A DNA stretch of 64,000 bases, taken from the NCBI RefSeq assembly GCF_029945685.1, contig NZ_JAQSDA010000022.1, positions 1 to 64,000 on the forward strand, given 5' to 3'. The stretch's first letter is position 1; each line of letters starts with the position of its first letter. This document shows positions 1-64,000 of this stretch, piece by piece. The position numbers and the translations under genes were made by a program. The notes under the pieces were generated by a model. It ran no database searches and was not told where the DNA came from. It saw only the letters and a program-made list of their open reading frames with translations. Source of the DNA: Polaromonas sp. GTDB lineage: Bacteria > Pseudomonadota > Gammaproteobacteria > Burkholderiales > Burkholderiaceae_C.

Positions 1-60
1 TTTCCTTAGGTTTCTTTGGCGAAGCAAAGAAAAGTAAGTCGCCCGCCGGGGCGAGTCCCG
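1..60. repeat. Short hairpin repeat upstream of mutL
   Basis: TTTCTTTG (11-18) pairs perfectly with CAAAGAAA (25-32) around a six-base loop, and is followed by a GC-rich stretch with its own partial symmetry. I see no gene in 1-132. The string resembles short intergenic repeats that recur in Burkholderiales, but that is recollection. It could also be the end of a transcript entering from the left. Confidence 0.4.
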
Positions 61-132
61 GCTTGTGGGCAAACCAGATGATCAGAATCCACCCCATAAG
101 CCCAAAAAAACACTTCCCTCTAGAATCACAAG

Positions 133-2055
133 GTGACCCCCGCCGCCCCCCTCTTCCCTTTGCGGCCGCCCCGCCGCCCCATCCGCGAACTTCCCGACGA
201 GCTGATCAGCCAGATTGCAGCCGGCGAGGTCGTGGAACGTCCGGCTTCCGTCGTGCGGGAGCTGGTCGACAACGCGCTGGACGCCGGCGCCAGGCAGGTC
301 ACGGTGCGCTTGCTGGCCGGCGGTGTGCGGCTGATTTCGGTTGAGGACGACGGCCTGGGCATCGCGCGCGAGGAACTGGCGATTGCGCTGCGTCGCCACG
401 CCACCAGCAAGATCGCCTCGCTGCAGGACCTCGAATCCGTGGGCACCATGGGTTTTCGCGGTGAGGCACTGGCTGCCATCAATTCGATTGCCGACATGAG
501 CCTGCTGTCGCGCAGCTCCGAAGCCTCGGCCAGCGGCGACGCGGCGCACGCCTGGCAGCTCGACGGCCGCTCCGGCGAGCTGACACCGGCCGCGCGCGCG
601 CGCGGCACCACGGTGGAGGTGCGTGAGCTGTTTTATGCCACGCCGGCGCGCCGCAAGTTCCTGAAAACCGACGCCACCGAGCTGGCGCACTGCATCGAAG
701 CCGTGCGCCGCCACGCGCTGGTGCGGCCCGACGTGGGTTTTGCGATCTGGCACGAGGGCAAACTCGTTGAACAGTGGCGCGCCTGCAGTGGCGAGAGCGC
801 ACACGACCAGCGCCTGGCCGATGTACTCGGCAGCGAACTGCTGGCGCATAGCGTGGCGGTGGACTACAGCGCCGGCGCACTGCGCGTGACCGGTCGCGCC
901 GGCATTCCGGATGCCGCGCGTTCGCGGGCCGACCAGCAGTTTGCCTACGTCAACGGCCGTTATGTGCGCGACAAGGTGATGACCCACGCCGCGCGCAGCG
1001 CCTACGAAGATGTGCTGCACGGCCACCGCCAGCCGGTTTATGCGCTCTACGTCACCATGGACCCGACGCGGGTGGACGTCAATGTGCACCCGACCAAGAT
1101 CGAGGTGCGTTTTCGTGACAGCCGCGAAGTGCACCAGGCGGTGCGGCACGCGGTCGAAAACGCCCTGGCGGCACCGCGTGCAGCCGCGGCCGCATTGGCA
1201 GCAGCCAGCGGCACATCAGCACCAAACTTCGAATCAAATCAGCCTCCGGCCCTTTCCCCCTGGGCGCAGCCAGCTATCAATTTCGGAGCGACTCAGGCTT
1301 ACCGCCAGGACCCGCGTGTCTCCGACTTCGAGGCGATGTGGCCTTCGCCGACTGCCGGCCTTTCCACCGTTCGCCCTGAGCCTGTCGAAGGGCCTTATGC
1401 GGCCACGGCTTCGACAGGCTCAGCACGAACGGGAAATACGGGCACGGACAACACCGACCTGCCGCCCGGCGACTGGCCGCTGGGCCGCGCCGTTGCCCAG
1501 CTGCAGGGCATTTACATCCTGGCCGAAAACATCCAGGGCCTGGTGATTGTGGACATGCACGCCGCCCACGAACGCATCGTCTACGAGCGGCTGAAAAGCC
1601 AGCTCGACAGCGCCAGCATCGCCAGCCAGCCCCTGCTGATTCCGGCCACCTTCGCCGCCACGCCACAGGAAGTCGCCGCTTCCGAGGCGCACACCGACAC
1701 GCTGAAGGCACTGGGCCTGGAGATCACGCCGTTCTCGCCGCGCACCCTGGCCGTGCGCGCGGTGCCGACCAGCCTGGCCCAGGGCGATGCGGTGGAACTG
1801 GCGCGCAGCGTGCTGGCCGAGCTGGCGCAACACGACGCCAGCACGGTGATCCAGCGCGCGCAAAACGAATTGTTATCGACCATGGCCTGCCACGGCGCGG
1901 TGCGTGCCAACCGCAAACTCACCATCGACGAGATGAACGGCCTGCTGCGCCAGATGGAAGCCACCGAACGCTCCGACCAGTGCAACCACGGGCGTCCGAC
2001 CTGGCGTCAAATCACAGTCCAGGAACTGGACAACCTGTTTTTGCGCGGACGCTGA
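133..2055 (+). CDS. mutL: DNA mismatch repair protein MutL with endonuclease motif
   Basis: MutL couples mismatch recognition by MutS to strand incision. The N-terminal GHKL ATPase domain is clear: ELVDNALDAGA at 43-53, DDGLGI at 72-77 and GFRGEAL at 107-113. The C-terminal dimerisation domain starts near residue 455 and carries DMHAAHERIVYE (474-485), a match to the DQHA(X)2E(X)4E nuclease motif, plus ACHGAVRAN near 584 and CNHGRP at 617-622, which match the other metal-site motifs of nicking MutLs. This fits bacteria without MutH. The linker between domains (about 345-455) contains two repeat elements in frame, at 1228-1290 and 1367-1432. The start is GTG at 133 with only a weak ribosome-binding site, so it is less certain than the rest. 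Confidence 0.95.
   Translation: MTPAAPLFPLRPPRRPIRELPDELISQIAAGEVVERPASVVRELVDNALDAGARQVTVRLLAGGVRLISVEDDGLGIAREELAIALRRHATSKIASLQDLESVGTMGFRGEALAAINSIADMSLLSRSSEASASGDAAHAWQLDGRSGELTPAARARGTTVEVRELFYATPARRKFLKTDATELAHCIEAVRRHALVRPDVGFAIWHEGKLVEQWRACSGESAHDQRLADVLGSELLAHSVAVDYSAGALRVTGRAGIPDAARSRADQQFAYVNGRYVRDKVMTHAARSAYEDVLHGHRQPVYALYVTMDPTRVDVNVHPTKIEVRFRDSREVHQAVRHAVENALAAPRAAAAALAAASGTSAPNFESNQPPALSPWAQPAINFGATQAYRQDPRVSDFEAMWPSPTAGLSTVRPEPVEGPYAATASTGSARTGNTGTDNTDLPPGDWPLGRAVAQLQGIYILAENIQGLVIVDMHAAHERIVYERLKSQLDSASIASQPLLIPATFAATPQEVAASEAHTDTLKALGLEITPFSPRTLAVRAVPTSLAQGDAVELARSVLAELAQHDASTVIQRAQNELLSTMACHGAVRANRKLTIDEMNGLLRQMEATERSDQCNHGRPTWRQITVQELDNLFLRGR
1228..1290 (+). repeat. Interspersed repeat (family A) in mutL linker
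   Basis: This copy reads TCAGCCTCCGGCCCTTT, then CAGCTATCAATTT, matching the pattern of the other family A copies in the window. It stays in frame and encodes about 21 residues of the poorly conserved MutL linker (residues about 366-386). Confidence 0.65.
1367..1432. repeat. REP-like inverted repeat inside mutL
   Basis: The arms at 1367-1390 and 1409-1432 are 24 bases each and match at 22 positions when one is reverse-complemented, with core CTTCGACAGGCTCAG. The loop is 18 bases. It is translated as VRPEPVEG followed by STGSARTG within the MutL linker (residues about 412-434). Sequences of this type are widespread REP elements in proteobacteria. Confidence 0.85.
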
Positions 2056-2066
2056 GCCGCCGGCAC

Positions 2067-2528
2067 TCAGCCGGCACGCAGCGCCAGCGCTCCTGCCAGG
2101 CAACAAGGCAGGGCCACCGCGCTGAGTTGCAGGCGCAAACCCAGCCAGGCCGCAGCACCGGCCGCCGGGTAAAGCCAGCAGTCCACCGCCAAACAGGCGG
2201 CAATCAGACCGGCCAGCAGGGCCAGCCCCGCATCGGGCGCCAGCAGGAGGCCGGCCCACCCCGCCAGGCTGGGCAGCACGCCCCAAACGAGGTGGCGCGA
2301 GCGCAGCGGCGAACCGCGCATGGCCAGCCCCCAGTGGATGCCACCCAGAAAACTGGCGATCAGCGCCGCGTAGGCCACCAGCGCCGTGCCCGCCAGCGGG
2401 CGCCAGCCCGGATCGCCCCACCAGAGCATGCCGGCGCCCGCCAGAAACGGCAGCAAACCGGCCAGACCCAGCGCGCGGGCCACGGTGTCGGGGGCTGCCA
2501 GGGTGGGCAGGGGCGTGGGAATTGTCAT
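2067..2528 (-). CDS. DUF3429 family membrane protein
   Basis: A 153-residue protein with about four hydrophobic segments. It has the family hallmarks LGLAGLLPF near the N-terminus and SFLGGIHWGLAM in the middle, which identify DUF3429 (YqjF-like proteins of unknown role in the inner membrane). I chose the ATG at 2528 because the family begins shortly before the LGxxGLxPF motif; an upstream extension to 2618 would be low-complexity. It converges on mutL with 11 bases between the stop codons, and a GCCGGC hairpin (2059-2075) sits on the junction. Function unknown. Confidence 0.8.
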   Translation of the reverse strand: MTIPTPLPTLAAPDTVARALGLAGLLPFLAGAGMLWWGDPGWRPLAGTALVAYAALIASFLGGIHWGLAMRGSPLRSRHLVWGVLPSLAGWAGLLLAPDAGLALLAGLIAACLAVDCWLYPAAGAAAWLGLRLQLSAVALPCCLAGALALRAG

Positions 2529-2620
2529 GGGCAGCGAGTGTACGGCGCCTGTGGCAGGCCCGCAACGCGAGGGACATCGCGGCAGGGCGTTGAACTTTTC
2601 AGGCGCCCGGCGACTCATTC

Positions 2621-3469
2621 ATGGCTATGAAACGCTGGACCCTGCTTGCCGCCACCGCCCTGTCACTGCTGATTGCCGTTCTTGCCGGCTGCAGCACACT
2701 GGACGAGAGACAGCGCGCCTGGATCTTCCAGCCCAGCGACCGCAGCTGGAGCGGCGGCCTGGCCGCTGCCGAAGGCATGGACGACGTCTGGATTGGCTTC
2801 CAGGCCAAAGCCAGCGGCGAGCCGGCCACCCTGCACGGGCTCTGGCTGCCCTCCGACCGGCCCGGTGGCCCCATTCTTCTTTACCTGCACGGCGCCCGCT
2901 TCAATGTGACCGGTTCCGCCCCACGCATGCGCCGCATGCAGGAACTGGGCTTTTCGGTGCTGGGTGTGGACTACCGGGGCTTCGGCAAAAGCACAGCCGC
3001 CCTGCCCTCGGAAGAGTCGGCCTACGAGGACGCGCGTGCCGCCTGGGACTGGCTCGCCCGGAAATACCCGGACCGGCCCCGTTATGTCTTCGGCCACTCG
3101 CTGGGCGGTCCGATAGCCATCAACCTCGCCACCGAGGTCAGCGACGAAAGCGGCACGATTGTCGAAGGCACCTTCACCTCGATTGCCGACGTGGTCAGCA
3201 CCTCCAAATGGGGCTGGATGCCGGTGTCGCTGCTGATCACCCAGCGTTTCGAGGCCGCCCGCAAGGTCGGCAAGATCGGTTCGCCGCTGCTGGTAGTGCA
3301 CGGCGGCGAAGACCGGCTGATTGCCCCCGACCTCGGGCGCAAGCTGTTCGAGGCCGCCGCGCAGCCCAAGCTGTTCATGCTGGTCGAGGGCGGCTCGCAC
3401 CACAACACCAACTCCGTCGGCCAGGCCCAGTACCGCCAGGCGCTGGCGCAGCTGTTCAGCCTGAAGTAG
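2621..3469 (+). CDS. Alpha/beta hydrolase lipoprotein
   Basis: A 282-residue predicted lipoprotein: a hydrophobic leader ends in LAGC with the lipidated cysteine at residue 24. The rest is an alpha/beta hydrolase of the BEM46/FSH type. The oxyanion HG is at 90-91, the nucleophile S160 lies in GHSLGG, the acid is probably D231 (GGEDRLIAPD) and the histidine is H260 or H261 (GGSHHN). It is expected to be anchored in the envelope and to cleave an ester, amide or similar bond. The substrate cannot be told from sequence. It stands alone between convergent DUF3429 and the Bcr/CflA exporter. Confidence 0.85.
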   Translation: MAMKRWTLLAATALSLLIAVLAGCSTLDERQRAWIFQPSDRSWSGGLAAAEGMDDVWIGFQAKASGEPATLHGLWLPSDRPGGPILLYLHGARFNVTGSAPRMRRMQELGFSVLGVDYRGFGKSTAALPSEESAYEDARAAWDWLARKYPDRPRYVFGHSLGGPIAINLATEVSDESGTIVEGTFTSIADVVSTSKWGWMPVSLLITQRFEAARKVGKIGSPLLVVHGGEDRLIAPDLGRKLFEAAAQPKLFMLVEGGSHHNTNSVGQAQYRQALAQLFSLK

Positions 3470-3536
3470 GCCGGCGCCGGCGCGGCCTGCGCCCCTGGCC
3501 GCCACCGGGCGGCGGCTATCTGATACGCTCAGATCA

Positions 3537-4808
3537 ATGTCCGCCACGCCCCCTGCTCCTGCCTCGGTTGCCCCCGCGGTGACCGCCGAACCGCCTGCCA
3601 TGTCACCCGCCTTGATTGTCCTGCTGCTGTCGCTGCTGCTGGGCATCCAGCCCATCACCACCGACCTGTACCTGCCGGCGCTGCCGGCGCTCACCGAGGG
3701 TTTTGCCGCACCCATGGCCCAGGCCCAGCTGACCCTCACCGGGCTGCTGCTGGCCTTCGGCGTGTCGCAGCTTTTCTGGGGTCCACTGTCAGACCGGTTC
3801 GGGCGCCGGCCCATCCTGCTGTGGGGCCTGGGGGCCTACGTGCTGGCGGCCATAGGCGCTGCGCTCGCGCCGTCCATGGCACTCCTGATCACCTGGCGCA
3901 TCGTGCAGGGTGCGGCCATGGGGGCGGCCGTCATGTGCGCGCGTGCCATCGTGCGCGACCTCTACACCCCGCTGGCCGGCGCACGTGCCATGTCCCGGGG
4001 CCTGAGCGGGCTGGGCCTGATTGCCTGCCTGAGCGCGCCGCTGGGCGGCCTGCTGTCCGACGTTTTCAACTGGCGCGTGGCGCTGCTGGCGCTGGCCGTG
4101 TTCGGCGCGGCGGCGCTGGCCATGATTGCCCTGCGCTTCGAGGAAAGCATCCAGCGCAAAAACCCGCGCGCGCTGGAGCCCGCCACGCTGATACGCACCT
4201 GGTGGACGATTGTGCGCAACCCGACCTTTGTCGCCTTCTCGGCGCTGTCCACGGCTTCCTACGGCGGGCTGTTCACTTTTCTGGCCGCCTCGTCCTTTGT
4301 TTTCATCAAGGTGCTGGGCCTGTCCAAAACCCAGTACGGCCTGGTGATGTTCTCGATGTCCTTTGTGTATGTGCTGGGCACCTTCTGGTGTCGCCGGCTG
4401 CTGCCGCGCTTCGGCGTGCGCCGTTCAGTGGCGATGGCCGGCGGGCTCACGCTCAGCGGCGGCTTGTTGATCAGTACCCTGGCCTGGGCCGGAATCCATA
4501 ACGTCTGGGCCCTGCTGTTGCCGTACTACCTTTTTGTATTTGCGCACGGTGTGCACCAGCCCTGCAGCCAGAGCGGCGCCGTCGGGCCGTTTCCGGGGGC
4601 AGCGGGCGCGGCCTCGGCGCTGAACGGCTTTCTGATGATGCTGGCGGCCTTTGCCATGGGCGGCTGGCTGGGCAGCCACCTCGACGGCACGGTGTACCCC
4701 CTGGCCTACGGCGTGTTGTTCTGGAGTGTGTGTATCGCGCTGATAGCCTGGACGCTGGTGCAGCGCCATGGCGAGCCGACGGCGCTGGCGGTGCCCGCAC
4801 GCCCATGA
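3537..4808 (+). CDS. Bcr/CflA family drug-resistance MFS transporter
   Basis: A 423-residue, 12-helix major facilitator protein. TDLYLPALP at 42-50 is the signature of the Bcr/CflA branch (helix 1), and [11 protein letters not shown] at 82-92 is the MFS loop 2-3 motif. The family exports bicyclomycin, chloramphenicol, sulfonamides or dipeptides by proton antiport. The first 25 residues are a proline/alanine-rich cytoplasmic tail, so a start at the ATG for residue 22 (MSPALI) is possible. The stop overlaps the miaA start (ATGA), implying translational coupling. Confidence 0.88.
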
Positions 4809-5752
4809 CAACTTCACGCTGGATCGGCCTCGCCGGCCCCACCGCGTCGGGAAAAACGGCGGCTGCCTTCGCCATTGCCAGGCATCACCCGGTGGAAATC
4901 ATCAGCGTGGATTCCGCCCTGGTCTACCGCGGCATGGACATCGGCACGGCCAAGCCGACACCGGCCGAACTCGCCCTTGTTCCGCACCACCTGATCAACA
5001 TCCGCGACCCGCTGCAGGCTTACAGCGCCGCCGGGTTTATGGCCGACGCCACGCGCCTGATCGACGAGATCACGGCGCGCGGCAGGCTGCCGCTGCTGGT
5101 CGGCGGCACCATGCTTTATTTCAAGGCGCTGTTCGACGGCCTCGACGACATGCCCAAGGCTGACCCGGCGATTCGCGCCACCCTGCTGGCCGAGGCGGGC
5201 GCGAAAGGCTGGCCCGCGCTGCACGCCGAGCTGGCCACGGTGGATGCGGTGACCGCCGCACGGCTGGCGCCCAATGACTCGCAGCGCATCTCCCGCGCGC
5301 TGGAGGTGTTTCGCCTGACCGGGCTGCCGTTGTCGTTTTTCCAGAAGAAGATTGCTATCGAAAAAGTAGCTGGTGGCGCAGGCTCCATAAGGGCTGGAGC
5401 CCTGATTTCCCTTGAACCCCAAGACCGCGCCTGGCTGCACGAACGCATTGCCCAGCGCTTTGACGCCATGCTCGCGACCGGTTTTCTGGACGAGGTGAAG
5501 GCCCTGCGCGCGCGCGGCGACCTGCACCCCGAGCTGCCGTCCATGCGCTGCGTCGGTTACCGCCAGGCCTGGGAAGCGCTTGACGGCGTCTTCCCCCTGA
5601 GCGAACTGCGTGAACGCGGCATTGCCGCCACGCGCCAGCTCGCCAAACGCCAGATCACGTGGTTGCGCTCCATGCCGGACCGCCAGGTGGTGGCCTGCGA
5701 CCATCCCGGCGCCGTACAGCAGGTGCTGGACCTGGTGAAGCAGGCCCTATGA
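4805..5752 (+). CDS. miaA: tRNA dimethylallyltransferase
   Basis: MiaA transfers a dimethylallyl group to N6 of A37 in tRNAs that read UNN codons. Here it has 315 residues, near the usual 310-315. The P-loop GPTASGKT is at 11-18, [16 protein letters not shown] follows at about 38-53, and [11 protein letters not shown] at about 99 matches the conserved GGTGLY region. The start is ATG 4805 because it overlaps the upstream stop (ATGA) and places the P-loop at the family position. Residues about 182-203 ([11 protein letters not shown]...) are encoded by an antisense copy of the family A repeat. The stop overlaps the ABC ATPase start. Confidence 0.94.
5351..5412 (-). repeat. Interspersed repeat (family A) in miaA
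   Basis: Read on the minus strand it gives GGGCTCCAGCCCTTATG, then CAGCTACTTTTT and GATAGCAA, matching the intergenic copy at 19108. It lies in frame but antisense to the gene and keeps MiaA open. Confidence 0.75.
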
Positions 5753-6396
5753 GCCTCATCGTCCAGAACCTCGGCAAACACTACGGCGACCTTGCCGTGT
5801 TCAGCCACGTCTCGCTGCAGGTCGCGCCCGGCGAATTTGTCGCCATCGTCGGCGAGTCGGGTGTCGGCAAGTCGACGCTGCTCAACTGCATGGCCGGGCT
5901 GGACAGCTGGGACGCGGGTTCGGTCAGCCTGGACGGTGTGGACCTGGGCACGCTCAGCGACGACCAGCGCGCCCTGCTGCGCCGCGAAAAAGTCGGCTTC
6001 GTCTTCCAGGCTTTTCACGTGTTGCCGCACCTGGACGTGGCGCAAAACGTCGCCCTGCCGCTGTTGCTGCTCGGCCAGCACGACGATGCACGGGTGCAGG
6101 CCATGCTGGCCGCCGTCGGCCTGGCAGGCCTGGGCGCGCGCCTGCCGCAGCAGCTTTCGGGCGGGCAGTTGCAGCGCGTGGCGATCGCGCGCGCCCTGAT
6201 CCACCGTCCCAGCCTGCTGCTGGCCGACGAGCCGACCGGCAACCTCGACCCCACCACCGCCGCCAGGGTCATGGACGCGCTGGTGGCGCAAACCCGTGAG
6301 CACGGCGCCGCGCTGGTGCTGGTCACCCATTCGGAAACTGCGGCCGCGCGTGCCGACCGGGTGCTGCACCTGAGCAGCGAAGGCATCACGGGCTGA
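5749..6396 (+). CDS. LolD/MacB-type ABC transporter ATPase (AttE-like)
   Basis: A 215-residue stand-alone nucleotide-binding subunit. Walker [10 protein letters not shown] is at 35-43, the signature LSGGQLQR is near 136-143 and Walker [13 protein letters not shown] is near 155-166. The DEPTGNLD form and the length are typical of the LolD/FtsE/MacB group, which energises FtsX-type permeases rather than importers. The only such permease in the window is at 8187-10766, so they are likely partners, with the lipocalin at 13119-14213 as a third part (AttEFGH type). It starts inside the miaA stop (ATGA). Confidence 0.88.
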
Positions 6397-6461
6397 CGCC
6401 AGGCAGGCCTTCCCGAAGACAATGACTTGTCAAAGCCTCCATCAGCCCCAACTGAATCCTG

Positions 6462-7124
6462 ATGAACGCCTCATCCTTTGAAACCCTTGAATTGCTCCCC
6501 GCAACGGCGCCGCGCCAGTTGTTTGTGCTGCTGCACGACGCTGGCGGTTCGGCCATGGACATGATGGCGCTGGCCACACTGATCGGCGAGTCCTTCAGTG
6601 AAGCGGCCATCGTGATGCCGGAAGGCGTCGAAGCCATCCACCTGGGCAAAACCGAGCGGCAGTGGTTTCCGACCTTTGAACTGACCGATGCCAACCACCC
6701 GGAACGCGTGGCTCGCGCGGTGCCGCCCCTGGCGGCATTCATTCGCCAGCAGCAGGAGCGTTTTGGCATTTTGCAGTCCGACACGGCGCTTGCCGGTTTT
6801 TCGCAGGGCGCCACCATGGCGCTGGCGCTTTGCGACCGGCATGACGGCCTGGTCGGCCGCGTGCTGGCCTTTTCGGGGCCTTACGCGGCCTGGCCCGACA
6901 AGGCCCCCGCGCTCACCACCATCCACCTGCTGCACGGCCAGCTCGATGAGGTCGTGCCGGCGCGCTTGGCACAGCAGGGTTATGCCGAGCTGATGGCGCT
7001 GGGGGCTGATGCCACCTGCGACATCGCTTCCAGCATCGGCCACGAGCTGCACCCGGCATTGATGGCGCAGGCGGTGCACCGGCTGCAGACCTGTGTGCCG
7101 CTGCGTTTCTGGCGCTCCGCCTGA
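6462..7124 (+). CDS. YpfH-like carboxylesterase/phospholipase
   Basis: A 220-residue cytosolic alpha/beta hydrolase of the phospholipase/carboxylesterase family, similar in layout to E. coli YpfH. LLHDAGG (24-29) forms the oxyanion region. The nucleophile is S114 in GFSQG, D162 follows HGQL, and H194 is in GHELHP, giving a complete triad. RQWFP (66-70) is also characteristic. It follows the ABC ATPase by 65 bases on the same strand and converges on the dehydratase. YpfH-type enzymes act on short acyl esters; the natural substrate is unknown. Confidence 0.82.
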   Translation: MNASSFETLELLPATAPRQLFVLLHDAGGSAMDMMALATLIGESFSEAAIVMPEGVEAIHLGKTERQWFPTFELTDANHPERVARAVPPLAAFIRQQQERFGILQSDTALAGFSQGATMALALCDRHDGLVGRVLAFSGPYAAWPDKAPALTTIHLLHGQLDEVVPARLAQQGYAELMALGADATCDIASSIGHELHPALMAQAVHRLQTCVPLRFWRSA

Positions 7125-7130
7125 AGCTGT

Positions 7131-8093
7131 TCAGCGAGTAGCCAGCAGCTCGGCGTAACGCGCCAGGTCCACATTGCCGCCGCTGATGATCACGCCGACG
7201 CGAGCACCCTTGATCGCCGCCGCGTCCGTGCAGGCGCCGGCAAACGCCAGGCAGCCGGTCGGCTCCACCACCATCTTCATGCGCTCCGCAAAAAAGCGCA
7301 TCGCCTCGACCAGCTGCGCATCCGTGGCGGTGAGGATGTCGTCCACATCGCGGCGGATGATGCCGAAGGTGTACGCACCCAGGTGCTGGGTCTGCGCGCC
7401 GTCGGCAATGGTCTTGGGCACCGGAATATGCACAATGCGCCCGGCACGCAGCGACTGCTGGCCGTCGTTGCCGGCTTCGGGCTCGACGCCGTACACCTTG
7501 CACTGCGGCGCCAGCGCGCGGGCGGCCAGTGCCGAGCCGCTGGTCAGCCCGCCGCCGCCGGTGCACATGTAGAGGCGGTCCAACGGGCCGGTTTCCTCGA
7601 ACAGCTCCTTCGCGGCCGTGCCCTGGCCGGCGATGACGTCGGGGTGGTCGTAGGGCGGAATCAGCGTCATGCCTCGCTCGACCGCCAGTCTCAGGGTCAG
7701 CGCCTCGCGGTCTTCGGTGAAGCGGTCGTACAGCACCACCTCGGCGCCGTAGCCGCGCGTGGCGGCCAGCTTGGCGGCGGGCGCGTCCTGCGGCATCACG
7801 ATCAACGCCGGCATGCCCAGCAGCCGCGCCGACAGGGCCACCGCCTGCGCATGATTGCCCGATGAAAACGCGATGGCGCCGGCCTGGCGCTGCGTCGCAT
7901 CAAACTTCGACAGCGCATTGAAGGCCCCGCGGAACTTGAAAGCACCCATGCGCTGGAAGTTCTCGCACTTGAAGAAAAACTGCGCGTCCCAGCGCGCGTC
8001 GGCGGTGGCGGAGCGCAGCACCGGCGTGTGGTGCGCATGGCCTTGGATGCGCGCGGCGGCGGCAACAACATCGTCGTAGGTAGGAAGCTGCAT
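7131..8093 (-). CDS. PLP-dependent threonine/serine dehydratase family protein
   Basis: A 320-residue fold-type II PLP enzyme without a C-terminal ACT domain, so it is of the catabolic or serine racemase type rather than biosynthetic IlvA. The PLP lysine is K53 in GAFKFRGA, the substrate loop SSGNHAQ is at 78-84, the phosphate-binding loop GGGGL is at 179-183 and SGGN is at 304-307. Deamination of L-threonine or L-serine, or threo-3-hydroxyaspartate ammonia-lyase activity, are the likely options. The ATG at 8093 begins right before the conserved N-terminus. The frame stays open far upstream, but only antisense to the permease gene. Confidence 0.87.
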   Translation of the reverse strand: MQLPTYDDVVAAAARIQGHAHHTPVLRSATADARWDAQFFFKCENFQRMGAFKFRGAFNALSKFDATQRQAGAIAFSSGNHAQAVALSARLLGMPALIVMPQDAPAAKLAATRGYGAEVVLYDRFTEDREALTLRLAVERGMTLIPPYDHPDVIAGQGTAAKELFEETGPLDRLYMCTGGGGLTSGSALAARALAPQCKVYGVEPEAGNDGQQSLRAGRIVHIPVPKTIADGAQTQHLGAYTFGIIRRDVDDILTATDAQLVEAMRFFAERMKMVVEPTGCLAFAGACTDAAAIKGARVGVIISGGNVDLARYAELLATR

Positions 8094-8186
8094 GGCGAGT
8101 GGGCTTTCGTTGAATGACTGAGGAACAACGATAGCCCAGAACCTGACCGCCATCACCGCCGGCAATGTGAAAGGCACAATCAGCCC

Positions 8187-10766
8187 ATGCTCGCCCTTCT
8201 TTCCACCTTCTCCTGGCAGGAGCTGCTGCACCACAAGTGGCGCAACGCGGCGGCCGTGGTGGCCGTCATGCTGGGGGTGGCGCTGGCGTTTTCGGTGCAG
8301 CTGATCAATGCCTCGGCTCTCACAGAGTTTTCGCAGGCCGTGCGTTCGGTCAACGGCCAGCCCGACCTGGAGCTGCGCGCGGTGCGCGGCGGGTTTGACG
8401 AAGCGGTCTACGCGCGGGTCGCGAATCACCCGCAGGTGGCGCTGGCCAGCCCGGTGCTGGAGTTCAGCACCTACGCCGTCGCCCCCGGCGGCCAGCGGGT
8501 GGCCCTGCGCGTGGTCGGTGTCGATGCGCTGGTGGTGGCTTCGCTGGCCCCGGCGCTGATGCCGGTACCCTCGGCCGGCGCCGAACGCCTGGCCCTGCTC
8601 GCCCCCGGCGCGGTTTTTCTCAACGCGGCAGCGCGGCAAAACCTGCCCGGCGACCGGCTGCAGCTGCAAAGCGGCCTGCAGCTGCTGGACGCCCGGGTGG
8701 CCGGCAGCATCAGCGCCGGGGGTGCCGCGCTGGCGGTGATGGACATAGGCGCAGCGCAGGACCTGTTCGGCCGGCTCGGCCAGCTCTCGCGCATCGACAT
8801 CCGCCTGCAGGCCGGTGCCGACCGCGCCGCCTTCATCAGCGCGCTGCAACTGCCGCCCGGCATCACCGCCACCGAACCAGGCGACGACGCGCAGCGCGTC
8901 AGCAACCTGTCGCGCGCCTACCGTGTCAACCTCACCGTGCTGGCGCTGGTGGCACTGTTCACCGGCGCCTTCCTGGTCTTTTCGGTGCTGTCGCTGAGCG
9001 TGGCCAAACGCGCGCAGCAGTTCGCCCTGCTCGGGGTGCTGGGCCTGACCGGCCGCGAGCGCCTGCGCCTGGTGCTCTGGGAGTCGGCGCTGCTGGGCAT
9101 GGTCGGCAGCGCCGCCGGCATCGCGCTGGGCACGGCGCTGGCCGCGCTGGCGCTGCGGGTGCTGGGCGGCGACCTGGGCGGCGGCTACTTTTCCGGCGTG
9201 GCCCCGGCCCTGCAATGGAATGCGGGCGCGGCCGCGGTCTACGGCCTGCTCGGTGTGGCCGCGGCGCTGGTGGGCGGCTGGTGGCCGGCGCGCGCCGCAC
9301 AAAAACTGCCGCCGGCGCAGACCCTCAAGGGCCTGGGCGCACCGCCGGCCGGCGGCACGCCGTACCGGCTCAGCCTGCTGCTGGTGGCCGCGAGCGGCTT
9401 GCTGGCCTTGACGCCACCGGTGGCCGGCATCGCGCTGGGCGCCTACCTGTCGGTCGGGCTGCTGCTGGTGGGCGGCATCAGTGCGCTGCCCTGGCTGATC
9501 GCCCTGCTGTACGACCGCATCGCGCCGCATGTGTCGCGCCGCCTGTTGCCGCTGCTGGCGGTGGAGCGCGCGCGCCGTGTGCGCGGCAGCGCGGCGGTGG
9601 CCGTCAGCGGCGTGGTCGCTTCGCTGAGCCTCGCGGTGGCACTGACGGTGATGGTGGCGAGTTTTCGCGACTCGGTCACCCACTGGCTGGACGTGGTGCT
9701 GCCGGCCGACCTGTACGTGCGCACCGCCGGCAGCACCGCTGCCAGCGACACGGTGTTTTTCTCGCCCGCGTTTGTGCAGGCGCTGGCGCAGCTGCCCGGC
9801 GTGGCGCGCCTGAGCACCTTGCGCGTGAGCTCCCTGCTGCTGGACGCCAACCAGCCCGCGGTGGCGCTGATAGCGCGCGACCTGCAGGACCCGGCCGGCA
9901 GCCTGCCGCTGGTGGGCAGCGCGCTGCCGGTGCCGGCCGGTCACGTGGCGATTTATGTGAGTGAACCCATGGTCGACCTGTACGGTGCCCGTCCCGGCGC
10001 TGTGTTTTCCCAGCTTTCGGCGTCTTTTGGGGCTCTAGCCCTTGATACACCGGCGCCAGCAGCTATGAATTCAGGAGCACCCCAGGCGAGCCCCAAGTTC
10101 TATGTCGCCGGCGTCTGGCGAGACTACGCGCGCCAGTTCGGCGCCATCGCCATGGACAGGCGCGACTTTGAAGCCCTCACCGGCGACCGGCGCGTGAACG
10201 ACCTCGCCTTGTGGCGCGCCCCCGGCGCGGGCGACGCGCAACTGCAGCAGGCGGTGCGCGCGCTGGCGCAGGCGCAGGCGCAGACGGGCTCGGGCGAGCT
10301 GATCGAGTTTGCGTCCAGCGGCCAGATCCGCGCCACCTCGCTGCGCATTTTCGACCGCAGCTTTGCCGTTACCTACTGGCTGCAGGCGGTGGCGATTGCG
10401 ATCGGCCTGTTCGGTGTGGCAGCCAGCTTCAGCGCGCAGGTGCTGGCGAGGCGCAAGGAGTTTGGCCTGCTGGCCCACCTGGGCCTGACGCGCCGGCAGA
10501 TCCTCACGCTGGTCGCCGGCGAAGGTGCCGCCTGGACGCTGGCCGGCGCGCTGGCCGGGCTGGGCCTGGGGTTGGCCGTATCGCTGGTGCTGGTGCATGT
10601 GGTCAACCCGCAAAGCTTCCACTGGACCATGGACCTGGCGCTTCCCTGGGCGCGGCTCCTGGGCCTGTGCGCGGCCGTCATCCTGGCCGGCACCGTCACC
10701 GCCTGGCTGGCCGGGCGCGCAGCGGCGGGCAAGGACGCGGTGCTGGCCGTCAAGGAAGACTGGTAG
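8187..10766 (+). CDS. FtsX-type ABC transporter permease (AttF/AttG-like)
   Basis: An 859-residue inner-membrane protein with a duplicated FtsX/MacB layout: an N-terminal helix (about 18-40), a large periplasmic domain, a block of helices near 245-365, more helices near 390-445, a second periplasmic domain and three C-terminal helices (about 735-850). This 'double FtsX' form (COG0577) works with LolD-like ATPases to move lipids, lipoproteins or siderophore-like molecules at the outer leaflet. The probable ATPase is 1.8 kb upstream at 5749. A family A repeat is embedded in the second periplasmic domain (residues about 613-631). Confidence 0.85.
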   Translation: MLALLSTFSWQELLHHKWRNAAAVVAVMLGVALAFSVQLINASALTEFSQAVRSVNGQPDLELRAVRGGFDEAVYARVANHPQVALASPVLEFSTYAVAPGGQRVALRVVGVDALVVASLAPALMPVPSAGAERLALLAPGAVFLNAAARQNLPGDRLQLQSGLQLLDARVAGSISAGGAALAVMDIGAAQDLFGRLGQLSRIDIRLQAGADRAAFISALQLPPGITATEPGDDAQRVSNLSRAYRVNLTVLALVALFTGAFLVFSVLSLSVAKRAQQFALLGVLGLTGRERLRLVLWESALLGMVGSAAGIALGTALAALALRVLGGDLGGGYFSGVAPALQWNAGAAAVYGLLGVAAALVGGWWPARAAQKLPPAQTLKGLGAPPAGGTPYRLSLLLVAASGLLALTPPVAGIALGAYLSVGLLLVGGISALPWLIALLYDRIAPHVSRRLLPLLAVERARRVRGSAAVAVSGVVASLSLAVALTVMVASFRDSVTHWLDVVLPADLYVRTAGSTAASDTVFFSPAFVQALAQLPGVARLSTLRVSSLLLDANQPAVALIARDLQDPAGSLPLVGSALPVPAGHVAIYVSEPMVDLYGARPGAVFSQLSASFGALALDTPAPAAMNSGAPQASPKFYVAGVWRDYARQFGAIAMDRRDFEALTGDRRVNDLALWRAPGAGDAQLQQAVRALAQAQAQTGSGELIEFASSGQIRATSLRIFDRSFAVTYWLQAVAIAIGLFGVAASFSAQVLARRKEFGLLAHLGLTRRQILTLVAGEGAAWTLAGALAGLGLGLAVSLVLVHVVNPQSFHWTMDLALPWARLLGLCAAVILAGTVTAWLAGRAAAGKDAVLAVKEDW
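10024..10080 (+). repeat. Interspersed repeat (family A) in ABC permease
   Basis: It reads GGGGCTCTAGCCCTTGAT, then CGCCAGCAGCTATGAATTC, in the sense orientation. It encodes ALALDTPAPAAMNSG within the second periplasmic domain. Confidence 0.75.
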
Positions 10767-10919
10767 GCCGATACGCCGGCCTGCTCCCCGCTATCCAGCC
10801 GCAGCGGGCGATGCGCGCTTTCGTTTGCTTACCAACATGACGCTTTGAAGGCGGCATTGTCATCACAACGCCGCATGAGCGGCCTACGATGGGCACATCA
10901 CTTACACAAGGCATTCACC

Positions 10920-11126
10920 ATGGCGCCCGCTCAATACCGCATTGAAAGCCGGAACACGCTAAGGGGCAGCCTGCTGCCACCCAACGCCCTCCGGCAACTC
11001 TACACAGACCGCTCGCTGGCCGTGGCCGTGGCGGTCAAAAGCCTGGCCGACCCGACCTGCCAGGACATCCGCGTGGTGCACGTGCCCAGCGGCGAAATTG
11101 TTTTCCAGACGGCGCCGACGCACTAA
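10920..11126 (+). CDS. Small hypothetical protein
   Basis: A 68-residue soluble protein rich in Ala, Val and Arg, with the well-formed end IRVVHVPSGEIVFQTAP. The ATG at 10920 was chosen because it begins a compact protein; a longer frame from 10845 has no better start. No signal peptide, helix or metal motif is visible and I do not recognise the family. The stop codon TAA is formed by the first bases of a MITE-like element (11123-11292), so the original C-terminus may have been different. Confidence 0.6.
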   Translation: MAPAQYRIESRNTLRGSLLPPNALRQLYTDRSLAVAVAVKSLADPTCQDIRVVHVPSGEIVFQTAPTH

Positions 11127-11292
11127 GGAAGCGCTGGAGGAGTCCTTGCGGAGGCGCGGCAGCCGGATCGGGACGGGATGCAAGGCGGATTTCGCAGCCA
11201 ATAGCCGACTATTGGCAAGAAATTCAACGCCGCAGACCGCCCGAGCCCGGCTGATCGCGCGCCGCAGGGGACTTGTTCAGCGCTTCCCTAAG
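11123..11292. mobile_element. MITE-like element with terminal inverted repeats
   Basis: The left end CTAAGGAAGCGCTG (11123-11136) is nearly the reverse complement of the right end CAGCGCTTCCCTAAG (11278-11292), with ten perfect terminal pairs. The roughly 170 bp element has no coding capacity of its own and contains an internal AATAGCCGACTATT palindrome. This is a typical non-autonomous miniature element layout. I recall similar ends in other Comamonadaceae but cannot check. Confidence 0.7.
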
Positions 11293-11297
11293 CCCCG

Positions 11298-12185
11298 TCA
11301 CACCTGACGGAACTGCGCCAGCGTCAGCAGCAGGTTGCGCGTGGCGCCATCCACCGCTTCAAGCGGCCTGTGCACCACCGCCGTGTGGCGCGTCAAGGCG
11401 GGCCTGAGCGGCACCACCTGCACGCCCTGGTGCAGCTGCTCGCCGGCATGCTCCAGCGGCAGCACCGCAGCGCCGTAACCCGCGGCCACCAGGCTTTTCA
11501 TGGCCTCGTTGTAGTTGAGCTCGATGCGTGTGCGCGGGCTCAGGCCGGCATCGGCAAACCACTCCATGGTCAGGCGGTACATCTGCGTGGTCGAGTCGTT
11601 GAAGATCAGCGGCCGCGCGGCCAGCCACTGCGGCGTGATGCGTTTGGGCACAGTCCATGCCCGGGGCACAAAGGCCATCATCGGGTCGCTGCGCCAGTGC
11701 GTCAGGACAATGCCGGGCCGGGCCGGTTGCGGCAAGGCCACCAGCCCGACATCCAGCGTGCCCTGGGCGAGCCGCTCCATGGCCTCTGCCGAGCCCAGGA
11801 TGCTGACCTCGACATCGATGTCCGGGTGGGCGCGCTCCATGGCCTTGAGCACCTCGGGCAGCAGGTAGACCAGCACGCCGGTCGAGCTGCCCAGCCGCAC
11901 GCGGCCGATGCGGCCCTCGACGTGGCGCTGCACGGCGTCCACCGCATCGTCGGCATCGCGCAGCAGGCGCCGGGCGCGCTCGACCAGCACCGCGCCGGCC
12001 GCCGTGGGCTCCACCTTTCTGCCACCACGCAGCACCAGCGTTGCCCCAAGCCGGCTTTCCAGCTCGCTGATGTGCAGGCTCACGGTGGGCTGGGCCAGGT
12101 GCAGTGCACGCGCCGCCGCCGAAAAGGTGCCCAGGTCGGTGATGGCCACCAGGGTGCGGAGTTGGTCAAGGTTCAGTTCACGCAT
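11298..12185 (-). CDS. LysR family transcriptional regulator
   Basis: A 295-residue LysR-type regulator. The winged helix-turn-helix is at about 1-60 (AARALHLAQPTVSLHISELE), and a periplasmic-binding-like effector domain follows from about 90 (RVRLGSSTGVLVYLLP). Similarity is to the CynR/CysB-like group that senses small metabolites. I chose ATG 12185; a GTG at 12209 is in frame and would add eight residues (MNPDARTL). Both lie inside a 14-bp tandem triplicate, which makes the true start uncertain. It is divergent from the DUF1127 gene, with a symmetric LysR-type box between them. Confidence 0.88.
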   Translation of the reverse strand: MRELNLDQLRTLVAITDLGTFSAAARALHLAQPTVSLHISELESRLGATLVLRGGRKVEPTAAGAVLVERARRLLRDADDAVDAVQRHVEGRIGRVRLGSSTGVLVYLLPEVLKAMERAHPDIDVEVSILGSAEAMERLAQGTLDVGLVALPQPARPGIVLTHWRSDPMMAFVPRAWTVPKRITPQWLAARPLIFNDSTTQMYRLTMEWFADAGLSPRTRIELNYNEAMKSLVAAGYGAAVLPLEHAGEQLHQGVQVVPLRPALTRHTAVVHRPLEAVDGATRNLLLTLAQFRQV

Positions 12186-12218
12186 CAGGGTTCGCGCATC
12201 AGGATTCACGCATCAGAT
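12177..12218. repeat. 14-bp tandem triplicate over lysR start
   Basis: Three adjacent 14-base units, TTCACGCATCAGGG, TTCGCGCATCAGGA and TTCACGCATCAGAT, differ at only a few positions. Each contains an ATG on the minus strand, and because 14 is not a multiple of three these fall in different frames. A gain or loss of one unit would change which start is used. Confidence 0.85.
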
Positions 12219-12226
12219 ATCCTGAT
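12212..12226. promoter_or_regulatory. Predicted LysR-type operator
   Basis: ATCAG-ATATC-CTGAT is a perfect 5-5-5 palindrome containing T-N11-A (12213-12225), the LysR-type consensus. It lies 27 bases upstream of the lysR start and 82 bases upstream of the DUF1127 start, as expected for an autoregulated divergent pair. Confidence 0.5.
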
Positions 12227-12307
12227 AATTTCGATCAGAAAACTCAACTTCCACAATACCACGATCCATCGCACCATCGGGGACTTCCACTTCAGGAGTA
12301 CCCCGCC

Positions 12308-12535
12308 ATGCCGCACAAGACCCTCGTCATTCCCTTCGCCGCCCTGGCGCGCGGACTCGCACAATGGCTGCAGCCCGGGCCACACGGGCCGGTGCCAGAC
12401 AAGGGCTTGCAACAAAGCCGCGCCGAGCTGGCGCAGATGAGCACGCGGGAGCTGAACGACCTGGGCATCAGCCGTGGCGACATTCCCGCCCTGCTCGACG
12501 ATCCGGTGGGCTGGCGCAGGGACAGGCCCGGTTGA
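12308..12535 (+). CDS. DUF1127 family small protein
   Basis: A 75-residue protein whose C-terminal half (ELAQMSTRELNDLGISRGDI) is the arginine-rich DUF1127 (YjiS-like) motif. In other bacteria members influence phosphate uptake, RNA turnover or stress phenotypes, but no single function is settled. AGGAG at 12294-12298 is well placed before the ATG. It is divergent from lysR, separated by a LysR-type box, and converges on the universal stress gene with 14 bases between stops. The LysR protein is therefore a plausible regulator. Confidence 0.78.
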   Translation: MPHKTLVIPFAALARGLAQWLQPGPHGPVPDKGLQQSRAELAQMSTRELNDLGISRGDIPALLDDPVGWRRDRPG

Positions 12536-12549
12536 TGGCCGACGGCCGG

Positions 12550-12987
12550 TCACTGGGTGATGGCCACCAGCACGCTGCAGGGTGCGTGTTCAATCAGCGA
12601 CTTGGACACCGAACCGCGCCACCAGCGCGCCGCCCAGCCATCCAGATGTTTGTGACCCACAACGATCAAGTCGGCGTTGATCTTCTTCGCGTACTTGGTG
12701 ATTTCGTCGACGGTTTCACCGACCACCACCTCGCCTTTGGCCTGGCGGCCCGCCCCGGCGAGCTGGCTCAAACCCTCGTCCAGAATGGCGGTGTATTTTT
12801 CCTTCTCGTGTTCGGCCAGGCTTCTGTCGTACACGCCGCCTTCCACACCTATCAAATCCATGTAAAGCGGCGTCACGGCAATCAGGGTAAGCGAGGCCTG
12901 GCTCCACTGCGCAATCTCCTGGCAGTCCAGCAGCGCCTTCTGCCCCGCCTTGGAGCCGTCATACGCCAACAAAATTTGCTTGTACAT
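12550..12987 (-). CDS. Universal stress protein (UspA family)
   Basis: A 145-residue single Usp domain. It opens with MYKQILLAYDGSKAGQKAL, the normal beta1-loop, and ends with VVGHKHLDGW...RGSVSKSLIEHAPCSVLV, the region equivalent to the ATP-binding G-X2-G-X9-G(S/T) motif. The first glycine pair is altered (GHKH), but GSVS is kept, so nucleotide binding is possible rather than certain. Such proteins rise under starvation, oxidative or membrane stress. The gene is single, with its own upstream region facing the AttH-like gene. Confidence 0.9.
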   Translation of the reverse strand: MYKQILLAYDGSKAGQKALLDCQEIAQWSQASLTLIAVTPLYMDLIGVEGGVYDRSLAEHEKEKYTAILDEGLSQLAGAGRQAKGEVVVGETVDEITKYAKKINADLIVVGHKHLDGWAARWWRGSVSKSLIEHAPCSVLVAITQ

Positions 12988-13118
12988 GGGTGCATCTCCT
13001 GCAGAAAGTCAAAGAAAGAAAAGGGTTTCAGCAACGGTTCAAGGATAGACCTTACACCCCGGCCTCGCAACCCGGAGTTGTCCGGCACAACCGGCGCGCT
13101 TGCTGCGAGAATGATTCG

Positions 13119-14213
13119 ATGCGCCCACCCACCCCACCGTTCCAGTTGCCGCAGAGCCCCGCGCGTCGCCGCCTGTTGCAGGCACTGGCCGCGGGCATGG
13201 TTGCCGGCACCGGCCCGGCGCTTGCGCTGCCCGCACGGACGCTGCAGTTTCCGCGCGACTTTGGTGCACACCCCGACTTTCGCACCGAGTGGTGGTACAT
13301 CACCGGCCATGCCAACGCGGGCCCACGCGAGTTTGGTTTCCAGCTCACCTTTTTCCGCTCGCGCGTGGATGGCACGCAGGGCATGGCCTCGAAGTTTGCC
13401 GCCAGACAATTGATTTTTGCGCACGCCGCCGTGACCGACGTGGCGGGCAACAAACTCTGGCACGACCAGCGTATTGCGCGCGAAGGTTTTGACATTGCCA
13501 GCGCCGGCACACAGGGCATGGCCCTGAAGCTGCGCGACTGGTCGCTGCAAAGCCAGGGCCGCACCCACAGCGCCCGCCTGCCCGCCACCGACTTTGCGCT
13601 GAACCTGCAGTTCACCGAAACCCAGCCCCTGTTGCTGCAGGGCAAGCAGGGGTTATCGCGCAAGGGTCCGGAAGAAAAGCAGGCCAGCTACTACTACAGC
13701 CTGCCGCAACTGGCCACCCGCGGTAGCTTGCAGGTCAAGGGCCAGAACTTTGAAGTGAGCGGCAAGGCCTGGCTGGATCACGAGTGGAGCGAAGAGATAT
13801 TGCACCCCAGCGCCGCAGGCTGGGACTGGATAGGCATGAACCTCGACGACGGCAGCGCCCTGACCGCCTTCCGCCTGCGCGACAAGGCCGGCAACGCCCT
13901 GTGGGACGGCGGCTCCTTTCGATCCGCCAAGGGCGATCTCTTTCCGTTCAGCCCCGGCGAAGTGATCTTCAAACCCGTGCGCCGCTGGAAAAGCCCGCTG
14001 AGCCAGGCCAGCTACCCGGTTGAATGGATAGTGCGCACGCCGGCGGATTTCTACACCGTCAAGGCCGTCATCGACAACCAGGAACTCGACAGCCGCCAGT
14101 CCACCGGCGCGATTTACTGGGAAGGGCTGAGTGAACTGATTGACAGCAATGGCAAACGCGTCGGGCGCGGGTATCTGGAGATGACGGGGTATGCGCAGCC
14201 GTTACGAATGTAG
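13119..14213 (+). CDS. AttH/CrtC-like lipocalin-domain exported protein
   Basis: A 364-residue protein with a Tat-like leader: a double-arginine stretch SPARRRLLQAL at 13-23, then a hydrophobic segment ending near ALALPA. The mature part begins FPRDFGAHPDFRTEWWYITGH, the hallmark of the AttH/carotenoid 1,2-hydratase (COG5621) lipocalin-like family, and carries AWLDHEWSEE near residue 225. In known clusters AttH is the periplasmic part of AttEFGH transporters. Here the matching ATPase and permease are 7 kb and 2.4 kb upstream. The carotenoid hydratase name found on some homologues is not supported by any carotenoid gene nearby. The start is ATG 13119. Confidence 0.82.
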   Translation: MRPPTPPFQLPQSPARRRLLQALAAGMVAGTGPALALPARTLQFPRDFGAHPDFRTEWWYITGHANAGPREFGFQLTFFRSRVDGTQGMASKFAARQLIFAHAAVTDVAGNKLWHDQRIAREGFDIASAGTQGMALKLRDWSLQSQGRTHSARLPATDFALNLQFTETQPLLLQGKQGLSRKGPEEKQASYYYSLPQLATRGSLQVKGQNFEVSGKAWLDHEWSEEILHPSAAGWDWIGMNLDDGSALTAFRLRDKAGNALWDGGSFRSAKGDLFPFSPGEVIFKPVRRWKSPLSQASYPVEWIVRTPADFYTVKAVIDNQELDSRQSTGAIYWEGLSELIDSNGKRVGRGYLEMTGYAQPLRM

Positions 14214-14302
14214 CGTTGAGTGGGATTGGCTGGTTAACGGCACTCTGTACTTCTCGACAGCTACCGAATTGAATAGCAATCGCCAAAGAAGGGGCTGAAT
14301 CG

Positions 14303-14345
14303 TTTAGGCCTCCAGCCCTTCACTGGCGGGCGCAAGCTACTGGCG
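14303..14345 (+). repeat. Interspersed repeat (family A), intergenic
   Basis: TTAGGCCTCCAGCCCTTC is followed by GGCGGGCGCAAGCTACTGGC. It is a shortened copy lacking the terminal ATCAAAT, in the 187-base gap between the AttH-like gene and the MFS gene. I see no other feature in that gap. Confidence 0.6.
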
Positions 14346-14400
14346 CGCGACAGCGCTGTGCAGGACATGCGGCGCCAGACCCGGGCCAGAACGCACCCGA

Positions 14401-15990
14401 TCAACGCGAGCCGGCGCGCCACCATGCTGAGGTGCAGCGCAGGACCCGTTCAAGCACCACCAGGGCCAGACATGCTGAGGCCAGCAGAAACACCGCGAAG
14501 AAATAGTCGAGCACGCCCATCAGGGTGGCCTCCTGCGCGACCCACAGTCCGACGTGTGTCGCCGCCAGGCGCGGCGCGCTGACTGCGTCATGCGTTGTGG
14601 CAAAGTAGCGCGTCAACTGCTCCAGTGTCTGCTGCAGGGCCGGGTTCCACGGCGACAGGCTTTCGCTTAAACGCGTGAAGTGAAGGCTGCTACGCCACTG
14701 CAGGCACAGCGTCGCCAGCGCCATGCCCGCGGCCAGACCGAACTGGGCCAGCATGTTCTTCACCTGGTTGGCGTGCGAAAACGTGCTGTCATCCTGCGGC
14801 AGGGTCTGGAAGGTCTGCATGGCCGTGGCAGACAGCACCGTGATCACGAACACGCCATTGCACAGCAGGGCGGGCACGACACTTTGCATCGGGTTGGCCG
14901 ATTCACTGAGCCCGGAGAGCTGATAACCACACAGCAGCAGCGCACCGAAGCCCGCGATGTAGTAGCGCGTTGGCCCCGGATACCGGGGCATCAGTCTCGC
15001 CAGCACGATCCAGCTGGCCACGCTGGCCAGAGCGCCCATTCCCAGGTAGCGACCAACCACCTCCAGGGGCAAATCGAGAGTCCTTTGCAGCAACACGGGA
15101 AGCATGGTGTTGTTCGCGCCGAGGACCACATAACACACGCCAAAGATACCCAGACCCAGAAGGTAGCGTCGCCGCGCCAGACGATGGAATCCGATCAGCG
15201 GTCGTGCGCGCCGGCCGTTCAGATGCACAAACAGCCACAAAGCCGGAAGGGAAAGAGCCAACCCCGCGTACAGGGTCGTGGGATCGCTGAAAAAGTCAAA
15301 GCCGGAACGCTGCAGCACGTACAGCAGCAAAAAACTGCCGCCCATCAGGACGAACAGGCCCGTTGGATGCGACTGGGAGCGGATTTCGCGCGTCGGCAAC
15401 TCATCGCTCAGCGCGAAAGACGAAAGGACGATGATCAGCAAGGCGGGGACGAGCATGGCAAGGAAAGCCGCGCGCCAGCTCTCCGACGACAGCGCCATCG
15501 AAGCCAACAGCGGCCCCGCGACGCCGCCCCACGCCAGTCCGGCAGCAAGAAACTTGATGCCGGTGAAGCGCTGGGGCGAAGGGGGTATGTGATTCACCAG
15601 CAGACGGCCCGAGGTCAGAAACGATGCGCAGCCTGTAGCCATGAGAATCCTTCCCAGGGCGAAGCTGGTCAAGCTGCCACTGAACCCACATACCAGCGCG
15701 CCGAGAGCGAACAGCACGCCGGAGACCTGAACAAAACGCCGCCAGCCCAAGCGCTCGACCAGCCAGCGATGCATCGAGATCATGCCAATGGCGACCACGG
15801 CATAAAGTGTGGCCACCAGGCTGTATTCCTCCGGGCTCGCAGCGAGCTCACCCATGACCGGCGTGGCATTGAAAGCCACGATGCCGACCTGCAGGAAGTC
15901 GCTGAACGGCAGGCTCGCGATCAATAAGTACAGCAGGAGCTGCCGCCGTCGGGTGTCGGCCTGGAATGCTTGTGTTGTCGGCATGCTCAT
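14401..15990 (-). CDS. DHA2-type MFS transporter
   Basis: A 529-residue, about 14-helix major facilitator protein of the DHA2 (EmrB/QacA) group. It opens with a short cytoplasmic tail, then LLYLLIASLPFSDFLQVGIVAFNATPVMGEL, and the loop MHRWLVERLGWRRFVQV sits where the MFS A motif is expected although it is degenerate. Helix 5-like LAWGGVAGPLL resembles motif C of exporters. It is the last gene of a three-gene set (AhpD-like, cupin, MFS) facing a MocR-type regulator. The likely role is export of an organic compound tied to that response; the substrate is unknown. Confidence 0.82.
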   Translation of the reverse strand: MSMPTTQAFQADTRRRQLLLYLLIASLPFSDFLQVGIVAFNATPVMGELAASPEEYSLVATLYAVVAIGMISMHRWLVERLGWRRFVQVSGVLFALGALVCGFSGSLTSFALGRILMATGCASFLTSGRLLVNHIPPSPQRFTGIKFLAAGLAWGGVAGPLLASMALSSESWRAAFLAMLVPALLIIVLSSFALSDELPTREIRSQSHPTGLFVLMGGSFLLLYVLQRSGFDFFSDPTTLYAGLALSLPALWLFVHLNGRRARPLIGFHRLARRRYLLGLGIFGVCYVVLGANNTMLPVLLQRTLDLPLEVVGRYLGMGALASVASWIVLARLMPRYPGPTRYYIAGFGALLLCGYQLSGLSESANPMQSVVPALLCNGVFVITVLSATAMQTFQTLPQDDSTFSHANQVKNMLAQFGLAAGMALATLCLQWRSSLHFTRLSESLSPWNPALQQTLEQLTRYFATTHDAVSAPRLAATHVGLWVAQEATLMGVLDYFFAVFLLASACLALVVLERVLRCTSAWWRAGSR

Positions 15991-16010
15991 CTTGGTTGCT
16001 CCTGGGGCTG

Positions 16011-16427
16011 TTACTTCGGCAGAGGCTCCTTGACCTTGCCGCCTTCATCCATCACCAGCCAGGCCAGCAGTCTGGCGGGCCGGGTGCTACTGGCATTGCG
16101 CGAGACCAGGTGCGCGGCGCGCGGCGGCTCGTACCAGGACTCGCCGGCCTTGTAAGTGACCGGCGGCCGACCGCCCAGTTGGGACACCACTTCGCCTTCG
16201 AGGACATAGGCGAACACCGACCCTGCATGCAGATGCGGCAGCGAGGCTTGCCCCGGCGCGTAGCTGACGATGGCCATCACCACTTGCTTGCCCGGGACGT
16301 CGGGCAGGTTCTGCAGTTGCATCGGGCTGACTTTTTCCTCGCCGGCGCCCACGTCATGGGCGAAGACCCAGGGATGGACCAGCGCCGCGGCGGCCAGCAT
16401 GGCGATGACGGGTTTTCTGACATTCAT
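16011..16427 (-). CDS. Exported cupin-domain protein
   Basis: A 138-residue protein with an N-terminal signal peptide (about 1-23, ending VFA) and a single cupin barrel. The metal-binding first motif is visible as PHLHAGSVFAYVLEGEV (about 63-79), followed by YKAGESWYEPPRAAHL for the second motif. It should be periplasmic. Cupins of this exported type are often small binding proteins or oxidative stress accessory proteins rather than enzymes of known reaction. It lies 10 bases downstream of the AhpD-like gene and 20 bases upstream of the MFS gene, so all three are probably co-transcribed. Confidence 0.83.
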   Translation of the reverse strand: MNVRKPVIAMLAAAALVHPWVFAHDVGAGEEKVSPMQLQNLPDVPGKQVVMAIVSYAPGQASLPHLHAGSVFAYVLEGEVVSQLGGRPPVTYKAGESWYEPPRAAHLVSRNASSTRPARLLAWLVMDEGGKVKEPLPK

Positions 16428-16437
16428 GGCCCGCTCC

Positions 16438-16878
16438 TCAGGCTGTGAGCGTCTTGCGGAAACCCACCGACAGGCGATTCCAGCTGTTGATCAGGCCGAT
16501 GACCAGCGTCAGGTTGACGCATTCAGCTTCGGTGAAGTGTGCAAGCAGCCCTTCGTAGTCCGCATCTGGCACGTGGGTGTCGGCTACGCGGGTAACCGCC
16601 TCGGTCCAGGCCAGGGCAGCCCGTTCGCGTGGCGTGAAAAACGGTGTGTCGCTCCAGACCGACACGGTCTGGATGCGGCGCTCGCTGTCGCCCTTCTTGC
16701 GCAAGTCGCTGGCATGCAGCTCGATACAGAAGGCGCAGCCGTTGATCTGCGATGCGCGCAGCTTCACAAGATCGAGCAGGGCCGGCTCGAGGCCGAGTTT
16801 TCCAACGGCGACATCAAGCGCGATCAGCGCCTTCATGGCATCGGGGGAAGCTTTGTAAAAATCCAGTCTCTGTGTCAT
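16438..16878 (-). CDS. AhpD-like carboxymuconolactone decarboxylase family protein
   Basis: A 146-residue helical protein with the redox motif GCAFCIELHASDLRKKG (about 47-63), i.e. CXXC followed by a histidine three residues on. These are the residues AhpD uses as a peroxidase or disulfide reductase. The later PFFTPRERAALAWTEAVT segment is also conserved. A strong AAGGAG precedes the ATG at 16878. The gene leads a probable operon with the cupin and MFS genes and faces a MocR-type regulator across 96 bases. A role in detoxifying peroxides or reactive electrophiles is likely but inferred. Confidence 0.88.
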   Translation of the reverse strand: MTQRLDFYKASPDAMKALIALDVAVGKLGLEPALLDLVKLRASQINGCAFCIELHASDLRKKGDSERRIQTVSVWSDTPFFTPRERAALAWTEAVTRVADTHVPDADYEGLLAHFTEAECVNLTLVIGLINSWNRLSVGFRKTLTA

Positions 16879-16974
16879 GTCAACTCCTTCGGGTGGTTAA
16901 ATGGTGCCTCTATGCTAGGGACGGATGCCCCGGCCTTTGGCGGCCAATCCGGACCTTTTTCAGGAGTCCAATTG
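16879..16974. promoter_or_regulatory. Divergent promoter region, ahpD-like / MocR-type gene
   Basis: This 96-base gap must contain both promoters. An imperfect inverted repeat spans about 16919-16955: GGACGGAT on the left, ATCCGGACC on the right, with GGCC/GGCC inside. It is the most symmetrical sequence here and a reasonable MocR-type operator. CAGGAG at 16961-16966 is the ribosome-binding site of the regulator. Confidence 0.4.
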
Positions 16975-18408
16975 ATGGAACTGCACGTGGTGATCGACGG
17001 CAACAAGGACCTGACGGGGCAGTTGTACCGGCAGCTCAAGGAGGCCATCCGCTCAGGACGGCTGGCCCCGGGCGAGAAGCTGCCACCGTCGCGGCTGCTC
17101 GCCGAGCAGCTCAGCCTGTCGCGCAAAACCGTGGCAGAGGCCTATGCGAGGCTCACCTATGACAAGCTGCTGGTTGGACGTGTCGGTAGCGGCACCTTCG
17201 TCGGCGAAGGCGTGCAAGCCAAAACGCCGCCGGGCCCCGGCCCGGGCCTGGCCGGCCCGGCGGTGACCGAGCATTGGCGCAGCATGAAGACGCCGCTGCG
17301 CCACCCGGCCCCGGCGGGCAGTTCGCGCTATGAGTACATCGGTGGCGCGCCGGCCAGCGGCCTGTTCCCGCATGCTGACTGGCGTCGCTGCGTCCTGTAT
17401 GCGTTGCGCCAGGGCACACGCTCGCGCGGACTGTACGGTGACGCCGAGGGCCTGCCGGCGCTGCGCGATGCCACCGCCCGGCACGTGGCCTTTTCACGAG
17501 GGGTTCGATGCACCATGAGCGACATCATCGTCACCAACGGTGCGCAGCAGGCCTTGGACCTGGTGGCCCGGGTGTTGATCGAACCCGGCTGCACCGTGGC
17601 CGTCGAGGAGCCTGGTTATCCACCCGCACGGCAGCTGCTGGCAGCGCAGGGCGCGCGTGTCGTCGGCATACCGGTTGATGCCGAGGGGCTGCTGGTGGAG
17701 CAAATTCCTGACGGCACGCGACTCATCTATGTGACGCCGGCCCACCAGTTTCCACTCGGCATGCCGATGAGTGTGCGTCGCCGCGAGGCGCTTCTTGCGC
17801 GTGCGCAGGCGCTCGGCGCCATCATCCTCGAGGACGACTACGACAGCGAGTTCCGTTACGAGGGGCGACCCACCGACTCCCTCCAGAGCATGGACAGCCA
17901 CGGCACCGTGGCCTTCGTGGGGACCTTCTCAAAAACACTGTCGCCCGAACTGCGCCTGGGCTACCTGATCGCGCCTCCGGCGATCTTGCAGGCGGTCAGT
18001 ACCGCCAAACACCTGAGCGACTGGCATACCGCCACGCCGGCCCAATGGGCCCTCGCAAAATTCATCGGGGATGGCGACCTTCTCAAGCACATCCGTCGCT
18101 GCCACGCAATTTACGCAGAGCGGCGTGAGCGCATCATGCACCGCTTCGGGAGCGAACTGTCGGCCTGGTTTGACCTGGTTCCGGCCAGCGCGGGCATTCA
18201 CATGGCCGCACTGGCCAAGCGGCCCATCGACATGGACACGCTCCTCAAGCTGGCGCGTCGGGTGGACGTCGGGCTTTATACGCTGGAAGGCTTCTACCAC
18301 GATTGTGTTCCGCTGCAGGGGCTGATGCTCGGCTATGGCGCCATTGACAGCGCCGATATCGACCCGTCGCTGGACCGGCTGCGCGACATCCTGACGCAGA
18401 TGGGGTGA
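16975..18408 (+). CDS. MocR/PdxR-type GntR-aminotransferase regulator
   Basis: A 477-residue fusion of a GntR winged helix (about 10-78: LYRQLKEAIRSGRLAPGEKLPPSR, then AEQLSLSRKTVAEAYARL) to a fold-type I aminotransferase domain (about 120-470). The PLP lysine is K320 in TFSKTLSPELRLGY, and EDDYDSEFRY is the conserved cofactor-pocket segment. MocR proteins sense PLP or an amino compound and regulate neighbouring genes. Here the neighbours are the divergent AhpD-like, cupin and MFS genes. ATG 16975 was chosen for its CAGGAG site and because the GntR domain starts there; upstream open frame is antisense to the AhpD gene. Confidence 0.9.
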   Translation: MELHVVIDGNKDLTGQLYRQLKEAIRSGRLAPGEKLPPSRLLAEQLSLSRKTVAEAYARLTYDKLLVGRVGSGTFVGEGVQAKTPPGPGPGLAGPAVTEHWRSMKTPLRHPAPAGSSRYEYIGGAPASGLFPHADWRRCVLYALRQGTRSRGLYGDAEGLPALRDATARHVAFSRGVRCTMSDIIVTNGAQQALDLVARVLIEPGCTVAVEEPGYPPARQLLAAQGARVVGIPVDAEGLLVEQIPDGTRLIYVTPAHQFPLGMPMSVRRREALLARAQALGAIILEDDYDSEFRYEGRPTDSLQSMDSHGTVAFVGTFSKTLSPELRLGYLIAPPAILQAVSTAKHLSDWHTATPAQWALAKFIGDGDLLKHIRRCHAIYAERRERIMHRFGSELSAWFDLVPASAGIHMAALAKRPIDMDTLLKLARRVDVGLYTLEGFYHDCVPLQGLMLGYGAIDSADIDPSLDRLRDILTQMG

Positions 18409-18508
18409 GCGGGCGCCATCTGCCCCGTCTTTTTCCTACAGCTTTCGTCAAAACGTGCGGACAGGGCCAGCGGTCCGCATCCACCACGATCAATCTCTTG
18501 CGGCACGG

Positions 18509-18536
18509 CTCATGCGCGACTCATGCAGGCTCATGC
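18509..18536. promoter_or_regulatory. Phased CTCATGC triplet upstream of DUF305 gene
   Basis: CTCATGC occurs at 18509, 18520 and 18530. The spacings of 11 and 10 bases put all copies on one face of the helix, about 50-75 bases before the next start codon. That suggests a binding site array, but no regulator is known and chance is not excluded. Confidence 0.35.
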
Positions 18537-18584
18537 AGTCCGCGGCCATGGTTCGTGGTTGTTTCTGTCAGAAGAGGATTTCAG

Positions 18585-19037
18585 ATGAAGGCTTATCTCA
18601 AATTCGGCGCGATGATTGCTACCTCGACCATCGTGATGTTCGGGCTCATGTACCTGAACACCTACGCGCTGGATCACATTTTCTTCAGCCAGACGCGGGC
18701 CTGGATGGCCCTGCTGATGGGCGCCGCCATGGCCATGGTCATGCTGGTGTTCATGTGGCCCATGTACCCGAACCGGCGCGTCAACACGGGCGTGCTGCTG
18801 GGCAGCGTGCTGGTGTTCGCGCTGTCGCTGTGGCTGGTTCGCAGCCAGCAGACAGTTGACGAGGTCTCCTGGATGCGGGCCATGATTCCGCATCACTCGA
18901 TTGCCATCCTGACGAGCGAGCGCGCCCACATTTTCGATCCCCGTGTCAGGCGGCTCGCGGACGGCATCATCGAGACCCAGCGCCGGGAGATTGCCGAAAT
19001 GAAACAACTCATCGAGGAACTCAGGCCGGCCCGCTGA
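18585..19037 (+). CDS. DUF305 membrane protein
   Basis: A 150-residue inner-membrane protein. Three helices are evident (about 7-28, 38-58 and 68-87). They are followed by a periplasmic DUF305 segment, WMRAMIPHHSIAILTSERA (about 97-115), which contains the conserved MXXMXXHH-type histidine pair, and ends in a charged helix. DUF305 proteins are ferritin-like four-helix proteins frequently found near copper or other metal resistance genes; metal binding is likely but unproven. GAAGAGGA (18571-18578) precedes ATG 18585. It stands alone and converges on eutC. Confidence 0.82.
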   Translation: MKAYLKFGAMIATSTIVMFGLMYLNTYALDHIFFSQTRAWMALLMGAAMAMVMLVFMWPMYPNRRVNTGVLLGSVLVFALSLWLVRSQQTVDEVSWMRAMIPHHSIAILTSERAHIFDPRVRRLADGIIETQRREIAEMKQLIEELRPAR

Positions 19038-19107
19038 GCGCGGGCAGCCCCATCGCATGCCGAATGATGGGCGGTGCGGGGCCTGCCAGCACCTTGCGTT
19101 TATCAAC

Positions 19108-19162
19108 GATTTTGGCCTCCAGCCCTTATGTGGCGGGCGCCAGCAGCTATCAAATCAGCAGC
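19108..19162 (+). repeat. Interspersed repeat (family A), intergenic
   Basis: This is the best preserved copy: TTTTGGCCTCCAGCCCTTAT, then GTGGCGGGCGCCAG, then CAGCTATCAAATCAGCAGC. It fills most of the 143-base gap between the DUF305 gene and eutC, and I used it as the reference for the family. Confidence 0.8.
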
Positions 19163-19180
19163 AACTGTGGACTGACTGCC

Positions 19181-19969
19181 TCAGTCGCCCTGCAGCCGCT
19201 GGCCCGTCAGGTCCTTGAGCGCGACACCGGATCGTTGTTGCTTGCGCATCTGATCCAGCAGCCAGGCGATTTTGGCCGCCGCCGCTTCAGGCGCCAGGCC
19301 TTGCGGCCGGATATTGGAGACGCAGTTACGGTCGGCGTCGGACGTACCGGGGCCGGGTGCCCAAGTGATGTAGGCGCCCAGGCTGTCGGGGGAGGACAGG
19401 CCCGGCCGCTCGCCAATCAGCACCAGCACCGCCTCGGCCTGCAGCGCGCGCGCCACCTTGTCGCCGGCGGCGACGCGGCCGTTGTGCAGCAGCACCACAG
19501 GCGCGACCGCCCAGCCCTGCGCCACCAGCAGCGGCAGCAAGGCCTGCAGCAGCGGCAGCGTGTGGCTTTGTGTGGCTTGCGCCGACAAACCATCGGCCAG
19601 CACGATAGCCAGGCCTCCGCGCGATGCACTGGCCTGCAGCAGGGCCAGCGAAGCTTGGTCGAGCTGACGCCCCTGGTCGGGCCGCATCAGGTAAGTGCGT
19701 CTGTCGTTGGTAGCGCTGCGGCACACCAGCGCGGGCAGATCAAGCGCGGCCAATGCCGCCTTCAAGGCATCGCTGTCGAGCGCAGCGCCGACCGCGTCAC
19801 GCGCCCGCGCATGCGCCAGCCGGAAGTCCAGCAGCGCCGGCGTCGCGAGCGAGGCGCCGGTGCGCGGCAGGCCGATGCGCGCCGCGGTCAGCGGTCGCAG
19901 CGCGGCCCACATCTCGTTGACCAGGACCGCGGTATCCCGCGCCGCGGCGGAAGGTGGGGTATCTATCAT
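19181..19969 (-). CDS. eutC: Ethanolamine ammonia-lyase small subunit
   Basis: The 262-residue beta subunit of adenosylcobalamin-dependent ethanolamine ammonia-lyase, which splits ethanolamine into acetaldehyde and ammonia. Family features include LRPLTAARIGLPRTGASLAT at about 25-44, LADGLSA near 115, RPGLSSPDSLGAYITWAPGPGTSDADRNCVSNIRPQGL at about 190-227, and the closing region AKIAWLLDQM. The start codon overlaps the eutB stop (ATGA), so the two subunits are coupled. No shell protein, reactivase (EutA), aldehyde dehydrogenase or permease gene is adjacent, so this is the cytosolic, non-microcompartment arrangement. Confidence 0.95.
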   Translation of the reverse strand: MIDTPPSAAARDTAVLVNEMWAALRPLTAARIGLPRTGASLATPALLDFRLAHARARDAVGAALDSDALKAALAALDLPALVCRSATNDRRTYLMRPDQGRQLDQASLALLQASASRGGLAIVLADGLSAQATQSHTLPLLQALLPLLVAQGWAVAPVVLLHNGRVAAGDKVARALQAEAVLVLIGERPGLSSPDSLGAYITWAPGPGTSDADRNCVSNIRPQGLAPEAAAAKIAWLLDQMRKQQRSGVALKDLTGQRLQGD

Positions 19970-21348
19970 GACGGCCTGCCCAGCAGTTGCCGCATCGGCC
20001 CGGGCACACCCTCAGGCCGCACCCGGCCCTGCGCATCCACCAGCCCCTGCGTCGCCAGCCATGCCTCGAACTCGGGCGCAGCCCGTTTGCCGAAGAGATC
20101 GCGCATGGCCAGCGCATCATGAAAAGATGTGCTCTGGTAACCCAACATGATGTCGTCGGCGCCGGGCACACCCATGACGAAGTTGACGCCCGAGGCCACC
20201 AGCAGGGCCAGCAGCGCGTCCATGTCATCCTGGTCGGCCTCGGCGTGGTTGGTGTAGCAGACGTCGCAGCCCATGGGCAGGCCCAGCAGCTTGCCGCAGA
20301 ACTGGTCTTCCAGCGCGGCGCGTGTGATCTGTTTGCCGTCGTACAGGTATTCGGGGCCGATGAAACCGACCACGGTGTTGACCAGAAAGGGCTTGAAGTG
20401 GCGCGCCACGGCGTAGGCGCGTGCTTCCATGGTCTGCTGGTCCACGCCGTGGTGCTGGCCGGCCGACAGCGCGCTGCCCTGCCCGGTCTCGAAATACATC
20501 GCGTTGCTGCCGACGGTGCCACGCGCCAGCGACTGCGCGGCGTCGTGCGCCTCCTTGAGCAGCGCCAGGTTGATGCCGAAGCTGCGGTTGGCGCCCTCGC
20601 TGCCGGCGATGGACTGGAAGACGAGGTCCACCGGCGTGCCGCGCGCGATCAGGTCCAGCGTGGTGGTGACATGCGCCAGCACACAGCTTTGCGTGGGAAT
20701 GGCGAGCTTGCTGCGCACTTCGTCGAGCAGGCACAGCAGCGCGTGCGCGCTGCCCGGGCTGTCGGTGGCGGGGTTGATGCCTATCATCGCGTCGCCGGCG
20801 CCCAGCAGCAGGCCGTCGAGGATGCTGGCCGCGATGCCGCGCAAGTCATCGGTCGGGTGGTTCGGCTGCAGCCGCACCGAAAAGCGCCCGGGCAGGCCGA
20901 CGGTGTTGCGAAAACGCGTGATCACGCTGCATTTGGCGGCCACGATCATCAGGTCCTGCAGGCGCATGAGTTTGCTGACGGCGGCCACCATCTCGGGCGT
21001 CAGGCCGGGCGCCAGGGCGCTCAAGACGGCGGTGTCGGCGGTGTCACTCAGCAGCCAATCGCGCAGGCCGCCCACTGTGAGGTGCGCCACGGGCGCAAAG
21101 GCTGCCGCATCACGCGTGTCGATGATGAGCCGGGTGACCTCGTCGGTTTCATAGGGCACGAGGGCGTGGGTGAGAAAGTCTTTCAGCGGCACGTCGGCCA
21201 GCGCAAACTGCGCCGCCACCCGCTGCTCGGCCGAAGTGGCGGCCAGCCCGGCCAGCACGTCGCCGCTGCGCAGCGGCGAGGCGCACGCCATCAAGGTGGC
21301 GAGGTCGCTGAAGACATGGATTTCTTGACCAACCGGCATACGGTACAT
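19966..21348 (-). CDS. eutB: Ethanolamine ammonia-lyase large subunit
   Basis: The 460-residue catalytic alpha subunit, close to the 453 of E. coli EutB. Recognisable blocks include RNTVGLPGRFSVRLQPNHPTDD at about 178-200, GDAMIGINPATDS at about 216-228, the ELYDGKQ-like EYLYDGKQITRA near 345 and the end MGVPGADDIMLGYQSTSFHDA. The TIM-barrel binds cobalamin and ethanolamine. I chose ATG 21348 because MYRMPVG...HVFSDLATLMACASPLRSGD is the normal N-terminus; 81 more codons are open upstream, but they run through a family A repeat. Confidence 0.95.
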   Translation of the reverse strand: MYRMPVGQEIHVFSDLATLMACASPLRSGDVLAGLAATSAEQRVAAQFALADVPLKDFLTHALVPYETDEVTRLIIDTRDAAAFAPVAHLTVGGLRDWLLSDTADTAVLSALAPGLTPEMVAAVSKLMRLQDLMIVAAKCSVITRFRNTVGLPGRFSVRLQPNHPTDDLRGIAASILDGLLLGAGDAMIGINPATDSPGSAHALLCLLDEVRSKLAIPTQSCVLAHVTTTLDLIARGTPVDLVFQSIAGSEGANRSFGINLALLKEAHDAAQSLARGTVGSNAMYFETGQGSALSAGQHHGVDQQTMEARAYAVARHFKPFLVNTVVGFIGPEYLYDGKQITRAALEDQFCGKLLGLPMGCDVCYTNHAEADQDDMDALLALLVASGVNFVMGVPGADDIMLGYQSTSFHDALAMRDLFGKRAAPEFEAWLATQGLVDAQGRVRPEGVPGPMRQLLGRPS

Positions 21349-21502
21349 CGCTGTGGGCCCAGGTTGCGGCGGCCGCACCGGAACGGGGGTGCGTTTGTCG
21401 CCAGCCTCTATCGTAGGGGAAGCGCGATGGATGCACAGCCGCGCGCGGTCTTGCGGGATCCGCAGCACCCCCCAAAGACACGCCGGAGCAAAGTTCATGC
21501 AT

Positions 21503-21560
21503 GTTTTAGCCCCCCAGCCCTTGCTGTATATGCGCAAGCAGCTATCAAATACATAGCTTT
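21503..21560 (+). repeat. Interspersed repeat (family A) upstream of eutB
   Basis: TTTTAGCCCCCCAGCCCTT is followed by GCGCAAGCAGCTATCAAATA and CATAGC. It occupies the 239-base gap between kup and eutB together with otherwise featureless sequence. Confidence 0.8.
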
Positions 21561-21587
21561 TCCCTGCACTCCTTTGTGTGGGAACCT

Positions 21588-23471
21588 TCAAATCTGCACA
21601 CGGGTCCCCAGTTCGATCACGCAGTTGTTGGGCAGACGGAAAAAGGTGGCCACGCTGCCTGCGTTGCGGGACATGATGGCAAACAGGGCTTCACGCCAGT
21701 GCGCCATGCCGGCGCCCCGGGTCGGCACCACAATCTCCCGGCTCAGAAAGTAGGACGTTTCGAACAGGTTGATGGGCAAACCCTGGGCCTGACAAAGCGC
21801 CAACGCCTTGGGGATATCGGGTGTGTTGATGAAGCCGTAGTTCACCTGCAGCCGCCAGAAGCCCGGCACCAGCGTCGTGACCTGGACCCGCTCCTCGAAA
21901 GGGATCCACGGTACATCGTGGAACACCACGGTGAGGATCAGGTTGCGCTCGTGCAGCACCTGGTTGTGTTTCAGATTGTGCATCAGCGCCTGCGGCACCG
22001 TGTCGGGGTTGGCCACGGCATAAACGGCGGTGCGCGGGATGCGGCGACCCTTGTCTGCAGCGAGAGCCGTGATGAAGGGCAGCAGTTCGGGGTCGTCGCG
22101 GCGCATGCTTTCGATCAGCAGCTCCCGGCCACGCCGCCAGGTCGCCATGACAACGAAGATGGCCGCGCCCAGCACCAGGGGGAACCAGCCGCCCTGCCAG
22201 AACTTGAGCGAGCAGGAAATCACCAGCAGCAGGTCGAGCGCCAGAAACGCGCCGGTGGCCGCAAGCGCCACCGGAAGCGGGTAGCCCCAGGCATGGCGCA
22301 CCACAAAAAACGTCAGCACGGTGGTGACCAGCATGGTCACCGTCACCGCGATGCCATAGGCCGAGGCCAGCGCCGACGAGCTGCCAAAGCCCACGACGGC
22401 CAGCAGCACCGCCACCAGCAACAGCCAGTTGACCTCGGGCATGTAGATCTGGCCCGCCTCTTTGGCCGAGGTGTGCTGCACCTGCATGCGCGGCAACAGC
22501 CCCAGCTGCATGGCCTGCTTGGTCATGGAATAGGCGCCCGAGATCACCGCCTGGGAGGCGATCACCGTGGCCAGGGTGGCCAGTACCACGGCCGGGATCA
22601 GCCAGCTTTGCGGGAACAGGTGATAAAACGGGTTCTCCAGCGCGGACGGGTCGCGCATCAGCAGCGCGCCCTGCCCCATGTAGTTGATGGTCAGGGCCGG
22701 TAGCACCAGGCCCATCCATGCGAACTGGATGGGCCGCTTGCCGAAGTGCCCCATGTCGGCGTACAGCGCCTCGGCGCCGGTGAAGGCCAGCACGATGGCG
22801 CCAAACGCCACAAACATGTGCCAGCCCTGCGCACGCAGGAAAGCGAACGCCTGCAGGGGGTTGAGCGCGGCCAGAATGGCGGGTTGCTGGATGATCTGCA
22901 ACAGGCCGGTGAAGGCCAGCACACCAAACCACACCACGATGATGGGCCCGAACAGCTTGCCCACCGTGCCCGTGCCGTAACGCTGCATGGCAAACAGGCT
23001 GATGAGCACCGCGATGGAAACGGGCAGCACATAAGGCTTGAGCACCGGCGTCACCACCTCCAGCCCTTCGACCGCGCTGAGCACCGAAATGGCCGGCGTG
23101 ATCACGCTGTCGCCGTAAAACAGGGCCGCCCCCAACACACCGGCCAGCAGCAGGATCACGCGCCGCTGCGGCGTCTTGCCGGCGGCCTTGGCGGCCAGTG
23201 CCGTCAAGGCCATGATGCCGCCCTCGCCACGGTTGTCGGCGCGCAGGATCAGCAGCACGTATTTGAGCGTGACGACCAGCATCAGGCCCCAGAAGATCAC
23301 CGACGTGGCGCCGATGAGATGCGCCGCGTCCAGCGTTATGCCGGTGGCGGGGCTGAAAATTTCCTTCATGGTGTACAGCGGGCTGGTACCGATGTCGCCG
23401 TACACCACACCCATGGCGCCCAGGGTGAGCGCCGCCATGCTTTCGCGGCCGGAAGTCTTGGTCATAACCAT
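21588..23471 (-). CDS. kup: Low-affinity potassium transporter Kup
   Basis: A 627-residue Kup/HAK/KUP potassium:proton symporter with 12 membrane helices in the first 440 residues and a cytoplasmic C-terminal domain. [19 protein letters not shown] (about 21-39) is the family signature, and [31 protein letters not shown] follows in helices 2-3. Two start codons are possible (MVM at 23471, MTKTS at 23465). It lies 67 bases downstream of kdpE on the same strand, so the KdpE-like regulator is a natural candidate to control it. Confidence 0.95.
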
Positions 23472-23538
23472 CCATCAACAGTGAACAAGGCTTCACTGTC
23501 GCCGCCGGGGCATCAGGAACGCATAAGTGCGCAGCGGG

Positions 23539-24225
23539 TCAGGCAGTCGCCAGGCGGTAACCAACCCCGGTTTCGGTCAGCAGATGGCGCGGCTCGGCCG
23601 AGTCGCGTTCTATCTTGGCGCGCAGCTGGCCCATGTAGAGCCGCAGGTAGTGCGTGTGCTCGGTGAACTCGGGCCCCCAGACATCGGTCAGCAACTGCCG
23701 GTGCGTGACCACCCGGCCGGCGCTGCGCACCAGCCGCGCCAGCAACTTGTATTCGGTCGGCGTCAGGTGCACGGGCTGGCCGTCGCGCAGCACCACATGC
23801 GACTGCAGGTCGATGTGCAGGTCGTCCAGGGCATGCTCGGTCACCGCGGCGGCCAGGGCCGTGCCGCGATGCCGCAGCGCCACCCGGATGCGCGCCAGCA
23901 GTTCGCCGACGCTGAAGGGTTTGGTCAGGTAGTCATCGGCGCCGGCATCGAGCAGCAGGATCTTCTGCGCCTCCTGGTGGCGCGCCGACACCACGATGAC
24001 GGGGATGGCCCTGTGCCTGCGCACCTCGCGCACCAGCTCGACCCCGTCGCCGTCGGGCAGGCCGAGATCAAGCACGATCACATCGGGCGGGTGGTGGCGG
24101 AACATGGCCCCTGCTTCGCTCAGTGACACGGCGGTCTGCACCTCGAAGCCCTCCACCGACAGCGACGACTGCATCAGCGCGCGTATTTCACGGTCGTCCT
24201 CGACCACCAGCACACGAAGCGTCAT
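23539..24225 (-). CDS. kdpE: KdpE-like response regulator
   Basis: A 228-residue OmpR/PhoB-type response regulator. The receiver domain has acidic residues D10 and D11, phosphoacceptor D53 (VLDLGLPDGDG), and the conserved lysine in LTKPFSVGELLAR. The C-terminal winged helix contains HLTPTEYKLLARLVRSAGRVVTHRQLLTDVWGPE, highly typical of KdpE. It overlaps the kinase gene by four bases (ATGA), so the pair is coupled. There is no kdpFABC pump in the window; the next gene is kup instead. Confidence 0.92.
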   Translation of the reverse strand: MTLRVLVVEDDREIRALMQSSLSVEGFEVQTAVSLSEAGAMFRHHPPDVIVLDLGLPDGDGVELVREVRRHRAIPVIVVSARHQEAQKILLLDAGADDYLTKPFSVGELLARIRVALRHRGTALAAAVTEHALDDLHIDLQSHVVLRDGQPVHLTPTEYKLLARLVRSAGRVVTHRQLLTDVWGPEFTEHTHYLRLYMGQLRAKIERDSAEPRHLLTETGVGYRLATA

Positions 24226-25721
24226 GGCCCCTCTCCCTGAGAGGGCTGCACCTCGATCGGCAGGGCCAGCGAAAAACTGCTGCCGCCGCCCTGGCGGCGC
24301 CTGAGCGTCAGGCGCCCGCCGTGCGCCTGGGCAATCGCGCGGCACACCGCCAGGCCCAACCCGGCGCCACGCGGGCCTGCCTGGTCGCCCCGGGCATAGG
24401 GTTCAAAAACGGTGGCCTGTTCGGCGTCGGGAATGCCCGCACCGCGGTCCTTCACAGAGACCACGAGCTCCCTGCCCTCGACGCTCACCGTCAGGTCAAT
24501 CGCACCTTCGCTGTACTTGAGGGCGTTGTCGAGCAGGTTGCCGAGCAGCTGCGCGAGCAGTACCGGATCGGCCTTGACCAGCGGCAGCCCTTCGGGCACC
24601 CTGGACCGGATGCGGCGGCCCGGGTCGCGCTGGCGCACCCGCGCCAGCACCGCGCCGACAATTTCTTCCATGGACTCCCAGTCGCGCCTAAGCTCCTGCG
24701 CCGAACTGCCCAGGCGCACGAGTTGGAGGGTGTTCTCGGTCACCGCGGACAGGTAGGCGGCCTCGCCGGCAATGCTGCCCAGCAGGCGGTCCTGCTCGGC
24801 CGGGCTGAGCTTGTCGCGCTGGGTCTGCAATGACGAGGCTGCACCCACAATCGCGGCCAGCGGCGTGCGCAAGTCATGCGATATCGCCGCCAGAAAGGTG
24901 CTCTGCAATTGCTGCTGCTGCGCCTCGCCTTGCGCAGCGAGCATGGACGCGGTCAGGCGCAGGCGCCACACCGCCTGTGCCAGCAGCGAACACAGCGCCT
25001 GCGCATGCTGGCGGCCGTCTTCGTCCCTGGCCAGGGCCGGCTGCACACAGGCGGCCCCTGTCACACGGCCTTTTTCACCCAGAGGCAGGTACCAGGCATT
25101 CAGGCCCGGCCAGCGCCCGGTGCCAGGCCCCAGCAGCGCCGCGTCGGCCACGCATTGCCGCATGCCATCGCGCACCGAAGCATCCAGCCCCTCGGCGTGC
25201 TCCAGCTCGTTGTCGGCAGTTGTGAGCACCAGGAAGCAGGGTCCGGCAAAGGCGGCGTCGAGGGTCGCCCGACCCACCGTCAGCACTTCTTCCCGGGAGT
25301 TGGCCCTGGCAAGCGCCGCGGCCAGAGCCTGCAACTGGCGCGCGCGCTCCTCGTTGAGGCGGGCGAGCGCCGTCTCGCGGCGCAGGCCCGTGGCCAGCCG
25401 GCTGATGACCAGGGCAAGCACCAGCATGGTGGCCAGTGCAATCAGGTTCTCCCGGTTGTCAACCTCGAAGGTCCAGCGCGGCGGGATAAAAAAGAAATTC
25501 AGCGCCGTGACCGCCCCCACTGCGCACACCGTCGATTCGATCCAGCCCAGCCGATAGGCCGCAATCACCACCGCCAGCACGTACACCATGGCCAGGCTGG
25601 TCAGCGTCACATAACTGTCCAGCAAAAGCCCAACCGCTGTGGCCGCCGCCAGCAGCAAAACCACGGCGAGCCAGCTGCGGGCTGAAGGGCTCCCACTTTG
25701 CGATGTTCCCAGAGTATTCAT
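24222..25721 (-). CDS. N-terminally truncated KdpD-like sensor kinase
   Basis: A 499-residue histidine kinase matching the C-terminal part of KdpD (about 890 residues in E. coli). It has a four-helix DUF4118 membrane domain (about 17-115, with ALNFFFIPPRWTFEV), a GAF-like domain (about 150-255), the phosphoacceptor H282 in AAISHDLRTPLAA, and an ATPase domain with NLLDNALKYSEG, DRGAGIPD and GLGLAVCR. The N-terminal KdpD and universal-stress-type domains that sense potassium or bind c-di-AMP are absent, and no remnant is visible upstream. It therefore probably reads a different cue, or only the transmembrane part of the signal. It forms a probable operon with kdpE and kup. Confidence 0.9.
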   Translation of the reverse strand: MNTLGTSQSGSPSARSWLAVVLLLAAATAVGLLLDSYVTLTSLAMVYVLAVVIAAYRLGWIESTVCAVGAVTALNFFFIPPRWTFEVDNRENLIALATMLVLALVISRLATGLRRETALARLNEERARQLQALAAALARANSREEVLTVGRATLDAAFAGPCFLVLTTADNELEHAEGLDASVRDGMRQCVADAALLGPGTGRWPGLNAWYLPLGEKGRVTGAACVQPALARDEDGRQHAQALCSLLAQAVWRLRLTASMLAAQGEAQQQQLQSTFLAAISHDLRTPLAAIVGAASSLQTQRDKLSPAEQDRLLGSIAGEAAYLSAVTENTLQLVRLGSSAQELRRDWESMEEIVGAVLARVRQRDPGRRIRSRVPEGLPLVKADPVLLAQLLGNLLDNALKYSEGAIDLTVSVEGRELVVSVKDRGAGIPDAEQATVFEPYARGDQAGPRGAGLGLAVCRAIAQAHGGRLTLRRRQGGGSSFSLALPIEVQPSQGEGP

Positions 25722-25996
25722 GCTGAAGCCAGCGTACCACCTGCCGCATCAGGATCGCATCAGGATGGCGCCAGCCGCTGCGCAGGGGTGAGGTCGATAT
25801 TCAGTTCACGACCAGCCAGGCTGCCCGCACGGCAATTCAGGAAAGAAAGAACTAAAAAGCATTCATATCCTGAGATCCTCATGCTGCTAGTGGATTACGA
25901 TGGTCCGCACTGCCCTGCTTTCTGAACCGCCCGTCTGGAATCCTCATCGCCCTCACTTCCCTTCTGAGCCCCCTGCCGACCGGTGCAGGCCAGGTT

Positions 25997-28822
25997 TTGC
26001 GCAAACGTTCCCTTCTGCTGTTGGTTCCATGTTCCGTGTTGCCCTGGGGTCATGCCTGGGCTTTGTGCAACGGTGGGGTCACGGTGACGTCAACACTCAC
26101 CATCAGCACAAGCTGTTCCAACGGCGGCGTCAAACCGCTGGGAATGGACACCGGCGCCAACCTGACAGTCAATGCCGGCGTGACTGTTTCCAACGACGCT
26201 GGCAGCGGAAGAAACGGGGATCCCATCTCGATTCTGGTGTCGGCCACCACGTCCAACCTGACCAACAACGGCACGATTTCCACTGGTCAGCAAATTGGCG
26301 TCATCGTCAACGGCACTCTCAACAGCCTGGTCAATACCGGCAGGATTTCGTCGAATGTCAGACGGGGCATTGTCATCAATGGCGTCACCGGCAAGATCGG
26401 TGTCCTGACCAACACCGGTGCCATTGTGGGTCCCTTTGCCGGCATCACCAACAACTCCGGCGGCCTTCTCCAGACCTTCAACAACCTGCAGGGCGCGGGC
26501 CATGCCAATGGCGCCGTCACCTACACGGGTGAGCTGCCCACCAGCTACAACATCATCATCAACAGCCCCGGCACCTACGGCAAACTCAGCGGCGCCGGTG
26601 TGACCGGCAGCATGGGTTTCGGCATCTACGGCACGTCCACCGTGGCCCTCGGGTCCTACACCGGGGTGTTGAGCGGGTTGACAGCCAGCAATCTCTCAGG
26701 CGCAACCTCCGGAAGCTTCGGCGGACTGAACTGGGTATTGAGCCTGGCGTCGGGAAGCACCACGCTCTGGGACCTCATTTTTTCTGCGGGCAGCGCCAAC
26801 ATGACTGCGGGCAACAGCTACACCCTGGCGAATGTGGGCGGCTCCGCCAACCCGGTGTTTGACGGCGGAACACTGACCTTGCTGGCCGGCGCCAACTCCA
26901 CCCAGGCGTTTACGCTGAATGCGTCGGGCGGCACGTTCACCAGCCCCGGCAACGGCTCGGCCCAGCTCTCCGGGCCCGTTTCCGGCGTGGGCGGGTTGAC
27001 CGTCAATGGCACAGGGACGCTGGTGCTGACCGGCAACAACAGCTACTCGGGCGGCACCACCGTCAGCTCGGGAACACTGACGGTCGGCGGCAGTTCGCCG
27101 CTGGGCACCGGGCCGGTTTTTGTGGCCGCTGCCGGCACCCTGATGGGCACCGGCACCATCCGCGGGCCACTCACGGTGGCAGGCACGCTGAAACCCGGCA
27201 ACTCGCCGGGTTTCCTGGCGGTGAACGCCACGACCACGATGAACGCCGGCAGCACCTACCAGCAGGACATTGCAGGCACCGTGCAAGCCAGTGCGGCCAG
27301 CCCGGTGGGCGCGGCCGGTTACTACTCCTTCATGAATATCACGGGTGGGCAGTTCGTGATCCAGCCCAACGCCACCCTGAGGCCGCGTCTTTCGGGACTC
27401 TTCACCCCCGGCGAATCAGGTTACGGCAGCACGCCCTACACGCCGGTGCTTGGCGACCGGTTCCGCCTGGTGACAGCCGACGGCGGCATCTCCGGCCGCT
27501 TCAGCACCCTGACGCAGCCGGCAGAACTGGCTGCCGACACCCAGTTCGTGCAGTTCTACAACGTCGCCGGCAGCAAGAGCCTGGACCTGGCGGTGATCCC
27601 CACGTCGTACACCACCACCCTGGGCGCCCAGAACGGCAACACCCGCTCCGTGGCCGGCGCCCTGGACAGCATCGTGCGGGCCAACCAGGGCGGCTCGGCC
27701 ACCAGCCTGCAGGATCAGCTGCTGTATGCCGCGTCGGGCCAGAGCGCCGCGAGCCTGCCTTCCTTCACACGTGCGCTGGCCGGCGAGGTCTATGGCGCAA
27801 CCCTGGCCACCGTTCCCCGGACCACGCTGCGTCTGCAACAGGCGGTCATAACGCACCTGGCAGGCGCGAGTCCTTCCGCGATGGACAGCGCCTCCAGGCT
27901 GGCCAGCGGCACGCGCGGCGTACTGCTGGCCAGCGCGGGTGGCGACCAGAACCCCGGTATCCCCATCGGCCACGCTGCCGGCAGCACCAACAACGCAGCA
28001 ACCGCGCAAGGCGCGGCCTGGGGCGAGATCGCCTACCAGCGCGGTCGCCGCCCCGGCGACGGCCAGGCCAGCGGCTTGAGCACCCGCCTGTACCAACTGG
28101 TGCTTGGCGCCGACACCCATGCCGCGCACGGCATCACGACAGGTGGAGGAATGGCGCTGTCAGCCACCGAGGTCAGCGCCGCTCAGGGACAAGGCACCGT
28201 GCAGCAAGGCGCCCTTTTCGCGTACGCCCGGCTGCCTGCCGGCGCCTGGGAAATCGACGCCATGGGCAGCGTGGGCCTGCACGCCGCAGACCCCACCCGC
28301 ACGGACCCGACGGGTTTCACCGCGGGTCTGGGTGCCAAGGTGCGCGGCAGGGACGCCCTGCTCAGCGCGGGCGTGAGCCGACCCATGGAGGCAGAAGGCA
28401 CCCGCTTCACGCCATATGCCCGCCTCAGCTGGCAACAGGTGCACCAGTCCTCGTTGAACGAAGGCCCCTCTGCGGCTGCACTGAACGTCAGCCGCTTTGA
28501 CGGGCAGGGATTGCGCGCGGTGATCGGACTGACCGTCGCCTCCCGCACCATGGACCCCGTGAAAGACCAGAACACTTACCGCTTCAATGTCGCGGTCGGC
28601 GCCGATTCCCCGAAGCTGATCAACCCCGTGCTCGACGCCTCGCTGGCCGGCCTGCCGACCACCCTCCGCACACCGCGTGCCGGCTCCGGCTTTGTACAGG
28701 CCGGCTTCGAGGGTACGACCCGGCTTGCCCACCAGGCGTATGCCTATCTAGGCGTGTCGGGCGAGGCACGTCGCGGGTCGGTGCAAGGCAGTGTCAACGC
28801 CGGGGTGCGGCTGGAGTTCTGA
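25997..28822 (+). CDS. Autotransporter (type Va) with PATR passenger
   Basis: A 941-residue secreted adhesin or enzyme of the classical autotransporter type. The signal peptide (1-22, ending GHAWA) follows a TTG start at 25997; no ATG offers a leader. The passenger (about 25-600) is a Gly/Ser/Thr/Asn-rich beta-helix with a PATR repeat: TVNGTGTLVLTGNNSYSGGT near 335-355, TLTVGGSSPLGTGPV, then GTLKPGNSPG near 395. The C-terminal beta-barrel (about 670-941) ends in GVRLEF with the required terminal phenylalanine. Cysteines near the mature N-terminus (residues about 24 and 41) are unusual in passengers. No catalytic motif is visible. The 275 bases upstream hold no gene. Confidence 0.88.
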   Translation: MRKRSLLLLVPCSVLPWGHAWALCNGGVTVTSTLTISTSCSNGGVKPLGMDTGANLTVNAGVTVSNDAGSGRNGDPISILVSATTSNLTNNGTISTGQQIGVIVNGTLNSLVNTGRISSNVRRGIVINGVTGKIGVLTNTGAIVGPFAGITNNSGGLLQTFNNLQGAGHANGAVTYTGELPTSYNIIINSPGTYGKLSGAGVTGSMGFGIYGTSTVALGSYTGVLSGLTASNLSGATSGSFGGLNWVLSLASGSTTLWDLIFSAGSANMTAGNSYTLANVGGSANPVFDGGTLTLLAGANSTQAFTLNASGGTFTSPGNGSAQLSGPVSGVGGLTVNGTGTLVLTGNNSYSGGTTVSSGTLTVGGSSPLGTGPVFVAAAGTLMGTGTIRGPLTVAGTLKPGNSPGFLAVNATTTMNAGSTYQQDIAGTVQASAASPVGAAGYYSFMNITGGQFVIQPNATLRPRLSGLFTPGESGYGSTPYTPVLGDRFRLVTADGGISGRFSTLTQPAELAADTQFVQFYNVAGSKSLDLAVIPTSYTTTLGAQNGNTRSVAGALDSIVRANQGGSATSLQDQLLYAASGQSAASLPSFTRALAGEVYGATLATVPRTTLRLQQAVITHLAGASPSAMDSASRLASGTRGVLLASAGGDQNPGIPIGHAAGSTNNAATAQGAAWGEIAYQRGRRPGDGQASGLSTRLYQLVLGADTHAAHGITTGGGMALSATEVSAAQGQGTVQQGALFAYARLPAGAWEIDAMGSVGLHAADPTRTDPTGFTAGLGAKVRGRDALLSAGVSRPMEAEGTRFTPYARLSWQQVHQSSLNEGPSAAALNVSRFDGQGLRAVIGLTVASRTMDPVKDQNTYRFNVAVGADSPKLINPVLDASLAGLPTTLRTPRAGSGFVQAGFEGTTRLAHQAYAYLGVSGEARRGSVQGSVNAGVRLEF

Positions 28823-28971
28823 CCGGGTCATCTGCCCGCAGCGGCAATCAGCCGGCTATTGGAGACGATGCCGTTGCCGGCGGCTGATGTCAGGGTCGCG
28901 GCTTGAATCCGCAACCGGGGCATGCCCCGATCAGCGTGGGGACACAGCAGGGGCCTGCCTGTACCGCGCAG

Positions 28972-29232
28972 CTACCGAGGCCGGCCGCAAGCACATGGGC
29001 TGTGCTCCAGCGTCCAGATTGTCGCGCCGATACTCAGCAGCAATCTGACTTCGCCTTCGTAGTAAAGGCTCGTCTTGTCCAGGCGGTCGATCAGGGTTGC
29101 AAGATGGGAGACGGCATCTTCAGGCGAGGCCGCCCCGCCTATGCGCGCCATCTCGATGATCGCCAGCATCGCGTCAGTGCGGGTCATGCCGGGGAGCTTT
29201 CTGGGGAAATCGGCAGGATTGAGGTGTGTCAT
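28972..29232 (-). CDS. Small hypothetical protein
   Basis: An 86-residue soluble protein: a helical region TRTDAMLAIIEMARIGGAAS, then EDAVSHLATLIDRLD and EVRLLLSIGATIWTLEHS, ending with a CAC pair. The helices are amphipathic and codon use looks like that of real genes, but I do not recognise the family. ATG 29232 was chosen over an upstream TTG (29280). The ribosome-binding site is poor. It lies downstream of the DUF3606 gene on the same strand. Confidence 0.45.
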   Translation of the reverse strand: MTHLNPADFPRKLPGMTRTDAMLAIIEMARIGGAASPEDAVSHLATLIDRLDKTSLYYEGEVRLLLSIGATIWTLEHSPCACGRPR

Positions 29233-29304
29233 TCTTCTGGACGGATCAAGCAGGCGTTCACCGGCGCGCCTTGGGCGCAAGGCGTCGCAGGCCAGGTAAA
29301 TTTT

Positions 29305-29487
29305 CTACAGAAGGGATCGCTGGAAATAGTGGCGAACCCGGCTCGGTTCACTGCCCACGGTATACACGGCCGCACGCAGCTCGCGTTCGGTGCACTTCAG
29401 TTCGGAGCGCCAGGCAAGCACAACGTGCGGATCGACCAGGCAAATACGGTCGATGGTGGTGGCTCCGGCAGAAAATGGATGGGTCAT
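29305..29487 (-). CDS. DUF3606 family small protein
   Basis: A 60-residue protein matching DUF3606: RICLVDPHVVLAWRSELKCT, then ERELRAAVYTVGSEPSRV and a closing leucine-rich end. Members are short helical proteins, common in soil and plant-associated bacteria, with no assigned function; stress-inducible expression is reported for some. A strong GGGGAG five bases before the ATG at 29487 supports translation. The gene is divergent from the YihY-like gene across 233 bases in which I see nothing else. Confidence 0.68.
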   Translation of the reverse strand: MTHPFSAGATTIDRICLVDPHVVLAWRSELKCTERELRAAVYTVGSEPSRVRHYFQRSLL

Positions 29488-29720
29488 GAATACTCCCCTT
29501 TCAAGTGGGACATTTCATTGTGACCAATCGAAGCGCAGCAAGACAGCGCCTTGAAGCGTAACCGGCGTAAGGAATTGCGCCGTACCGTCCGGGTATCTTC
29601 CCCGACATGGCGGGGTGCAGGGCGGCTTCGGTGTCGTGCAGATGCCGCGTTTACGCACGCAAGCTTCCACATTTCCCTGAACACCGGCCCAAACGGGAAG
29701 GACGTGGCTATATTGCTGCC

Positions 29721-30566
29721 ATGACCACTGCAAGCCGAAACCACGGCAACCTCATCAGCCGCATCCTCCGGCGCGGCCGGGAAGAACGCCTTGCCCAAGC
29801 GGCGGGTGGCCTCACCTTCACGATGGCGGTGTCCATGGTGCCGCTGCTGGCGGTGAGTTTTGCCCTGTTCGCGCGGACCCCTGCCTTGCGTTCGACCGGA
29901 GAAGCGATTCGCGAGCACCTGCTGCGCGGCCTGCTGCCGGCTGACATCGCCAGGACGGTTCTGAAACACCTGGCGCAGTTCGCGGGCAATGCCGGCGGTC
30001 TCACCCAGGTGGGCTTCGCGGTGCTGCTGGTGTCGGCCCTGAGCCTGCTCCTGAGCGTGGAGAACACGCTCAACCGGATATGGCGGGTGAAGAAGCCGCG
30101 CACGGTGCTGCGCCGGCTGGCCCTGTACCTTGCCATGCTGCTCACCGGCCCGGTGATCATCGGTGCGAGCCTGTGGGCCGCGTCCTATCTTCTGGCTGCC
30201 TCCAGCGGGCTGGTGGGAACACGACCGGCCTGGCTGCCGCATGCCCTGAACCTGGGACCGGTGGTTCTGAGTGTCGCCGGCTTCGCCTGCCTGTTCCGCT
30301 TTGTGCCGCATACCGTGGTGCGCTGGCGCGATGCAGTCGCGGGCGGCCTGCTGGCCGGCATGGCGTTTGAACTGGGCAAACACGGTTTCGCGATTTACCT
30401 CGCCAACGTGCCGACCTACCGCACGGTTTACGGCGCCTTCGCGCCTTTGCTGGCTTTCCTGGTGTGGGTGTATTACTCGTGGCTCGTCACCCTGGCCGCG
30501 GCGCTGGTCAGCGCCAACTTGCCGGGTGCCAAGGCGCCAACGGCACGGCGGCTGTCACGGGCATAG
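29721..30566 (+). CDS. YihY/BrkB family inner-membrane protein
   Basis: A 281-residue protein with six predicted membrane helices, in the YihY/UPF0761 (once 'BrkB' or 'RNase BN') family. Conserved parts are LAQAAGGLTFTMAVSMVPLLAV (about 23-44), SVENTLNRIWRVKKPR near 113-128, RFVPHTVVRWRDAVAGGLLAG near 194-214, and the final YRTVYGAFAPLLAFLVWVYYSWLV. The old ribonuclease name is wrong for this family; transport or envelope maintenance is suspected. ATG 29721 starts just before the family N-terminus. Confidence 0.88.
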   Translation: MTTASRNHGNLISRILRRGREERLAQAAGGLTFTMAVSMVPLLAVSFALFARTPALRSTGEAIREHLLRGLLPADIARTVLKHLAQFAGNAGGLTQVGFAVLLVSALSLLLSVENTLNRIWRVKKPRTVLRRLALYLAMLLTGPVIIGASLWAASYLLAASSGLVGTRPAWLPHALNLGPVVLSVAGFACLFRFVPHTVVRWRDAVAGGLLAGMAFELGKHGFAIYLANVPTYRTVYGAFAPLLAFLVWVYYSWLVTLAAALVSANLPGAKAPTARRLSRA

Positions 30567-30611
30567 CCGGCCCGGCCAACCGGCCAGGCCGGACAACAGG
30601 CGAAGGCGACA

Positions 30612-31463
30612 CTATGTTCCGAGCATGTCCACGGCCATATCCAGCAAGGCCTTCAGTCTCGCTAGGCGTCGCAGGTCGCGGTGATACCCCACCCACACAT
30701 CGCGGCCGGGTGGCGCTTCGCCCAGGTCCAGCAACTTGAGGCCGGGGGTCGCGTCGCCCAGGGGGCGGGGAAGCACGGCCAAACCGATGCCGGCAGCGCA
30801 CATCCGCGCCTGAGCCTCGCGATTGTTGCTGCCGAATACCGTGTGGGCGTGCGGCAGCACACGCTGCAGCCAGGTGACGTCCGGCAAGCCGCCGAAGGCG
30901 GTATCCATGGTCACCAGCGCAAGGCCCCGGCCCTGAGCGTTGCGCGGAATCCTGGCACCGCGCGCCGCGTACAGGCCATAGGGCATGTGCATCAGCTTGC
31001 GTTGCACGATGTCCGCCTCCTCAAACGGCCGGATGCGAAACACCATGTCAGCCTCTCTTCGTGACAGGCTGAAGAGGCGGGCGTCCGTGATGAGTTCAAT
31101 CGTGACCCCGGGATGCTTTTTGCTGAAGCTCGCGAAGACAGGCGTCAACATGTGGACACCGAACCAGTCCGACGAGGAAATCCGTATCAAGCCCTCCAGG
31201 CCGGCATCGCGTCCTGACAGTTTCCTCTCAAGTCCCAGCACTTCCTCCTCGATACGCTCCGCGTGGACCAGCATCACGGCCCCTTCGGGCGTCAACACAA
31301 AACCTTCCTGGGTCCGCTGAAACAGGGCATCGCCCACCGCCGCCTCCAGGGTCTTCAGCCTGCGCCCCATGGTGGGCTGCGTCTGGCCAATGCGCTTGGC
31401 TGCACCCGCGAGCGTACCGGCGCGTGCGATCGCCAGAAAGATCTTGAGGTCACTCCATTCCAT
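30612..31463 (-). CDS. LysR family transcriptional regulator
   Basis: A 283-residue LysR-type regulator. The helix-turn-helix is at 1-60 (MEWSDLKIFLAIARAGTLAG, QTQPTMGRRLKTLE), with an effector domain from about 88 (LIRISSSDWFGVHMLTPVF). It belongs to the group that usually represses a divergent oxidoreductase. The divergent quinone-reductase gene starts 146 bases away. The promoter prediction places transcription start at or next to the ATG, so the mRNA may be leaderless. The N-terminus is canonical, so the start is secure. Confidence 0.9.
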   Translation of the reverse strand: MEWSDLKIFLAIARAGTLAGAAKRIGQTQPTMGRRLKTLEAAVGDALFQRTQEGFVLTPEGAVMLVHAERIEEEVLGLERKLSGRDAGLEGLIRISSSDWFGVHMLTPVFASFSKKHPGVTIELITDARLFSLSRREADMVFRIRPFEEADIVQRKLMHMPYGLYAARGARIPRNAQGRGLALVTMDTAFGGLPDVTWLQRVLPHAHTVFGSNNREAQARMCAAGIGLAVLPRPLGDATPGLKLLDLGEAPPGRDVWVGYHRDLRRLARLKALLDMAVDMLGT

Positions 31464-31468
31464 GCGGC

Positions 31469-31498
31469 ACTATACAAAATTGCATGAACAAATGTCAA
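31469..31498 (-). promoter_or_regulatory. Sigma70 promoter of lysR (predicted leaderless)
   Basis: On the minus strand TTGACA (31498-31493), an 18-base spacer and TATAGT (31474-31469) form a near-consensus promoter. Only five bases separate the -10 box from the ATG, so initiation would fall on or beside the start codon. Confidence 0.7.
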
Positions 31499-31509
31499 AG
31501 TTGTTGTTT

Positions 31510-31521
31510 GCAATTCATTGC
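31510..31521. promoter_or_regulatory. Possible LysR operator between divergent genes
   Basis: GCAA-ttca-TTGC is a perfect short palindrome just upstream of the lysR -35 box and 88 bases before the quinone-reductase start. Position fits an autoregulatory LysR site, but at 12 bases it could be chance. Confidence 0.35.
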
Positions 31522-31609
31522 TGCACGTACCAATATTCGCTCCTGGCCTGCCCATTGCGCAGTCCATTCATTTGCTCATCAACTTGTTTACTCATTCAGG
31601 AGTGCGACC

Positions 31610-32611
31610 ATGACAACGACCATGCAGGCTCTGGTACTCGAAACCCACCAGGCGCCCTTCAAACTGACAGAGATTGCCAAGCCTCTGGCTGGCCCCGGCG
31701 AGGTGCTGGTGCGGATCATGGCCAGCGGCGTCAACCCGCTGGACACGAAGATTCGTTCGGGCAACGCGGCGCATGCCCGGCACCCCCTGCCGGCGGTCCT
31801 GGGAATGGATCTGGCCGGCACGGTCGAGGCGGTCGGCGCCGGTGTGACGGCGTTCAGGGTGGGCGACGAGGTGTACGGACTGACGGGAGGCGTGGGCGGC
31901 CTGCAGGGATCGCTCGCGGAATACGCAGCGGTTGACGCCAGGCTGCTCGCAAAAAAACCCCACAACCTGACCATGCGCGAGGCAGCCGCCCTCCCGCTCA
32001 GTGTGATCACGGCGTGGGAAGGGCTTGTCGACAGGGCCCAGGTCCAGCCTGGCCAGACGGTTCTGGTTCAAGGCGGTGCCGGTGGTGTCGGGCACGTCGT
32101 CGTTCAGCTGGCGGTAGCCAAAGGCGCCGAGGTTTTCGCTACCGGAGCGGCAGCCCAGAAAGAAGTGATCGAAGTCTATGGGGCCGTGGCGATCGACTAT
32201 GAAAAAACCGGGCCGGCGGACTATCTGGCCCTGCACACGGCCGGACAGGGTTTCGACGTGGTGTACGACACCGTCGGCGGCCCGGTGCTGGACGCGTCTT
32301 TCGAAGTCGTGCGCATGTACGGCGGGCATGTGGTGAGCTGCCTGGGATGGGGCACCCACAAACTGGCTCCGCTTTCTTTCCGCGCGGGCACCTACTCCGG
32401 CGTATTCACGCTGATACCGATGATCACCGGGCAAGGCCGGGCCCACCATGGCCGGATTCTGGCCGAAGCGACGGCCCTGGTGGAGGCCGGCAAGCTCGTG
32501 CCGCGGCTGGACCCGCATCGTTTCGGGTTAGCCACCGCTGGCGAGGCGCACGCGCTGGTGGCGTCCGGGCGTCCAGCGGGCAAGGTGGTGATTGAGGTTC
32601 AGTCTGCCTGA
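31610..32611 (+). CDS. Zinc-free quinone oxidoreductase (MDR family)
   Basis: A 333-residue medium-chain reductase of the zeta-crystallin type. The GroES-like domain has MASGVNPLDTKIRSG (37-51) and GVxxxV region VGDEVYG; the Rossmann loop is VQGGAGGVGHVVVQLA at 153-168. The catalytic and structural zinc cysteines of true alcohol dehydrogenases are absent, so NADPH-dependent reduction of quinones, enones or similar electrophiles is expected. AGGAG (31598-31602) precedes ATG 31610. It is divergent from a LysR gene, which probably controls it. Confidence 0.9.
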   Translation: MTTTMQALVLETHQAPFKLTEIAKPLAGPGEVLVRIMASGVNPLDTKIRSGNAAHARHPLPAVLGMDLAGTVEAVGAGVTAFRVGDEVYGLTGGVGGLQGSLAEYAAVDARLLAKKPHNLTMREAAALPLSVITAWEGLVDRAQVQPGQTVLVQGGAGGVGHVVVQLAVAKGAEVFATGAAAQKEVIEVYGAVAIDYEKTGPADYLALHTAGQGFDVVYDTVGGPVLDASFEVVRMYGGHVVSCLGWGTHKLAPLSFRAGTYSGVFTLIPMITGQGRAHHGRILAEATALVEAGKLVPRLDPHRFGLATAGEAHALVASGRPAGKVVIEVQSA

Positions 32612-32628
32612 GGGGGAAAAGCAGGCTG

Positions 32629-33561
32629 TCACAGCCCGGCCGAGGCCGCTCTCGGCTTGCCTGCATCGGGTTCGAAGAAGGACCAGCGCAGACCCGGAAA
32701 ACGGACCTGCATCCGCTCTTCCACGTCGTCGATGGCCGCAACCAGCGCCTCGGCGCTGGGCATCGCGACCATTTTTGCCTTGACCGCGACGGCGACCTCG
32801 TCACCCAGCTGGAAAGTGATCAGGTTGACGATGCGCTCCACCTCCGGCTGGGCGGCGACGAACTCGGTGATGGCTGTGCGCATCTCGGGCGATGCGGACT
32901 CGCCGGTGATGAGGCTTTTGACCTCGATGGTGACGGCGAACGAGACGCCGATCAGCAGCAACCCGACAGCGATCGAGCCCAGGGCATCAAAAATCGGGTT
33001 TCCCGTGAGGGCGGTCAGCAACAGCGCGACAAAAGCCAGGCTCAGGCCGGCGAGGGCCGCGATGTCCTCACCGGCAATCACCAGCAGTTCAGATTGCCGC
33101 GTCTCGCGAAACCAGCGCCACAGGCTCTTGTCGCCGCGTTCCGGCGCCAGAGCCTGCAAGGCGCCGCGCAGGCTCACGGCTTCAAGGGCCATGGCCACCA
33201 GCAGCACGCCCAGGGAGGGCAGCAGGTACTTGACGGGCTCCGGGTGCAGCAGCGCCCGGCTCCCGTGCCAGACCGAAAACAGGCCGCCGATACTGAACAG
33301 CAGGACGCCGACCATCATGGACCAGAAGTAGACGACGCGGCCGTAACCCATGGGGTGGTCGGGCGTCGGTGCCTGCTTCGCCTGCCTCATGCCGACCAGC
33401 AACAGGACCTGGTTGGCGCAATCTGCAAAGCTGTGCAGGGCCTCGGCCAGCATCGCCCCGCTGCCGGTGAAGAAGGCAGCCACGGCCTTGGCCAGCGCAA
33501 TGCCGCCGTTGGCGCCCAGCGCATAGAGAACGGCCTTGAGTGAGCCGGCGTTTTTGGGCAT
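32629..33561 (-). CDS. Cation diffusion facilitator family transporter
   Basis: A 310-residue CDF protein of the ZnT9-like branch. Six membrane helices span about 10-205. Helix 2 has H43SFAD47, and helix 5 has GEDIAALAG (164-172), the pair of sites that bind the transported divalent ion. DHPMGYGR (68-75) is the conserved loop. A C-terminal cytoplasmic domain (about 215-310) follows. Proton-coupled efflux of zinc or a similar metal is likely; specificity cannot be told. ATG 33561 begins right before the first helix. The end lies 17 bases from the convergent quinone reductase. Confidence 0.9.
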   Translation of the reverse strand: MPKNAGSLKAVLYALGANGGIALAKAVAAFFTGSGAMLAEALHSFADCANQVLLLVGMRQAKQAPTPDHPMGYGRVVYFWSMMVGVLLFSIGGLFSVWHGSRALLHPEPVKYLLPSLGVLLVAMALEAVSLRGALQALAPERGDKSLWRWFRETRQSELLVIAGEDIAALAGLSLAFVALLLTALTGNPIFDALGSIAVGLLLIGVSFAVTIEVKSLITGESASPEMRTAITEFVAAQPEVERIVNLITFQLGDEVAVAVKAKMVAMPSAEALVAAIDDVEERMQVRFPGLRWSFFEPDAGKPRAASAGL

Positions 33562-33715
33562 GTGATTTTTCCTGTGAAGCGGCGCCTTGCAGGCATGGAG
33601 CCCGGCGTCAACGTTCGAGGATAACAAGACCGGCTACCCGGCGTGAGCCGCCCGCGGAGTCGCGCACGGAATGGCCAGGCGGCTGCGGGCGCATACCCGG
33701 CGTCACGCCGGAACT

Positions 33716-33781
33716 TCAAGCCTTTCAGGCCTGCAGCCCTTTCCCGTCAAGCGCGGACAGCTATCGAATAAATAGCAAAGC
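33716..33781 (+). repeat. Interspersed repeat (family A), intergenic
   Basis: TTCAGGCCTGCAGCCCTTT, then GCGCGGACAGCTATCGAATA and AATAGCAAAGC. It lies in the 230-base gap between the CDF gene and the SDR gene, directly downstream of the SDR stop. The remaining sequence in the gap shows no feature. Confidence 0.75.
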
Positions 33782-33791
33782 GTCGATGGTT

Positions 33792-34541
33792 TCAGCGCGC
33801 CAGGTAGCCGCCGTCAACCGGATAGTAGGAACCGGTCACAAAAGAAGCCTTGTCCGAAGACAACCAGGCCACCAGTTCGGCCACTTCCTCGGCGCGGCCC
33901 AGGCGCCCTATCGGATGGGCGCCGACCAGCATGGCGTTGATGGCGGGGTCTTCTTCCAGGCCGCTGATCATGGGGGTGTGGATGAAACCCGGCCCGACGG
34001 CGTTGACACGCACGCCGTGTGCGCTGTATTCGAGCGCGGCCGCTTTGGTCAGCCCCAGCACGCCGTGTTTGGCGGCGGTGTAGGCCGGGGCGCCGGCAAA
34101 ACCGACGGCGCCGAGGATGGAGGCCACGTTGATGATGGAGCCCCCACCGGTCTTGAGCATGGCGGCAATCTGGTACTTCATGCCGTAGAACACACCCGAC
34201 AGGTTGATGTTGATGACCTGGGCCCAGCCGTCCAGCGGGTAGTCGGCGGTGGGGGCCTGCGGGCCGCCTATGCCGGCGTTGTTGCAGGCGATGTCGAGCC
34301 GGCCGTGCAGCGCCAGGGTGCGCGCCACCAGCGCCTCGCCGTCCTGGGGCTTGCCGACGTCGGCCGCCACAAACACGGCGTCACCGCCCAGCGCCCGCAC
34401 CAGCGAGGCGGTTTCCTCGCCGGCCTGTTCGTTGATGTCCGACACCACCACCCGGGCACGCTCACGCGCCCAGACCAGCGCAATGGCGCGGCCAATGCCC
34501 GACGACGCACCGGTCACGAGTGCTACCTTGTTTTTCAGCAT
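33792..34541 (-). CDS. SDR family oxidoreductase
   Basis: A 249-residue classical short-chain dehydrogenase. The cofactor motif TGASSGIG is at 10-17, NNAG at 87-90, catalytic Ser near 141, Y154 and K158 in YTAAK, and NAVGPGFIHTPM downstream. D35 after the second beta-strand (VVVSDINE) favours NAD(H). It resembles glucose-1-dehydrogenase/cyclopentanol dehydrogenase type SDRs. ATG 34541 was preferred over 34556 since MLKNKVALVTG is the standard start. It is single, flanked by a repeat and by the efflux operon. Confidence 0.9.
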   Translation of the reverse strand: MLKNKVALVTGASSGIGRAIALVWARERARVVVSDINEQAGEETASLVRALGGDAVFVAADVGKPQDGEALVARTLALHGRLDIACNNAGIGGPQAPTADYPLDGWAQVININLSGVFYGMKYQIAAMLKTGGGSIINVASILGAVGFAGAPAYTAAKHGVLGLTKAAALEYSAHGVRVNAVGPGFIHTPMISGLEEDPAINAMLVGAHPIGRLGRAEEVAELVAWLSSDKASFVTGSYYPVDGGYLAR

Positions 34542-34713
34542 GTGTTTTTCCTTCAAGTGTTGCGCGGCCCGGTGCCGCTTCCCTGCAGCCCGACAACCCG
34601 GACGCTGCGCCCGGTGAAACTGCGTCGTTCATTGTGAGCCGATCAGGGTCGGAAGGCTTGATTTAAAACAAGCTGGAGAAATGGGCGGCGGCGCCGGCGG
34701 CGCCACATAAGCC

Positions 34714-36276
34714 TTAATGCGCGCCGGCCGCCGCGTCCAGTCCGCCGGTCACGGCCTTTTGCGGATGGGTGAGCCAGACCAGCGGAATCAGGGCCAGGAA
34801 AAGCATGGACGAGATCCAGAAGATGTCGTTGGCGGCCAGCATGAAGGCCTGCTGGTCCACCAGCCGGTTGATCTGCGCCAGGGCCTGTTCGGTCGTCATG
34901 CCCGACGCGGTGAGCCCCGACAGCGCCGCCTGCGCCGCGGTGCTGCCGGCATTGACGGTTTCCGCCAGTTGCGCGTGGTGCAGCGCGGCACGGCTTTCCC
35001 ACAGCGTGGTGGCGATCGAGGTGCCCATGGCGCCGGCCGTGATACGCACGAAGTTGGTCAGGCCCGAGGCCGCCGGCATGCGGTCCGGCGACAGGCCGGA
35101 CATGGTGATGGTCATCAGCGGAATGAAGAAGAAGGCCATCGCCACGCCCTGGATAAGGGTCGGGATCAAAATCGTTCCGAAGTCGGCCTGGGTGTTGAAG
35201 TTCGAGCGCATCCACAGCACCAGCCCGAACACCATGAAGGCGAAGGTGGCATAACGGCGCGGGTCCACCCGGCCCACGGTTTTCCCCACCACCGGCGAGA
35301 GCACCAGCGCCAGCAGGCCCACCGGCGCCATGATCATGCCGGCGTCGGTGGCGGTGTAGCCCATGAACTGCTGCAGCCACAGCGGCAGCAGCACCACGTT
35401 GCCGAAAAAGAGACCATAAGCCACCGAGGTGGTGATGGTGCCGGCCCAGAAATTGCGGCGTGCAAACAGGCGCAACTCGACCACCGGGTGCTCGTCGGTC
35501 AGTTCCCAGATCAGGAAGAAGGCAAAACCCACGGCGGCCGTCACCGCCAGCCCGATGATCAGCGGCGAGTGGAACCAGTCGTTTTCCTTGCCCAGGTCCA
35601 GCATGATCTGCAGCGCGCCTATCCAGAGCACCAGCAGCGCCAGCCCCACGGTGTCAATCGGCAGCTTGCGGGTGACGCTTTCGCGCTTGTGGTACAGCGC
35701 CCACGAGGCCAGCGCCGCAGCAATGCCGACGGGAATGTTGATGTAGAAGATCCAGGGCCAGGAGATGTTGTCGGTGATCCAGCCGCCCAGCAGTGGCCCC
35801 ATGACGGGCGCGACCAGCGTGGTCATGGCCCACATGGCCATCGCCAGCCCCGCCAGCGCGCGCGGGTAACTGGCCAGCAGCAGCGACTGCGACAGCGGAA
35901 TCATGGGCCCGGCGACAAACCCCTGCAGCGCGCGAAAGGCGATCAGCGTGGTCATGTTGGGCGCCAGGCCGCACAGCCACGAGGCAATGACAAACAGGAT
36001 GACGCTGCCGACAAACAGGCGCACCTGGCCAAAACGCTGCGACAGCCAGCCGGTCAGCGGGACGGCAATCGCGTTGGCGACGGCGAAGCTGGTGATGACC
36101 CAGGTGCCCTGGTTCGGGCTGACCCCCAGGTCACCGGCGATGGCGGGCAGCGAGACGTTGGCGATCGAGGTGTCCAGCACGTTCATGAAGGTGGCGGCGG
36201 ACAGGGCAATCGTGCCCCAGGTCCGCGCGGACCCCGTGAGCGGCTCGTGCGCTACATGCGTGGCGGCGCTGGCCAT
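34714..36276 (-). CDS. EmrB-type MFS efflux pump (DHA2)
   Basis: A 520-residue, 14-helix DHA2 exporter. ATFMNVLDTSIANVSLPAIAGDL (about 30-52) is the motif D1 of the EmrB/QacA family, GWLSQRFGQVRLF near 77-89 is motif A, and VAPVMGPLLGGWITDNISWPWIFYINIP near 152-180 is motif C. EmrB takes drugs or hydrophobic acids from the inner membrane and hands them to EmrA and an outer membrane channel. It starts two bases after the emrA stop and is the last gene of the MarR-led operon. Confidence 0.93.
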   Translation of the reverse strand: MASAATHVAHEPLTGSARTWGTIALSAATFMNVLDTSIANVSLPAIAGDLGVSPNQGTWVITSFAVANAIAVPLTGWLSQRFGQVRLFVGSVILFVIASWLCGLAPNMTTLIAFRALQGFVAGPMIPLSQSLLLASYPRALAGLAMAMWAMTTLVAPVMGPLLGGWITDNISWPWIFYINIPVGIAAALASWALYHKRESVTRKLPIDTVGLALLVLWIGALQIMLDLGKENDWFHSPLIIGLAVTAAVGFAFFLIWELTDEHPVVELRLFARRNFWAGTITTSVAYGLFFGNVVLLPLWLQQFMGYTATDAGMIMAPVGLLALVLSPVVGKTVGRVDPRRYATFAFMVFGLVLWMRSNFNTQADFGTILIPTLIQGVAMAFFFIPLMTITMSGLSPDRMPAASGLTNFVRITAGAMGTSIATTLWESRAALHHAQLAETVNAGSTAAQAALSGLTASGMTTEQALAQINRLVDQQAFMLAANDIFWISSMLFLALIPLVWLTHPQKAVTGGLDAAAGAH

Positions 36277-36278
36277 GC

Positions 36279-37634
36279 TCAGTGCGCGATGGCGGCTGCA
36301 GGCGCCGCGGCCAGGGCCGGCGCGGCGCTCACCGGGGCGTCCGCCGCCGGCTTGCCTGCGGCGGCGCGGCTGCGGCCGATGTTGGCGGCAATCACCCGGC
36401 GCACCTCTGCGTTGGCGCCGCTGTCCAGCGAGGCATAGACCTGGGTCTGGGAAGTGGCAGCCGTGCGCGGTGCGTCGGCCAGCATCTTGCCGTCCTTGTT
36501 GCTGATGTCGATCTCGGCGTCCATGGACAGGCCCACGCGCAGCGGGCTGGCGGCAAGCTGCTGTTGGTCAAGCGCGATGCGCACCGGCACACGCTGAACC
36601 ACCTTGATCCAGTTGCCGGTGGCGTTTTGGGCAGGCAGCAGCGCAAAGGCGGCGCCCGTGCCCACGCCGAGTCCGGCCACTGAGCCCTTGTATTCCACTT
36701 TCTTGCCGTACAGGTCAGCGGTCAGTTTGACGGGCTGGCCGATGCGGATGTTGCGCAGCTGCACTTCCTTGAAGTTGGCGTCGACCCAGACCTGCTTGAG
36801 CGGAATGATGGACATCATGGGTGTGCCGGCGGCCACGCGCTGGCCCAGTTGCACCGTGCGTTTGGCCACATAACCATCGACCGGCGCGGGCATGGCGGCG
36901 CGCTGCGTGGCGAGCCAGGCCTCGCGCACCTTGGCGGCGGCCAGTTGCACGCTGGGGTGCTGCTCGACGCTGGTGCCTTCGGTCAGCGCCTGGTTGCTGG
37001 TGAGCTGTTCACGCGCGGCCAGCACACCGGCCTGGGCCGCAGCCAGGGTGCTTTTGGCGTTGGCCAGCTGCGTCTGGGCGTGGTTGAGCTCTTCGCGCGA
37101 CACTGCACCGTTGCCACTCAAGGCCTGGCGCCGGTTCAGGTCGTCGTTAGCGCGCGCGATCTCGCTTTGCGCGCGGGCGACGTCCGACTGGCGCAAGGTG
37201 ATCTGCGCGGCGAGCGAACCGTTGTTGGCGTACAGCGTGCGCACCTGGCGCACGGCCTGCGCCAGCGCGGCCTCGGCCTGCTCCAGCGCGACCTTCGCAT
37301 CGGCCGGATCGAGCTGCACCAGCGGTTGGCCGGCTTTCACAAAATCGGTGTCGTCGGCCATGATGGCCATGACGGTGCCGCCGATCTGCGGCGTGATCTG
37401 GATCACGTTGCCCTGCACGTAGGCGTTGTCGGTGGATTCATAGTGGCTGGCCACCAGGAATTCGTAGGCGGCCCAGCCCAGGCCGGCCACCACGACGACG
37501 CTGGCCAGCGCGGTCAGCGCTTTCCTGCGGGTCGCATGGCCCGCAGGACGGAAGGACGAGGCACTCGCCGGCGCCGGGACGGCGGCCGCTGCAGGCGAAA
37601 GCTGGGGTTGAGGCTGGTTTTGATCTGCGTTCAT
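36279..37634 (-). CDS. EmrA-type HlyD membrane fusion protein
   Basis: A 451-residue periplasmic adaptor. After a Pro/Ala-rich cytoplasmic stretch, one transmembrane helix (about 37-58) anchors it, followed by a biotinyl-lipoyl half (YVQGNVIQITPQIGGTVMAI), a long alpha-hairpin (about 120-215) and the second lipoyl half (APVDGYVAKRTVQLGQRV). The Ala-rich C-terminal tail (about 375-451) is longer than usual. It bridges EmrB to the outer-membrane factor encoded 53 bases upstream in the same operon. Confidence 0.92.
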   Translation of the reverse strand: MNADQNQPQPQLSPAAAAVPAPASASSFRPAGHATRRKALTALASVVVVAGLGWAAYEFLVASHYESTDNAYVQGNVIQITPQIGGTVMAIMADDTDFVKAGQPLVQLDPADAKVALEQAEAALAQAVRQVRTLYANNGSLAAQITLRQSDVARAQSEIARANDDLNRRQALSGNGAVSREELNHAQTQLANAKSTLAAAQAGVLAAREQLTSNQALTEGTSVEQHPSVQLAAAKVREAWLATQRAAMPAPVDGYVAKRTVQLGQRVAAGTPMMSIIPLKQVWVDANFKEVQLRNIRIGQPVKLTADLYGKKVEYKGSVAGLGVGTGAAFALLPAQNATGNWIKVVQRVPVRIALDQQQLAASPLRVGLSMDAEIDISNKDGKMLADAPRTAATSQTQVYASLDSGANAEVRRVIAANIGRSRAAAGKPAADAPVSAAPALAAAPAAAIAH

Positions 37635-37687
37635 GTTGTTGCTCTTGAAAAGAATCGGCGATGCGGGATGTCGGTGCGGGACCTGGT

Positions 37688-39226
37688 TCAGCGGATGGCA
37701 ACGGCCGTGGCGGGCGCGGCATAACCGCCACCCAGTGCGCGCGCCAGGCCCACCTGGGTGTCGAGCGCGCGCGCGGCCAGATCCACCGCCAGGCGGCGCT
37801 GGTTCAGCACGCTGCTCTCCGCCGTCAGCACATGCAGGTAGTTGCCCAGACCGGCCTTGTAACGCTGCACGGCAATCTCATAGGCGCCCTCGGCGGCCTC
37901 CTGCGCGGCGCGCTGCTCGGTCTGCTGGCGCGTGATGGACTGGGATGAGGCCACCTGGTCGGCGACGTCACGCACGGCATCGATCACGGCGGCGTTGTAA
38001 CTTTCGACGGCACCATCGAGGTCGGCGGTCTTGCCGCGCAGGTTGGCGCGCAGGCGGCCGGCGTCAAAAATCGGCAGGCGCAGCGCCGGGCCGACGCCCC
38101 ACTGCTGGCTGCCCGCCTCGAACAGGCGCCCCAGGCCGATGCTGGAAAAGCCGGCGAAGGCGACCAGGTTGACGTTGGGGTAGAACTGGGTTTTGGCGTT
38201 GGCCACGTCCCTGGAGGCGGCCTCGACACGCCAGCGCGCCGCGGCGATGTCAGCCCGGCGGCCCAGCAGGTCGGCCGGCAGTTGTGCCGGCATTGCTACT
38301 TTTTTTATAGCTGGCAGCGCAGACGGAACAAGGGCCAGAGCCCCATCGGGCTGCCCAATCAGCGCGCCCAGCGCGTTGCGGCCCAGCGCCAGCTGCTCCT
38401 GCAGGGTTTCGATCTGCAGGCGCGCCTCGGGCAGACCGCCTTCGCTCTGGCGCAGCTCGAGCTGGGTGTCCAGCCCGGCGTTGACGCGGTCCTGCACCAG
38501 TGCCAGGGTTTCCTGGCGCTGTGCCAGCGTGCGGCGTGCCACCGTCAATTGCGCCTGGGTACGCGCGAGCTGGAAATAGCTGCGCGCCACATGGCTGGCA
38601 AGCAACACGCGGGCAGCGTCGGCGTCGGCCTGGGCGGCGCGGGCACTGCCCAGGGCGGCTTCGAGGGCGGAGCTGTATTTGCCGAAAAAGTCGATCTCCC
38701 AGCTGGCGCTGAGCTGGGCCATGCCGCTTTCGCGGATGGAGCCAGCCAGAGGCGGCGGCACGGCGCCGTTGGCGCTGTACTTCTGGCGCGTCAGGTCGAG
38801 CTGGCCATTGAGCTGCGGCAAGGTGGCCGCATCGGCCACCTCGGTCACGGCCTGCGCGCGTGCCAGCCGCGCCTGAGCCAGCTTCAGGCTGGGGTTGTTC
38901 TGCAGCGCCTGCGCGACCAGGGCATTGAGTTGCTCGTCGCCGAAGTCGCGCCACCATTCGGTCGCCACGCCGGCCGGTGCGGCAATGGCGGACGTGGCAG
39001 GCGCAACAGGTGCGGCGGCCAGCCCCAGCGTGGAGGCATCACGCAGGCTGGCCTGCGGGTGGATGCCGGACATGTCGGCGCAACCGCTGAGGCCGGTCGC
39101 CATCAGCCCGGCGGCAATCAGGCCGGCCGCGCTGACCACGGCCATGCGAAACGAGGCTTGCCATACCGGCAGCGGGTTCGGGGCAGACGCAGCGCGCTCC
39201 TCGAGCGTATTGAGTTTATCTGTCAT
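37688..39226 (-). CDS. NodT-family outer-membrane efflux lipoprotein
   Basis: A 512-residue TolC-type channel of the NodT/OprM lipoprotein group. The leader ends in GLSGC (lipidated Cys near residue 49 after an extended N-terminus). The two repeats of the OEP domain are present, with ELPTEWWRDFGD-like VATEWWRDFGDEQLNALVAQAL at the start and RRADIAAARWRVEAASRDVANAKTQFYPN in the middle. A family A repeat lies in frame and encodes ALALVPSALPAIKKVAM. The gene overlaps marR by 11 bases; ATG 39226 was chosen, with an in-frame start six codons upstream. Confidence 0.92.
   Translation of the reverse strand: MTDKLNTLEERAASAPNPLPVWQASFRMAVVSAAGLIAAGLMATGLSGCADMSGIHPQASLRDASTLGLAAAPVAPATSAIAAPAGVATEWWRDFGDEQLNALVAQALQNNPSLKLAQARLARAQAVTEVADAATLPQLNGQLDLTRQKYSANGAVPPPLAGSIRESGMAQLSASWEIDFFGKYSSALEAALGSARAAQADADAARVLLASHVARSYFQLARTQAQLTVARRTLAQRQETLALVQDRVNAGLDTQLELRQSEGGLPEARLQIETLQEQLALGRNALGALIGQPDGALALVPSALPAIKKVAMPAQLPADLLGRRADIAAARWRVEAASRDVANAKTQFYPNVNLVAFAGFSSIGLGRLFEAGSQQWGVGPALRLPIFDAGRLRANLRGKTADLDGAVESYNAAVIDAVRDVADQVASSQSITRQQTEQRAAQEAAEGAYEIAVQRYKAGLGNYLHVLTAESSVLNQRRLAVDLAARALDTQVGLARALGGGYAAPATAVAIR
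38293..38343 (-). repeat. Interspersed repeat (family A) in outer-membrane factor gene
   Basis: On the minus strand it reads GGGCTCTGGCCCTTGTT, then GCCAGCTATAAAAAAAGTAGC. It is in frame and in sense with the gene, close to the RRADI block that starts the second OEP repeat. Confidence 0.75.
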
Positions 39227-39734
39227 TTTTTTCAGCCGATGCATGCAGGGTTTGGGCGGTGTCGAGAATGCGGCGCAGGTAACCCTTGAGGGTTTCCCAC
39301 TCTTCCTTGGTGAACCCGGCCAGACACTCGTTCTGGATGTTGCTGAGCACGACGGGAATGGCCTTGGCGGCCTCGCCGCCCTCTTCCGTCAGCTCCAGGT
39401 TGACGACCCGGCGGTCTTCGCTGGACCGCACGCGGCGGCACAGGCCCTTGGCTTCAAGACGGTCGAGCAGGCGTGTCATGGCGCCGGCGTCAAGGTCGCA
39501 GGTGCGGGCGAGTTCGGCCACAGAGCTGGCCTGTCCCTGCTGCAACTTCAGGAGCGGGACCCATTGGGCATTGGTCAGGCCATTGGGCTCCATGCGGCGT
39601 TCAACTTCCTGCGCCAGGTGGTTGACGATGCGGCGCATCAGGTAGCCCACACTTTCCTGCGCGAGGTAACCCTGCGCACGGTAAAACGATGCTGGCGCAG
39701 CCGCTGTTGGTGCAGGAATGTTGTCGGATTTCAT
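39216..39734 (-). CDS. MarR family transcriptional regulator
   Basis: A 172-residue winged-helix MarR protein. Recognition elements are SSVAELARTCDLDAGAMTRLLDRLEAKGLCRR and the wing SSEDRRVVNLELTEEG, flanked by dimerisation helices. It heads the operon marR - outer-membrane factor - emrA - emrB. MarR proteins of this type repress such pumps and release DNA on binding phenolic or lipophilic ligands. A near-perfect palindrome overlaps its promoter, arguing for autorepression. ATG 39734 was chosen; the next start upstream (39761) would lie inside the promoter. Confidence 0.93.
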   Translation of the reverse strand: MKSDNIPAPTAAAPASFYRAQGYLAQESVGYLMRRIVNHLAQEVERRMEPNGLTNAQWVPLLKLQQGQASSVAELARTCDLDAGAMTRLLDRLEAKGLCRRVRSSEDRRVVNLELTEEGGEAAKAIPVVLSNIQNECLAGFTKEEWETLKGYLRRILDTAQTLHASAEKNDR

Positions 39735-39742
39735 AGCTTCAA

Positions 39743-39771
39743 ATATTACATGCCTAGACAAATAATGTCAA
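39743..39771 (-). promoter_or_regulatory. Promoter of the marR-emr operon
   Basis: On the minus strand a consensus TTGACA (39771-39766) is separated by exactly 17 bases from TAATAT (39748-39743), nine bases before the marR ATG. It is the best sigma70 promoter I found in the window. Confidence 0.85.
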
Positions 39772-39774
39772 GGC
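39752..39774. promoter_or_regulatory. Predicted MarR operator
   Basis: GCCTAGACA-aataa-TGTCAAGGC is an inverted repeat with eight of nine pairs matching. It covers the -35 box and most of the spacer of the operon promoter, so a bound dimer would block polymerase. It lies about 50 bases from the divergent ABC exporter start and might affect that gene as well. Confidence 0.75.
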
Positions 39775-39823
39775 TTTGTTTGTGCAGGCAGCTTATTGAG
39801 GCTTTATTGACTAAACTACCCGC

Positions 39824-41608
39824 ATGGCTACTTCCCCTCCTTCTGACGCGCCCAAGGGCTCGCCGCGCTCCCTCTCCGGCCTGCTGCCCTTTTTGCGTCC
39901 TTACCGCGGCCGCATTGGCCTGGCCATCTTTTTTTTGGTGATGGCGGCGGTCGCCACGCTGGTGTTTCCGCTGGCCTTGCGCGGCCTGATCGACGGCGGC
40001 CTGGGCGCGGGCGACAAAGGCGCGCAGCTGATGGCACTGCGTACCCATTTCTTCGAGCTGTTTGCAGTGGCGGCAGCGCTGGGCCTGTTTTCGGCCGGCC
40101 GCTTCTACATGGTCAGCTGGCTGGGAGAACGCGTCACGGCCGACCTGCGCAACGCGGTTTATGCCCACGTGGTGCGGCAAAGCCCGGAGTTTTTTGAAAC
40201 CACGCAGACCGGCGAAGTGCTCTCGCGCCTGACCGGCGACACCACGCTGGTGCAGACGGTGGTGGGCTCGTCGCTCAGCATGGGCCTGCGCAACGCCGTG
40301 ATGGGCATAGGTGCGCTGGGCATGCTGGTGGTGACCAACCCCTACCTGATGGTGCAGGTGCTGGGCGGGCTGGTGCTGATCGTCGTGCCCTCGGCCTGGT
40401 TCGGCCGGCGCGTGCGCAAGCTTTCGCGCGCCAGCCAGGACCGGGTGGCCGACTCCAGCGCGATTGCGGCCGAGGTGCTCAATGCCATCCCGGTGGTGCA
40501 AAGCTACACCGCCGAAGCACGCGAGGCCGCACGGTTTGACCAGTCCACCACCGACGCGTTCAACACCGCCGTGCGCCGCACCGCCGCACGTTCGGTGCTG
40601 GTGGCCTTCATCATCATCGCCACCTCGGCGGCGCTGCTGTGGGGCCTGTACAGCGGCACGCAGGCGGTGATGCGCGGCGACATCACGGCCGGCCACCTGG
40701 GCCAGACGGTGGTGTACGTGATCATCCTGGCCAGCGCCACCGCGGTGCTGGGCGAGGTGTATGGCGACCTGCTGCGCGCCGCCGGCGCCACCGAGCGGCT
40801 GATGGAGCTGCTGGAAACCCGCTCCCCCGTGACATCACCATCAAATCCGGTGCCAGCCCCCGTGGTGCGGGCGGGAAGTGCTATCAAATTCGAAGCAGTG
40901 AATTTTCACTATCCGTCGCGCCCCTTGCAGGCGGCGCTGAGCGACTTCTCGCTGAACGTGGCGCCCGGCGAAACCGTGGCCATCGTGGGACCCAGCGGCG
41001 CGGGCAAAAGCACGGTGTTCCAGCTGCTGCTGCGTTTTTACGACCCGGCCTCGGGCCGCATCGAGCTCGACGGCGTGGCCACCCGTGACCTGGCGCTGCA
41101 TGACCTGCGCCAGCGCATCGGCATCGTTCCGCAGGACGCGGTGATTTTCTCGACCAGCGCGCTGGAAAACATCCGCTACGGCAAACCCGGCGCGAGTGAC
41201 AACGAAGTCCGGGCGGCGGCGCAGGCGGCCTTTGCGCACGAGTTCATCATGGCGCTGCCGCAAGCGTATGACACCTTTCTGGGCGAACGCGGCGTGCGCC
41301 TGTCGGGCGGGCAACGTCAGCGCATTGCGATTGCACGCGCCATGCTCAAGAACCCGCCGCTGCTGCTGCTGGACGAAGCCACCAGTGCCCTCGATGCAGA
41401 AAGCGAACGCATGGTGCAGGCCGCGCTGGAGTCGGCCATGCAGGGCCGCACCACGCTGGTGGTGGCGCACCGCCTGGCCACCGTGCAGAAGGCTGACCGC
41501 ATCCTGGTGCTGGACCACGGCCGCCTGGTGGAGCAAGGCACGCACGCTGAGCTGGTGAGCCGCGGCGGGATCTATGCGCGACTGGCCGCGCTCCAGTTCA
41601 ACGCCTGA
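39824..41608 (+). CDS. MsbA-like ABC exporter (fused TMD-NBD)
   Basis: A 594-residue half-transporter. Six membrane helices occupy about 28-320 and the nucleotide-binding domain about 355-590: Walker A GPSGAGKST near 389-397, signature LSGGQRQR near 493-500, Walker B LLLLDEATSALD near 513-524 and the H-loop VVAHRL. It resembles lipid/drug exporters of the MsbA/LmrA type in proteobacteria. The linker between the two domains (about 338-360) is encoded by a family A repeat. It diverges from marR, leaving 89 bases for both promoters. Confidence 0.92.
   Translation: MATSPPSDAPKGSPRSLSGLLPFLRPYRGRIGLAIFFLVMAAVATLVFPLALRGLIDGGLGAGDKGAQLMALRTHFFELFAVAAALGLFSAGRFYMVSWLGERVTADLRNAVYAHVVRQSPEFFETTQTGEVLSRLTGDTTLVQTVVGSSLSMGLRNAVMGIGALGMLVVTNPYLMVQVLGGLVLIVVPSAWFGRRVRKLSRASQDRVADSSAIAAEVLNAIPVVQSYTAEAREAARFDQSTTDAFNTAVRRTAARSVLVAFIIIATSAALLWGLYSGTQAVMRGDITAGHLGQTVVYVIILASATAVLGEVYGDLLRAAGATERLMELLETRSPVTSPSNPVPAPVVRAGSAIKFEAVNFHYPSRPLQAALSDFSLNVAPGETVAIVGPSGAGKSTVFQLLLRFYDPASGRIELDGVATRDLALHDLRQRIGIVPQDAVIFSTSALENIRYGKPGASDNEVRAAAQAAFAHEFIMALPQAYDTFLGERGVRLSGGQRQRIAIARAMLKNPPLLLLDEATSALDAESERMVQAALESAMQGRTTLVVAHRLATVQKADRILVLDHGRLVEQGTHAELVSRGGIYARLAALQFNA
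40837..40898 (+). repeat. Interspersed repeat (family A) in ABC exporter linker
   Basis: CATCAAATCCGGTGCCAGCC is followed by GTGGTGCGGGCGGGAAGTG and CTATCAAATTCGAAGC. It encodes NPVPAPVVRAGSAIKFEA and runs into the first strand of the ATPase domain, so AIKFEA now serves both roles. Confidence 0.65.
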
Positions 41609-41684
41609 GGCCGTGCATTTCCCCGGGGGCCTGGCGCAGATGGCCTGCGCTGCGGAACCAGGGCTTTCAAACCGAGAATCTCAG

Positions 41685-41703
41685 TTATGCGCTTTATGCA
41701 TAA
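41685..41703. promoter_or_regulatory. Inverted repeat upstream of gdhA
   Basis: TTATGC-gctttat-GCATAA is a perfect six-base-arm palindrome about 80 bases before gdhA, upstream of a plausible TTGGAC-N18-TAAGCT promoter. It may be an operator; evidence is the symmetry alone. The rest of the 174-base gap shows nothing. Confidence 0.35.
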
Positions 41704-41782
41704 CAACCCATCAACCCGGCCTTGGACAGTTGGACACGGCGAGCCTAAGCTCTGCGCATTGATCTTCCACCAGGAGTTTTTC

Positions 41783-43105
41783 ATGTCGCAAGCTTCCAGC
41801 CCCGCCGCCCCCCCCGGCGCCCCCGCCCTGTTGCACCCCCTGCCCTCCTATCTGCAGGCCGACAAGCTCGGCCCCTGGGGCAATTACCTGCAACAGGTCG
41901 ACCGCGTGATTCCGCACCTGGGCAGCCTGGCGCGCTGGGCCGAGACGCTCAAGCGTCCCAAGCGCATCCTGATTGTGGATGTGCCCATCCACATGGACGA
42001 CGGCACGGTGGCGCATTTTGAAGGTTACCGCGTGCAGCATAACGTCTCGCGCGGTCCGGGCAAGGGCGGCGTGCGTTTTCACCAGGACGTGACGCTGTCG
42101 GAAGTGATGGCGCTGTCGGCCTGGATGTCGATCAAGAACGCCGCGGTCAACGTACCCTACGGCGGCGCCAAGGGCGGCATCCGCGTGGACCCGAAGAAAC
42201 TCTCGCACGGCGAACTCGAGCGCATGACGCGCCGCTACACCAGCGAGATCGGCATCATCATCGGCCCGAACAAGGACATTCCGGCGCCCGACGTCAACAC
42301 CAACGAGCAGATCATGGCGTGGATGATGGACACCTACTCGATGAACACCGGCTCGACGGCCACCGGCGTGGTCACCGGCAAGCCGGTGGACCTGGGCGGC
42401 TCGCTGGGCCGGCGCGAAGCCACCGGCCGCGGCGTGTTCACCGTGGGCGCGGAAGCCGCCAGACACATCGGCCTGGACATCGCGACCGCCCGCGTGGCGG
42501 TGCAGGGTTTTGGCAATGTGGGCGGCGTGGCCGGCAAGCTGTTTGCCGAAGCCGGCGCACGCATTGTGGCCGTGCAGGACCATGGCGGAACGATTTACCG
42601 TGAAGCCGGGCTTGATGTGCCTTCCCTGCTCAAACACGTGGCCGAGACCGGCAGCGTGGGCGGGTTCGCCGGCGCCGAAACCCTGGCCGATGACAAGTTC
42701 TGGGAGGTCGACTGCGAGATCCTGATCCCGGCCGCGCTGGAGCAGCAGATCACCAGAGACAACGCCGGGCGTATCAAGGCGCGCATGATCATCGAAGGCG
42801 CCAATGGGCCCACCACCCCCGAAGCCGACGACATCCTGCAGGAACGCAATGTGCTGGTGCTGCCCGACGTGATTGCCAACGCCGGCGGCGTGACCGTCAG
42901 CTACTTCGAATGGGTGCAGGATTTCTCGAGCTTCTTCTGGGACGAAGCCGAAATCAACGCCCGCCTGGTGCGCATCATGAAGGAGGCCTTCGCCGGCGTC
43001 TGGCAGGTGGCGCAGGACCACAAGGTCAGCCTGCGCACGGCGACCTTCATCGTGGCCTGCAAACGCATTCTGCACACGCGTGAATTGCGGGGTTTGTACC
43101 CCTGA
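41783..43105 (+). CDS. gdhA: Glutamate dehydrogenase
   Basis: A 440-residue Glu/Leu/Phe/Val dehydrogenase that interconverts glutamate with 2-oxoglutarate and ammonia. Substrate and catalytic residues are in [10 protein letters not shown] (K94), [18 protein letters not shown] (K118, catalytic K130) and [17 protein letters not shown]. The Rossmann loop VQGFGNVG is near 236-243. Length and motifs are those of the hexameric class related to the NAD(H)-linked GudB/RocG type, so a catabolic role is likely, but cofactor preference is uncertain. CAGGAG (41771-41776) precedes ATG 41783. Confidence 0.93.
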
Positions 43106-43143
43106 TCGAACGGGCCTTTGAGCCCTGACGGTTACAGTACCGA

Positions 43144-43614
43144 ATGCTCGCCTGTCGCCGTCCCATCACTGCACTCGTTCTGGGTGCCTTGCTCGCAAGT
43201 CTTGCCGCCTGGGTCGGGCCGCTACTCGATGCGCCGGCGATTGCACGCTGGACAGTCCAGACCTATGAGGAAAATCATTTCCGCGCCGCGTATGCGCTGG
43301 TGGCCATCCGCCACCTGCCGGTGTTCCTGCTCGCGGTTGCCGCGGGCAATGGGATCTTCCGCGTACTCAGGAACCCGTCGCCCGGCCTGCTGACGGCCTG
43401 TGCCCTGCCCTGGCTGCTTTATGTCGTGGTGACCGGCGTGGTGGAATCCGTCGCCGTCGGCGACGGCCCGTTCAGCTGGGTGATTTACGAGCCGGCCTAT
43501 TTCATCTGGCCGCATTTCATCGCCGTTCCGGCCGGACTTTATGCTTCCAGCCGAATGGTGAAGCGACGCCGCCGCTCACAGGAAATACGAGCAGGGTTGC
43601 CGAGCGCGCGATGA
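43144..43614 (+). CDS. Hypothetical four-helix membrane protein
   Basis: A 156-residue hydrophobic protein with about four predicted helices (about 9-27, 55-72, 80-100 and 118-137) and a basic C-terminal tail (KRRRRSQ). Short conserved-looking motifs are EENHFRAAYALVAIRHLPVF and YEPAYFIWPHFIAVPAGLY. I do not recognise the family. No ribosome-binding site is evident at ATG 43144. It lies 38 bases after gdhA on the same strand and converges on the DUF1178 gene eight bases away. Confidence 0.65.
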   Translation: MLACRRPITALVLGALLASLAAWVGPLLDAPAIARWTVQTYEENHFRAAYALVAIRHLPVFLLAVAAGNGIFRVLRNPSPGLLTACALPWLLYVVVTGVVESVAVGDGPFSWVIYEPAYFIWPHFIAVPAGLYASSRMVKRRRRSQEIRAGLPSAR

Positions 43615-43622
43615 CGCGGGCT

Positions 43623-44117
43623 TTACTGCAGCGTTTCCTTGAGCGCCGCGGGCAGGGGTAAAGGCATCACGTCGATGCCCTCTTCCAGCAACTCGACCGC
43701 TTCGGCCCGGCTGGCCTGTCCGCGGATGCTGCGCTGCTCGGCGTCGCCGTAAAACATGGCGCGCGCCTCGTCGGCGAACCGTTCACCCACGTCTTCGGTG
43801 TTGGCCATCACGTGGCGCAGGGCCTTCAGGAACTCGGCCTGCACGGCCGGGCTGCCGCCGGCGGCCATCACCTCATGCGACGGACTGCCGGCCGGCGCGG
43901 CCGCTGGCACCGACAGTTCGCGGGAAGCTCCTGCCGGCGCCGCGGCCGCGGTCCCCAGATTGAGCCGCGGGGCACTGGGCATTTTCCGCACGGCCGGGTC
44001 GGCGCACAGCGGACAGCTCACCAGACCGCGTGCCAGCTGGCTCTGAAAATCATCTTCCGACGCAAACCAGCCTTCAAAGGCATGCTGGTGCGAACACTGG
44101 AGGTTGAGGACTTTCAT
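43623..44117 (-). CDS. DUF1178 family protein
   Basis: A 164-residue protein of the DUF1178 family. It has a possible zinc site from C8 with H10 (LQCSHQHAFEGWF) and C35/C38 (SCPLCAD), a low-complexity Ala/Pro/Gly linker (about 50-85) and a conserved helical C-terminal half (VGERFADEARAMFYGDAEQRSIRGQAS). No function is known. It closes the leftward run that begins with the nuo operon, an association I know from related beta-proteobacteria. ATG 44117 begins the conserved MKVLNLQC start. Confidence 0.85.
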   Translation of the reverse strand: MKVLNLQCSHQHAFEGWFASEDDFQSQLARGLVSCPLCADPAVRKMPSAPRLNLGTAAAAPAGASRELSVPAAAPAGSPSHEVMAAGGSPAVQAEFLKALRHVMANTEDVGERFADEARAMFYGDAEQRSIRGQASRAEAVELLEEGIDVMPLPLPAALKETLQ

Positions 44118-44124
44118 GGGGCGA

Positions 44125-44748
44125 TTATCGGCCTGACGCCCAGTGCGCCGCAGTCTGCCAGTCCAAAGTCCATGCACCGGACAGCACGTTCTGCAGCCAC
44201 AAGGCACCGGTCAATGTCTTGCCGTCGGTGACACGGCCGTCGCGGCACCACTGCAGCAGTTCGACCGGCGCGGCCGTGAACACGTCGAGAAACTCGCCCG
44301 CGTCGAGCTTGCGCGCCCCGAGGGTCAGGTCTCTGGCGAACCAGATGTCGATGAACTCGGTCGAGTAGGAGATCACCGGATGCATCACACCGGCGTGGGC
44401 CCAGGAAGCCGCGCTGTAACCGGTCTCCTCGCGCAACTCGCGTTGCGCACAGGCCAGCGGTTGCTCGCCGGCATCGAGTTTGCCGGCCGGAAACTCCAGC
44501 ATCACGGCCTGCACCGGGTAGCGGTATTGGCGCTCCAGCACCAGGCGGCCGTCATCGAGCTGGGCAATGATCATTACCGCGCCCGGATGGCGCACATATT
44601 CACGCGACGCTTCGCGCCCGTCCGGCAGGCGGACCGTGTCGCGAAAAGCGTGGAGGAAATGGCCGTGCAACAGCTCCTGGCTGTGGACCTTGTGCTCGAT
44701 CAGATGGCTGTCAGCCGGATCATTCGGCTCGGCGGGATGCTCAGGCAT
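44125..44748 (-). CDS. NUDIX hydrolase, ADP-ribose pyrophosphatase type
   Basis: A 207-residue NUDIX protein with a complete box, G89-X5-E95-X7-REUXEEXGU, in GKLDAGEQPLACAQRELREE. It is preceded by RQYRYPVQAVMLEFPAG, which marks the ADP-ribose pyrophosphatase (NudF-like) subgroup that splits ADP-ribose to AMP and ribose-5-phosphate. It lies seven bases upstream of DUF1178 and 27 bases downstream of the DUF2818 gene, apparently within the same transcript as the tail of the nuo operon. NAD turnover would be a sensible functional link. Confidence 0.9.
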   Translation of the reverse strand: MPEHPAEPNDPADSHLIEHKVHSQELLHGHFLHAFRDTVRLPDGREASREYVRHPGAVMIIAQLDDGRLVLERQYRYPVQAVMLEFPAGKLDAGEQPLACAQRELREETGYSAASWAHAGVMHPVISYSTEFIDIWFARDLTLGARKLDAGEFLDVFTAAPVELLQWCRDGRVTDGKTLTGALWLQNVLSGAWTLDWQTAAHWASGR

Positions 44749-44775
44749 GTCGGAGGACCGGACGGACGCCGCGTT

Positions 44776-45075
44776 TCAACGATGTTTGAACAGGTAACGA
44801 AACACGAAGCCCGGAAAGGCAAAGGTGATGAACAGGGTGGCAGTGATCGCGTAGAACTCCCAGCCTTGCGGCGCAATCTGTCCGGCGCGCTGTTCCAGCA
44901 GCAGCGCGATACCACCCACCGCGAAGTACCAGAACACCATCTCGCCAAAACGCACCGCCAGGTTCTTGGGGTTCTTCAGCCGGTACACCAGCAGCACGCG
45001 GTTGCTGATGAAAGGCAGGTTGGCGGCCAGCAGCGCCAGCGCCACCACCAGCCATACCGAGACAGTCTGGTTCAT
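44776..45075 (-). CDS. DUF2818 membrane protein
   Basis: A 99-residue protein with three predicted helices (about 6-24, 42-60 and 69-90). The segment [22 protein letters not shown] after helix 1 is typical of DUF2818. This family is found next to nuoN in beta-proteobacteria, and here the start codon overlaps the nuoN stop (ATGA). An accessory role in complex I assembly or stability is plausible but unproven. Confidence 0.86.
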
Positions 45076-46574
45076 GCCCCGAGGGACTTCACAACGCTGG
45101 CAATCGCCTGCTGGCAAAGCGTCATCAGGCCGCCGGGCATGACGCCCAGCAGCAGCACCAGCGCGCCGTTGACCGACAGCACCACGCGGGCATCGGCCGA
45201 GGCCACGATGGCCGTGGGCATGCCGACGTTGGGCGCATCAAAATACATCACCTTGACGACACGCAGGTAATAAAAGGCGCCCACCAGCGACATCAACACC
45301 GCAAACACCGCCAGCACGATGTAGCTGGTCTGCTGCGACGCCACCAGCGCCTGCAGCACCCCGAGTTTGGCGTAGAAACCAACCACAGGCGGCACACCGG
45401 CCAGCGAGAACATGCTGATGGCCATGACGCCGGCAAACAGGGGACTGCGCTGATTCAGCCCGGCCAGGTCGGCGATTTCCTCGGACTCGTGGCCAGCGCG
45501 CGCGAGCAGCAGGATGATGCCGAACACCGCGAGTGTGGTCAGCACATAGGTGACAACGTAGAACATGGCCGCGCCGTAGGCGTACTCGGCATTGAGCGGC
45601 CTGCCGGGAACCACAGCGGCCAGCAGCGCCAGCAGCAGGAAACCCATTTGCGAGATGGTGGAGAACGCCAGCATGCGCTTGAGGTTGGTCTGTGCCACCG
45701 CCGCGAGATTTCCCACCAGCAGCGAACCGATTGCCATCAGCGCCAGCATCTGCTGCCAGTCGATGGCCAGCGGCAGCAGGCCCTGCACCAGCAGGCGGAT
45801 GCAGATGGCAAAGGCGGCAAACTGCGGTGCCGCACCAATCAGCAGCGTGATGGCCGTGGGCGCTCCCTGGTACACGTCGGGCAGCCACATGTGAAACGGC
45901 ACGGCACCGAGCTTGAAAGCCAGGCCCGCCACGATGAACACCAGGCCGAACACCAGCACCTGGTGGTTTACCTGGCGGCTGGCAATGGCCCGGTAAACCT
46001 CATTGACGTCCAGCGAGCCGGTGGCCCCGTACATCATGGACAGGCCGTAAAGCAGGAAGCCCGAGGCCATGGCACTGAGTACAAAGTATTTCATCGCGGC
46101 CTCGGTCGCCGTTGCATTGTCGCGGCGCAGCGCCACCAGGGCGTAGCTGGAGAGCGTCATCAGTTCCAGGCCCATGTAGAGCACCAGGAAGTTGTTGCCG
46201 GAGACCATCACGAAAATGCCGAGCAGCGCAAACAGGCCCAGCGTGAACAGCTCGCCGCCGCGCAGCATGTCGCGGTCTGCCGCATATCCACGGCCATACA
46301 CCAGGGTGACCATCATCGCGATCGAGGCGAAACACTTGAGCCAGTTGCCCATGGGGTCGCTCACCACCATGTTGCCGAAGCCGTAAAACGTGTTGCCCTT
46401 GACGGCGTAAACGGCCTCCAGTGCAGCCACGGCAGCCAGCGTCAGCAGGGTCAGCACATATGTCAGGGTACGCTGCGGGCTTTTCACACCGAGGTCGACC
46501 AGCGCGATCACGCAGGCCATGACCAGGAGCACGATTTCCGGGTACACCGATAGCCAACTGAGTTTGTCAATCAT
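45072..46574 (-). CDS. nuoN: NADH-quinone oxidoreductase subunit N
   Basis: A 500-residue, 14-helix antiporter-like subunit of complex I. Conserved elements are [17 protein letters not shown] (about 125-141, with the key glutamate), [21 protein letters not shown], the lysine-bearing helix [23 protein letters not shown], and [15 protein letters not shown]. It pumps protons together with NuoL and NuoM. It follows nuoM by 22 bases and overlaps the DUF2818 start. Confidence 0.96.
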
Positions 46575-46596
46575 CTGGATTCTTTGAAAGGGTTGC

Positions 46597-48072
46597 TTAT
46601 TGCAGTTTGGAAGCCGCGACGTGTTTGAGCAGGTCGATGACCGAGCTGTCCATCACATCGGTGAAGGGCTTGGGATAGACACCCATGAACAACACGGCAA
46701 TGGCGAGCAGGGCCAGCATCAGGAATTCGCGGCTGTTGATGTCGGACAGGCCTTTGACGTCGTCGTTGGCGACCGGTCCAAGGTAGACGCGCTTGAACAT
46801 CCACAGGGTGTAGGCCGCGCCGAAAATCAGCGCCGACGCCGCCGCCGCGCCAATCCAGAAGTTGAACTTGACCGCGCCCAGGATCACCATCCATTCGCCG
46901 ACAAATCCGGCCGTGGCGGGCAGCCCGCAGTTGGCCATCGCAAACAGCAGCGCAAAGGCCGTGAACTTGGGCATGGTGTTGACCACGCCGCCGTAGCTGG
47001 CGATCTCGCGCGAATGCACGCGGTCGTACAACACGCCAATACACAGGAACATGGCGGCGGAGACAAAGCCGTGCGCAATCATCTGCACAATGCCACCGGA
47101 CACGCCAATGTCGTTGAAGATGAAAAAACCCAGAGTGACAAAACCCATGTGCGCCACCGACGAATATGCCACCAGCTTTTTCATGTCCCGCTGGACCATG
47201 GCCACCAGGCCGACGTAAATCACGGCGATCAGCGACAGGGCAATCATGAGGCCAGCCCATTCACGCGCAGCGTCGGGCGCAATCGGCAGCGAAAACCGCA
47301 GGAAACCATAAGCGCCAAGCTTGAGCATGATGGCTGCCAGCACCGCCGAGCCGCCGGTAGGTGCCTCGACGTGCACGTCGGGCAACCAGGTGTGAACCGG
47401 CCACATCGGCACCTTCACGGCAAACGCCGCCAGGAAAGCGAAGAACAGCAAGGTCTGCGCGGTGGCGCCCAAAGGCAGCTTGTACCAGACAGCGAGGTCA
47501 AAACTGCCACCCGATTTGACGTACAGGAAGATCAGCGCGATCAACATGAGCAATGAGCCAAGCAGCGTGTACAGAAAAAACTTGAAGGCGGCGTAAATCT
47601 TCCTTGGCCCACCCCAGACGCCGATGATCAGATACATCGGGATCAGCGTGGCTTCAAAGAACACGTAAAACAGCATGCCGTCGAGCGCTGCGAACACACC
47701 AATCATCAGGCCGCTGAGGATCAGGAAGGCGGCCATGTACTGGTTGACGCGGGTGGTGATCGACTCCCAGCTGGCAATGACAACCACGACGTTGATGAAA
47801 GCCGTCAGCAACACAAACCACAGGGAGATGCCGTCCACGCCAAGGTGGTAGTTGACGTTGAAACGCTCAATCCACGAGCCCTTCTCGACAAACTGCATGG
47901 CCGAGGTTCCGATTTCGAAACCGCCGTAGAGGGGAAGGGTCACAAGGAAACTGACGACGGCACCGATCAGGGCGATCCAGCGCACGCTGCGCGCCTGATC
48001 GTCACGTCCGAGGGCCAGCAGGATGACGCCGAAAAAGATCGGCGTCCAGATGGCAAGGCTCAACAATCCCAT
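46597..48072 (-). CDS. nuoM: NADH-quinone oxidoreductase subunit M
   Basis: A 491-residue antiporter-like subunit of complex I. Typical elements include [37 protein letters not shown] (with the conserved glutamate), [30 protein letters not shown] and [22 protein letters not shown]. About 14 helices. It is 31 bases downstream of nuoL and 22 upstream of nuoN. Confidence 0.97.
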
Positions 48073-48103
48073 TTTTATTCTTCTCCTAGTACGCTGGTTA
48101 CGC

Positions 48104-50149
48104 TTATTTGCCGAGCAGGTTCTTGATCAGGGGCCAGGTCGAGAAATAGCTGACCAGGATGAAGATACCGACGATCATGGCCAGCGCGTAGTGGTAGATG
48201 TAGCCGGTCTGCACCTTGCGCACCACACCCGAGACCCAGCCGACCAGCTTCCAGGAGCCGTTGACCAGCGCGCCGTCGATCAGCTTCTCATCGCCGCCCT
48301 TCCACAGGCCAACGCCCAGGGCGCGTGCACCACGTGCAAGAACGTTCTCATTGAACCAGTCCATGTAGTACTTGTTCTCGAGCAGCGTGTAAAGGGGCTC
48401 GACACGGCGCTTGATGGCCGCCGGCAGGGCCGGGTTGACCATGTACATGTAATACGCCATGGCCACACCGGCAAGTGCCAGCCAGAACGGTGCGGTCTTG
48501 AGTCCATGCAGGGCCATTTGCGCCGGGCCATGGAACATTTCCGCGAGTTCGGCCATGGCCGGGTGCTTCTCGGCGTTGACGATGATGGCGTCTTTCAGGA
48601 AGTCGCCAAACAGCATGGCGTCAATGCTCATGAAACCGATCACCACAGAAGGGATGGCGAGTAGAACCAGCGGTGCGGTCACCACCCAGGGCGACTCGTG
48701 CGGTGCGTGCGATCCGTGATGCGCGTCATCACCATGGTGGCCGTCATGGTGCGCATCGGGGTTCTGGTCAAACCGTTCCTTGCCGTGGAACACCAGGAAA
48801 TACATGCGGAAGGAATAAAAGGCCGTCACGAACACGCCGGCGAGCACCGCAAAATAGGCAAACCCCGCGCCGGGCAAATGGCTTGCATGCACTGCCTCGA
48901 TGATGCTGTCCTTGGAGTAGAAACCGGCAAACAGCGGCGTACCGATCAGGGCCAGCGAACCAAGCAGCGCGGTGATCCAGGTGATGGGCATGTACTTGCG
49001 CAACCCGCCCATCCAGCGAATGTCCTGGTTGTGGTGCACACCCATGATGACGGAGCCCGCCGCCAGGAACAGCAGCGCCTTGAAAAAGGCGTGGGTCATC
49101 AGGTGGAAGACGGCCACCGAGTAGGCCGAGGCGCCCAGCGCCACCGTCATGTAGCCGAGTTGCGACAGGGTGGAATAGGCCACCACGCGCTTGATGTCGT
49201 TCTGGATGATGCCCAGAAAACCCATGAACAGCGCCGTGATGGCGCCTATCACCATGATGAAGCTCAGCGCGGTATCGCTCAGCTCGAACAGCGGCGACAT
49301 GCGGGCCACCATGAAGATGCCGGCCGTGACCATGGTGGCGGCGTGGATCAGCGCGGAAATCGGCGTCGGGCCTTCCATGGAATCCGGCAGCCAGACATGC
49401 AGCGGGAACTGGGCCGACTTGCCCATGGCACCGATGAACAGGCAGATGCAGATCACGGTGATCAGCATCCAGTCGGTGCCAGGGAACCCGAGCTTGGCGA
49501 TGTCGCCCGACTTGGCGAACACCTCGGAGTAATTGAGCGTGCCGGCATAGGCTGCCAGCAGGCCGATGCCGAGGATGAACCCGAAATCGCCGACGCGGTT
49601 GACCAGGAAGGCCTTCATGTTGGCGAAGATGGCGGTCGGCTTGTTGAACCAGAATCCGATCAGGAGGTAAGACACCAGGCCCACGGCCTCCCAGCCGAAG
49701 AACAGCTGCAGCAGGTTGTTGCTCATCACCAGCATCAGCATGGAGAAGGTGAACAGCGAGATGTAGGCGAAGAAGCGGTTGTAGCCTTCGTCTTCTTCCA
49801 TGTAGCCGATGGTGTAGATGTGCACCATCAGCGAGACAAAGGTCACGACACACATCATCATGGCCGTCAGGCCGTCCACGAGGAAGCCGATTTCCATCTT
49901 CAGGCCGCCAACGACCATCCAGGTGTAAAGCGTTTCATTGAAACGCGCACCGTCGATCGCGACACTCTTGAGTGTCATGGCCGAGACGATGAAGGCCACC
50001 AGCACGCCGACGATGGTCAGCGTGTGCGACAGGCGCCGGCCTATCCAGTTGCCCCCGAAGGTGGTGCCGAAAATGCCGGCCAGCAAGGCGCCAGCCAGGG
50101 GTGCCAGAGGAACAGCCAGCAGGGTTGAAGCGTTGAGGGTGGATGCCAT
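48104..50149 (-). CDS. nuoL: NADH-quinone oxidoreductase subunit L
   Basis: A 681-residue antiporter-like subunit of complex I with the long lateral helix at its C-terminus. Conserved segments are FFGWEAVGLVSYLLIGFWF, AKSAQFPLHVWLPDSMEGPTPISALIHAATMV and IQNDIKRVVAYSTLSQLGYM. A histidine-rich loop (residues about 465-485, eight histidines in DAHHDGHHGDDAHHGSH and just after) lies between helices 12-13 and the following segment. ATG 50149 was chosen; an earlier start would add residues from the repeat-bearing gap. Confidence 0.96.
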   Translation of the reverse strand: MASTLNASTLLAVPLAPLAGALLAGIFGTTFGGNWIGRRLSHTLTIVGVLVAFIVSAMTLKSVAIDGARFNETLYTWMVVGGLKMEIGFLVDGLTAMMMCVVTFVSLMVHIYTIGYMEEDEGYNRFFAYISLFTFSMLMLVMSNNLLQLFFGWEAVGLVSYLLIGFWFNKPTAIFANMKAFLVNRVGDFGFILGIGLLAAYAGTLNYSEVFAKSGDIAKLGFPGTDWMLITVICICLFIGAMGKSAQFPLHVWLPDSMEGPTPISALIHAATMVTAGIFMVARMSPLFELSDTALSFIMVIGAITALFMGFLGIIQNDIKRVVAYSTLSQLGYMTVALGASAYSVAVFHLMTHAFFKALLFLAAGSVIMGVHHNQDIRWMGGLRKYMPITWITALLGSLALIGTPLFAGFYSKDSIIEAVHASHLPGAGFAYFAVLAGVFVTAFYSFRMYFLVFHGKERFDQNPDAHHDGHHGDDAHHGSHAPHESPWVVTAPLVLLAIPSVVIGFMSIDAMLFGDFLKDAIIVNAEKHPAMAELAEMFHGPAQMALHGLKTAPFWLALAGVAMAYYMYMVNPALPAAIKRRVEPLYTLLENKYYMDWFNENVLARGARALGVGLWKGGDEKLIDGALVNGSWKLVGWVSGVVRKVQTGYIYHYALAMIVGIFILVSYFSTWPLIKNLLGK

Positions 50150-50293
50150 ATCAGAGTACTTTCGCCAGGCGAGTTGCGCAGGCAAACAAGGAAACCATGC
50201 CAAGGCCGCCACGGAACCGGCTGTGCCGGGCCGTCAGCGGCGCCCCCTTGAGGGGGAGACGGCCGACGGCCGTTTCGGGGGGGAGCGTCATCT
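50150..50293. repeat. Repeat-bearing spacer between nuoK and nuoL
   Basis: The 144-base gap is far larger than the other nuo spacings and holds GCGCCCCCTTGAGGGGGAG (CCCCC 50243-50247 pairs with GGGGG 50252-50256) followed by GGCC-gac-GGCC. It encodes nothing. It looks like a small intergenic repeat inserted into the operon and could form a stable RNA hairpin. Confidence 0.65.
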
Positions 50294-50602
50294 TCATCCC
50301 TTGAGCGTGTTGAGTTCGTCCACGTTGATGCTGGCCTTGTTGCGGAACAGCAGAACGAGAATGGCCAGTCCGATGGCCGATTCGGCGGCCGCGACGGTCA
50401 GGATGAAAAACACGAACACCTGGCCTGCGAGGTCGTTGAGGTAGTACGAGAAGGCCACAAAGTTCATGTTGACAGCCAGCAGCATGAGCTCGATCGCCAT
50501 CAAAATGATGATCAGGTTCTTCCGGTTCAGGAAAATGCCAATGACCGACAGCGCAAACAGCATCGCGCCCAGTGTCAGGAAGTGTCCGAGCGAGAGCATC
50601 AT
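50294..50602 (-). CDS. nuoK: NADH-quinone oxidoreductase subunit K
   Basis: A 102-residue, three-helix membrane subunit of complex [21 protein letters not shown] opens it. [26 protein letters not shown] holds the conserved glutamate of helix 2, and [20 protein letters not shown] holds that of helix 3; both belong to the proton path. The start overlaps the nuoJ stop. Confidence 0.97.
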
Positions 50603-51243
50603 GCCTTTTCCTCCGGTGCAGCAACCACGGGTGCCGCCTGCGTTGCCTTCATCTTGACCAGACTGACGCGATCGCCGCGCTTGACGCGGATCTGGTCGGC
50701 CGGGTTGGTGTTCTTGGAATCCTTGCGCGCGCGCAGGGTCAGAGCAATAGCAGCAATGATGGCCACCAGCAGAATGACTGCCGCGATTTCAAGCGGATAC
50801 AGGTACTCTGAATACAGCACCTTGCCGATCTCTTTGGTGTTCGAATACTGCGCGATGACCTGCCCTGCCTGCACCGCAGACTTCGGCGCCTCGCTCAGGC
50901 GGAAACCGCCCATCAGCACGGCAGACATCTCCAGCGTGATCAACGCACCCACGCTGGCAGCCAGCGGGAAATGTTTCCAGAACCCCTTGCGCACCCCTTC
51001 CATGTTGATGTCCAGCATCATCACGACAAAGAGGAAAAGCACCATGACGGCGCCGACATACACCAGCACCAGCGTGATGGCCAGGAATTCGGCCTTGAGC
51101 AGAATCCACAGGGCAGACGCCTGGAAGAAGGCCAGCACCAGGTACAGGGCGGCATGCACGGGATTGCGCGCCGTGATCACCCGGAATGCGGCAAACAGCA
51201 GCACCAGGGCGAAGAGATAAAAGAGACCTGTTTTAGCGTCCAT
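50599..51243 (-). CDS. nuoJ: NADH-quinone oxidoreductase subunit J
   Basis: A 214-residue, five-helix subunit. The helix-3 region [20 protein letters not shown] contains the conserved tyrosine and the pi-bulge segment that gates proton movement in complex I. A C-terminal cytoplasmic extension of about 45 residues (from RARKDSKN) is rich in Lys, Val and Ala and is longer than in E. coli, as in other beta-proteobacteria. It overlaps nuoK by four bases. Confidence 0.95.
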
Positions 51244-51284
51244 GTTCTGCGAATCTTTCTTGAGCCAACAGCCGTGAGGCGGTG

Positions 51285-51782
51285 TCAGCGGTACTTGGCA
51301 TCCGCGGCGCGGTTGGCAGCGATTTCTTTTTCGTAACGGTCACCCACAGCCAGCAGCATGTCCTTGGTGAAATACAGGTCACCGCGTTTTTCGCCGTGGT
51401 ATTCGAAGATGTGGGTCTCGACGATGGAGTCCACCGGACAGCTTTCCTCGCAGAAGCCGCAGAAGATGCACTTGGTCAGGTCGATGTCGTAACGCGAGGT
51501 GCGGCGGCTGCCGTCTTCGCGCACGTCCGATTCGATCGTGATGGCCATGGCCGGGCAGACAGCCTCGCACAGCTTGCAGGCAATGCAACGCTCTTCGCCG
51601 TTTTCATAACGGCGCAGCGCATGCAGGCCGCGGAAACGCGGGCTCAGCGGCGTTTTTTCTTCCGGAAACTGGACCGTGATCTTGCGCTTGAACATGTACT
51701 TGCCGGTCAGGGCCATGCCCTTGAACAGCTCGGTCAGCATGAAGCTGGATACGAAGTCTTTGACGGAGGCAACTGCACTCAT
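51285..51782 (-). CDS. nuoI: NADH-quinone oxidoreductase subunit I
   Basis: A 165-residue ferredoxin-like subunit that carries clusters N6a and N6b. The two motifs [12 protein letters not shown] and [13 protein letters not shown] are complete, each with CXXCXXCXXXCP. The N-terminal amphipathic helix holds the protein against the membrane. It follows nuoH after a 133-base gap that contains a repeat. Confidence 0.97.
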
Positions 51783-51805
51783 GATGATGTCCTGAGAGCT
51801 GGGCT

Positions 51806-51909
51806 AAGTGAGCGAACGTGGGGGCCAGGTTTTTCCGACGGGCCGCCCCTAGGAAAAACGCGTCCCCTCGGGGGGCAGAGAGCTACACGAAGTGAGCGAA
51901 CGTGGGGGC
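51806..51909. repeat. Direct repeat and hairpin between nuoH and nuoI
   Basis: AAGTGAGCGAACGTGGGGGC occurs twice, perfectly, at 51806-51825 and 51890-51909. Between the copies, GTTTTTCC (51829-51836) pairs with GGAAAAAC (51852-51859). The nuoI-nuoH gap (51783-51915) encodes nothing else. I recall similar elements in intergenic DNA of Comamonadaceae. Confidence 0.85.
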
Positions 51910-51915
51910 TCATAT

Positions 51916-52995
51916 TCATTTCCAGAGGCTGTACGGGGTCTGCATCCAGGCACCGATAACCACCAGCCATACGAGGGTGACAGGAATGAAGATCTTCCAG
52001 CCCAGACGCATGATCTGGTCATAACGGAAGCGCGGGAAGGTGGCGCGCACCCACAGGAACAGGGTGACGACCACAAAGGTCTTCAAGCCCAGCCAGATCC
52101 AGCCCGGCACCCAGTTGAAGAGCGCGCTGTCGATAGGCGACAGCCAGCCGCCGAGGAACAGGATCACGGTCAGGATGGACACCAGAATCATGTTGGCGTA
52201 TTCGGCCAGGAAGAACATGGCAAAGGCCATGCCCGAGTACTCGACCATATGGCCAGCCACAATTTCGGACTCGCCCTCGACCACGTCAAACGGGTGACGG
52301 TTGGTTTCGGCCAGGCCGGCAATGAAAAACACCACAAAAATCGGCAGCAGCGGCAGCCAGTTCCAGGACAGGAAGTTCAGGCCCTTGCTGGCCGCCATGC
52401 CGACGGACTGGCCCATCACGATGTCGGTCATGTTCAGGCTGGCCGACACCATCAGCACCACCACCAGGCAAAAACCCATGGCGATTTCGTAGCTGACCAT
52501 CTGCGCCGACGCCCGCATGGCGCCCAGGAAAGCGTATTTGGAATTCGACGCCCAGCCGGCGATGATGACGCCGTACACCTCGAGCGAGGTGATGGCCATC
52601 AGGAACAGCAGGCCGGCGTTGATGTTGGCCAGTGCCACGTCGGGACCGAAAGGCACCACCGCCCAGGCCGCCAGCGCCGGCATGATGGTCATGATGGGGC
52701 CAAGCACAAACAGTCCCTTGCTGGCCGCCGTCGGGATGATGATCTCCTTGGTCAGCAGCTTGAGCGCATCGGCAATCGGCTGCAACAGGCCAAAGGGGCC
52801 GACGCGGTTCGGGCCCAGTCGGATCTGGGTAAAACCGATCGCCTTGCGCTCCCACAGCGTGAGGTAGGCCACGCAAAGCATCAGCGGCACCAGCACCACG
52901 ACAATCTTGATCAGGGCCCAGAGCACCGGCCAGATCGTGCCGGGCCAGATGCCGCCCATCAACCCCTGGCCAAAGCCGAAAATGGTGTCAATCAT
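51916..52995 (-). CDS. nuoH: NADH-quinone oxidoreductase subunit H
   Basis: A 359-residue, eight-helix subunit at the quinone site. [43 protein letters not shown] is the signature (about 39-81), followed by [28 protein letters not shown] and [28 protein letters not shown], which has the acidic loop of the quinone chamber. The start overlaps the nuoG stop (ATGA). Confidence 0.97.
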
Positions 52996-55133
52996 GCGGT
53001 GGCTCCTTCTTCGTGCGCGGCCTGGCGCGCATCGGCCGTCAGCTGCAGCGAGGTGGCGCGCCGGACCAGGCTGTCGAGCTGGTAAATACTGGCGACAACA
53101 GGCGCCGCGCCAGCCGCCGCGAGCTTCACCGCCGCCTGCGTCGCATTGCCAAGCCGCTGCGCGGGCACCATCGCGCCGTCGGCGCCGGGAATTTGCCGCA
53201 GCACATCCTGCGCGGACTCAAAGTCAAAGCCGGACAGGCCGAGCAGGTTGGCCAATACGCGCAGCACCTTCCAGGCGGGGCGTGTTTCACCGAGCGGTTT
53301 GACCACGGCGTGAAAACTCTGCAAGCGGCCTTCGGCGTTGACGAAGGTGCCGGGTGTTTCAGTGAACGGTGCAATCGGCAGCAACACGTCGCTGAAATCC
53401 ATGTTCGCCTTGAAGGGGCTCAGCGTCACCACCATGTGCGCGCCGCCCAGTGCGGCCCTGGCCGAAGCGCCGGTCGCCGAATCGAACTCCGGCTCGTTGT
53501 TGAGCAAAATGACTGCCTTGAGCTTGCCCGCCAGCATCTGGCCGGCGTCCAGACCGTTGCCCGCCGGGAACGCCCCCGCGAGCTGGGCGCCCACGGTGTT
53601 GGCCGCTTCCGTGAGGTAACCGACGCTGGCACCGGTCTGCTCGCCGATCCAGTTGGCCAGGCCCAGGAGACTGGCGGCGTTGGCGTGGTGCGCGGCGGCG
53701 TTGCCCAGCAGGATGGCCTTGCGCTCGCCGCCCTGCAAAGACTTGGCCACCGCTTTGGCAGCGTCCGTGGCCTGACCGGCGGCAGGCGCCGCCATACCCT
53801 TGTCCGCTGCAATCGCCGCGGCCACATCGGCCAGGGCCTGCGCCCAGGCCCCCGGCTCGGCCAGGACAGCATGGGCCACCGGCATGGCCCAGGCGCCGGC
53901 CGAGGTCAGTTCCGCTTCGGAATTGATAGCACTCAGCGCACAGCCTTTGCGGACAGACTGCCGAATCCGCTGTGCAAACAGCGGGTGGTCCTTGCGCAGA
54001 TTGGAACCCACGACCAGCACACGCTGCAGGTTCGACAGTGAGGCGATCGAGGTGCCCAGCCAGCGCACGGCGGGCGATGGCGAAAATTCAGCATGGCGCA
54101 GGCGGTAATCGATGTTGTCGCTGCCCAGGCCGCGCATCAGCGAGGCCGCCAGGAACAGTTCTTCGAGCGTGCTGTGCGGGCTGGCCAGAGTGCCCACGCT
54201 GTCGGCACCGTGGTCCGCCTTGATCTGCTTGAGCCCGTTGGCGACATATTCGAGCGCGGTCTGCCAGTCCACAGCCTTCCACTGTCCGCCCTGCTTGAGC
54301 ATGGGCGTGGTCAGGCGCTCGTCGCTGTTCAGGGCTTCGTACGAGAAACGGTCACGGTCGGCAATCCAGCATTCGTTGACGTCTTCGTTTTCGAGCGGCA
54401 CGACACGCATGACCCGGTTGTTCTTGACCTGGACAATCAGGTTGGCACCGGTCGAATCGTGCGGGCTGACCGACTTGCGGCGAGACAGCTCCCAGGTACG
54501 GGCGCTGTACCGGAAAGGCTTGCTGGTCAGCGCGCCGACCGGGCAGATATCGATCATGTTGCCCGACAGTTCGGAGTCCACCGACATGCCGACAAAAGTC
54601 TCGATCTCGGCGTGTTCGCCGCGGTTCGACATGCCGAGTTCCATCACGCCGGCGACTTCCTGGCCAAAACGCACGCAGCGCGTGCAGTGGATGCAGCGGC
54701 TCATCTCTTCCATCGAGATCAGCGGGCCCACGTCCTTGTGGAAAACCACGCGCTTTTCTTCCTCGTAGCGCGAACCGCTGCTGCCGTAGCCGACCGCCAG
54801 ATCCTGCAGTTGGCATTCGCCCCCCTGGTCGCAGATCGGGCAATCGAGCGGGTGGTTGATCAGCAGGAACTCCATCACGCCCTTCTGGGCCTTGATGGCT
54901 TTTTCGCTCTTGGTGTGCACGATCATGCCCTGCGTCACGGGCGTGGCGCAGGCTGGCATCGGCTTGGGCGCCTTTTCCACATCGACCAGGCACATGCGGC
55001 AGTTGGCCGCAATGCTGAGCTTCTTGTGGTAGCAGAAATGGGGAATGTAGGTACCGGCTTTTTCGGCTGCATGCATCACCGTGCTGCCTTCGAGCACTTC
55101 CACTTTCTGACCGTCGAGTTGGATTTCAACCAT
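52992..55133 (-). CDS. nuoG: NADH-quinone oxidoreductase subunit G
   Basis: A 713-residue iron-sulfur subunit. The N-terminal 2Fe-2S ligands are in [10 protein letters not shown], then CRMC and PACATP; the histidine-ligated N5 cluster is in [18 protein letters not shown]; the N4 cysteines are [11 protein letters not shown] and a later Cys in DICPVGALT. The rest is a molybdopterin-oxidoreductase-like domain without cofactor. The extra N7 ligands found in E. coli are not obvious. The C-terminal half is Ala-rich and diverged, as is usual for this subunit. Confidence 0.96.
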
Positions 55134-55160
55134 GGTGATATTGCTTTGAGGGAGGCGCTG

Positions 55161-56513
55161 TTATGCGTAAACCGGGACCAGGCAGGTCTTGTGGGTGATG
55201 TGGTGTTCGAACTCTGCGCGAAAATGCTTGATCATGGCGCGCACCGGCATGGCCGCGGCGTCGCCGAGCGCGCAAATGGTGCGACCCTGGATGTTGTCGG
55301 AGATCGAATTGAGCATGTCCAGGTCGCTCTCGCGGCCGTGGCCGTGTTCGATACGGTCCACCATGCGCCAGAGCCAGCCCGTACCCTCGCGGCAAGGGGT
55401 GCACTGGCCACAGCTTTCGTGCATGTAGAAGTAGGACAGGCGCAGCAGGCTCTTGACCATGCAGCGGGTCTCGTCCATCACGATCACCGCGCCGGAGCCG
55501 AGCATGGAGCCGGCCTTGGCAATCGAGTCGTAGTCCATGTCGGTGGCCATCATGATGTCGGCCGGCAGCACCGGCATCGACGAGCCCCCGGGAATCACCG
55601 CCTTGAGCTTGCGCCCGCCGCGCATGCCGCCCGCGAGCTCGAGCAGTTTGGCAAACGGCGTGCCCATCGGGATTTCGTAGTTGCCCGGGCGTTCGACGTC
55701 ACCACTGATGGTGAAAATCTTGGTGCCGCCGTTGTTGGGTTTGCCGCAGTCCAGATAGGCCTGGCCCCCGTTTCGGATGATCCAGGGCACGGCCGCAAAG
55801 GTTTCCGTGTTGTTGATGGTGGTTGGCTTGCCATACAGGCCAAAACTCGCGGGAAACGGCGGCTTGAACCGCGGCTGGCCTTTTTTGCCCTCCAGCGATT
55901 CCAGCAAGGCGGTTTCCTCGCCGCAGATGTAGGCGCCGAATCCATGGGCGGCATGCAGCTCGAAGCTGTAGTTGCTGCCCAGGATGTTGTCGCCCAGCAG
56001 ACCGGCGGCGCGCGCTTCTTCCAGCGCCTCTTCAAACCGCCTGTAAGTGGTGAAAATCTCGCCGTGGATGTAGTTGTAGCCCACGCTGATGCCCATCGCA
56101 TAGGCGGCAATCGCCATGCCTTCGATCACGATGTGCGGGTTGTACTGCATGATGTCGCGGTCTTTGGCCGTGCCCGGCTCACCTTCGTCCGAGTTGCAGA
56201 CCAGGTATTTCTGGCCTGGAAACTGGCGCGGCATGAAACTCCATTTCAGGCCGGTCGGGAAACCCGCGCCGCCACGGCCGCGCAGGCCGCTGCCCTTGAC
56301 CTCGGCGATCACCTGGTCTTGCGTCAGGCCTTCGCCGCCGTCCTTGCCCAGAATCCTGCGCAGGGCCTGATAGCCGCCGCGCGCTTCGTAGTCTTTCAGG
56401 CGCCAGTTGGCACCATCGAGGCCCGCCATGATTTGCGGGTCGATATGGCGGCCGTGGAACGAGGTCTGGACGCCGGTGGCCTCGAACTGGGAAAGGATAC
56501 TGGAAGCTGACAT
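55161..56513 (-). CDS. nuoF: NADH-quinone oxidoreductase subunit F
   Basis: A 450-residue subunit that binds NADH, FMN and the N3 cluster. [16 protein letters not shown] (about 76-91) is the FMN/NADH site, [17 protein letters not shown] follows, and [15 protein letters not shown] (about 369-383) plus a later Cys in [10 protein letters not shown] ligate the 4Fe-4S cluster. It lies two bases after nuoE and 27 bases before nuoG. Confidence 0.97.
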
Positions 56514-56515
56514 GG

Positions 56516-57037
56516 TTACTTTGCCTCGGCAGATTTAAGGCCATCGATCAGCTGGTCGAGCTTGTCGTTGCTCATGAAGCTGCACATGTGCAGATCGTTA
56601 ACCAGCATGACCGGCGAGTCGGCGCAGGCGCCCAGACACTCGGACTGCTGCAGGGTGAACAGACCATCTTCCGTCGTGCCACCCATGGTCACACCCAGTT
56701 TGTGCTCGAGATAGGCCAGCGCCTGGGCGCCCTCGCGCAGCTGGCACGGCAGGTTGGTACAGACGTTGATCTTGTACTTGCCTACCGGCTTCTGGTTGTA
56801 CATGTTGTAGAAGGTCGTGACCTCATGCACGGCAATCGGTGCCATGCCGAGGTAGGCGGCGACCAGCTTTTCGCTCTCCGCGCTCACGTAGCCCTGCTCT
56901 TCCTGCACGATGGCCAGGCAGGCCATGACGGCCGACTGCTTCTGGTCGGCCGGGTACTTGGCGACCTCGCGGGAAAAACGGTCGAGGGCCTGTGCTAACA
57001 GCGCAGACGTGCGGGTGGGGTTGGATTCAGAAGTCAT
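56516..57037 (-). CDS. nuoE: NADH-quinone oxidoreductase subunit E
   Basis: A 173-residue thioredoxin-like subunit with the N1a 2Fe-2S cluster, ligated by CTNLPC (C-X4-C) and CLGAC (C-X3-C). [17 protein letters not shown] precedes the first pair. It is six bases from nuoD and two from nuoF, so all three are co-translated or nearly so. Confidence 0.96.
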
Positions 57038-57043
57038 GGTTCT

Positions 57044-58297
57044 TCAGCGGTCAATTTCGCCAAACACAATGTCCATCGTGCCAATGACGGCGACCGCATC
57101 GGCAATCATGTGGCCTCGCGACATTTCGTCCATGGCCGCCAGGTGCGAAAAACCCGGAGGACGGATCTTCAGGCGGTACGGCTTGTTGGCCCCGTCACTG
57201 ACGATGTAGATGCCGAACTCGCCCTTTGGATGCTCGACCGCGGCATAGGCTTCGCCTTCGGGCACGTGGAAACCTTCGGTGAAGAGCTTGAAATGGTGAA
57301 TCAGCTCTTCCATGTTGGACTTCATGGACTCGCGGTCGGGGGGAGCCACCTTGTGGTTGCTGGTGATCACCGGGCCGGGGTTCACGCGCAGCCAGTCGAC
57401 ACACTGCTTGATGATGCGGTTGGACTGGCGCATCTCCTCGATGCGGACCAGGTAACGGTCATAACAGTCGCCGGTTTTGCCGACGGGGACGTCGAAGTCC
57501 ATCTGGGCGTAGACGTCGTACGGCTGCTGCTTGCGCAGGTCCCAGGCAAAACCGGAGCCCCTGAGCATCGGGCCGGTGAAGCCCAGGTTCAGCGCGCGCT
57601 CGGGTGAGACCACGCCGATGCCGACCGTGCGCTGCTTCCATATCCGGTTGTCGGTCAGCAGGGTTTCGTACTCATCCACGTAACCCGGAAACTTGTTGGC
57701 GAAGTCCTCAATGAAGTCCAGCAGGGAACCCTGGCGATTTTCGTTGAGCGCCTCGATGGCCTTGGCGTTCTTGATCTTGCTGACCTTGTACTGGGACATG
57801 GTCTCGGGCAGGTCGCGGTAAACACCGCCCGGCCGGAAATAGGCCGCATGCATGCGCGCACCGGAGACGGCCTCGTACATATCGAACAGCGCCTCGCGCT
57901 CGCGGAAGCAGTAAATCAGGATGTTCATCGCGCCGCAGTCGAAACCGTGGGCGCCCAGCCAGAGCAGGTGGTTGAGCAGGCGTGTGATCTCGGAGAACAT
58001 CACGCGGATGTACTGCGCGCGCACCGGCACGTCCACACCGATGAGTTTCTCGATGGCCAGGCAGTAGGCATGCTCGTTGGACATCATCGACACGTAGTCG
58101 AGGCGGTCCATGTAGGGCAGCGACTGGATGTAGGTCTTGCTCTCGGCGAGTTTCTCAGTGGCACGGTGCAGCAGGCCGATGTGCGGGTCGGCGCGCTGGA
58201 TCACCTCGCCGTCGAGTTCGAGGACGAGGCGCAGCACACCGTGGGCGGCAGGATGCTGCGGCCCAAAATTGAGCGTGTAGTTTTTGATTTCAGCCAT
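57044..58297 (-). CDS. nuoD: NADH-quinone oxidoreductase subunit D
   Basis: A 417-residue 49-kDa-type subunit that forms the quinone pocket with Nuo[24 protein letters not shown] is the N-terminal signature with the conserved histidine pair. [18 protein letters not shown] and the last segment [19 protein letters not shown] are also diagnostic. The catalytic Ni-Fe cysteines of related hydrogenases are absent, as expected. It is separate from nuoC here, not fused. Confidence 0.97.
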
Positions 58298-58318
58298 GGG
58301 ATATCTCTTGCTCGCTGC

Positions 58319-58930
58319 TTACTGCAGTCCGCCGTAGTTGTCTTCACGGATCACGCGGGGGGTGGTTTCTCGCGGCTCGATCGTCACCGGCTGGTAAATC
58401 ACACGTTTCTGCTCGGGGTCGTAACGCATCTCGACATGGCCGGTGGTCGGGAAGTCCTTGCGGAAAGGATGGCCGATGAAGCCGTAGTCGGTCAGGATGC
58501 GGCGCAGGTCGTTGTGACCTTCAAAGATGATGCCGAACAGGTCGAACGCCTCGCGCTCGAACCAGTTGGCAGAATTCCACACCTCGGTGAGCGATGCCAC
58601 CACCGGGAAATCGTCGTCGTCGCAGAAAACCTTGAGCCGCACGCGCTGGTTCAGGCTGACCGACAGCAGGTGCGTCGCCACACAGAAGCGGCGGCCGTCG
58701 TAGCGGCCATCAGCGTATTCAGAGTAGTCAATGCCGCACAGGTCGATCAGCTGTTCGAACTGGCAGCCCGGGGCGTCGCGCAGGATCATCGCAGCGGCTG
58801 CATAGTCGGGCGCGGCCACAACGACCGTCAGTTCGCCCAGCGCAACGCTCACGCGCCCGGCTTTTTCACCGAGGGCGGCAGCAACAGTAACTGCGAGTTG
58901 TTCAGCAGTAGCAGGATGCAGAGGACCCAT
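58319..58930 (-). CDS. nuoC: NADH-quinone oxidoreductase subunit C
   Basis: A 203-residue 30-kDa-type peripheral subunit. [45 protein letters not shown] is the family signature (about 120-165). The ATG at 58930 shares a base with the nuoB stop (TGATG). A TTG one codon earlier is possible. It encodes only the C part, with nuoD a separate gene 21 bases downstream. Confidence 0.95.
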
Positions 58931-59409
58931 CAAGCCCTCGCAATGGTGTTGGTGCGGCGGATCTTCTGCTGCAACTGGATGATGCCGTAGAGCAGCGCTT
59001 CGGCCGTTGGCGGGCAGCCCGGTACATAAACATCGACCGGCACAATGCGATCACAGCCGCGCACGACTGAATAACTGTAGTGGTAATAACCGCCGCCGTT
59101 GGCGCACGACCCCATGGACAGCACCCAGCGCGGCTCCGACATCTGGTCGTAAACCTTGCGCAGCGCCGGCCCCATCTTGTTGCACAGCGTGCCGGCCACA
59201 ATCATCAGGTCGGACTGGCGCGGGCTGGGACGGAACAACATGCCAAAGCGGTCGATGTCGTAACGCGCGGCGCCGGCGTGCATCATCTCGACGGCGCAGC
59301 AGGCCAGGCCAAAGGTCATGGGCCAGAGCGACCCGGTCTTGGCCCAGTTGACCACCGAGTCGTAACTCGTGGTCATGAAGCCTTCATTGAAAACACCTTC
59401 TAGTGACAT
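58930..59409 (-). CDS. nuoB: NADH-quinone oxidoreductase subunit B
   Basis: A 159-residue subunit carrying cluster N2, the last electron donor to quinone. The tandem cysteines are in [10 protein letters not shown], and the other ligands are in [21 protein letters not shown] and [17 protein letters not shown] 59409 starts [17 protein letters not shown], the normal N-terminus in beta-proteobacteria. Confidence 0.97.
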
Positions 59410-59458
59410 ACCCGTCCCTTTGTGGCGGCTGCGCGGGCAGCCGCTGAGTCTTGGTGAG

Positions 59459-59818
59459 CTATTCCCAGTCCAGGGCGCCTTTTTTCCACTCGTAGGCAAA
59501 ACCGACGACCAGAATGCCGAGGAAAATCATCATGGACCAGAAACCGACCGGTCCGATTTCCTTGAGCGCCACGGCCCACGGAAACAGGAATGCGATTTCG
59601 AGGTCGAAAAGAATGAACAGGATGGCGACGAGGTAATAACGCACATCGAACTTCATGCGGGCATCTTCAAACGCCTCGAAGCCGCATTCATAGGGGGAGT
59701 TTTTTTCGCTGTCCGGCTTGTTCGGACCGAGCAGACGGCCCAGCACCTGGGGCACCACGCCGACAGCCACGCCCACCAGGATAAACAACAGGACGGGGAG
59801 GTATTGGTCGAGGTTCAT
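59459..59818 (-). CDS. nuoA: NADH-quinone oxidoreductase subunit A
   Basis: A 119-residue, three-helix subunit and first gene of the nuo operon. The loop [44 protein letters not shown] is conserved around the functionally important cysteine. ATG 59818 gives the usual [12 protein letters not shown] start. The tRNA-Leu gene ends 97 bases upstream, and I see no clear promoter between them, so the operon may be read through from secG or from the tRNA. Confidence 0.95.
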
Positions 59819-59915
59819 CGTCGATTCAACTTCTGCAAGCCGCTTGTGCTCAATGCCGGTTTTGCCGTTCAAGGCCCTGAGCCCTGCCTGTGCAGTACTG
59901 ACCAGTGCCCGTAGG

Positions 59916-60000
59916 TGGTGCGGACGGCGAGACTCGAACTCGCACAGCTTTCGCCACTACCCCCTCAAGATAGCGTGTCTACCAATTTCACCACGTCCGC
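59916..60000 (-). tRNA. tRNA-Leu (anticodon GAG)
   Basis: An 85-base gene with encoded CCA. The acceptor stem GCGGACG pairs with CGTCCGC. The anticodon stem is CTATC/GGTAG around TTGAGGG, giving anticodon GAG for CTC/CTT codons. A long variable arm (class II) and GTTCGAGTC T-loop are present. It lies between secG and nuoA on the same strand. Confidence 0.96.
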
Positions 60001-60082
60001 GGTTTTTATCTGTCCGGATTGCATGAGGAACCTTGCGGTTTTTGGCTTTCCGGTCAGTCTCAGAGTTTACCCTGAATTTGTA

Positions 60083-60102
60083 CCGTTCCCTGAGGAGAAC
60101 GG
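60083..60102. other. Hairpin between secG and tRNA-Leu
   Basis: CCGTTC (60083-60088) pairs with GAACGG (60097-60102). It lies just downstream of secG but has no T-tract, so it is more likely an mRNA-end or processing structure than an intrinsic terminator. Confidence 0.35.
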
Positions 60103-60115
60103 CACCTTTGTCCTG

Positions 60116-60526
60116 CTATTTCGTCGGGATCTGACCTGCGCCAGAAGCTGCTGGCGCAGGCGGCACCGCCACTGCACCGGCTGTCGGTGCAGGGCTTGCC
60201 GTGCCGGGGATCTGACCGGCGCCCGAAGGAACCGGCGCTGGCGCGGTGATGGCTGCACCTTCCAGCACGCTGGTGCCGGTCTGCGGGCGCGCGTTGCCGA
60301 AGTAGGCCAGCAACAGGGTACACGCAAAAAACACGGCCGCCAGTACGGCCGTCGTGCGCGACAGGAAGTTGGCACTGCCGCTGGCGCCAAACAGGCTGCC
60401 GGAACCGCCGCTGCCAAAAGCCGCGCCCATGTCGGCACCCTTGCCGTGCTGCACGAGGATCAGGCCGATCATGCCCAGCGCGGTGAGCATCTGGACCGCC
60501 AGGACAATGGTTAACAAAACGTTCAT
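60116..60526 (-). CDS. secG: Protein translocase subunit SecG
   Basis: A 136-residue subunit of the SecYEG translocon. Two helices (about 4-24 and 56-76) flank the conserved cytoplasmic loop VQHGKGADMGAAFGSGGSGSLFGASGSANFLSR. The C-terminal tail (about 82-136) is a Pro/Ala/Gly-rich extension containing the motif GAGQIP twice, which is not part of the basic SecG fold. AGGAG precedes ATG 60526. It lies 33 bases from tpiA. Confidence 0.93.
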   Translation of the reverse strand: MNVLLTIVLAVQMLTALGMIGLILVQHGKGADMGAAFGSGGSGSLFGASGSANFLSRTTAVLAAVFFACTLLLAYFGNARPQTGTSVLEGAAITAPAPVPSGAGQIPGTASPAPTAGAVAVPPAPAASGAGQIPTK

Positions 60527-60559
60527 GTTTACTCCTAATTAAATAGCATGCGCCGACCG

Positions 60560-61318
60560 TCAAACGGCGGCTGCAGCAATAATCGTCAAAAAATCGGGGG
60601 CCTTGAGCGACGCGCCGCCGATCAAGCCGCCGTCGATGTCAGGCTGGCTCAGCAGCGTTGCGGCATTGGCCGCATTCATGCTTCCGCCGTACAGGATTTT
60701 CACGCGCGCGGACTGGTCCGTCGCCGCCTTGAGCTGAGCCCTGAGCACTGCATGCACGGCCTGCGCCTGCTCGGGCGTCGCGGTCCTGCCGGTGCCTATC
60801 GCCCAGACGGGTTCATAGGCCACGACGATCTCGCTGATGCAATGGCCGTTGGCATGAATCACCGCTGCCAGCTGGCGTTTGACGACGCTCTCGGTCTGCC
60901 CTGCTTCGCGTTCAGCCAGCGTCTCGCCGACACAGACAATCGGCGTGATGCCCACGGCCAGCGCCTGCTGTGCCTTCTCGGCCACCAGCGCATCGGTCTC
61001 AAAGTGGTATTGGCGGCGCTCCGAATGGCCAACGATGGCGTAACGGCAGCCGAAGTCCTTCAGCATGGACGCGCTGACTTCACCGGTGTAGGCCCCGGAG
61101 GCCTTGGCCGAGACGTCCTGCGCCCCCAGATCAATGGCAGCCAATGCCGGCAAGGCCTGGGCCAGCGCCTGGAACTGCGCCAGAAACGGCGCCGGGACAC
61201 ACACCGCCACCGCACACGCCGGCTGCGCCGGCAAACCGGCCGCCAGCGCCTGCAGCAAGGCTTCGTTGGCAGCCAGGCTGCCGTTCATCTTCCAGTTTCC
61301 TGCGATGAGTTTTTTCAT
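60560..61318 (-). CDS. tpiA: Triosephosphate isomerase
   Basis: A 252-residue TIM-barrel enzyme that interconverts dihydroxyacetone phosphate and glyceraldehyde-3-phosphate. N8 and K10 are in AGNWKMNG, the catalytic histidine in VGHSERR (about 95), the catalytic glutamate in [11 protein letters not shown] (about 167), and the phosphate loop [11 protein letters not shown] is near 213. ATG 61318 overlaps the oxidoreductase stop (ATGA). Confidence 0.97.
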
Positions 61319-62316
61319 GTTGCGGGCGCCTGCCAGGTCAGGACGATTTTGCCGATGTGCTGGTTGGACTCCATCAGCGCATGGGCCTGGGCGGCATCGG
61401 CCGCGGCAAAGGTGCTGTGGATCACGGGCTTGATTGCACCACTGGCAATCAGCGGCCAGACCTTGTCCCGCAGGGCCGCGGCAATCGCGGCCTTGAACTC
61501 GATCGAACGCGGCCGCAGGGTCGAACCGGTGATGGTCAGGCGCTTGCGCAGCACGAGACCGGCATTGAACTCGGCCTTGAGGCCGCCCTGCACGGCAATG
61601 ATCACCAGACGGCCGTCTTCGGCGAGGCACTCGACCTCACGCGCCACGTAGCTGCCGGCCACCATGTCCAGAATGACGTTGACGCCCTTCCCGTTCGTGA
61701 GCTTCTTCACTTCTTCCGCGAAGTCACTGGTCTTGTAGTTGATCGCGTGGTCGGCACCGAGGGCCAGACAGGCGGCGCACTTGTCGTCGCTGCCGGCCGT
61801 GACCAGCACCGTGGCGCCCAGCGCCTTGGCCATCTGGATAGCCGTCACGCCGATGCCGCTGGAGCCGCCCTGGATCAGCAGGGTCTCGCCCTTCTGCAGA
61901 CGCGCCCGGTCGAAGACATTGCTCCAGACCGTGAAAAAGGTTTCGGGCAAGGACGCCGCCTCGACATCGCTGAAGCCGTGCGGCACGGGCAGGCACTGAC
62001 CCACCGGTGCAACACACAACTCGGCATAACCGCCGCCAGCGACGAGTGCGCAGACCCGATCACCGACCTTCAGGCCGGCCTGCGCCATGGCCGCGGCGTC
62101 GCCGCCCACGACCACGCCGGCGACTTCCAACCCCGGAATATCCGACGCCCCGGGCGGCACCGGGTAGTTGCCGGTGCGCTGCAGGACATCGGGGCGGTTC
62201 ACGCCCGACGCAGCAACACGGATCAGCAATTCGCCGCTACCCGCAACCGGTTCGGGCCGTTCGCCCAGGCGCAGAACCTCAGGCGCCCCAAAAGTGGTGA
62301 TTTCGACTGCTTTCAT
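61315..62316 (-). CDS. PIG3-family NAD(P)H quinone oxidoreductase
   Basis: A 333-residue medium-chain reductase lacking the zinc ligands of alcohol dehydrogenases. The start [23 protein letters not shown] and [21 protein letters not shown] are characteristic of the TP53I3/PIG3 branch; the Rossmann loop is [20 protein letters not shown] (about 148-167). It should reduce quinones by single-electron transfer from NADPH. It lies between pnp and tpiA, overlaps tpiA, and is separated from pnp by a family A repeat. Confidence 0.92.
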
Positions 62317-62331
62317 GGATTTCTCAGATCA

Positions 62332-62384
62332 TTTGTGGCTGCAGCCCACGCCGGACGTGCGCAAGCAGCTACAAAATCAATAGC
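62332..62384 (+). repeat. Interspersed repeat (family A) after pnp
   Basis: TTTGTGGCTGCAGCCCACG, then GTGCGCAAGCAGCTACAAAA and TCAATAGC. It fills the 71-base gap between pnp and the quinone oxidoreductase and ends within four bases of the pnp stop codon. Confidence 0.7.
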
Positions 62385-62387
62385 AGA

Positions 62388-64000
62388 TCAGCCCTGATCC
62401 TGACCCTGGGCCGGACGATCCAGCAGCGCCTTCATGGACAGCTTGACGCGGCCTTTTTCGTCGGTTTCCAGAACCTTGACCTTGACGATCTGGCCTTCGC
62501 TCAGGTAGTCGCTCACACGCTCGACACGCTCGTGAGCGATCTGGCTGATATGCAGCAGGCCGTCCTTGCCGGGCAGCAGGTTGACCAGCGCACCGAAGTC
62601 GAGGATCTTGGTGATCGCGCCTTCATAGACCTTGCCGATTTCGACTTCGGCGGTGATCTCGGCGATGCGGCGCTTGGCTTCGTCGGCCTTGGCGCTGTCG
62701 TTCGACGCAATGGTGATGGTGCCGTCTTCCTCGATATTGATCTGCGTGCCGGTTTCTTCGGTCAGCGCGCGGATGACGGCGCCGCCCTTGCCGATCACGT
62801 CACGGATTTTCTCGGGGTTGATCTTCATGACATACAGGCGCGGTGCGAAGTCAGAAACCTCGGTCTTGGCTTCGCCCATGGCTTCCTGCATCTTGCCCAG
62901 GATGTGCATGCGGGCTTCCTTGGCCTGGGCCAGCGCGACCTGCATGATTTCTTTCGTGATGCCCTGGATCTTGATGTCCATCTGCAGCGCGGTGATGCCG
63001 GCGGTGGTACCGGCCACCTTGAAGTCCATGTCGCCCAGGTGATCTTCGTCACCCAGGATGTCGGTCAGCACGGCAAAACGGTTGTCTTCCTTGATCAGGC
63101 CCATGGCGATGCCGGCCACGTGGGCTTTCATCGGCACGCCGGCGTCCATCAGCGACAGGCAGCCGCCGCAGACGGATGCCATCGACGAGGAGCCGTTGGA
63201 CTCGGTGATCTCGCTGACCACACGCATGGTGTACGGGAATTCTTCCTTGGTCGGCAGCACGGCGATCAGCGCGCGCTTGGCCAGGCGGCCGTGACCGATT
63301 TCGCGTCGTTTCGGGCTGCCCACACGGCCGGTTTCGCCGGTGGCGAACGGAGGCATGTTGTAGTGCAGCATGAAGCGGTCTTCGTAGTCGCCCGACAAGG
63401 CATCGATGCGCTGTGCATCGCGCTCGGTGCCCAGCGTGGTGATCACCAGTGCCTGGGTCTCGCCGCGCGTGAACAGGGCCGAGCCGTGGGTGCGAGGCAA
63501 CACGCTGTTGCGGATTTCGATGGGGCGCACGGTGCGCGTGTCGCGGCCGTCGATACGCGGGTCGCCGGCCAGGATCTGGCTGCGCACGATTTTGGCTTCG
63601 ATGTCGAACAGCATGCCGTCTACAGCCACGCCGTCGAATTCGACGCCTTCGGCTTTCAGGCCCATCTTGGTCCAGGTGGTCACTTCACGGGTGGCGTGGG
63701 TGCGGGCCTGCTTGTTGCGGATCTGGTAGGCAGCCACCAGCTTTTCTTCGGCTAGCGCAACCACCTTGGCAATCAGCACTTCGTCCTTGGCAGGCGCGCG
63801 CCAGTCCCAGACCGGCTTGCCGGCATCACGAACGAGTTCGTGGATGGCGTTGATGGCGATGTTGCCCTGCTCATGGCCAAACACGATGGCGCCGAGCATG
63901 ATTTCTTCGGACAGTTGTTTGGCTTCGGACTCGACCATCAGCACGGCGGCCTCGGTACCAGCCACGACCAGGTCCATGCTGGAGTCCTTCAGCTGGGTCT
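62388..64000 (-). CDS. pnp: Polyribonucleotide nucleotidyltransferase (partial, N-terminus off the window)
   Basis: The 3' part of PNPase, a phosphorolytic 3'-5' exoribonuclease of the degradosome. The frame runs off the right edge, so the first RNase PH-like core and start codon are missing (roughly 170 residues). Visible parts are [21 protein letters not shown] at the edge, the helical linker domain, the second RNase PH core ([34 protein letters not shown]), the KH domain ([22 protein letters not shown]) and the S1 domain ([34 protein letters not shown]). The usual acidic tail is very short here, ending in QGQDQG. Confidence 0.97.

Follow-up and report, generated by a model that had tools for sequence, protein, structure and literature searches.

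The window, by which we mean the whole stretch of 64,000 nucleotides of Polaromonas sp. DNA that was analysed, carries genes for MutL (product assigned by NF000949, 832 bits), MiaA, an FtsX-type ABC permease, a NodT-family outer membrane channel and an MsbA-related ABC transporter, each of which contains one copy of a motif of about 60 bp. Five further copies lie between genes (Table 1). The original prediction had placed ten copies in this window, five intergenic and five inside predicted genes. A covariance model located all ten within a few bases of the predicted places, with scores of 27 to 68 bits (weakest E value 1.8e-5), and the division into five and five was confirmed. The training set of the model took in eight of these copies, and the two left out, at 14299 (36 bits) and 40840 (27 bits), still matched. 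The ideas that the copies form one repeat family, and that the coding ones occupy open frames and are tolerated in linkers and loops, were supported as well.

Table 1. Copies of the motif in the window, with their surroundings and their occurrence in relatives.
Coordinates	Strand	Location	Score (bits)	Remarks	Relatives
1233..1292	+	mutL (133-2055+)	57.9	Linker joining N- and C-terminal domains	Same place in 10/10
5351..5410	- (antisense)	miaA (4811-5752+), TIGR00174	62.5	Loop, C-terminal half	Same site in Polaromonas relatives and other genera
10022..10081	+	FtsX-type ABC permease gene (8187-10766+), PF02687	59.7		Same place in 10/10
14299..14357	+	Intergenic	36.4	Outside training set; 3' part weak	
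19106..19165	+	Intergenic	68.3	Converging genes either side	Same place in relative G066
21501..21560	+	Intergenic	59.9		
33720..33779	+	Intergenic	58.3	12 bp off 3' end of predicted gene 33792-34541-	Core kept in 4; upstream-side DNA no longer alignable in 3 of these
38292..38351	-	NodT-family outer membrane channel gene (37688-39244-), TIGR01845 (408.6 bits)	53.7		Mapped in one relative, G064
40840..40899	+	MsbA-related ABC transporter gene (39824-41608+), TIGR02204	27.0	Weak copy, outside training set; between membrane and ATPase domains	Same place in 5/5
62328..62387	+	Intergenic	57.6	Abuts 3' end of predicted gene 62388-63998-	

Scale, structure and host range of the motif

A search of the Polaromonas sp. 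genome with the covariance model returned 144 copies, on both strands, at E≤0.01 in the 864 kb covered. Copy density was about one per 6 kb, and extrapolation from the 864 kb gives some 790 copies for the whole genome; among the matches listed, the whole-genome number is at least 150. Constant blocks alternate with variable spacer columns over the roughly 60 bp of the motif, and 33 of the 60 columns reach at least 70% conservation in an alignment for which an exact core was part of the selection. This conserved extended unit is flanked on both sides by A/T-rich tracts, and its GC content is about 50%. One core pattern recurs genome-wide, with 36 exact matches versus 0 for the reversed pattern. 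Pattern counts exceeded those expected by chance, with 25 versus a shuffle mean of 11.5, and 12 versus 1.8 in a second count.

Within predicted genes we found 44 of 131 copies, versus 81% of random 60-mers. Two reading frames dominate these 44 coding copies (22 sense and 12 antisense), and the motif encodes recurring peptides, ESNxPxALxxxAQAAIxxIA and IAIExIAGGAxxxRAGxxFD. For the 87 copies that were non-coding or at a gene edge, the nearest gene end was a 3' end in 65 cases, versus 46% of random positions, and convergent gaps held 28 of them, versus 12% of random positions. Relative to the upstream gene, 39 copies had the same orientation and 42 the opposite one, hence no preference. How evenly the copies are spaced depended on the contig taken and the cut-off applied (p 0.006 to 0.47). 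A lower-GC island of 80 kb, noticed post hoc, held 1 copy versus about 12 predicted from the sample mean, and some plasmids also carry copies.

The motif is present in a near all-or-none manner: among 150 genomes sampled across the family Comamonadaceae, 43 were motif-rich and 85 were without any copy found. No motif match was obtained in 16 sampled genomes from other families. One motif base differs between Polaromonas and Acidovorax, our own copies having C in 115 cases and G in 4, and the Acidovorax loci G in 39 and C in 2; we refer to this difference as a "dialect".

Occupied sites, host length and core divergence

For seven coding copies of our genome, either 5 or 10 Polaromonas relatives were mapped, and every site was filled. 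Most intergenic sites were unalignable in relatives, and a clean empty site was not found when relatives were inspected near each copy in the stretches that had been mapped. No target duplication came to notice in these comparisons. One intergenic site (G066 L302:9481, G004 L306:1873, G071 L301:7900) was apparently empty in G064 by flank distance and proved to be filled once aligned. At a few other sites, short flank distances were seen, with adjoining inserted or unalignable DNA. Element-free host orthologues among the compared loci offered few clean cases; the L138 and L148 host orthologues show an 11-residue difference.

Eighteen hosts had a family match spanning the copy. Eleven of them were without a 20-residue excess over the family, and seven, including MoeA and a YjeF-type protein, were longer by 14 to 38 residues. 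An added peptide was not seen at the MiaA, NodT-family, MsbA-related and MutL copies, the NodT-family copy giving no net insertion versus 1yc9. In the same net-length test, ten control proteins compared with their best family model gave 5 within 3 residues, the rest being at -9, -7, +9, +38 and +53, and the excess in the seven hosts is not clearly above that of the controls (2 of 10 alike). Insertion is possible for up to 7 of the 18 hosts. Between copies, no spacer sequence was shared by any two beyond the shuffled range, and no pair among 121 copies was at least 85% alike over 60 bp. Pairwise likeness was slightly above that of shuffles, as judged by variance, the best pair reaching 0.833 over 60 bases versus 0.77-0.80.

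For the copy in MiaA, 23 other genera show a counterpart in identical register. Of the 69 genomes examined, 37 were motif-rich, and 30 of these had a MiaA site score above 0, leaving 7 without such a match; none of the 26 motif-free and 6 intermediate genomes had one. Of the 30 positive sites, 26 were in our own register, 2 in another register and 2 on the opposite strand. Genome motif status and MiaA site score were correlated (Spearman 0.83), and a phylogenetic pair test of status versus site gave p 0.25, with 3 supported pairs only. Where a motif-free genome sat within or next to a group of motif-rich ones, its MiaA site was gapless and without the motif, and the direction of change at these sites was presumably loss. 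The original prediction had proposed in-frame insertion of mobile DNA; recent or mobile insertion is left unsupported by the filled sites, the gapless MiaA alignments, the unshared spacers and the 11 hosts without excess. The presence of the element at the same MiaA place in other genera argues directly against it, being the outcome that the prediction itself had named as refuting.

Core and spacer divergence was computed among relatives with our own genome left out, because picking own copies that match the model could alone mimic constraint. Core columns diverged by 0.091 and spacers by 0.165 in five close relatives, and by 0.181 versus 0.314 in all relatives; the lower divergence of the core was significant by column permutation over the seven coding copies (p=0.0002), with the MsbA-related copy, which displayed no core effect, as the sole exception. 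Core columns were not better conserved than the host genes (0.091 versus 0.068). Most gene copies, and one gene-adjacent site, show a core that changes more slowly than its spacers.

Candidate explanations

It is rather unlikely, in our estimate, that the copies descend from an ancient mobile element of the REP or MITE type, by hundreds of ancestral insertions, some in frame, that would now be decaying; its transposase, working in trans, may since have disappeared. The conserved extended unit with A/T-rich ends, the intergenic bias and the slight excess of pairwise likeness are compatible with such a history. So is the length excess in up to 7 of 18 hosts, but it was also found in 2 of 10 control proteins, and neither a clean empty site, nor near-identical copies, nor spacers shared beyond shuffles were obtained. 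Y1 transposase genes are present in 40 of 43 motif-rich versus 113 of 150 genomes overall; however, 3 of the 43 have no Y1 match, and no copy accompanies the sole Y1 gene of our genome (L031) within its 3.3-kb locus, on which grounds RAYT-driven REP was rejected as a strict requirement. The keeping of the core relative to the spacer, the retention across genera and the gapless MiaA site of motif-free relatives also argue against an ancient element. Among known families, REP sequences associated with RAYT (Y1) proteins resemble our motif in occurring as hundreds of short repeats scattered chiefly outside genes, whereas here there is no stable palindrome and the Y1 gene is unaccompanied by copies. 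The original prediction had invoked the logic of Rickettsia palindromic elements; this holds for the dispersal of a repeat between genes and inside the frames of unrelated proteins, but those elements are 105-146 bp with long stem-loops (excerpt of PMC2229807), whereas the motif is shorter, its consensus does not fold into a stable hairpin, and at many of the testable sites it is no insertion. The Betaproteobacterial repeat element BRE is likewise dispersed and partly coding, including in Polaromonas (29 in JS666), but it is about 90 bp long, has 69% GC, forms tandem clusters and also occurs in Bordetella (excerpt of PMC3110155). Identity with BRE, compared by description and not by sequence, was set aside for differences in GC, size and host range alone.

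Less probable still is that the motif is bound by a chromosomal protein, with a role in the nucleoid, in segregation, in repair or at transcription ends, and is under direct selection at many loci. Such a site could be expected to show core blocks interrupted by variable spacers, flanking A/T tracts, both orientations, the 3'-end bias and the near all-or-none presence per genome, as well as the fairly even spacing of one contig stretch at one cut-off. Strong selection would nevertheless be needed at several hundred redundant sites, including tRNA-modification and transport genes over genera, there is no strand preference at genes, and the scarcity in the island would be expected just as well from slow accumulation or from uptake. 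The gene-end location would also suit a structured RNA or a terminator, and some copies in other genomes can pair CTAGCGCTTAT/ATAAGCGCTAG, but we regard this as highly improbable: the consensus folds with just -0.54 kcal/mol, 3 pairs are without change on both sides, orientation shows no preference and coding copies lie mid-gene. A structured RNA or riboswitch was rejected on this fold and on the copies having no Rfam match at gathering thresholds.

The reading that we prefer, and to which we grant not quite an even chance, is that the motif is recognised in trans, is of the DNA-uptake-sequence kind and is kept by biased transformation; we infer uptake as the recognising process, together with its receptor and drive. 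A surface or pilus DNA receptor would favour motif-bearing DNA, and kin fragments with the motif would enter the cell and recombine at their own loci. Motif-bearing alleles would replace damaged ones everywhere, genic and intergenic, and copies would therefore build up or last only at places in proteins or gene ends that can accommodate the motif, hold the same sites over genera, drift jointly in dialect, and erode in place once recognition is lost. We count in favour of this reading the copy number, the use of both strands without preference, the frame and gene-end biases, the lower divergence of the core, the tie between genome status and the MiaA site, the dialect base and the unshared spacers. 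According to an excerpt of PMC4212676, Acidovorax temperans is transformed only by DNA of its own species and Verminephrobacter eiseniae takes up DNA selectively, and this excerpt leaves the uptake signal of such self-selective transformation in Comamonadaceae unnamed. A literature search, with subscription journals outside its coverage, found no uptake sequence named for Comamonadaceae or Burkholderiales. The species-limited transformation of Acidovorax could reflect recombination rather than uptake.

With DUS of the Neisseriaceae and USS of the Pasteurellaceae, the motif shares hundreds of copies on both strands, a frame or orientation bias in genes, a location at gene ends, lineage dialects and sites kept over species (here one site, MiaA, and one dialect base). 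The single copy in one acquired island may reflect the rarity of uptake sequences in recently acquired DNA, and some plasmids carry copies. It differs in being about 60 bp long, with 33 conserved columns, and sparser, known uptake sequences being 9-11 bp (excerpt of PMC4212676). If size is defining, the motif is a DUS/USS variant and not a plain member. Its length and sparseness, the two thirds of copies outside genes, the core being no better conserved than the host genes, the length excess of seven hosts and the plasmid copies were counted against the uptake reading. We hold slightly more tentatively the wider proposition that the Comamonadaceae possess a further, independent class of uptake signal, two-block, A/T-flanked and about 60 bp long, in several hundred copies per genome, which would spread and persist by biased transformation, write recurring peptides into conserved proteins, and explain why Acidovorax and Verminephrobacter, as published, transform self-selectively.

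Meaning for the Comamonadaceae

Should the motif prove to be an uptake signal, DNA would be exchanged via a password throughout a large bacterial family, published self-selective transformation would gain a concrete, testable sequence, and protein linkers across genera would have been shaped by a long motif with no need of transposition. Should it be some other binding site, it would mark a protein with hundreds of targets that is missing in some lineages. Either way, peptides written by the motif should not be taken for protein motifs, and the motif can tag mobile genes as being of Comamonadaceae ancestry.

Copy number, distribution and placement of the motif

The ten copies claimed in the window by the original prediction were read directly, aligned and scored with the covariance model R1, which recovered all ten. 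In the motif frame, GGCCTCCAGCCCTT follows an A/T-rich stretch and is separated from GCGC by nine variable bases; after four loose bases come AGCTAT, a second A/T-rich stretch and TAGC. R1 was trained on 33 copies from the same genome, 27 of them picked by an exact core pattern. At least 150 R1 copies, every one below E 1e-9, are present in this 4.74-Mb genome (window included), whose MiaA has Polaromonas proteins as its named neighbours. At E≤0.01, 144 copies were found within 864 kb searched completely (the window and two 400 kb contig stretches), which extrapolates to about 790 copies in the genome.

Within the genus, 24 other genomes were searched with R1 and 19 matched, with at least 133 copies in six and as few as 1 to 5 in some; among 16 sampled genomes from other families of the order, none had an R1 match. 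A pattern scan of named genomes gave at least 119 stretches with the motif. The 80 records listed belong chiefly to Acidovorax, Simplicispira, Giesbergeria, Comamonas, Ottowia, Rhodoferax, Curvibacter, Diaphorobacter and Polaromonas, and include MAGs named to higher rank only. Core conservation is inflated in the wider model R2, since the loci of other genera used to train it were selected via the exact core. R2 matched 65 of 150 Comamonadaceae genomes and found nothing in 85; 43 were motif-rich (at least 22 copies among at most 33 scored per genome) and 22 had 1 to 16 copies. One base (GCCCTT or GCGCTT) forms a dialect: it was C in 115 of 119 copies from the window's genome and, among loci found by a pattern permitting both, G in 39 of 41 copies from 26 Acidovorax loci and mixed in several other genera.

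Placement was counted for 131 copies of at least 26 bits (13 of the 144 were left out), using a home-made codon-usage gene caller. Forty-four lay within genes, versus 81% of random 60-mers, 18 across a gene edge and 69 between genes. The in-gene copies used one sense frame (22), one antisense frame (12) or other frames (10). For the 87 edge or outside copies, the nearest gene end was a 3' end in 65 cases (random positions, 46%); 28 were in convergent gaps (random, 12%) and 5 in divergent gaps (random, 19%). Measured against the strand of an upstream gene at most 150 bp away, orientation was balanced, 39 versus 42.

Copies within genes

The copies in MutL, MiaA and the FtsX-type permease occupy the identical place in all ten aligned relatives; the MsbA-related copy and three copies in two further genes do so in all five. 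Mapped flanks lie 45 to 84 bases apart in relatives, and farther where other sequence adjoins the element. In comparisons with solved structures, the loop of MiaA falls four residues short of that in 3crm and exceeds that in 2zm5 by seven (presumably from P. aeruginosa and E. coli), the NodT-family copy shows a single residue of gap versus 1yc9, and the MsbA-related copy, which codes for part of a conserved ATPase strand, differs by a residue or two.

In-frame insertion had been proposed for such copies. Net length, protein span minus profile span, was scanned in 25 host proteins, Pfam included, and a family match spanned the copy in 18. As read from the match tables, net length was −20 to +8 in 11 of these and +14 to +38 in seven (MoeA, a YjeF-type protein, LD-carboxypeptidase, DnaE2, an EamA transporter, hydroxyisobutyryl-CoA hydrolase and RlmD). 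A Pfam domain lowered the excess to +7 to +12 in three of the seven, and two of ten control proteins also exceeded +14. Most hosts therefore lack the clear +20 that a simple insertion should leave, whereas some may have it.

MiaA was sought in the 150 family genomes and 69 loci were studied closely, the 29 best and 40 taken by motif status (20 rich, 20 free). Of the 37 motif-rich genomes, 30 scored above zero for the motif in the MiaA stretch; none of the 26 motif-free (best −35) and none of the 6 intermediate genomes did. Genome status and MiaA score gave a Spearman coefficient of 0.83 over the 69 loci. Two positive sites carry the copy in a different register of the same loop and two on the opposite strand. 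The other 26 share the strand and register of the window's copy and span 23 further genera, contrary to the expectation that orthologues of other genera would lack the element there.

On a quick single-gene MiaA tree (loop excluded), the 64 rich or free rows require a minimum of 11 changes in motif status; the starred branches impose four or more. Motif-free genomes G208 and G092 nest among motif-rich genomes in a starred clade, and motif-free G206 adjoins G088 of the same genus. All three align without gaps across the site, which shows that one sequence at MiaA replaced the other by substitution, in either direction. The motif there may stem from an insertion predating the family. Independent supported pairs relating genome status to this site number only three, too small a sample for testing, with all or almost all of them pointing the expected way.

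Other repeats, island and plasmids

Several further features were recorded beside the motif (table).

Coordinates of features in the window, elsewhere in its genome, in relatives and on plasmids (G, genomes of relatives; L, individual loci)
Feature	Location	Observation
Contig-start repeat	window 1-76	~60-76 bp; many copies in relatives at ~89-100% identity, one further copy in the 864 kb
MutL linker	window 1363-1392	also codes for STVRPEPVEG, apparently derived from a second type of dispersed repeat
Extra bases after permease element	window 10082-10096; relatives L241, L246, L247	93, 114, 138 bases (multiples of three) right after the element; GACAGGCTCAGGAC-type repeats in two of the three
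Palindrome	window 11124-11290	167 bp, −114 kcal/mol; many dispersed copies in relatives (~79-96% identity), single occurrence in the 864 kb; repeat family separate from the motif
MFS and outer membrane channel genes	window 34640-39809	present in G064; not found at the corresponding place in G004, G042, G066, G071
imuB-type gene, as position suggests (Pfam gave no confirmation)	L271:3905-5281	two element copies; immediately upstream of DnaE2 gene
Error-prone DnaE2 gene	L271:5294-8491	third element copy
DUF1010 gene	L414:599-889, NC_004464.2; also L416	between dfrA12 and aadA2; full motif copy, 65.3 bits
Genomic island	C20:1-80000 (L279-L282)	first 80 kb of a contig of the same genome

The island has a GC content of 0.57 to 0.62, versus 0.62 to 0.66 beyond it, and encodes metal RND efflux pumps, copper ATPases, phosphoketolase, and CBASS-like CD-NTase and E2/ThiF defence proteins. 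This stretch, spotted post hoc, holds one motif copy versus about 12 predicted from the sample mean.

In the viral collection the exact core matched once, and some plasmids of Comamonadaceae and others carry copies; pYKBP039 has five, with a period of about 319 bp. The DUF1010 gene, which we take to be the orfF cassette of class 1 integrons, lies in a 306-bp stretch found at ≥99% identity in 1747 of 72,556 plasmid records. These findings suggest that the cassette arose in Comamonadaceae.

Constraint, copying history and recognition

Divergence among relatives was computed without the window's genome, avoiding the bias of its model-matching copies. Over seven coding copies, the core diverged less than the spacer (0.091 versus 0.165 in five close relatives, 0.181 versus 0.314 in all; column permutation p=0.0002), and whole host genes less than the core (0.068 and 0.145). 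In close relatives, third codon positions of the core (0.130) resembled those of the genes (0.141), and those of the spacer were faster (0.248). The MsbA-related copy was an exception (core 0.091, spacer 0.085). Copy 33720, which is intergenic, retains its core in G064, G066, G071 and G004, with upstream-side DNA no longer alignable in the last three and a differing spacer; a single intergenic site is too little to sustain the argument for constraint.

For kinship, 27 non-core columns of 121 ungapped copies of the window's genome were compared with column-shuffled sets. Mean identity equalled the shuffled mean, and the maximum, 0.741, fell inside the range of the shuffles, of which the six shown gave 0.70 to 0.815. 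No pair among the 121 was at least 85% identical over 60 bases, and flanks reached 0.6 at best. Weak substructure is possible, since pairwise-identity variances exceeded the shuffles, as did the best pair over 60 columns (0.833 versus shuffled maxima shown of 0.77 to 0.80).

The near present-or-absent status of genomes, the site kept over genera, the slow blocks, the lack of a clear copying history and the dialect point to recognition in trans. Sequence-selective DNA uptake is the known process to bear these marks. An old mobile element would accommodate the length excess of some hosts and the weak substructure, and sits less easily with the remaining hosts and the shuffled-like identities; we regard it as unlikely. 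A site for another binding protein seems more doubtful still.

The motif is present in loci (L107, L112) of A. temperans DSM 7270, presumably the strain of the published transformation work. In that work on this family, A. temperans was transformed solely by DNA of its own species, and salmon sperm DNA interfered to a limited degree with transformation of V. eiseniae (PMC4212676). The comparison with known uptake sequences (DUS/USS) draws on PMC2346458, literature listings and general background on these systems. Tentatively, and at somewhat below an even chance, we favour the reading that the motif would be a trans-recognised signal resembling a DNA uptake sequence.
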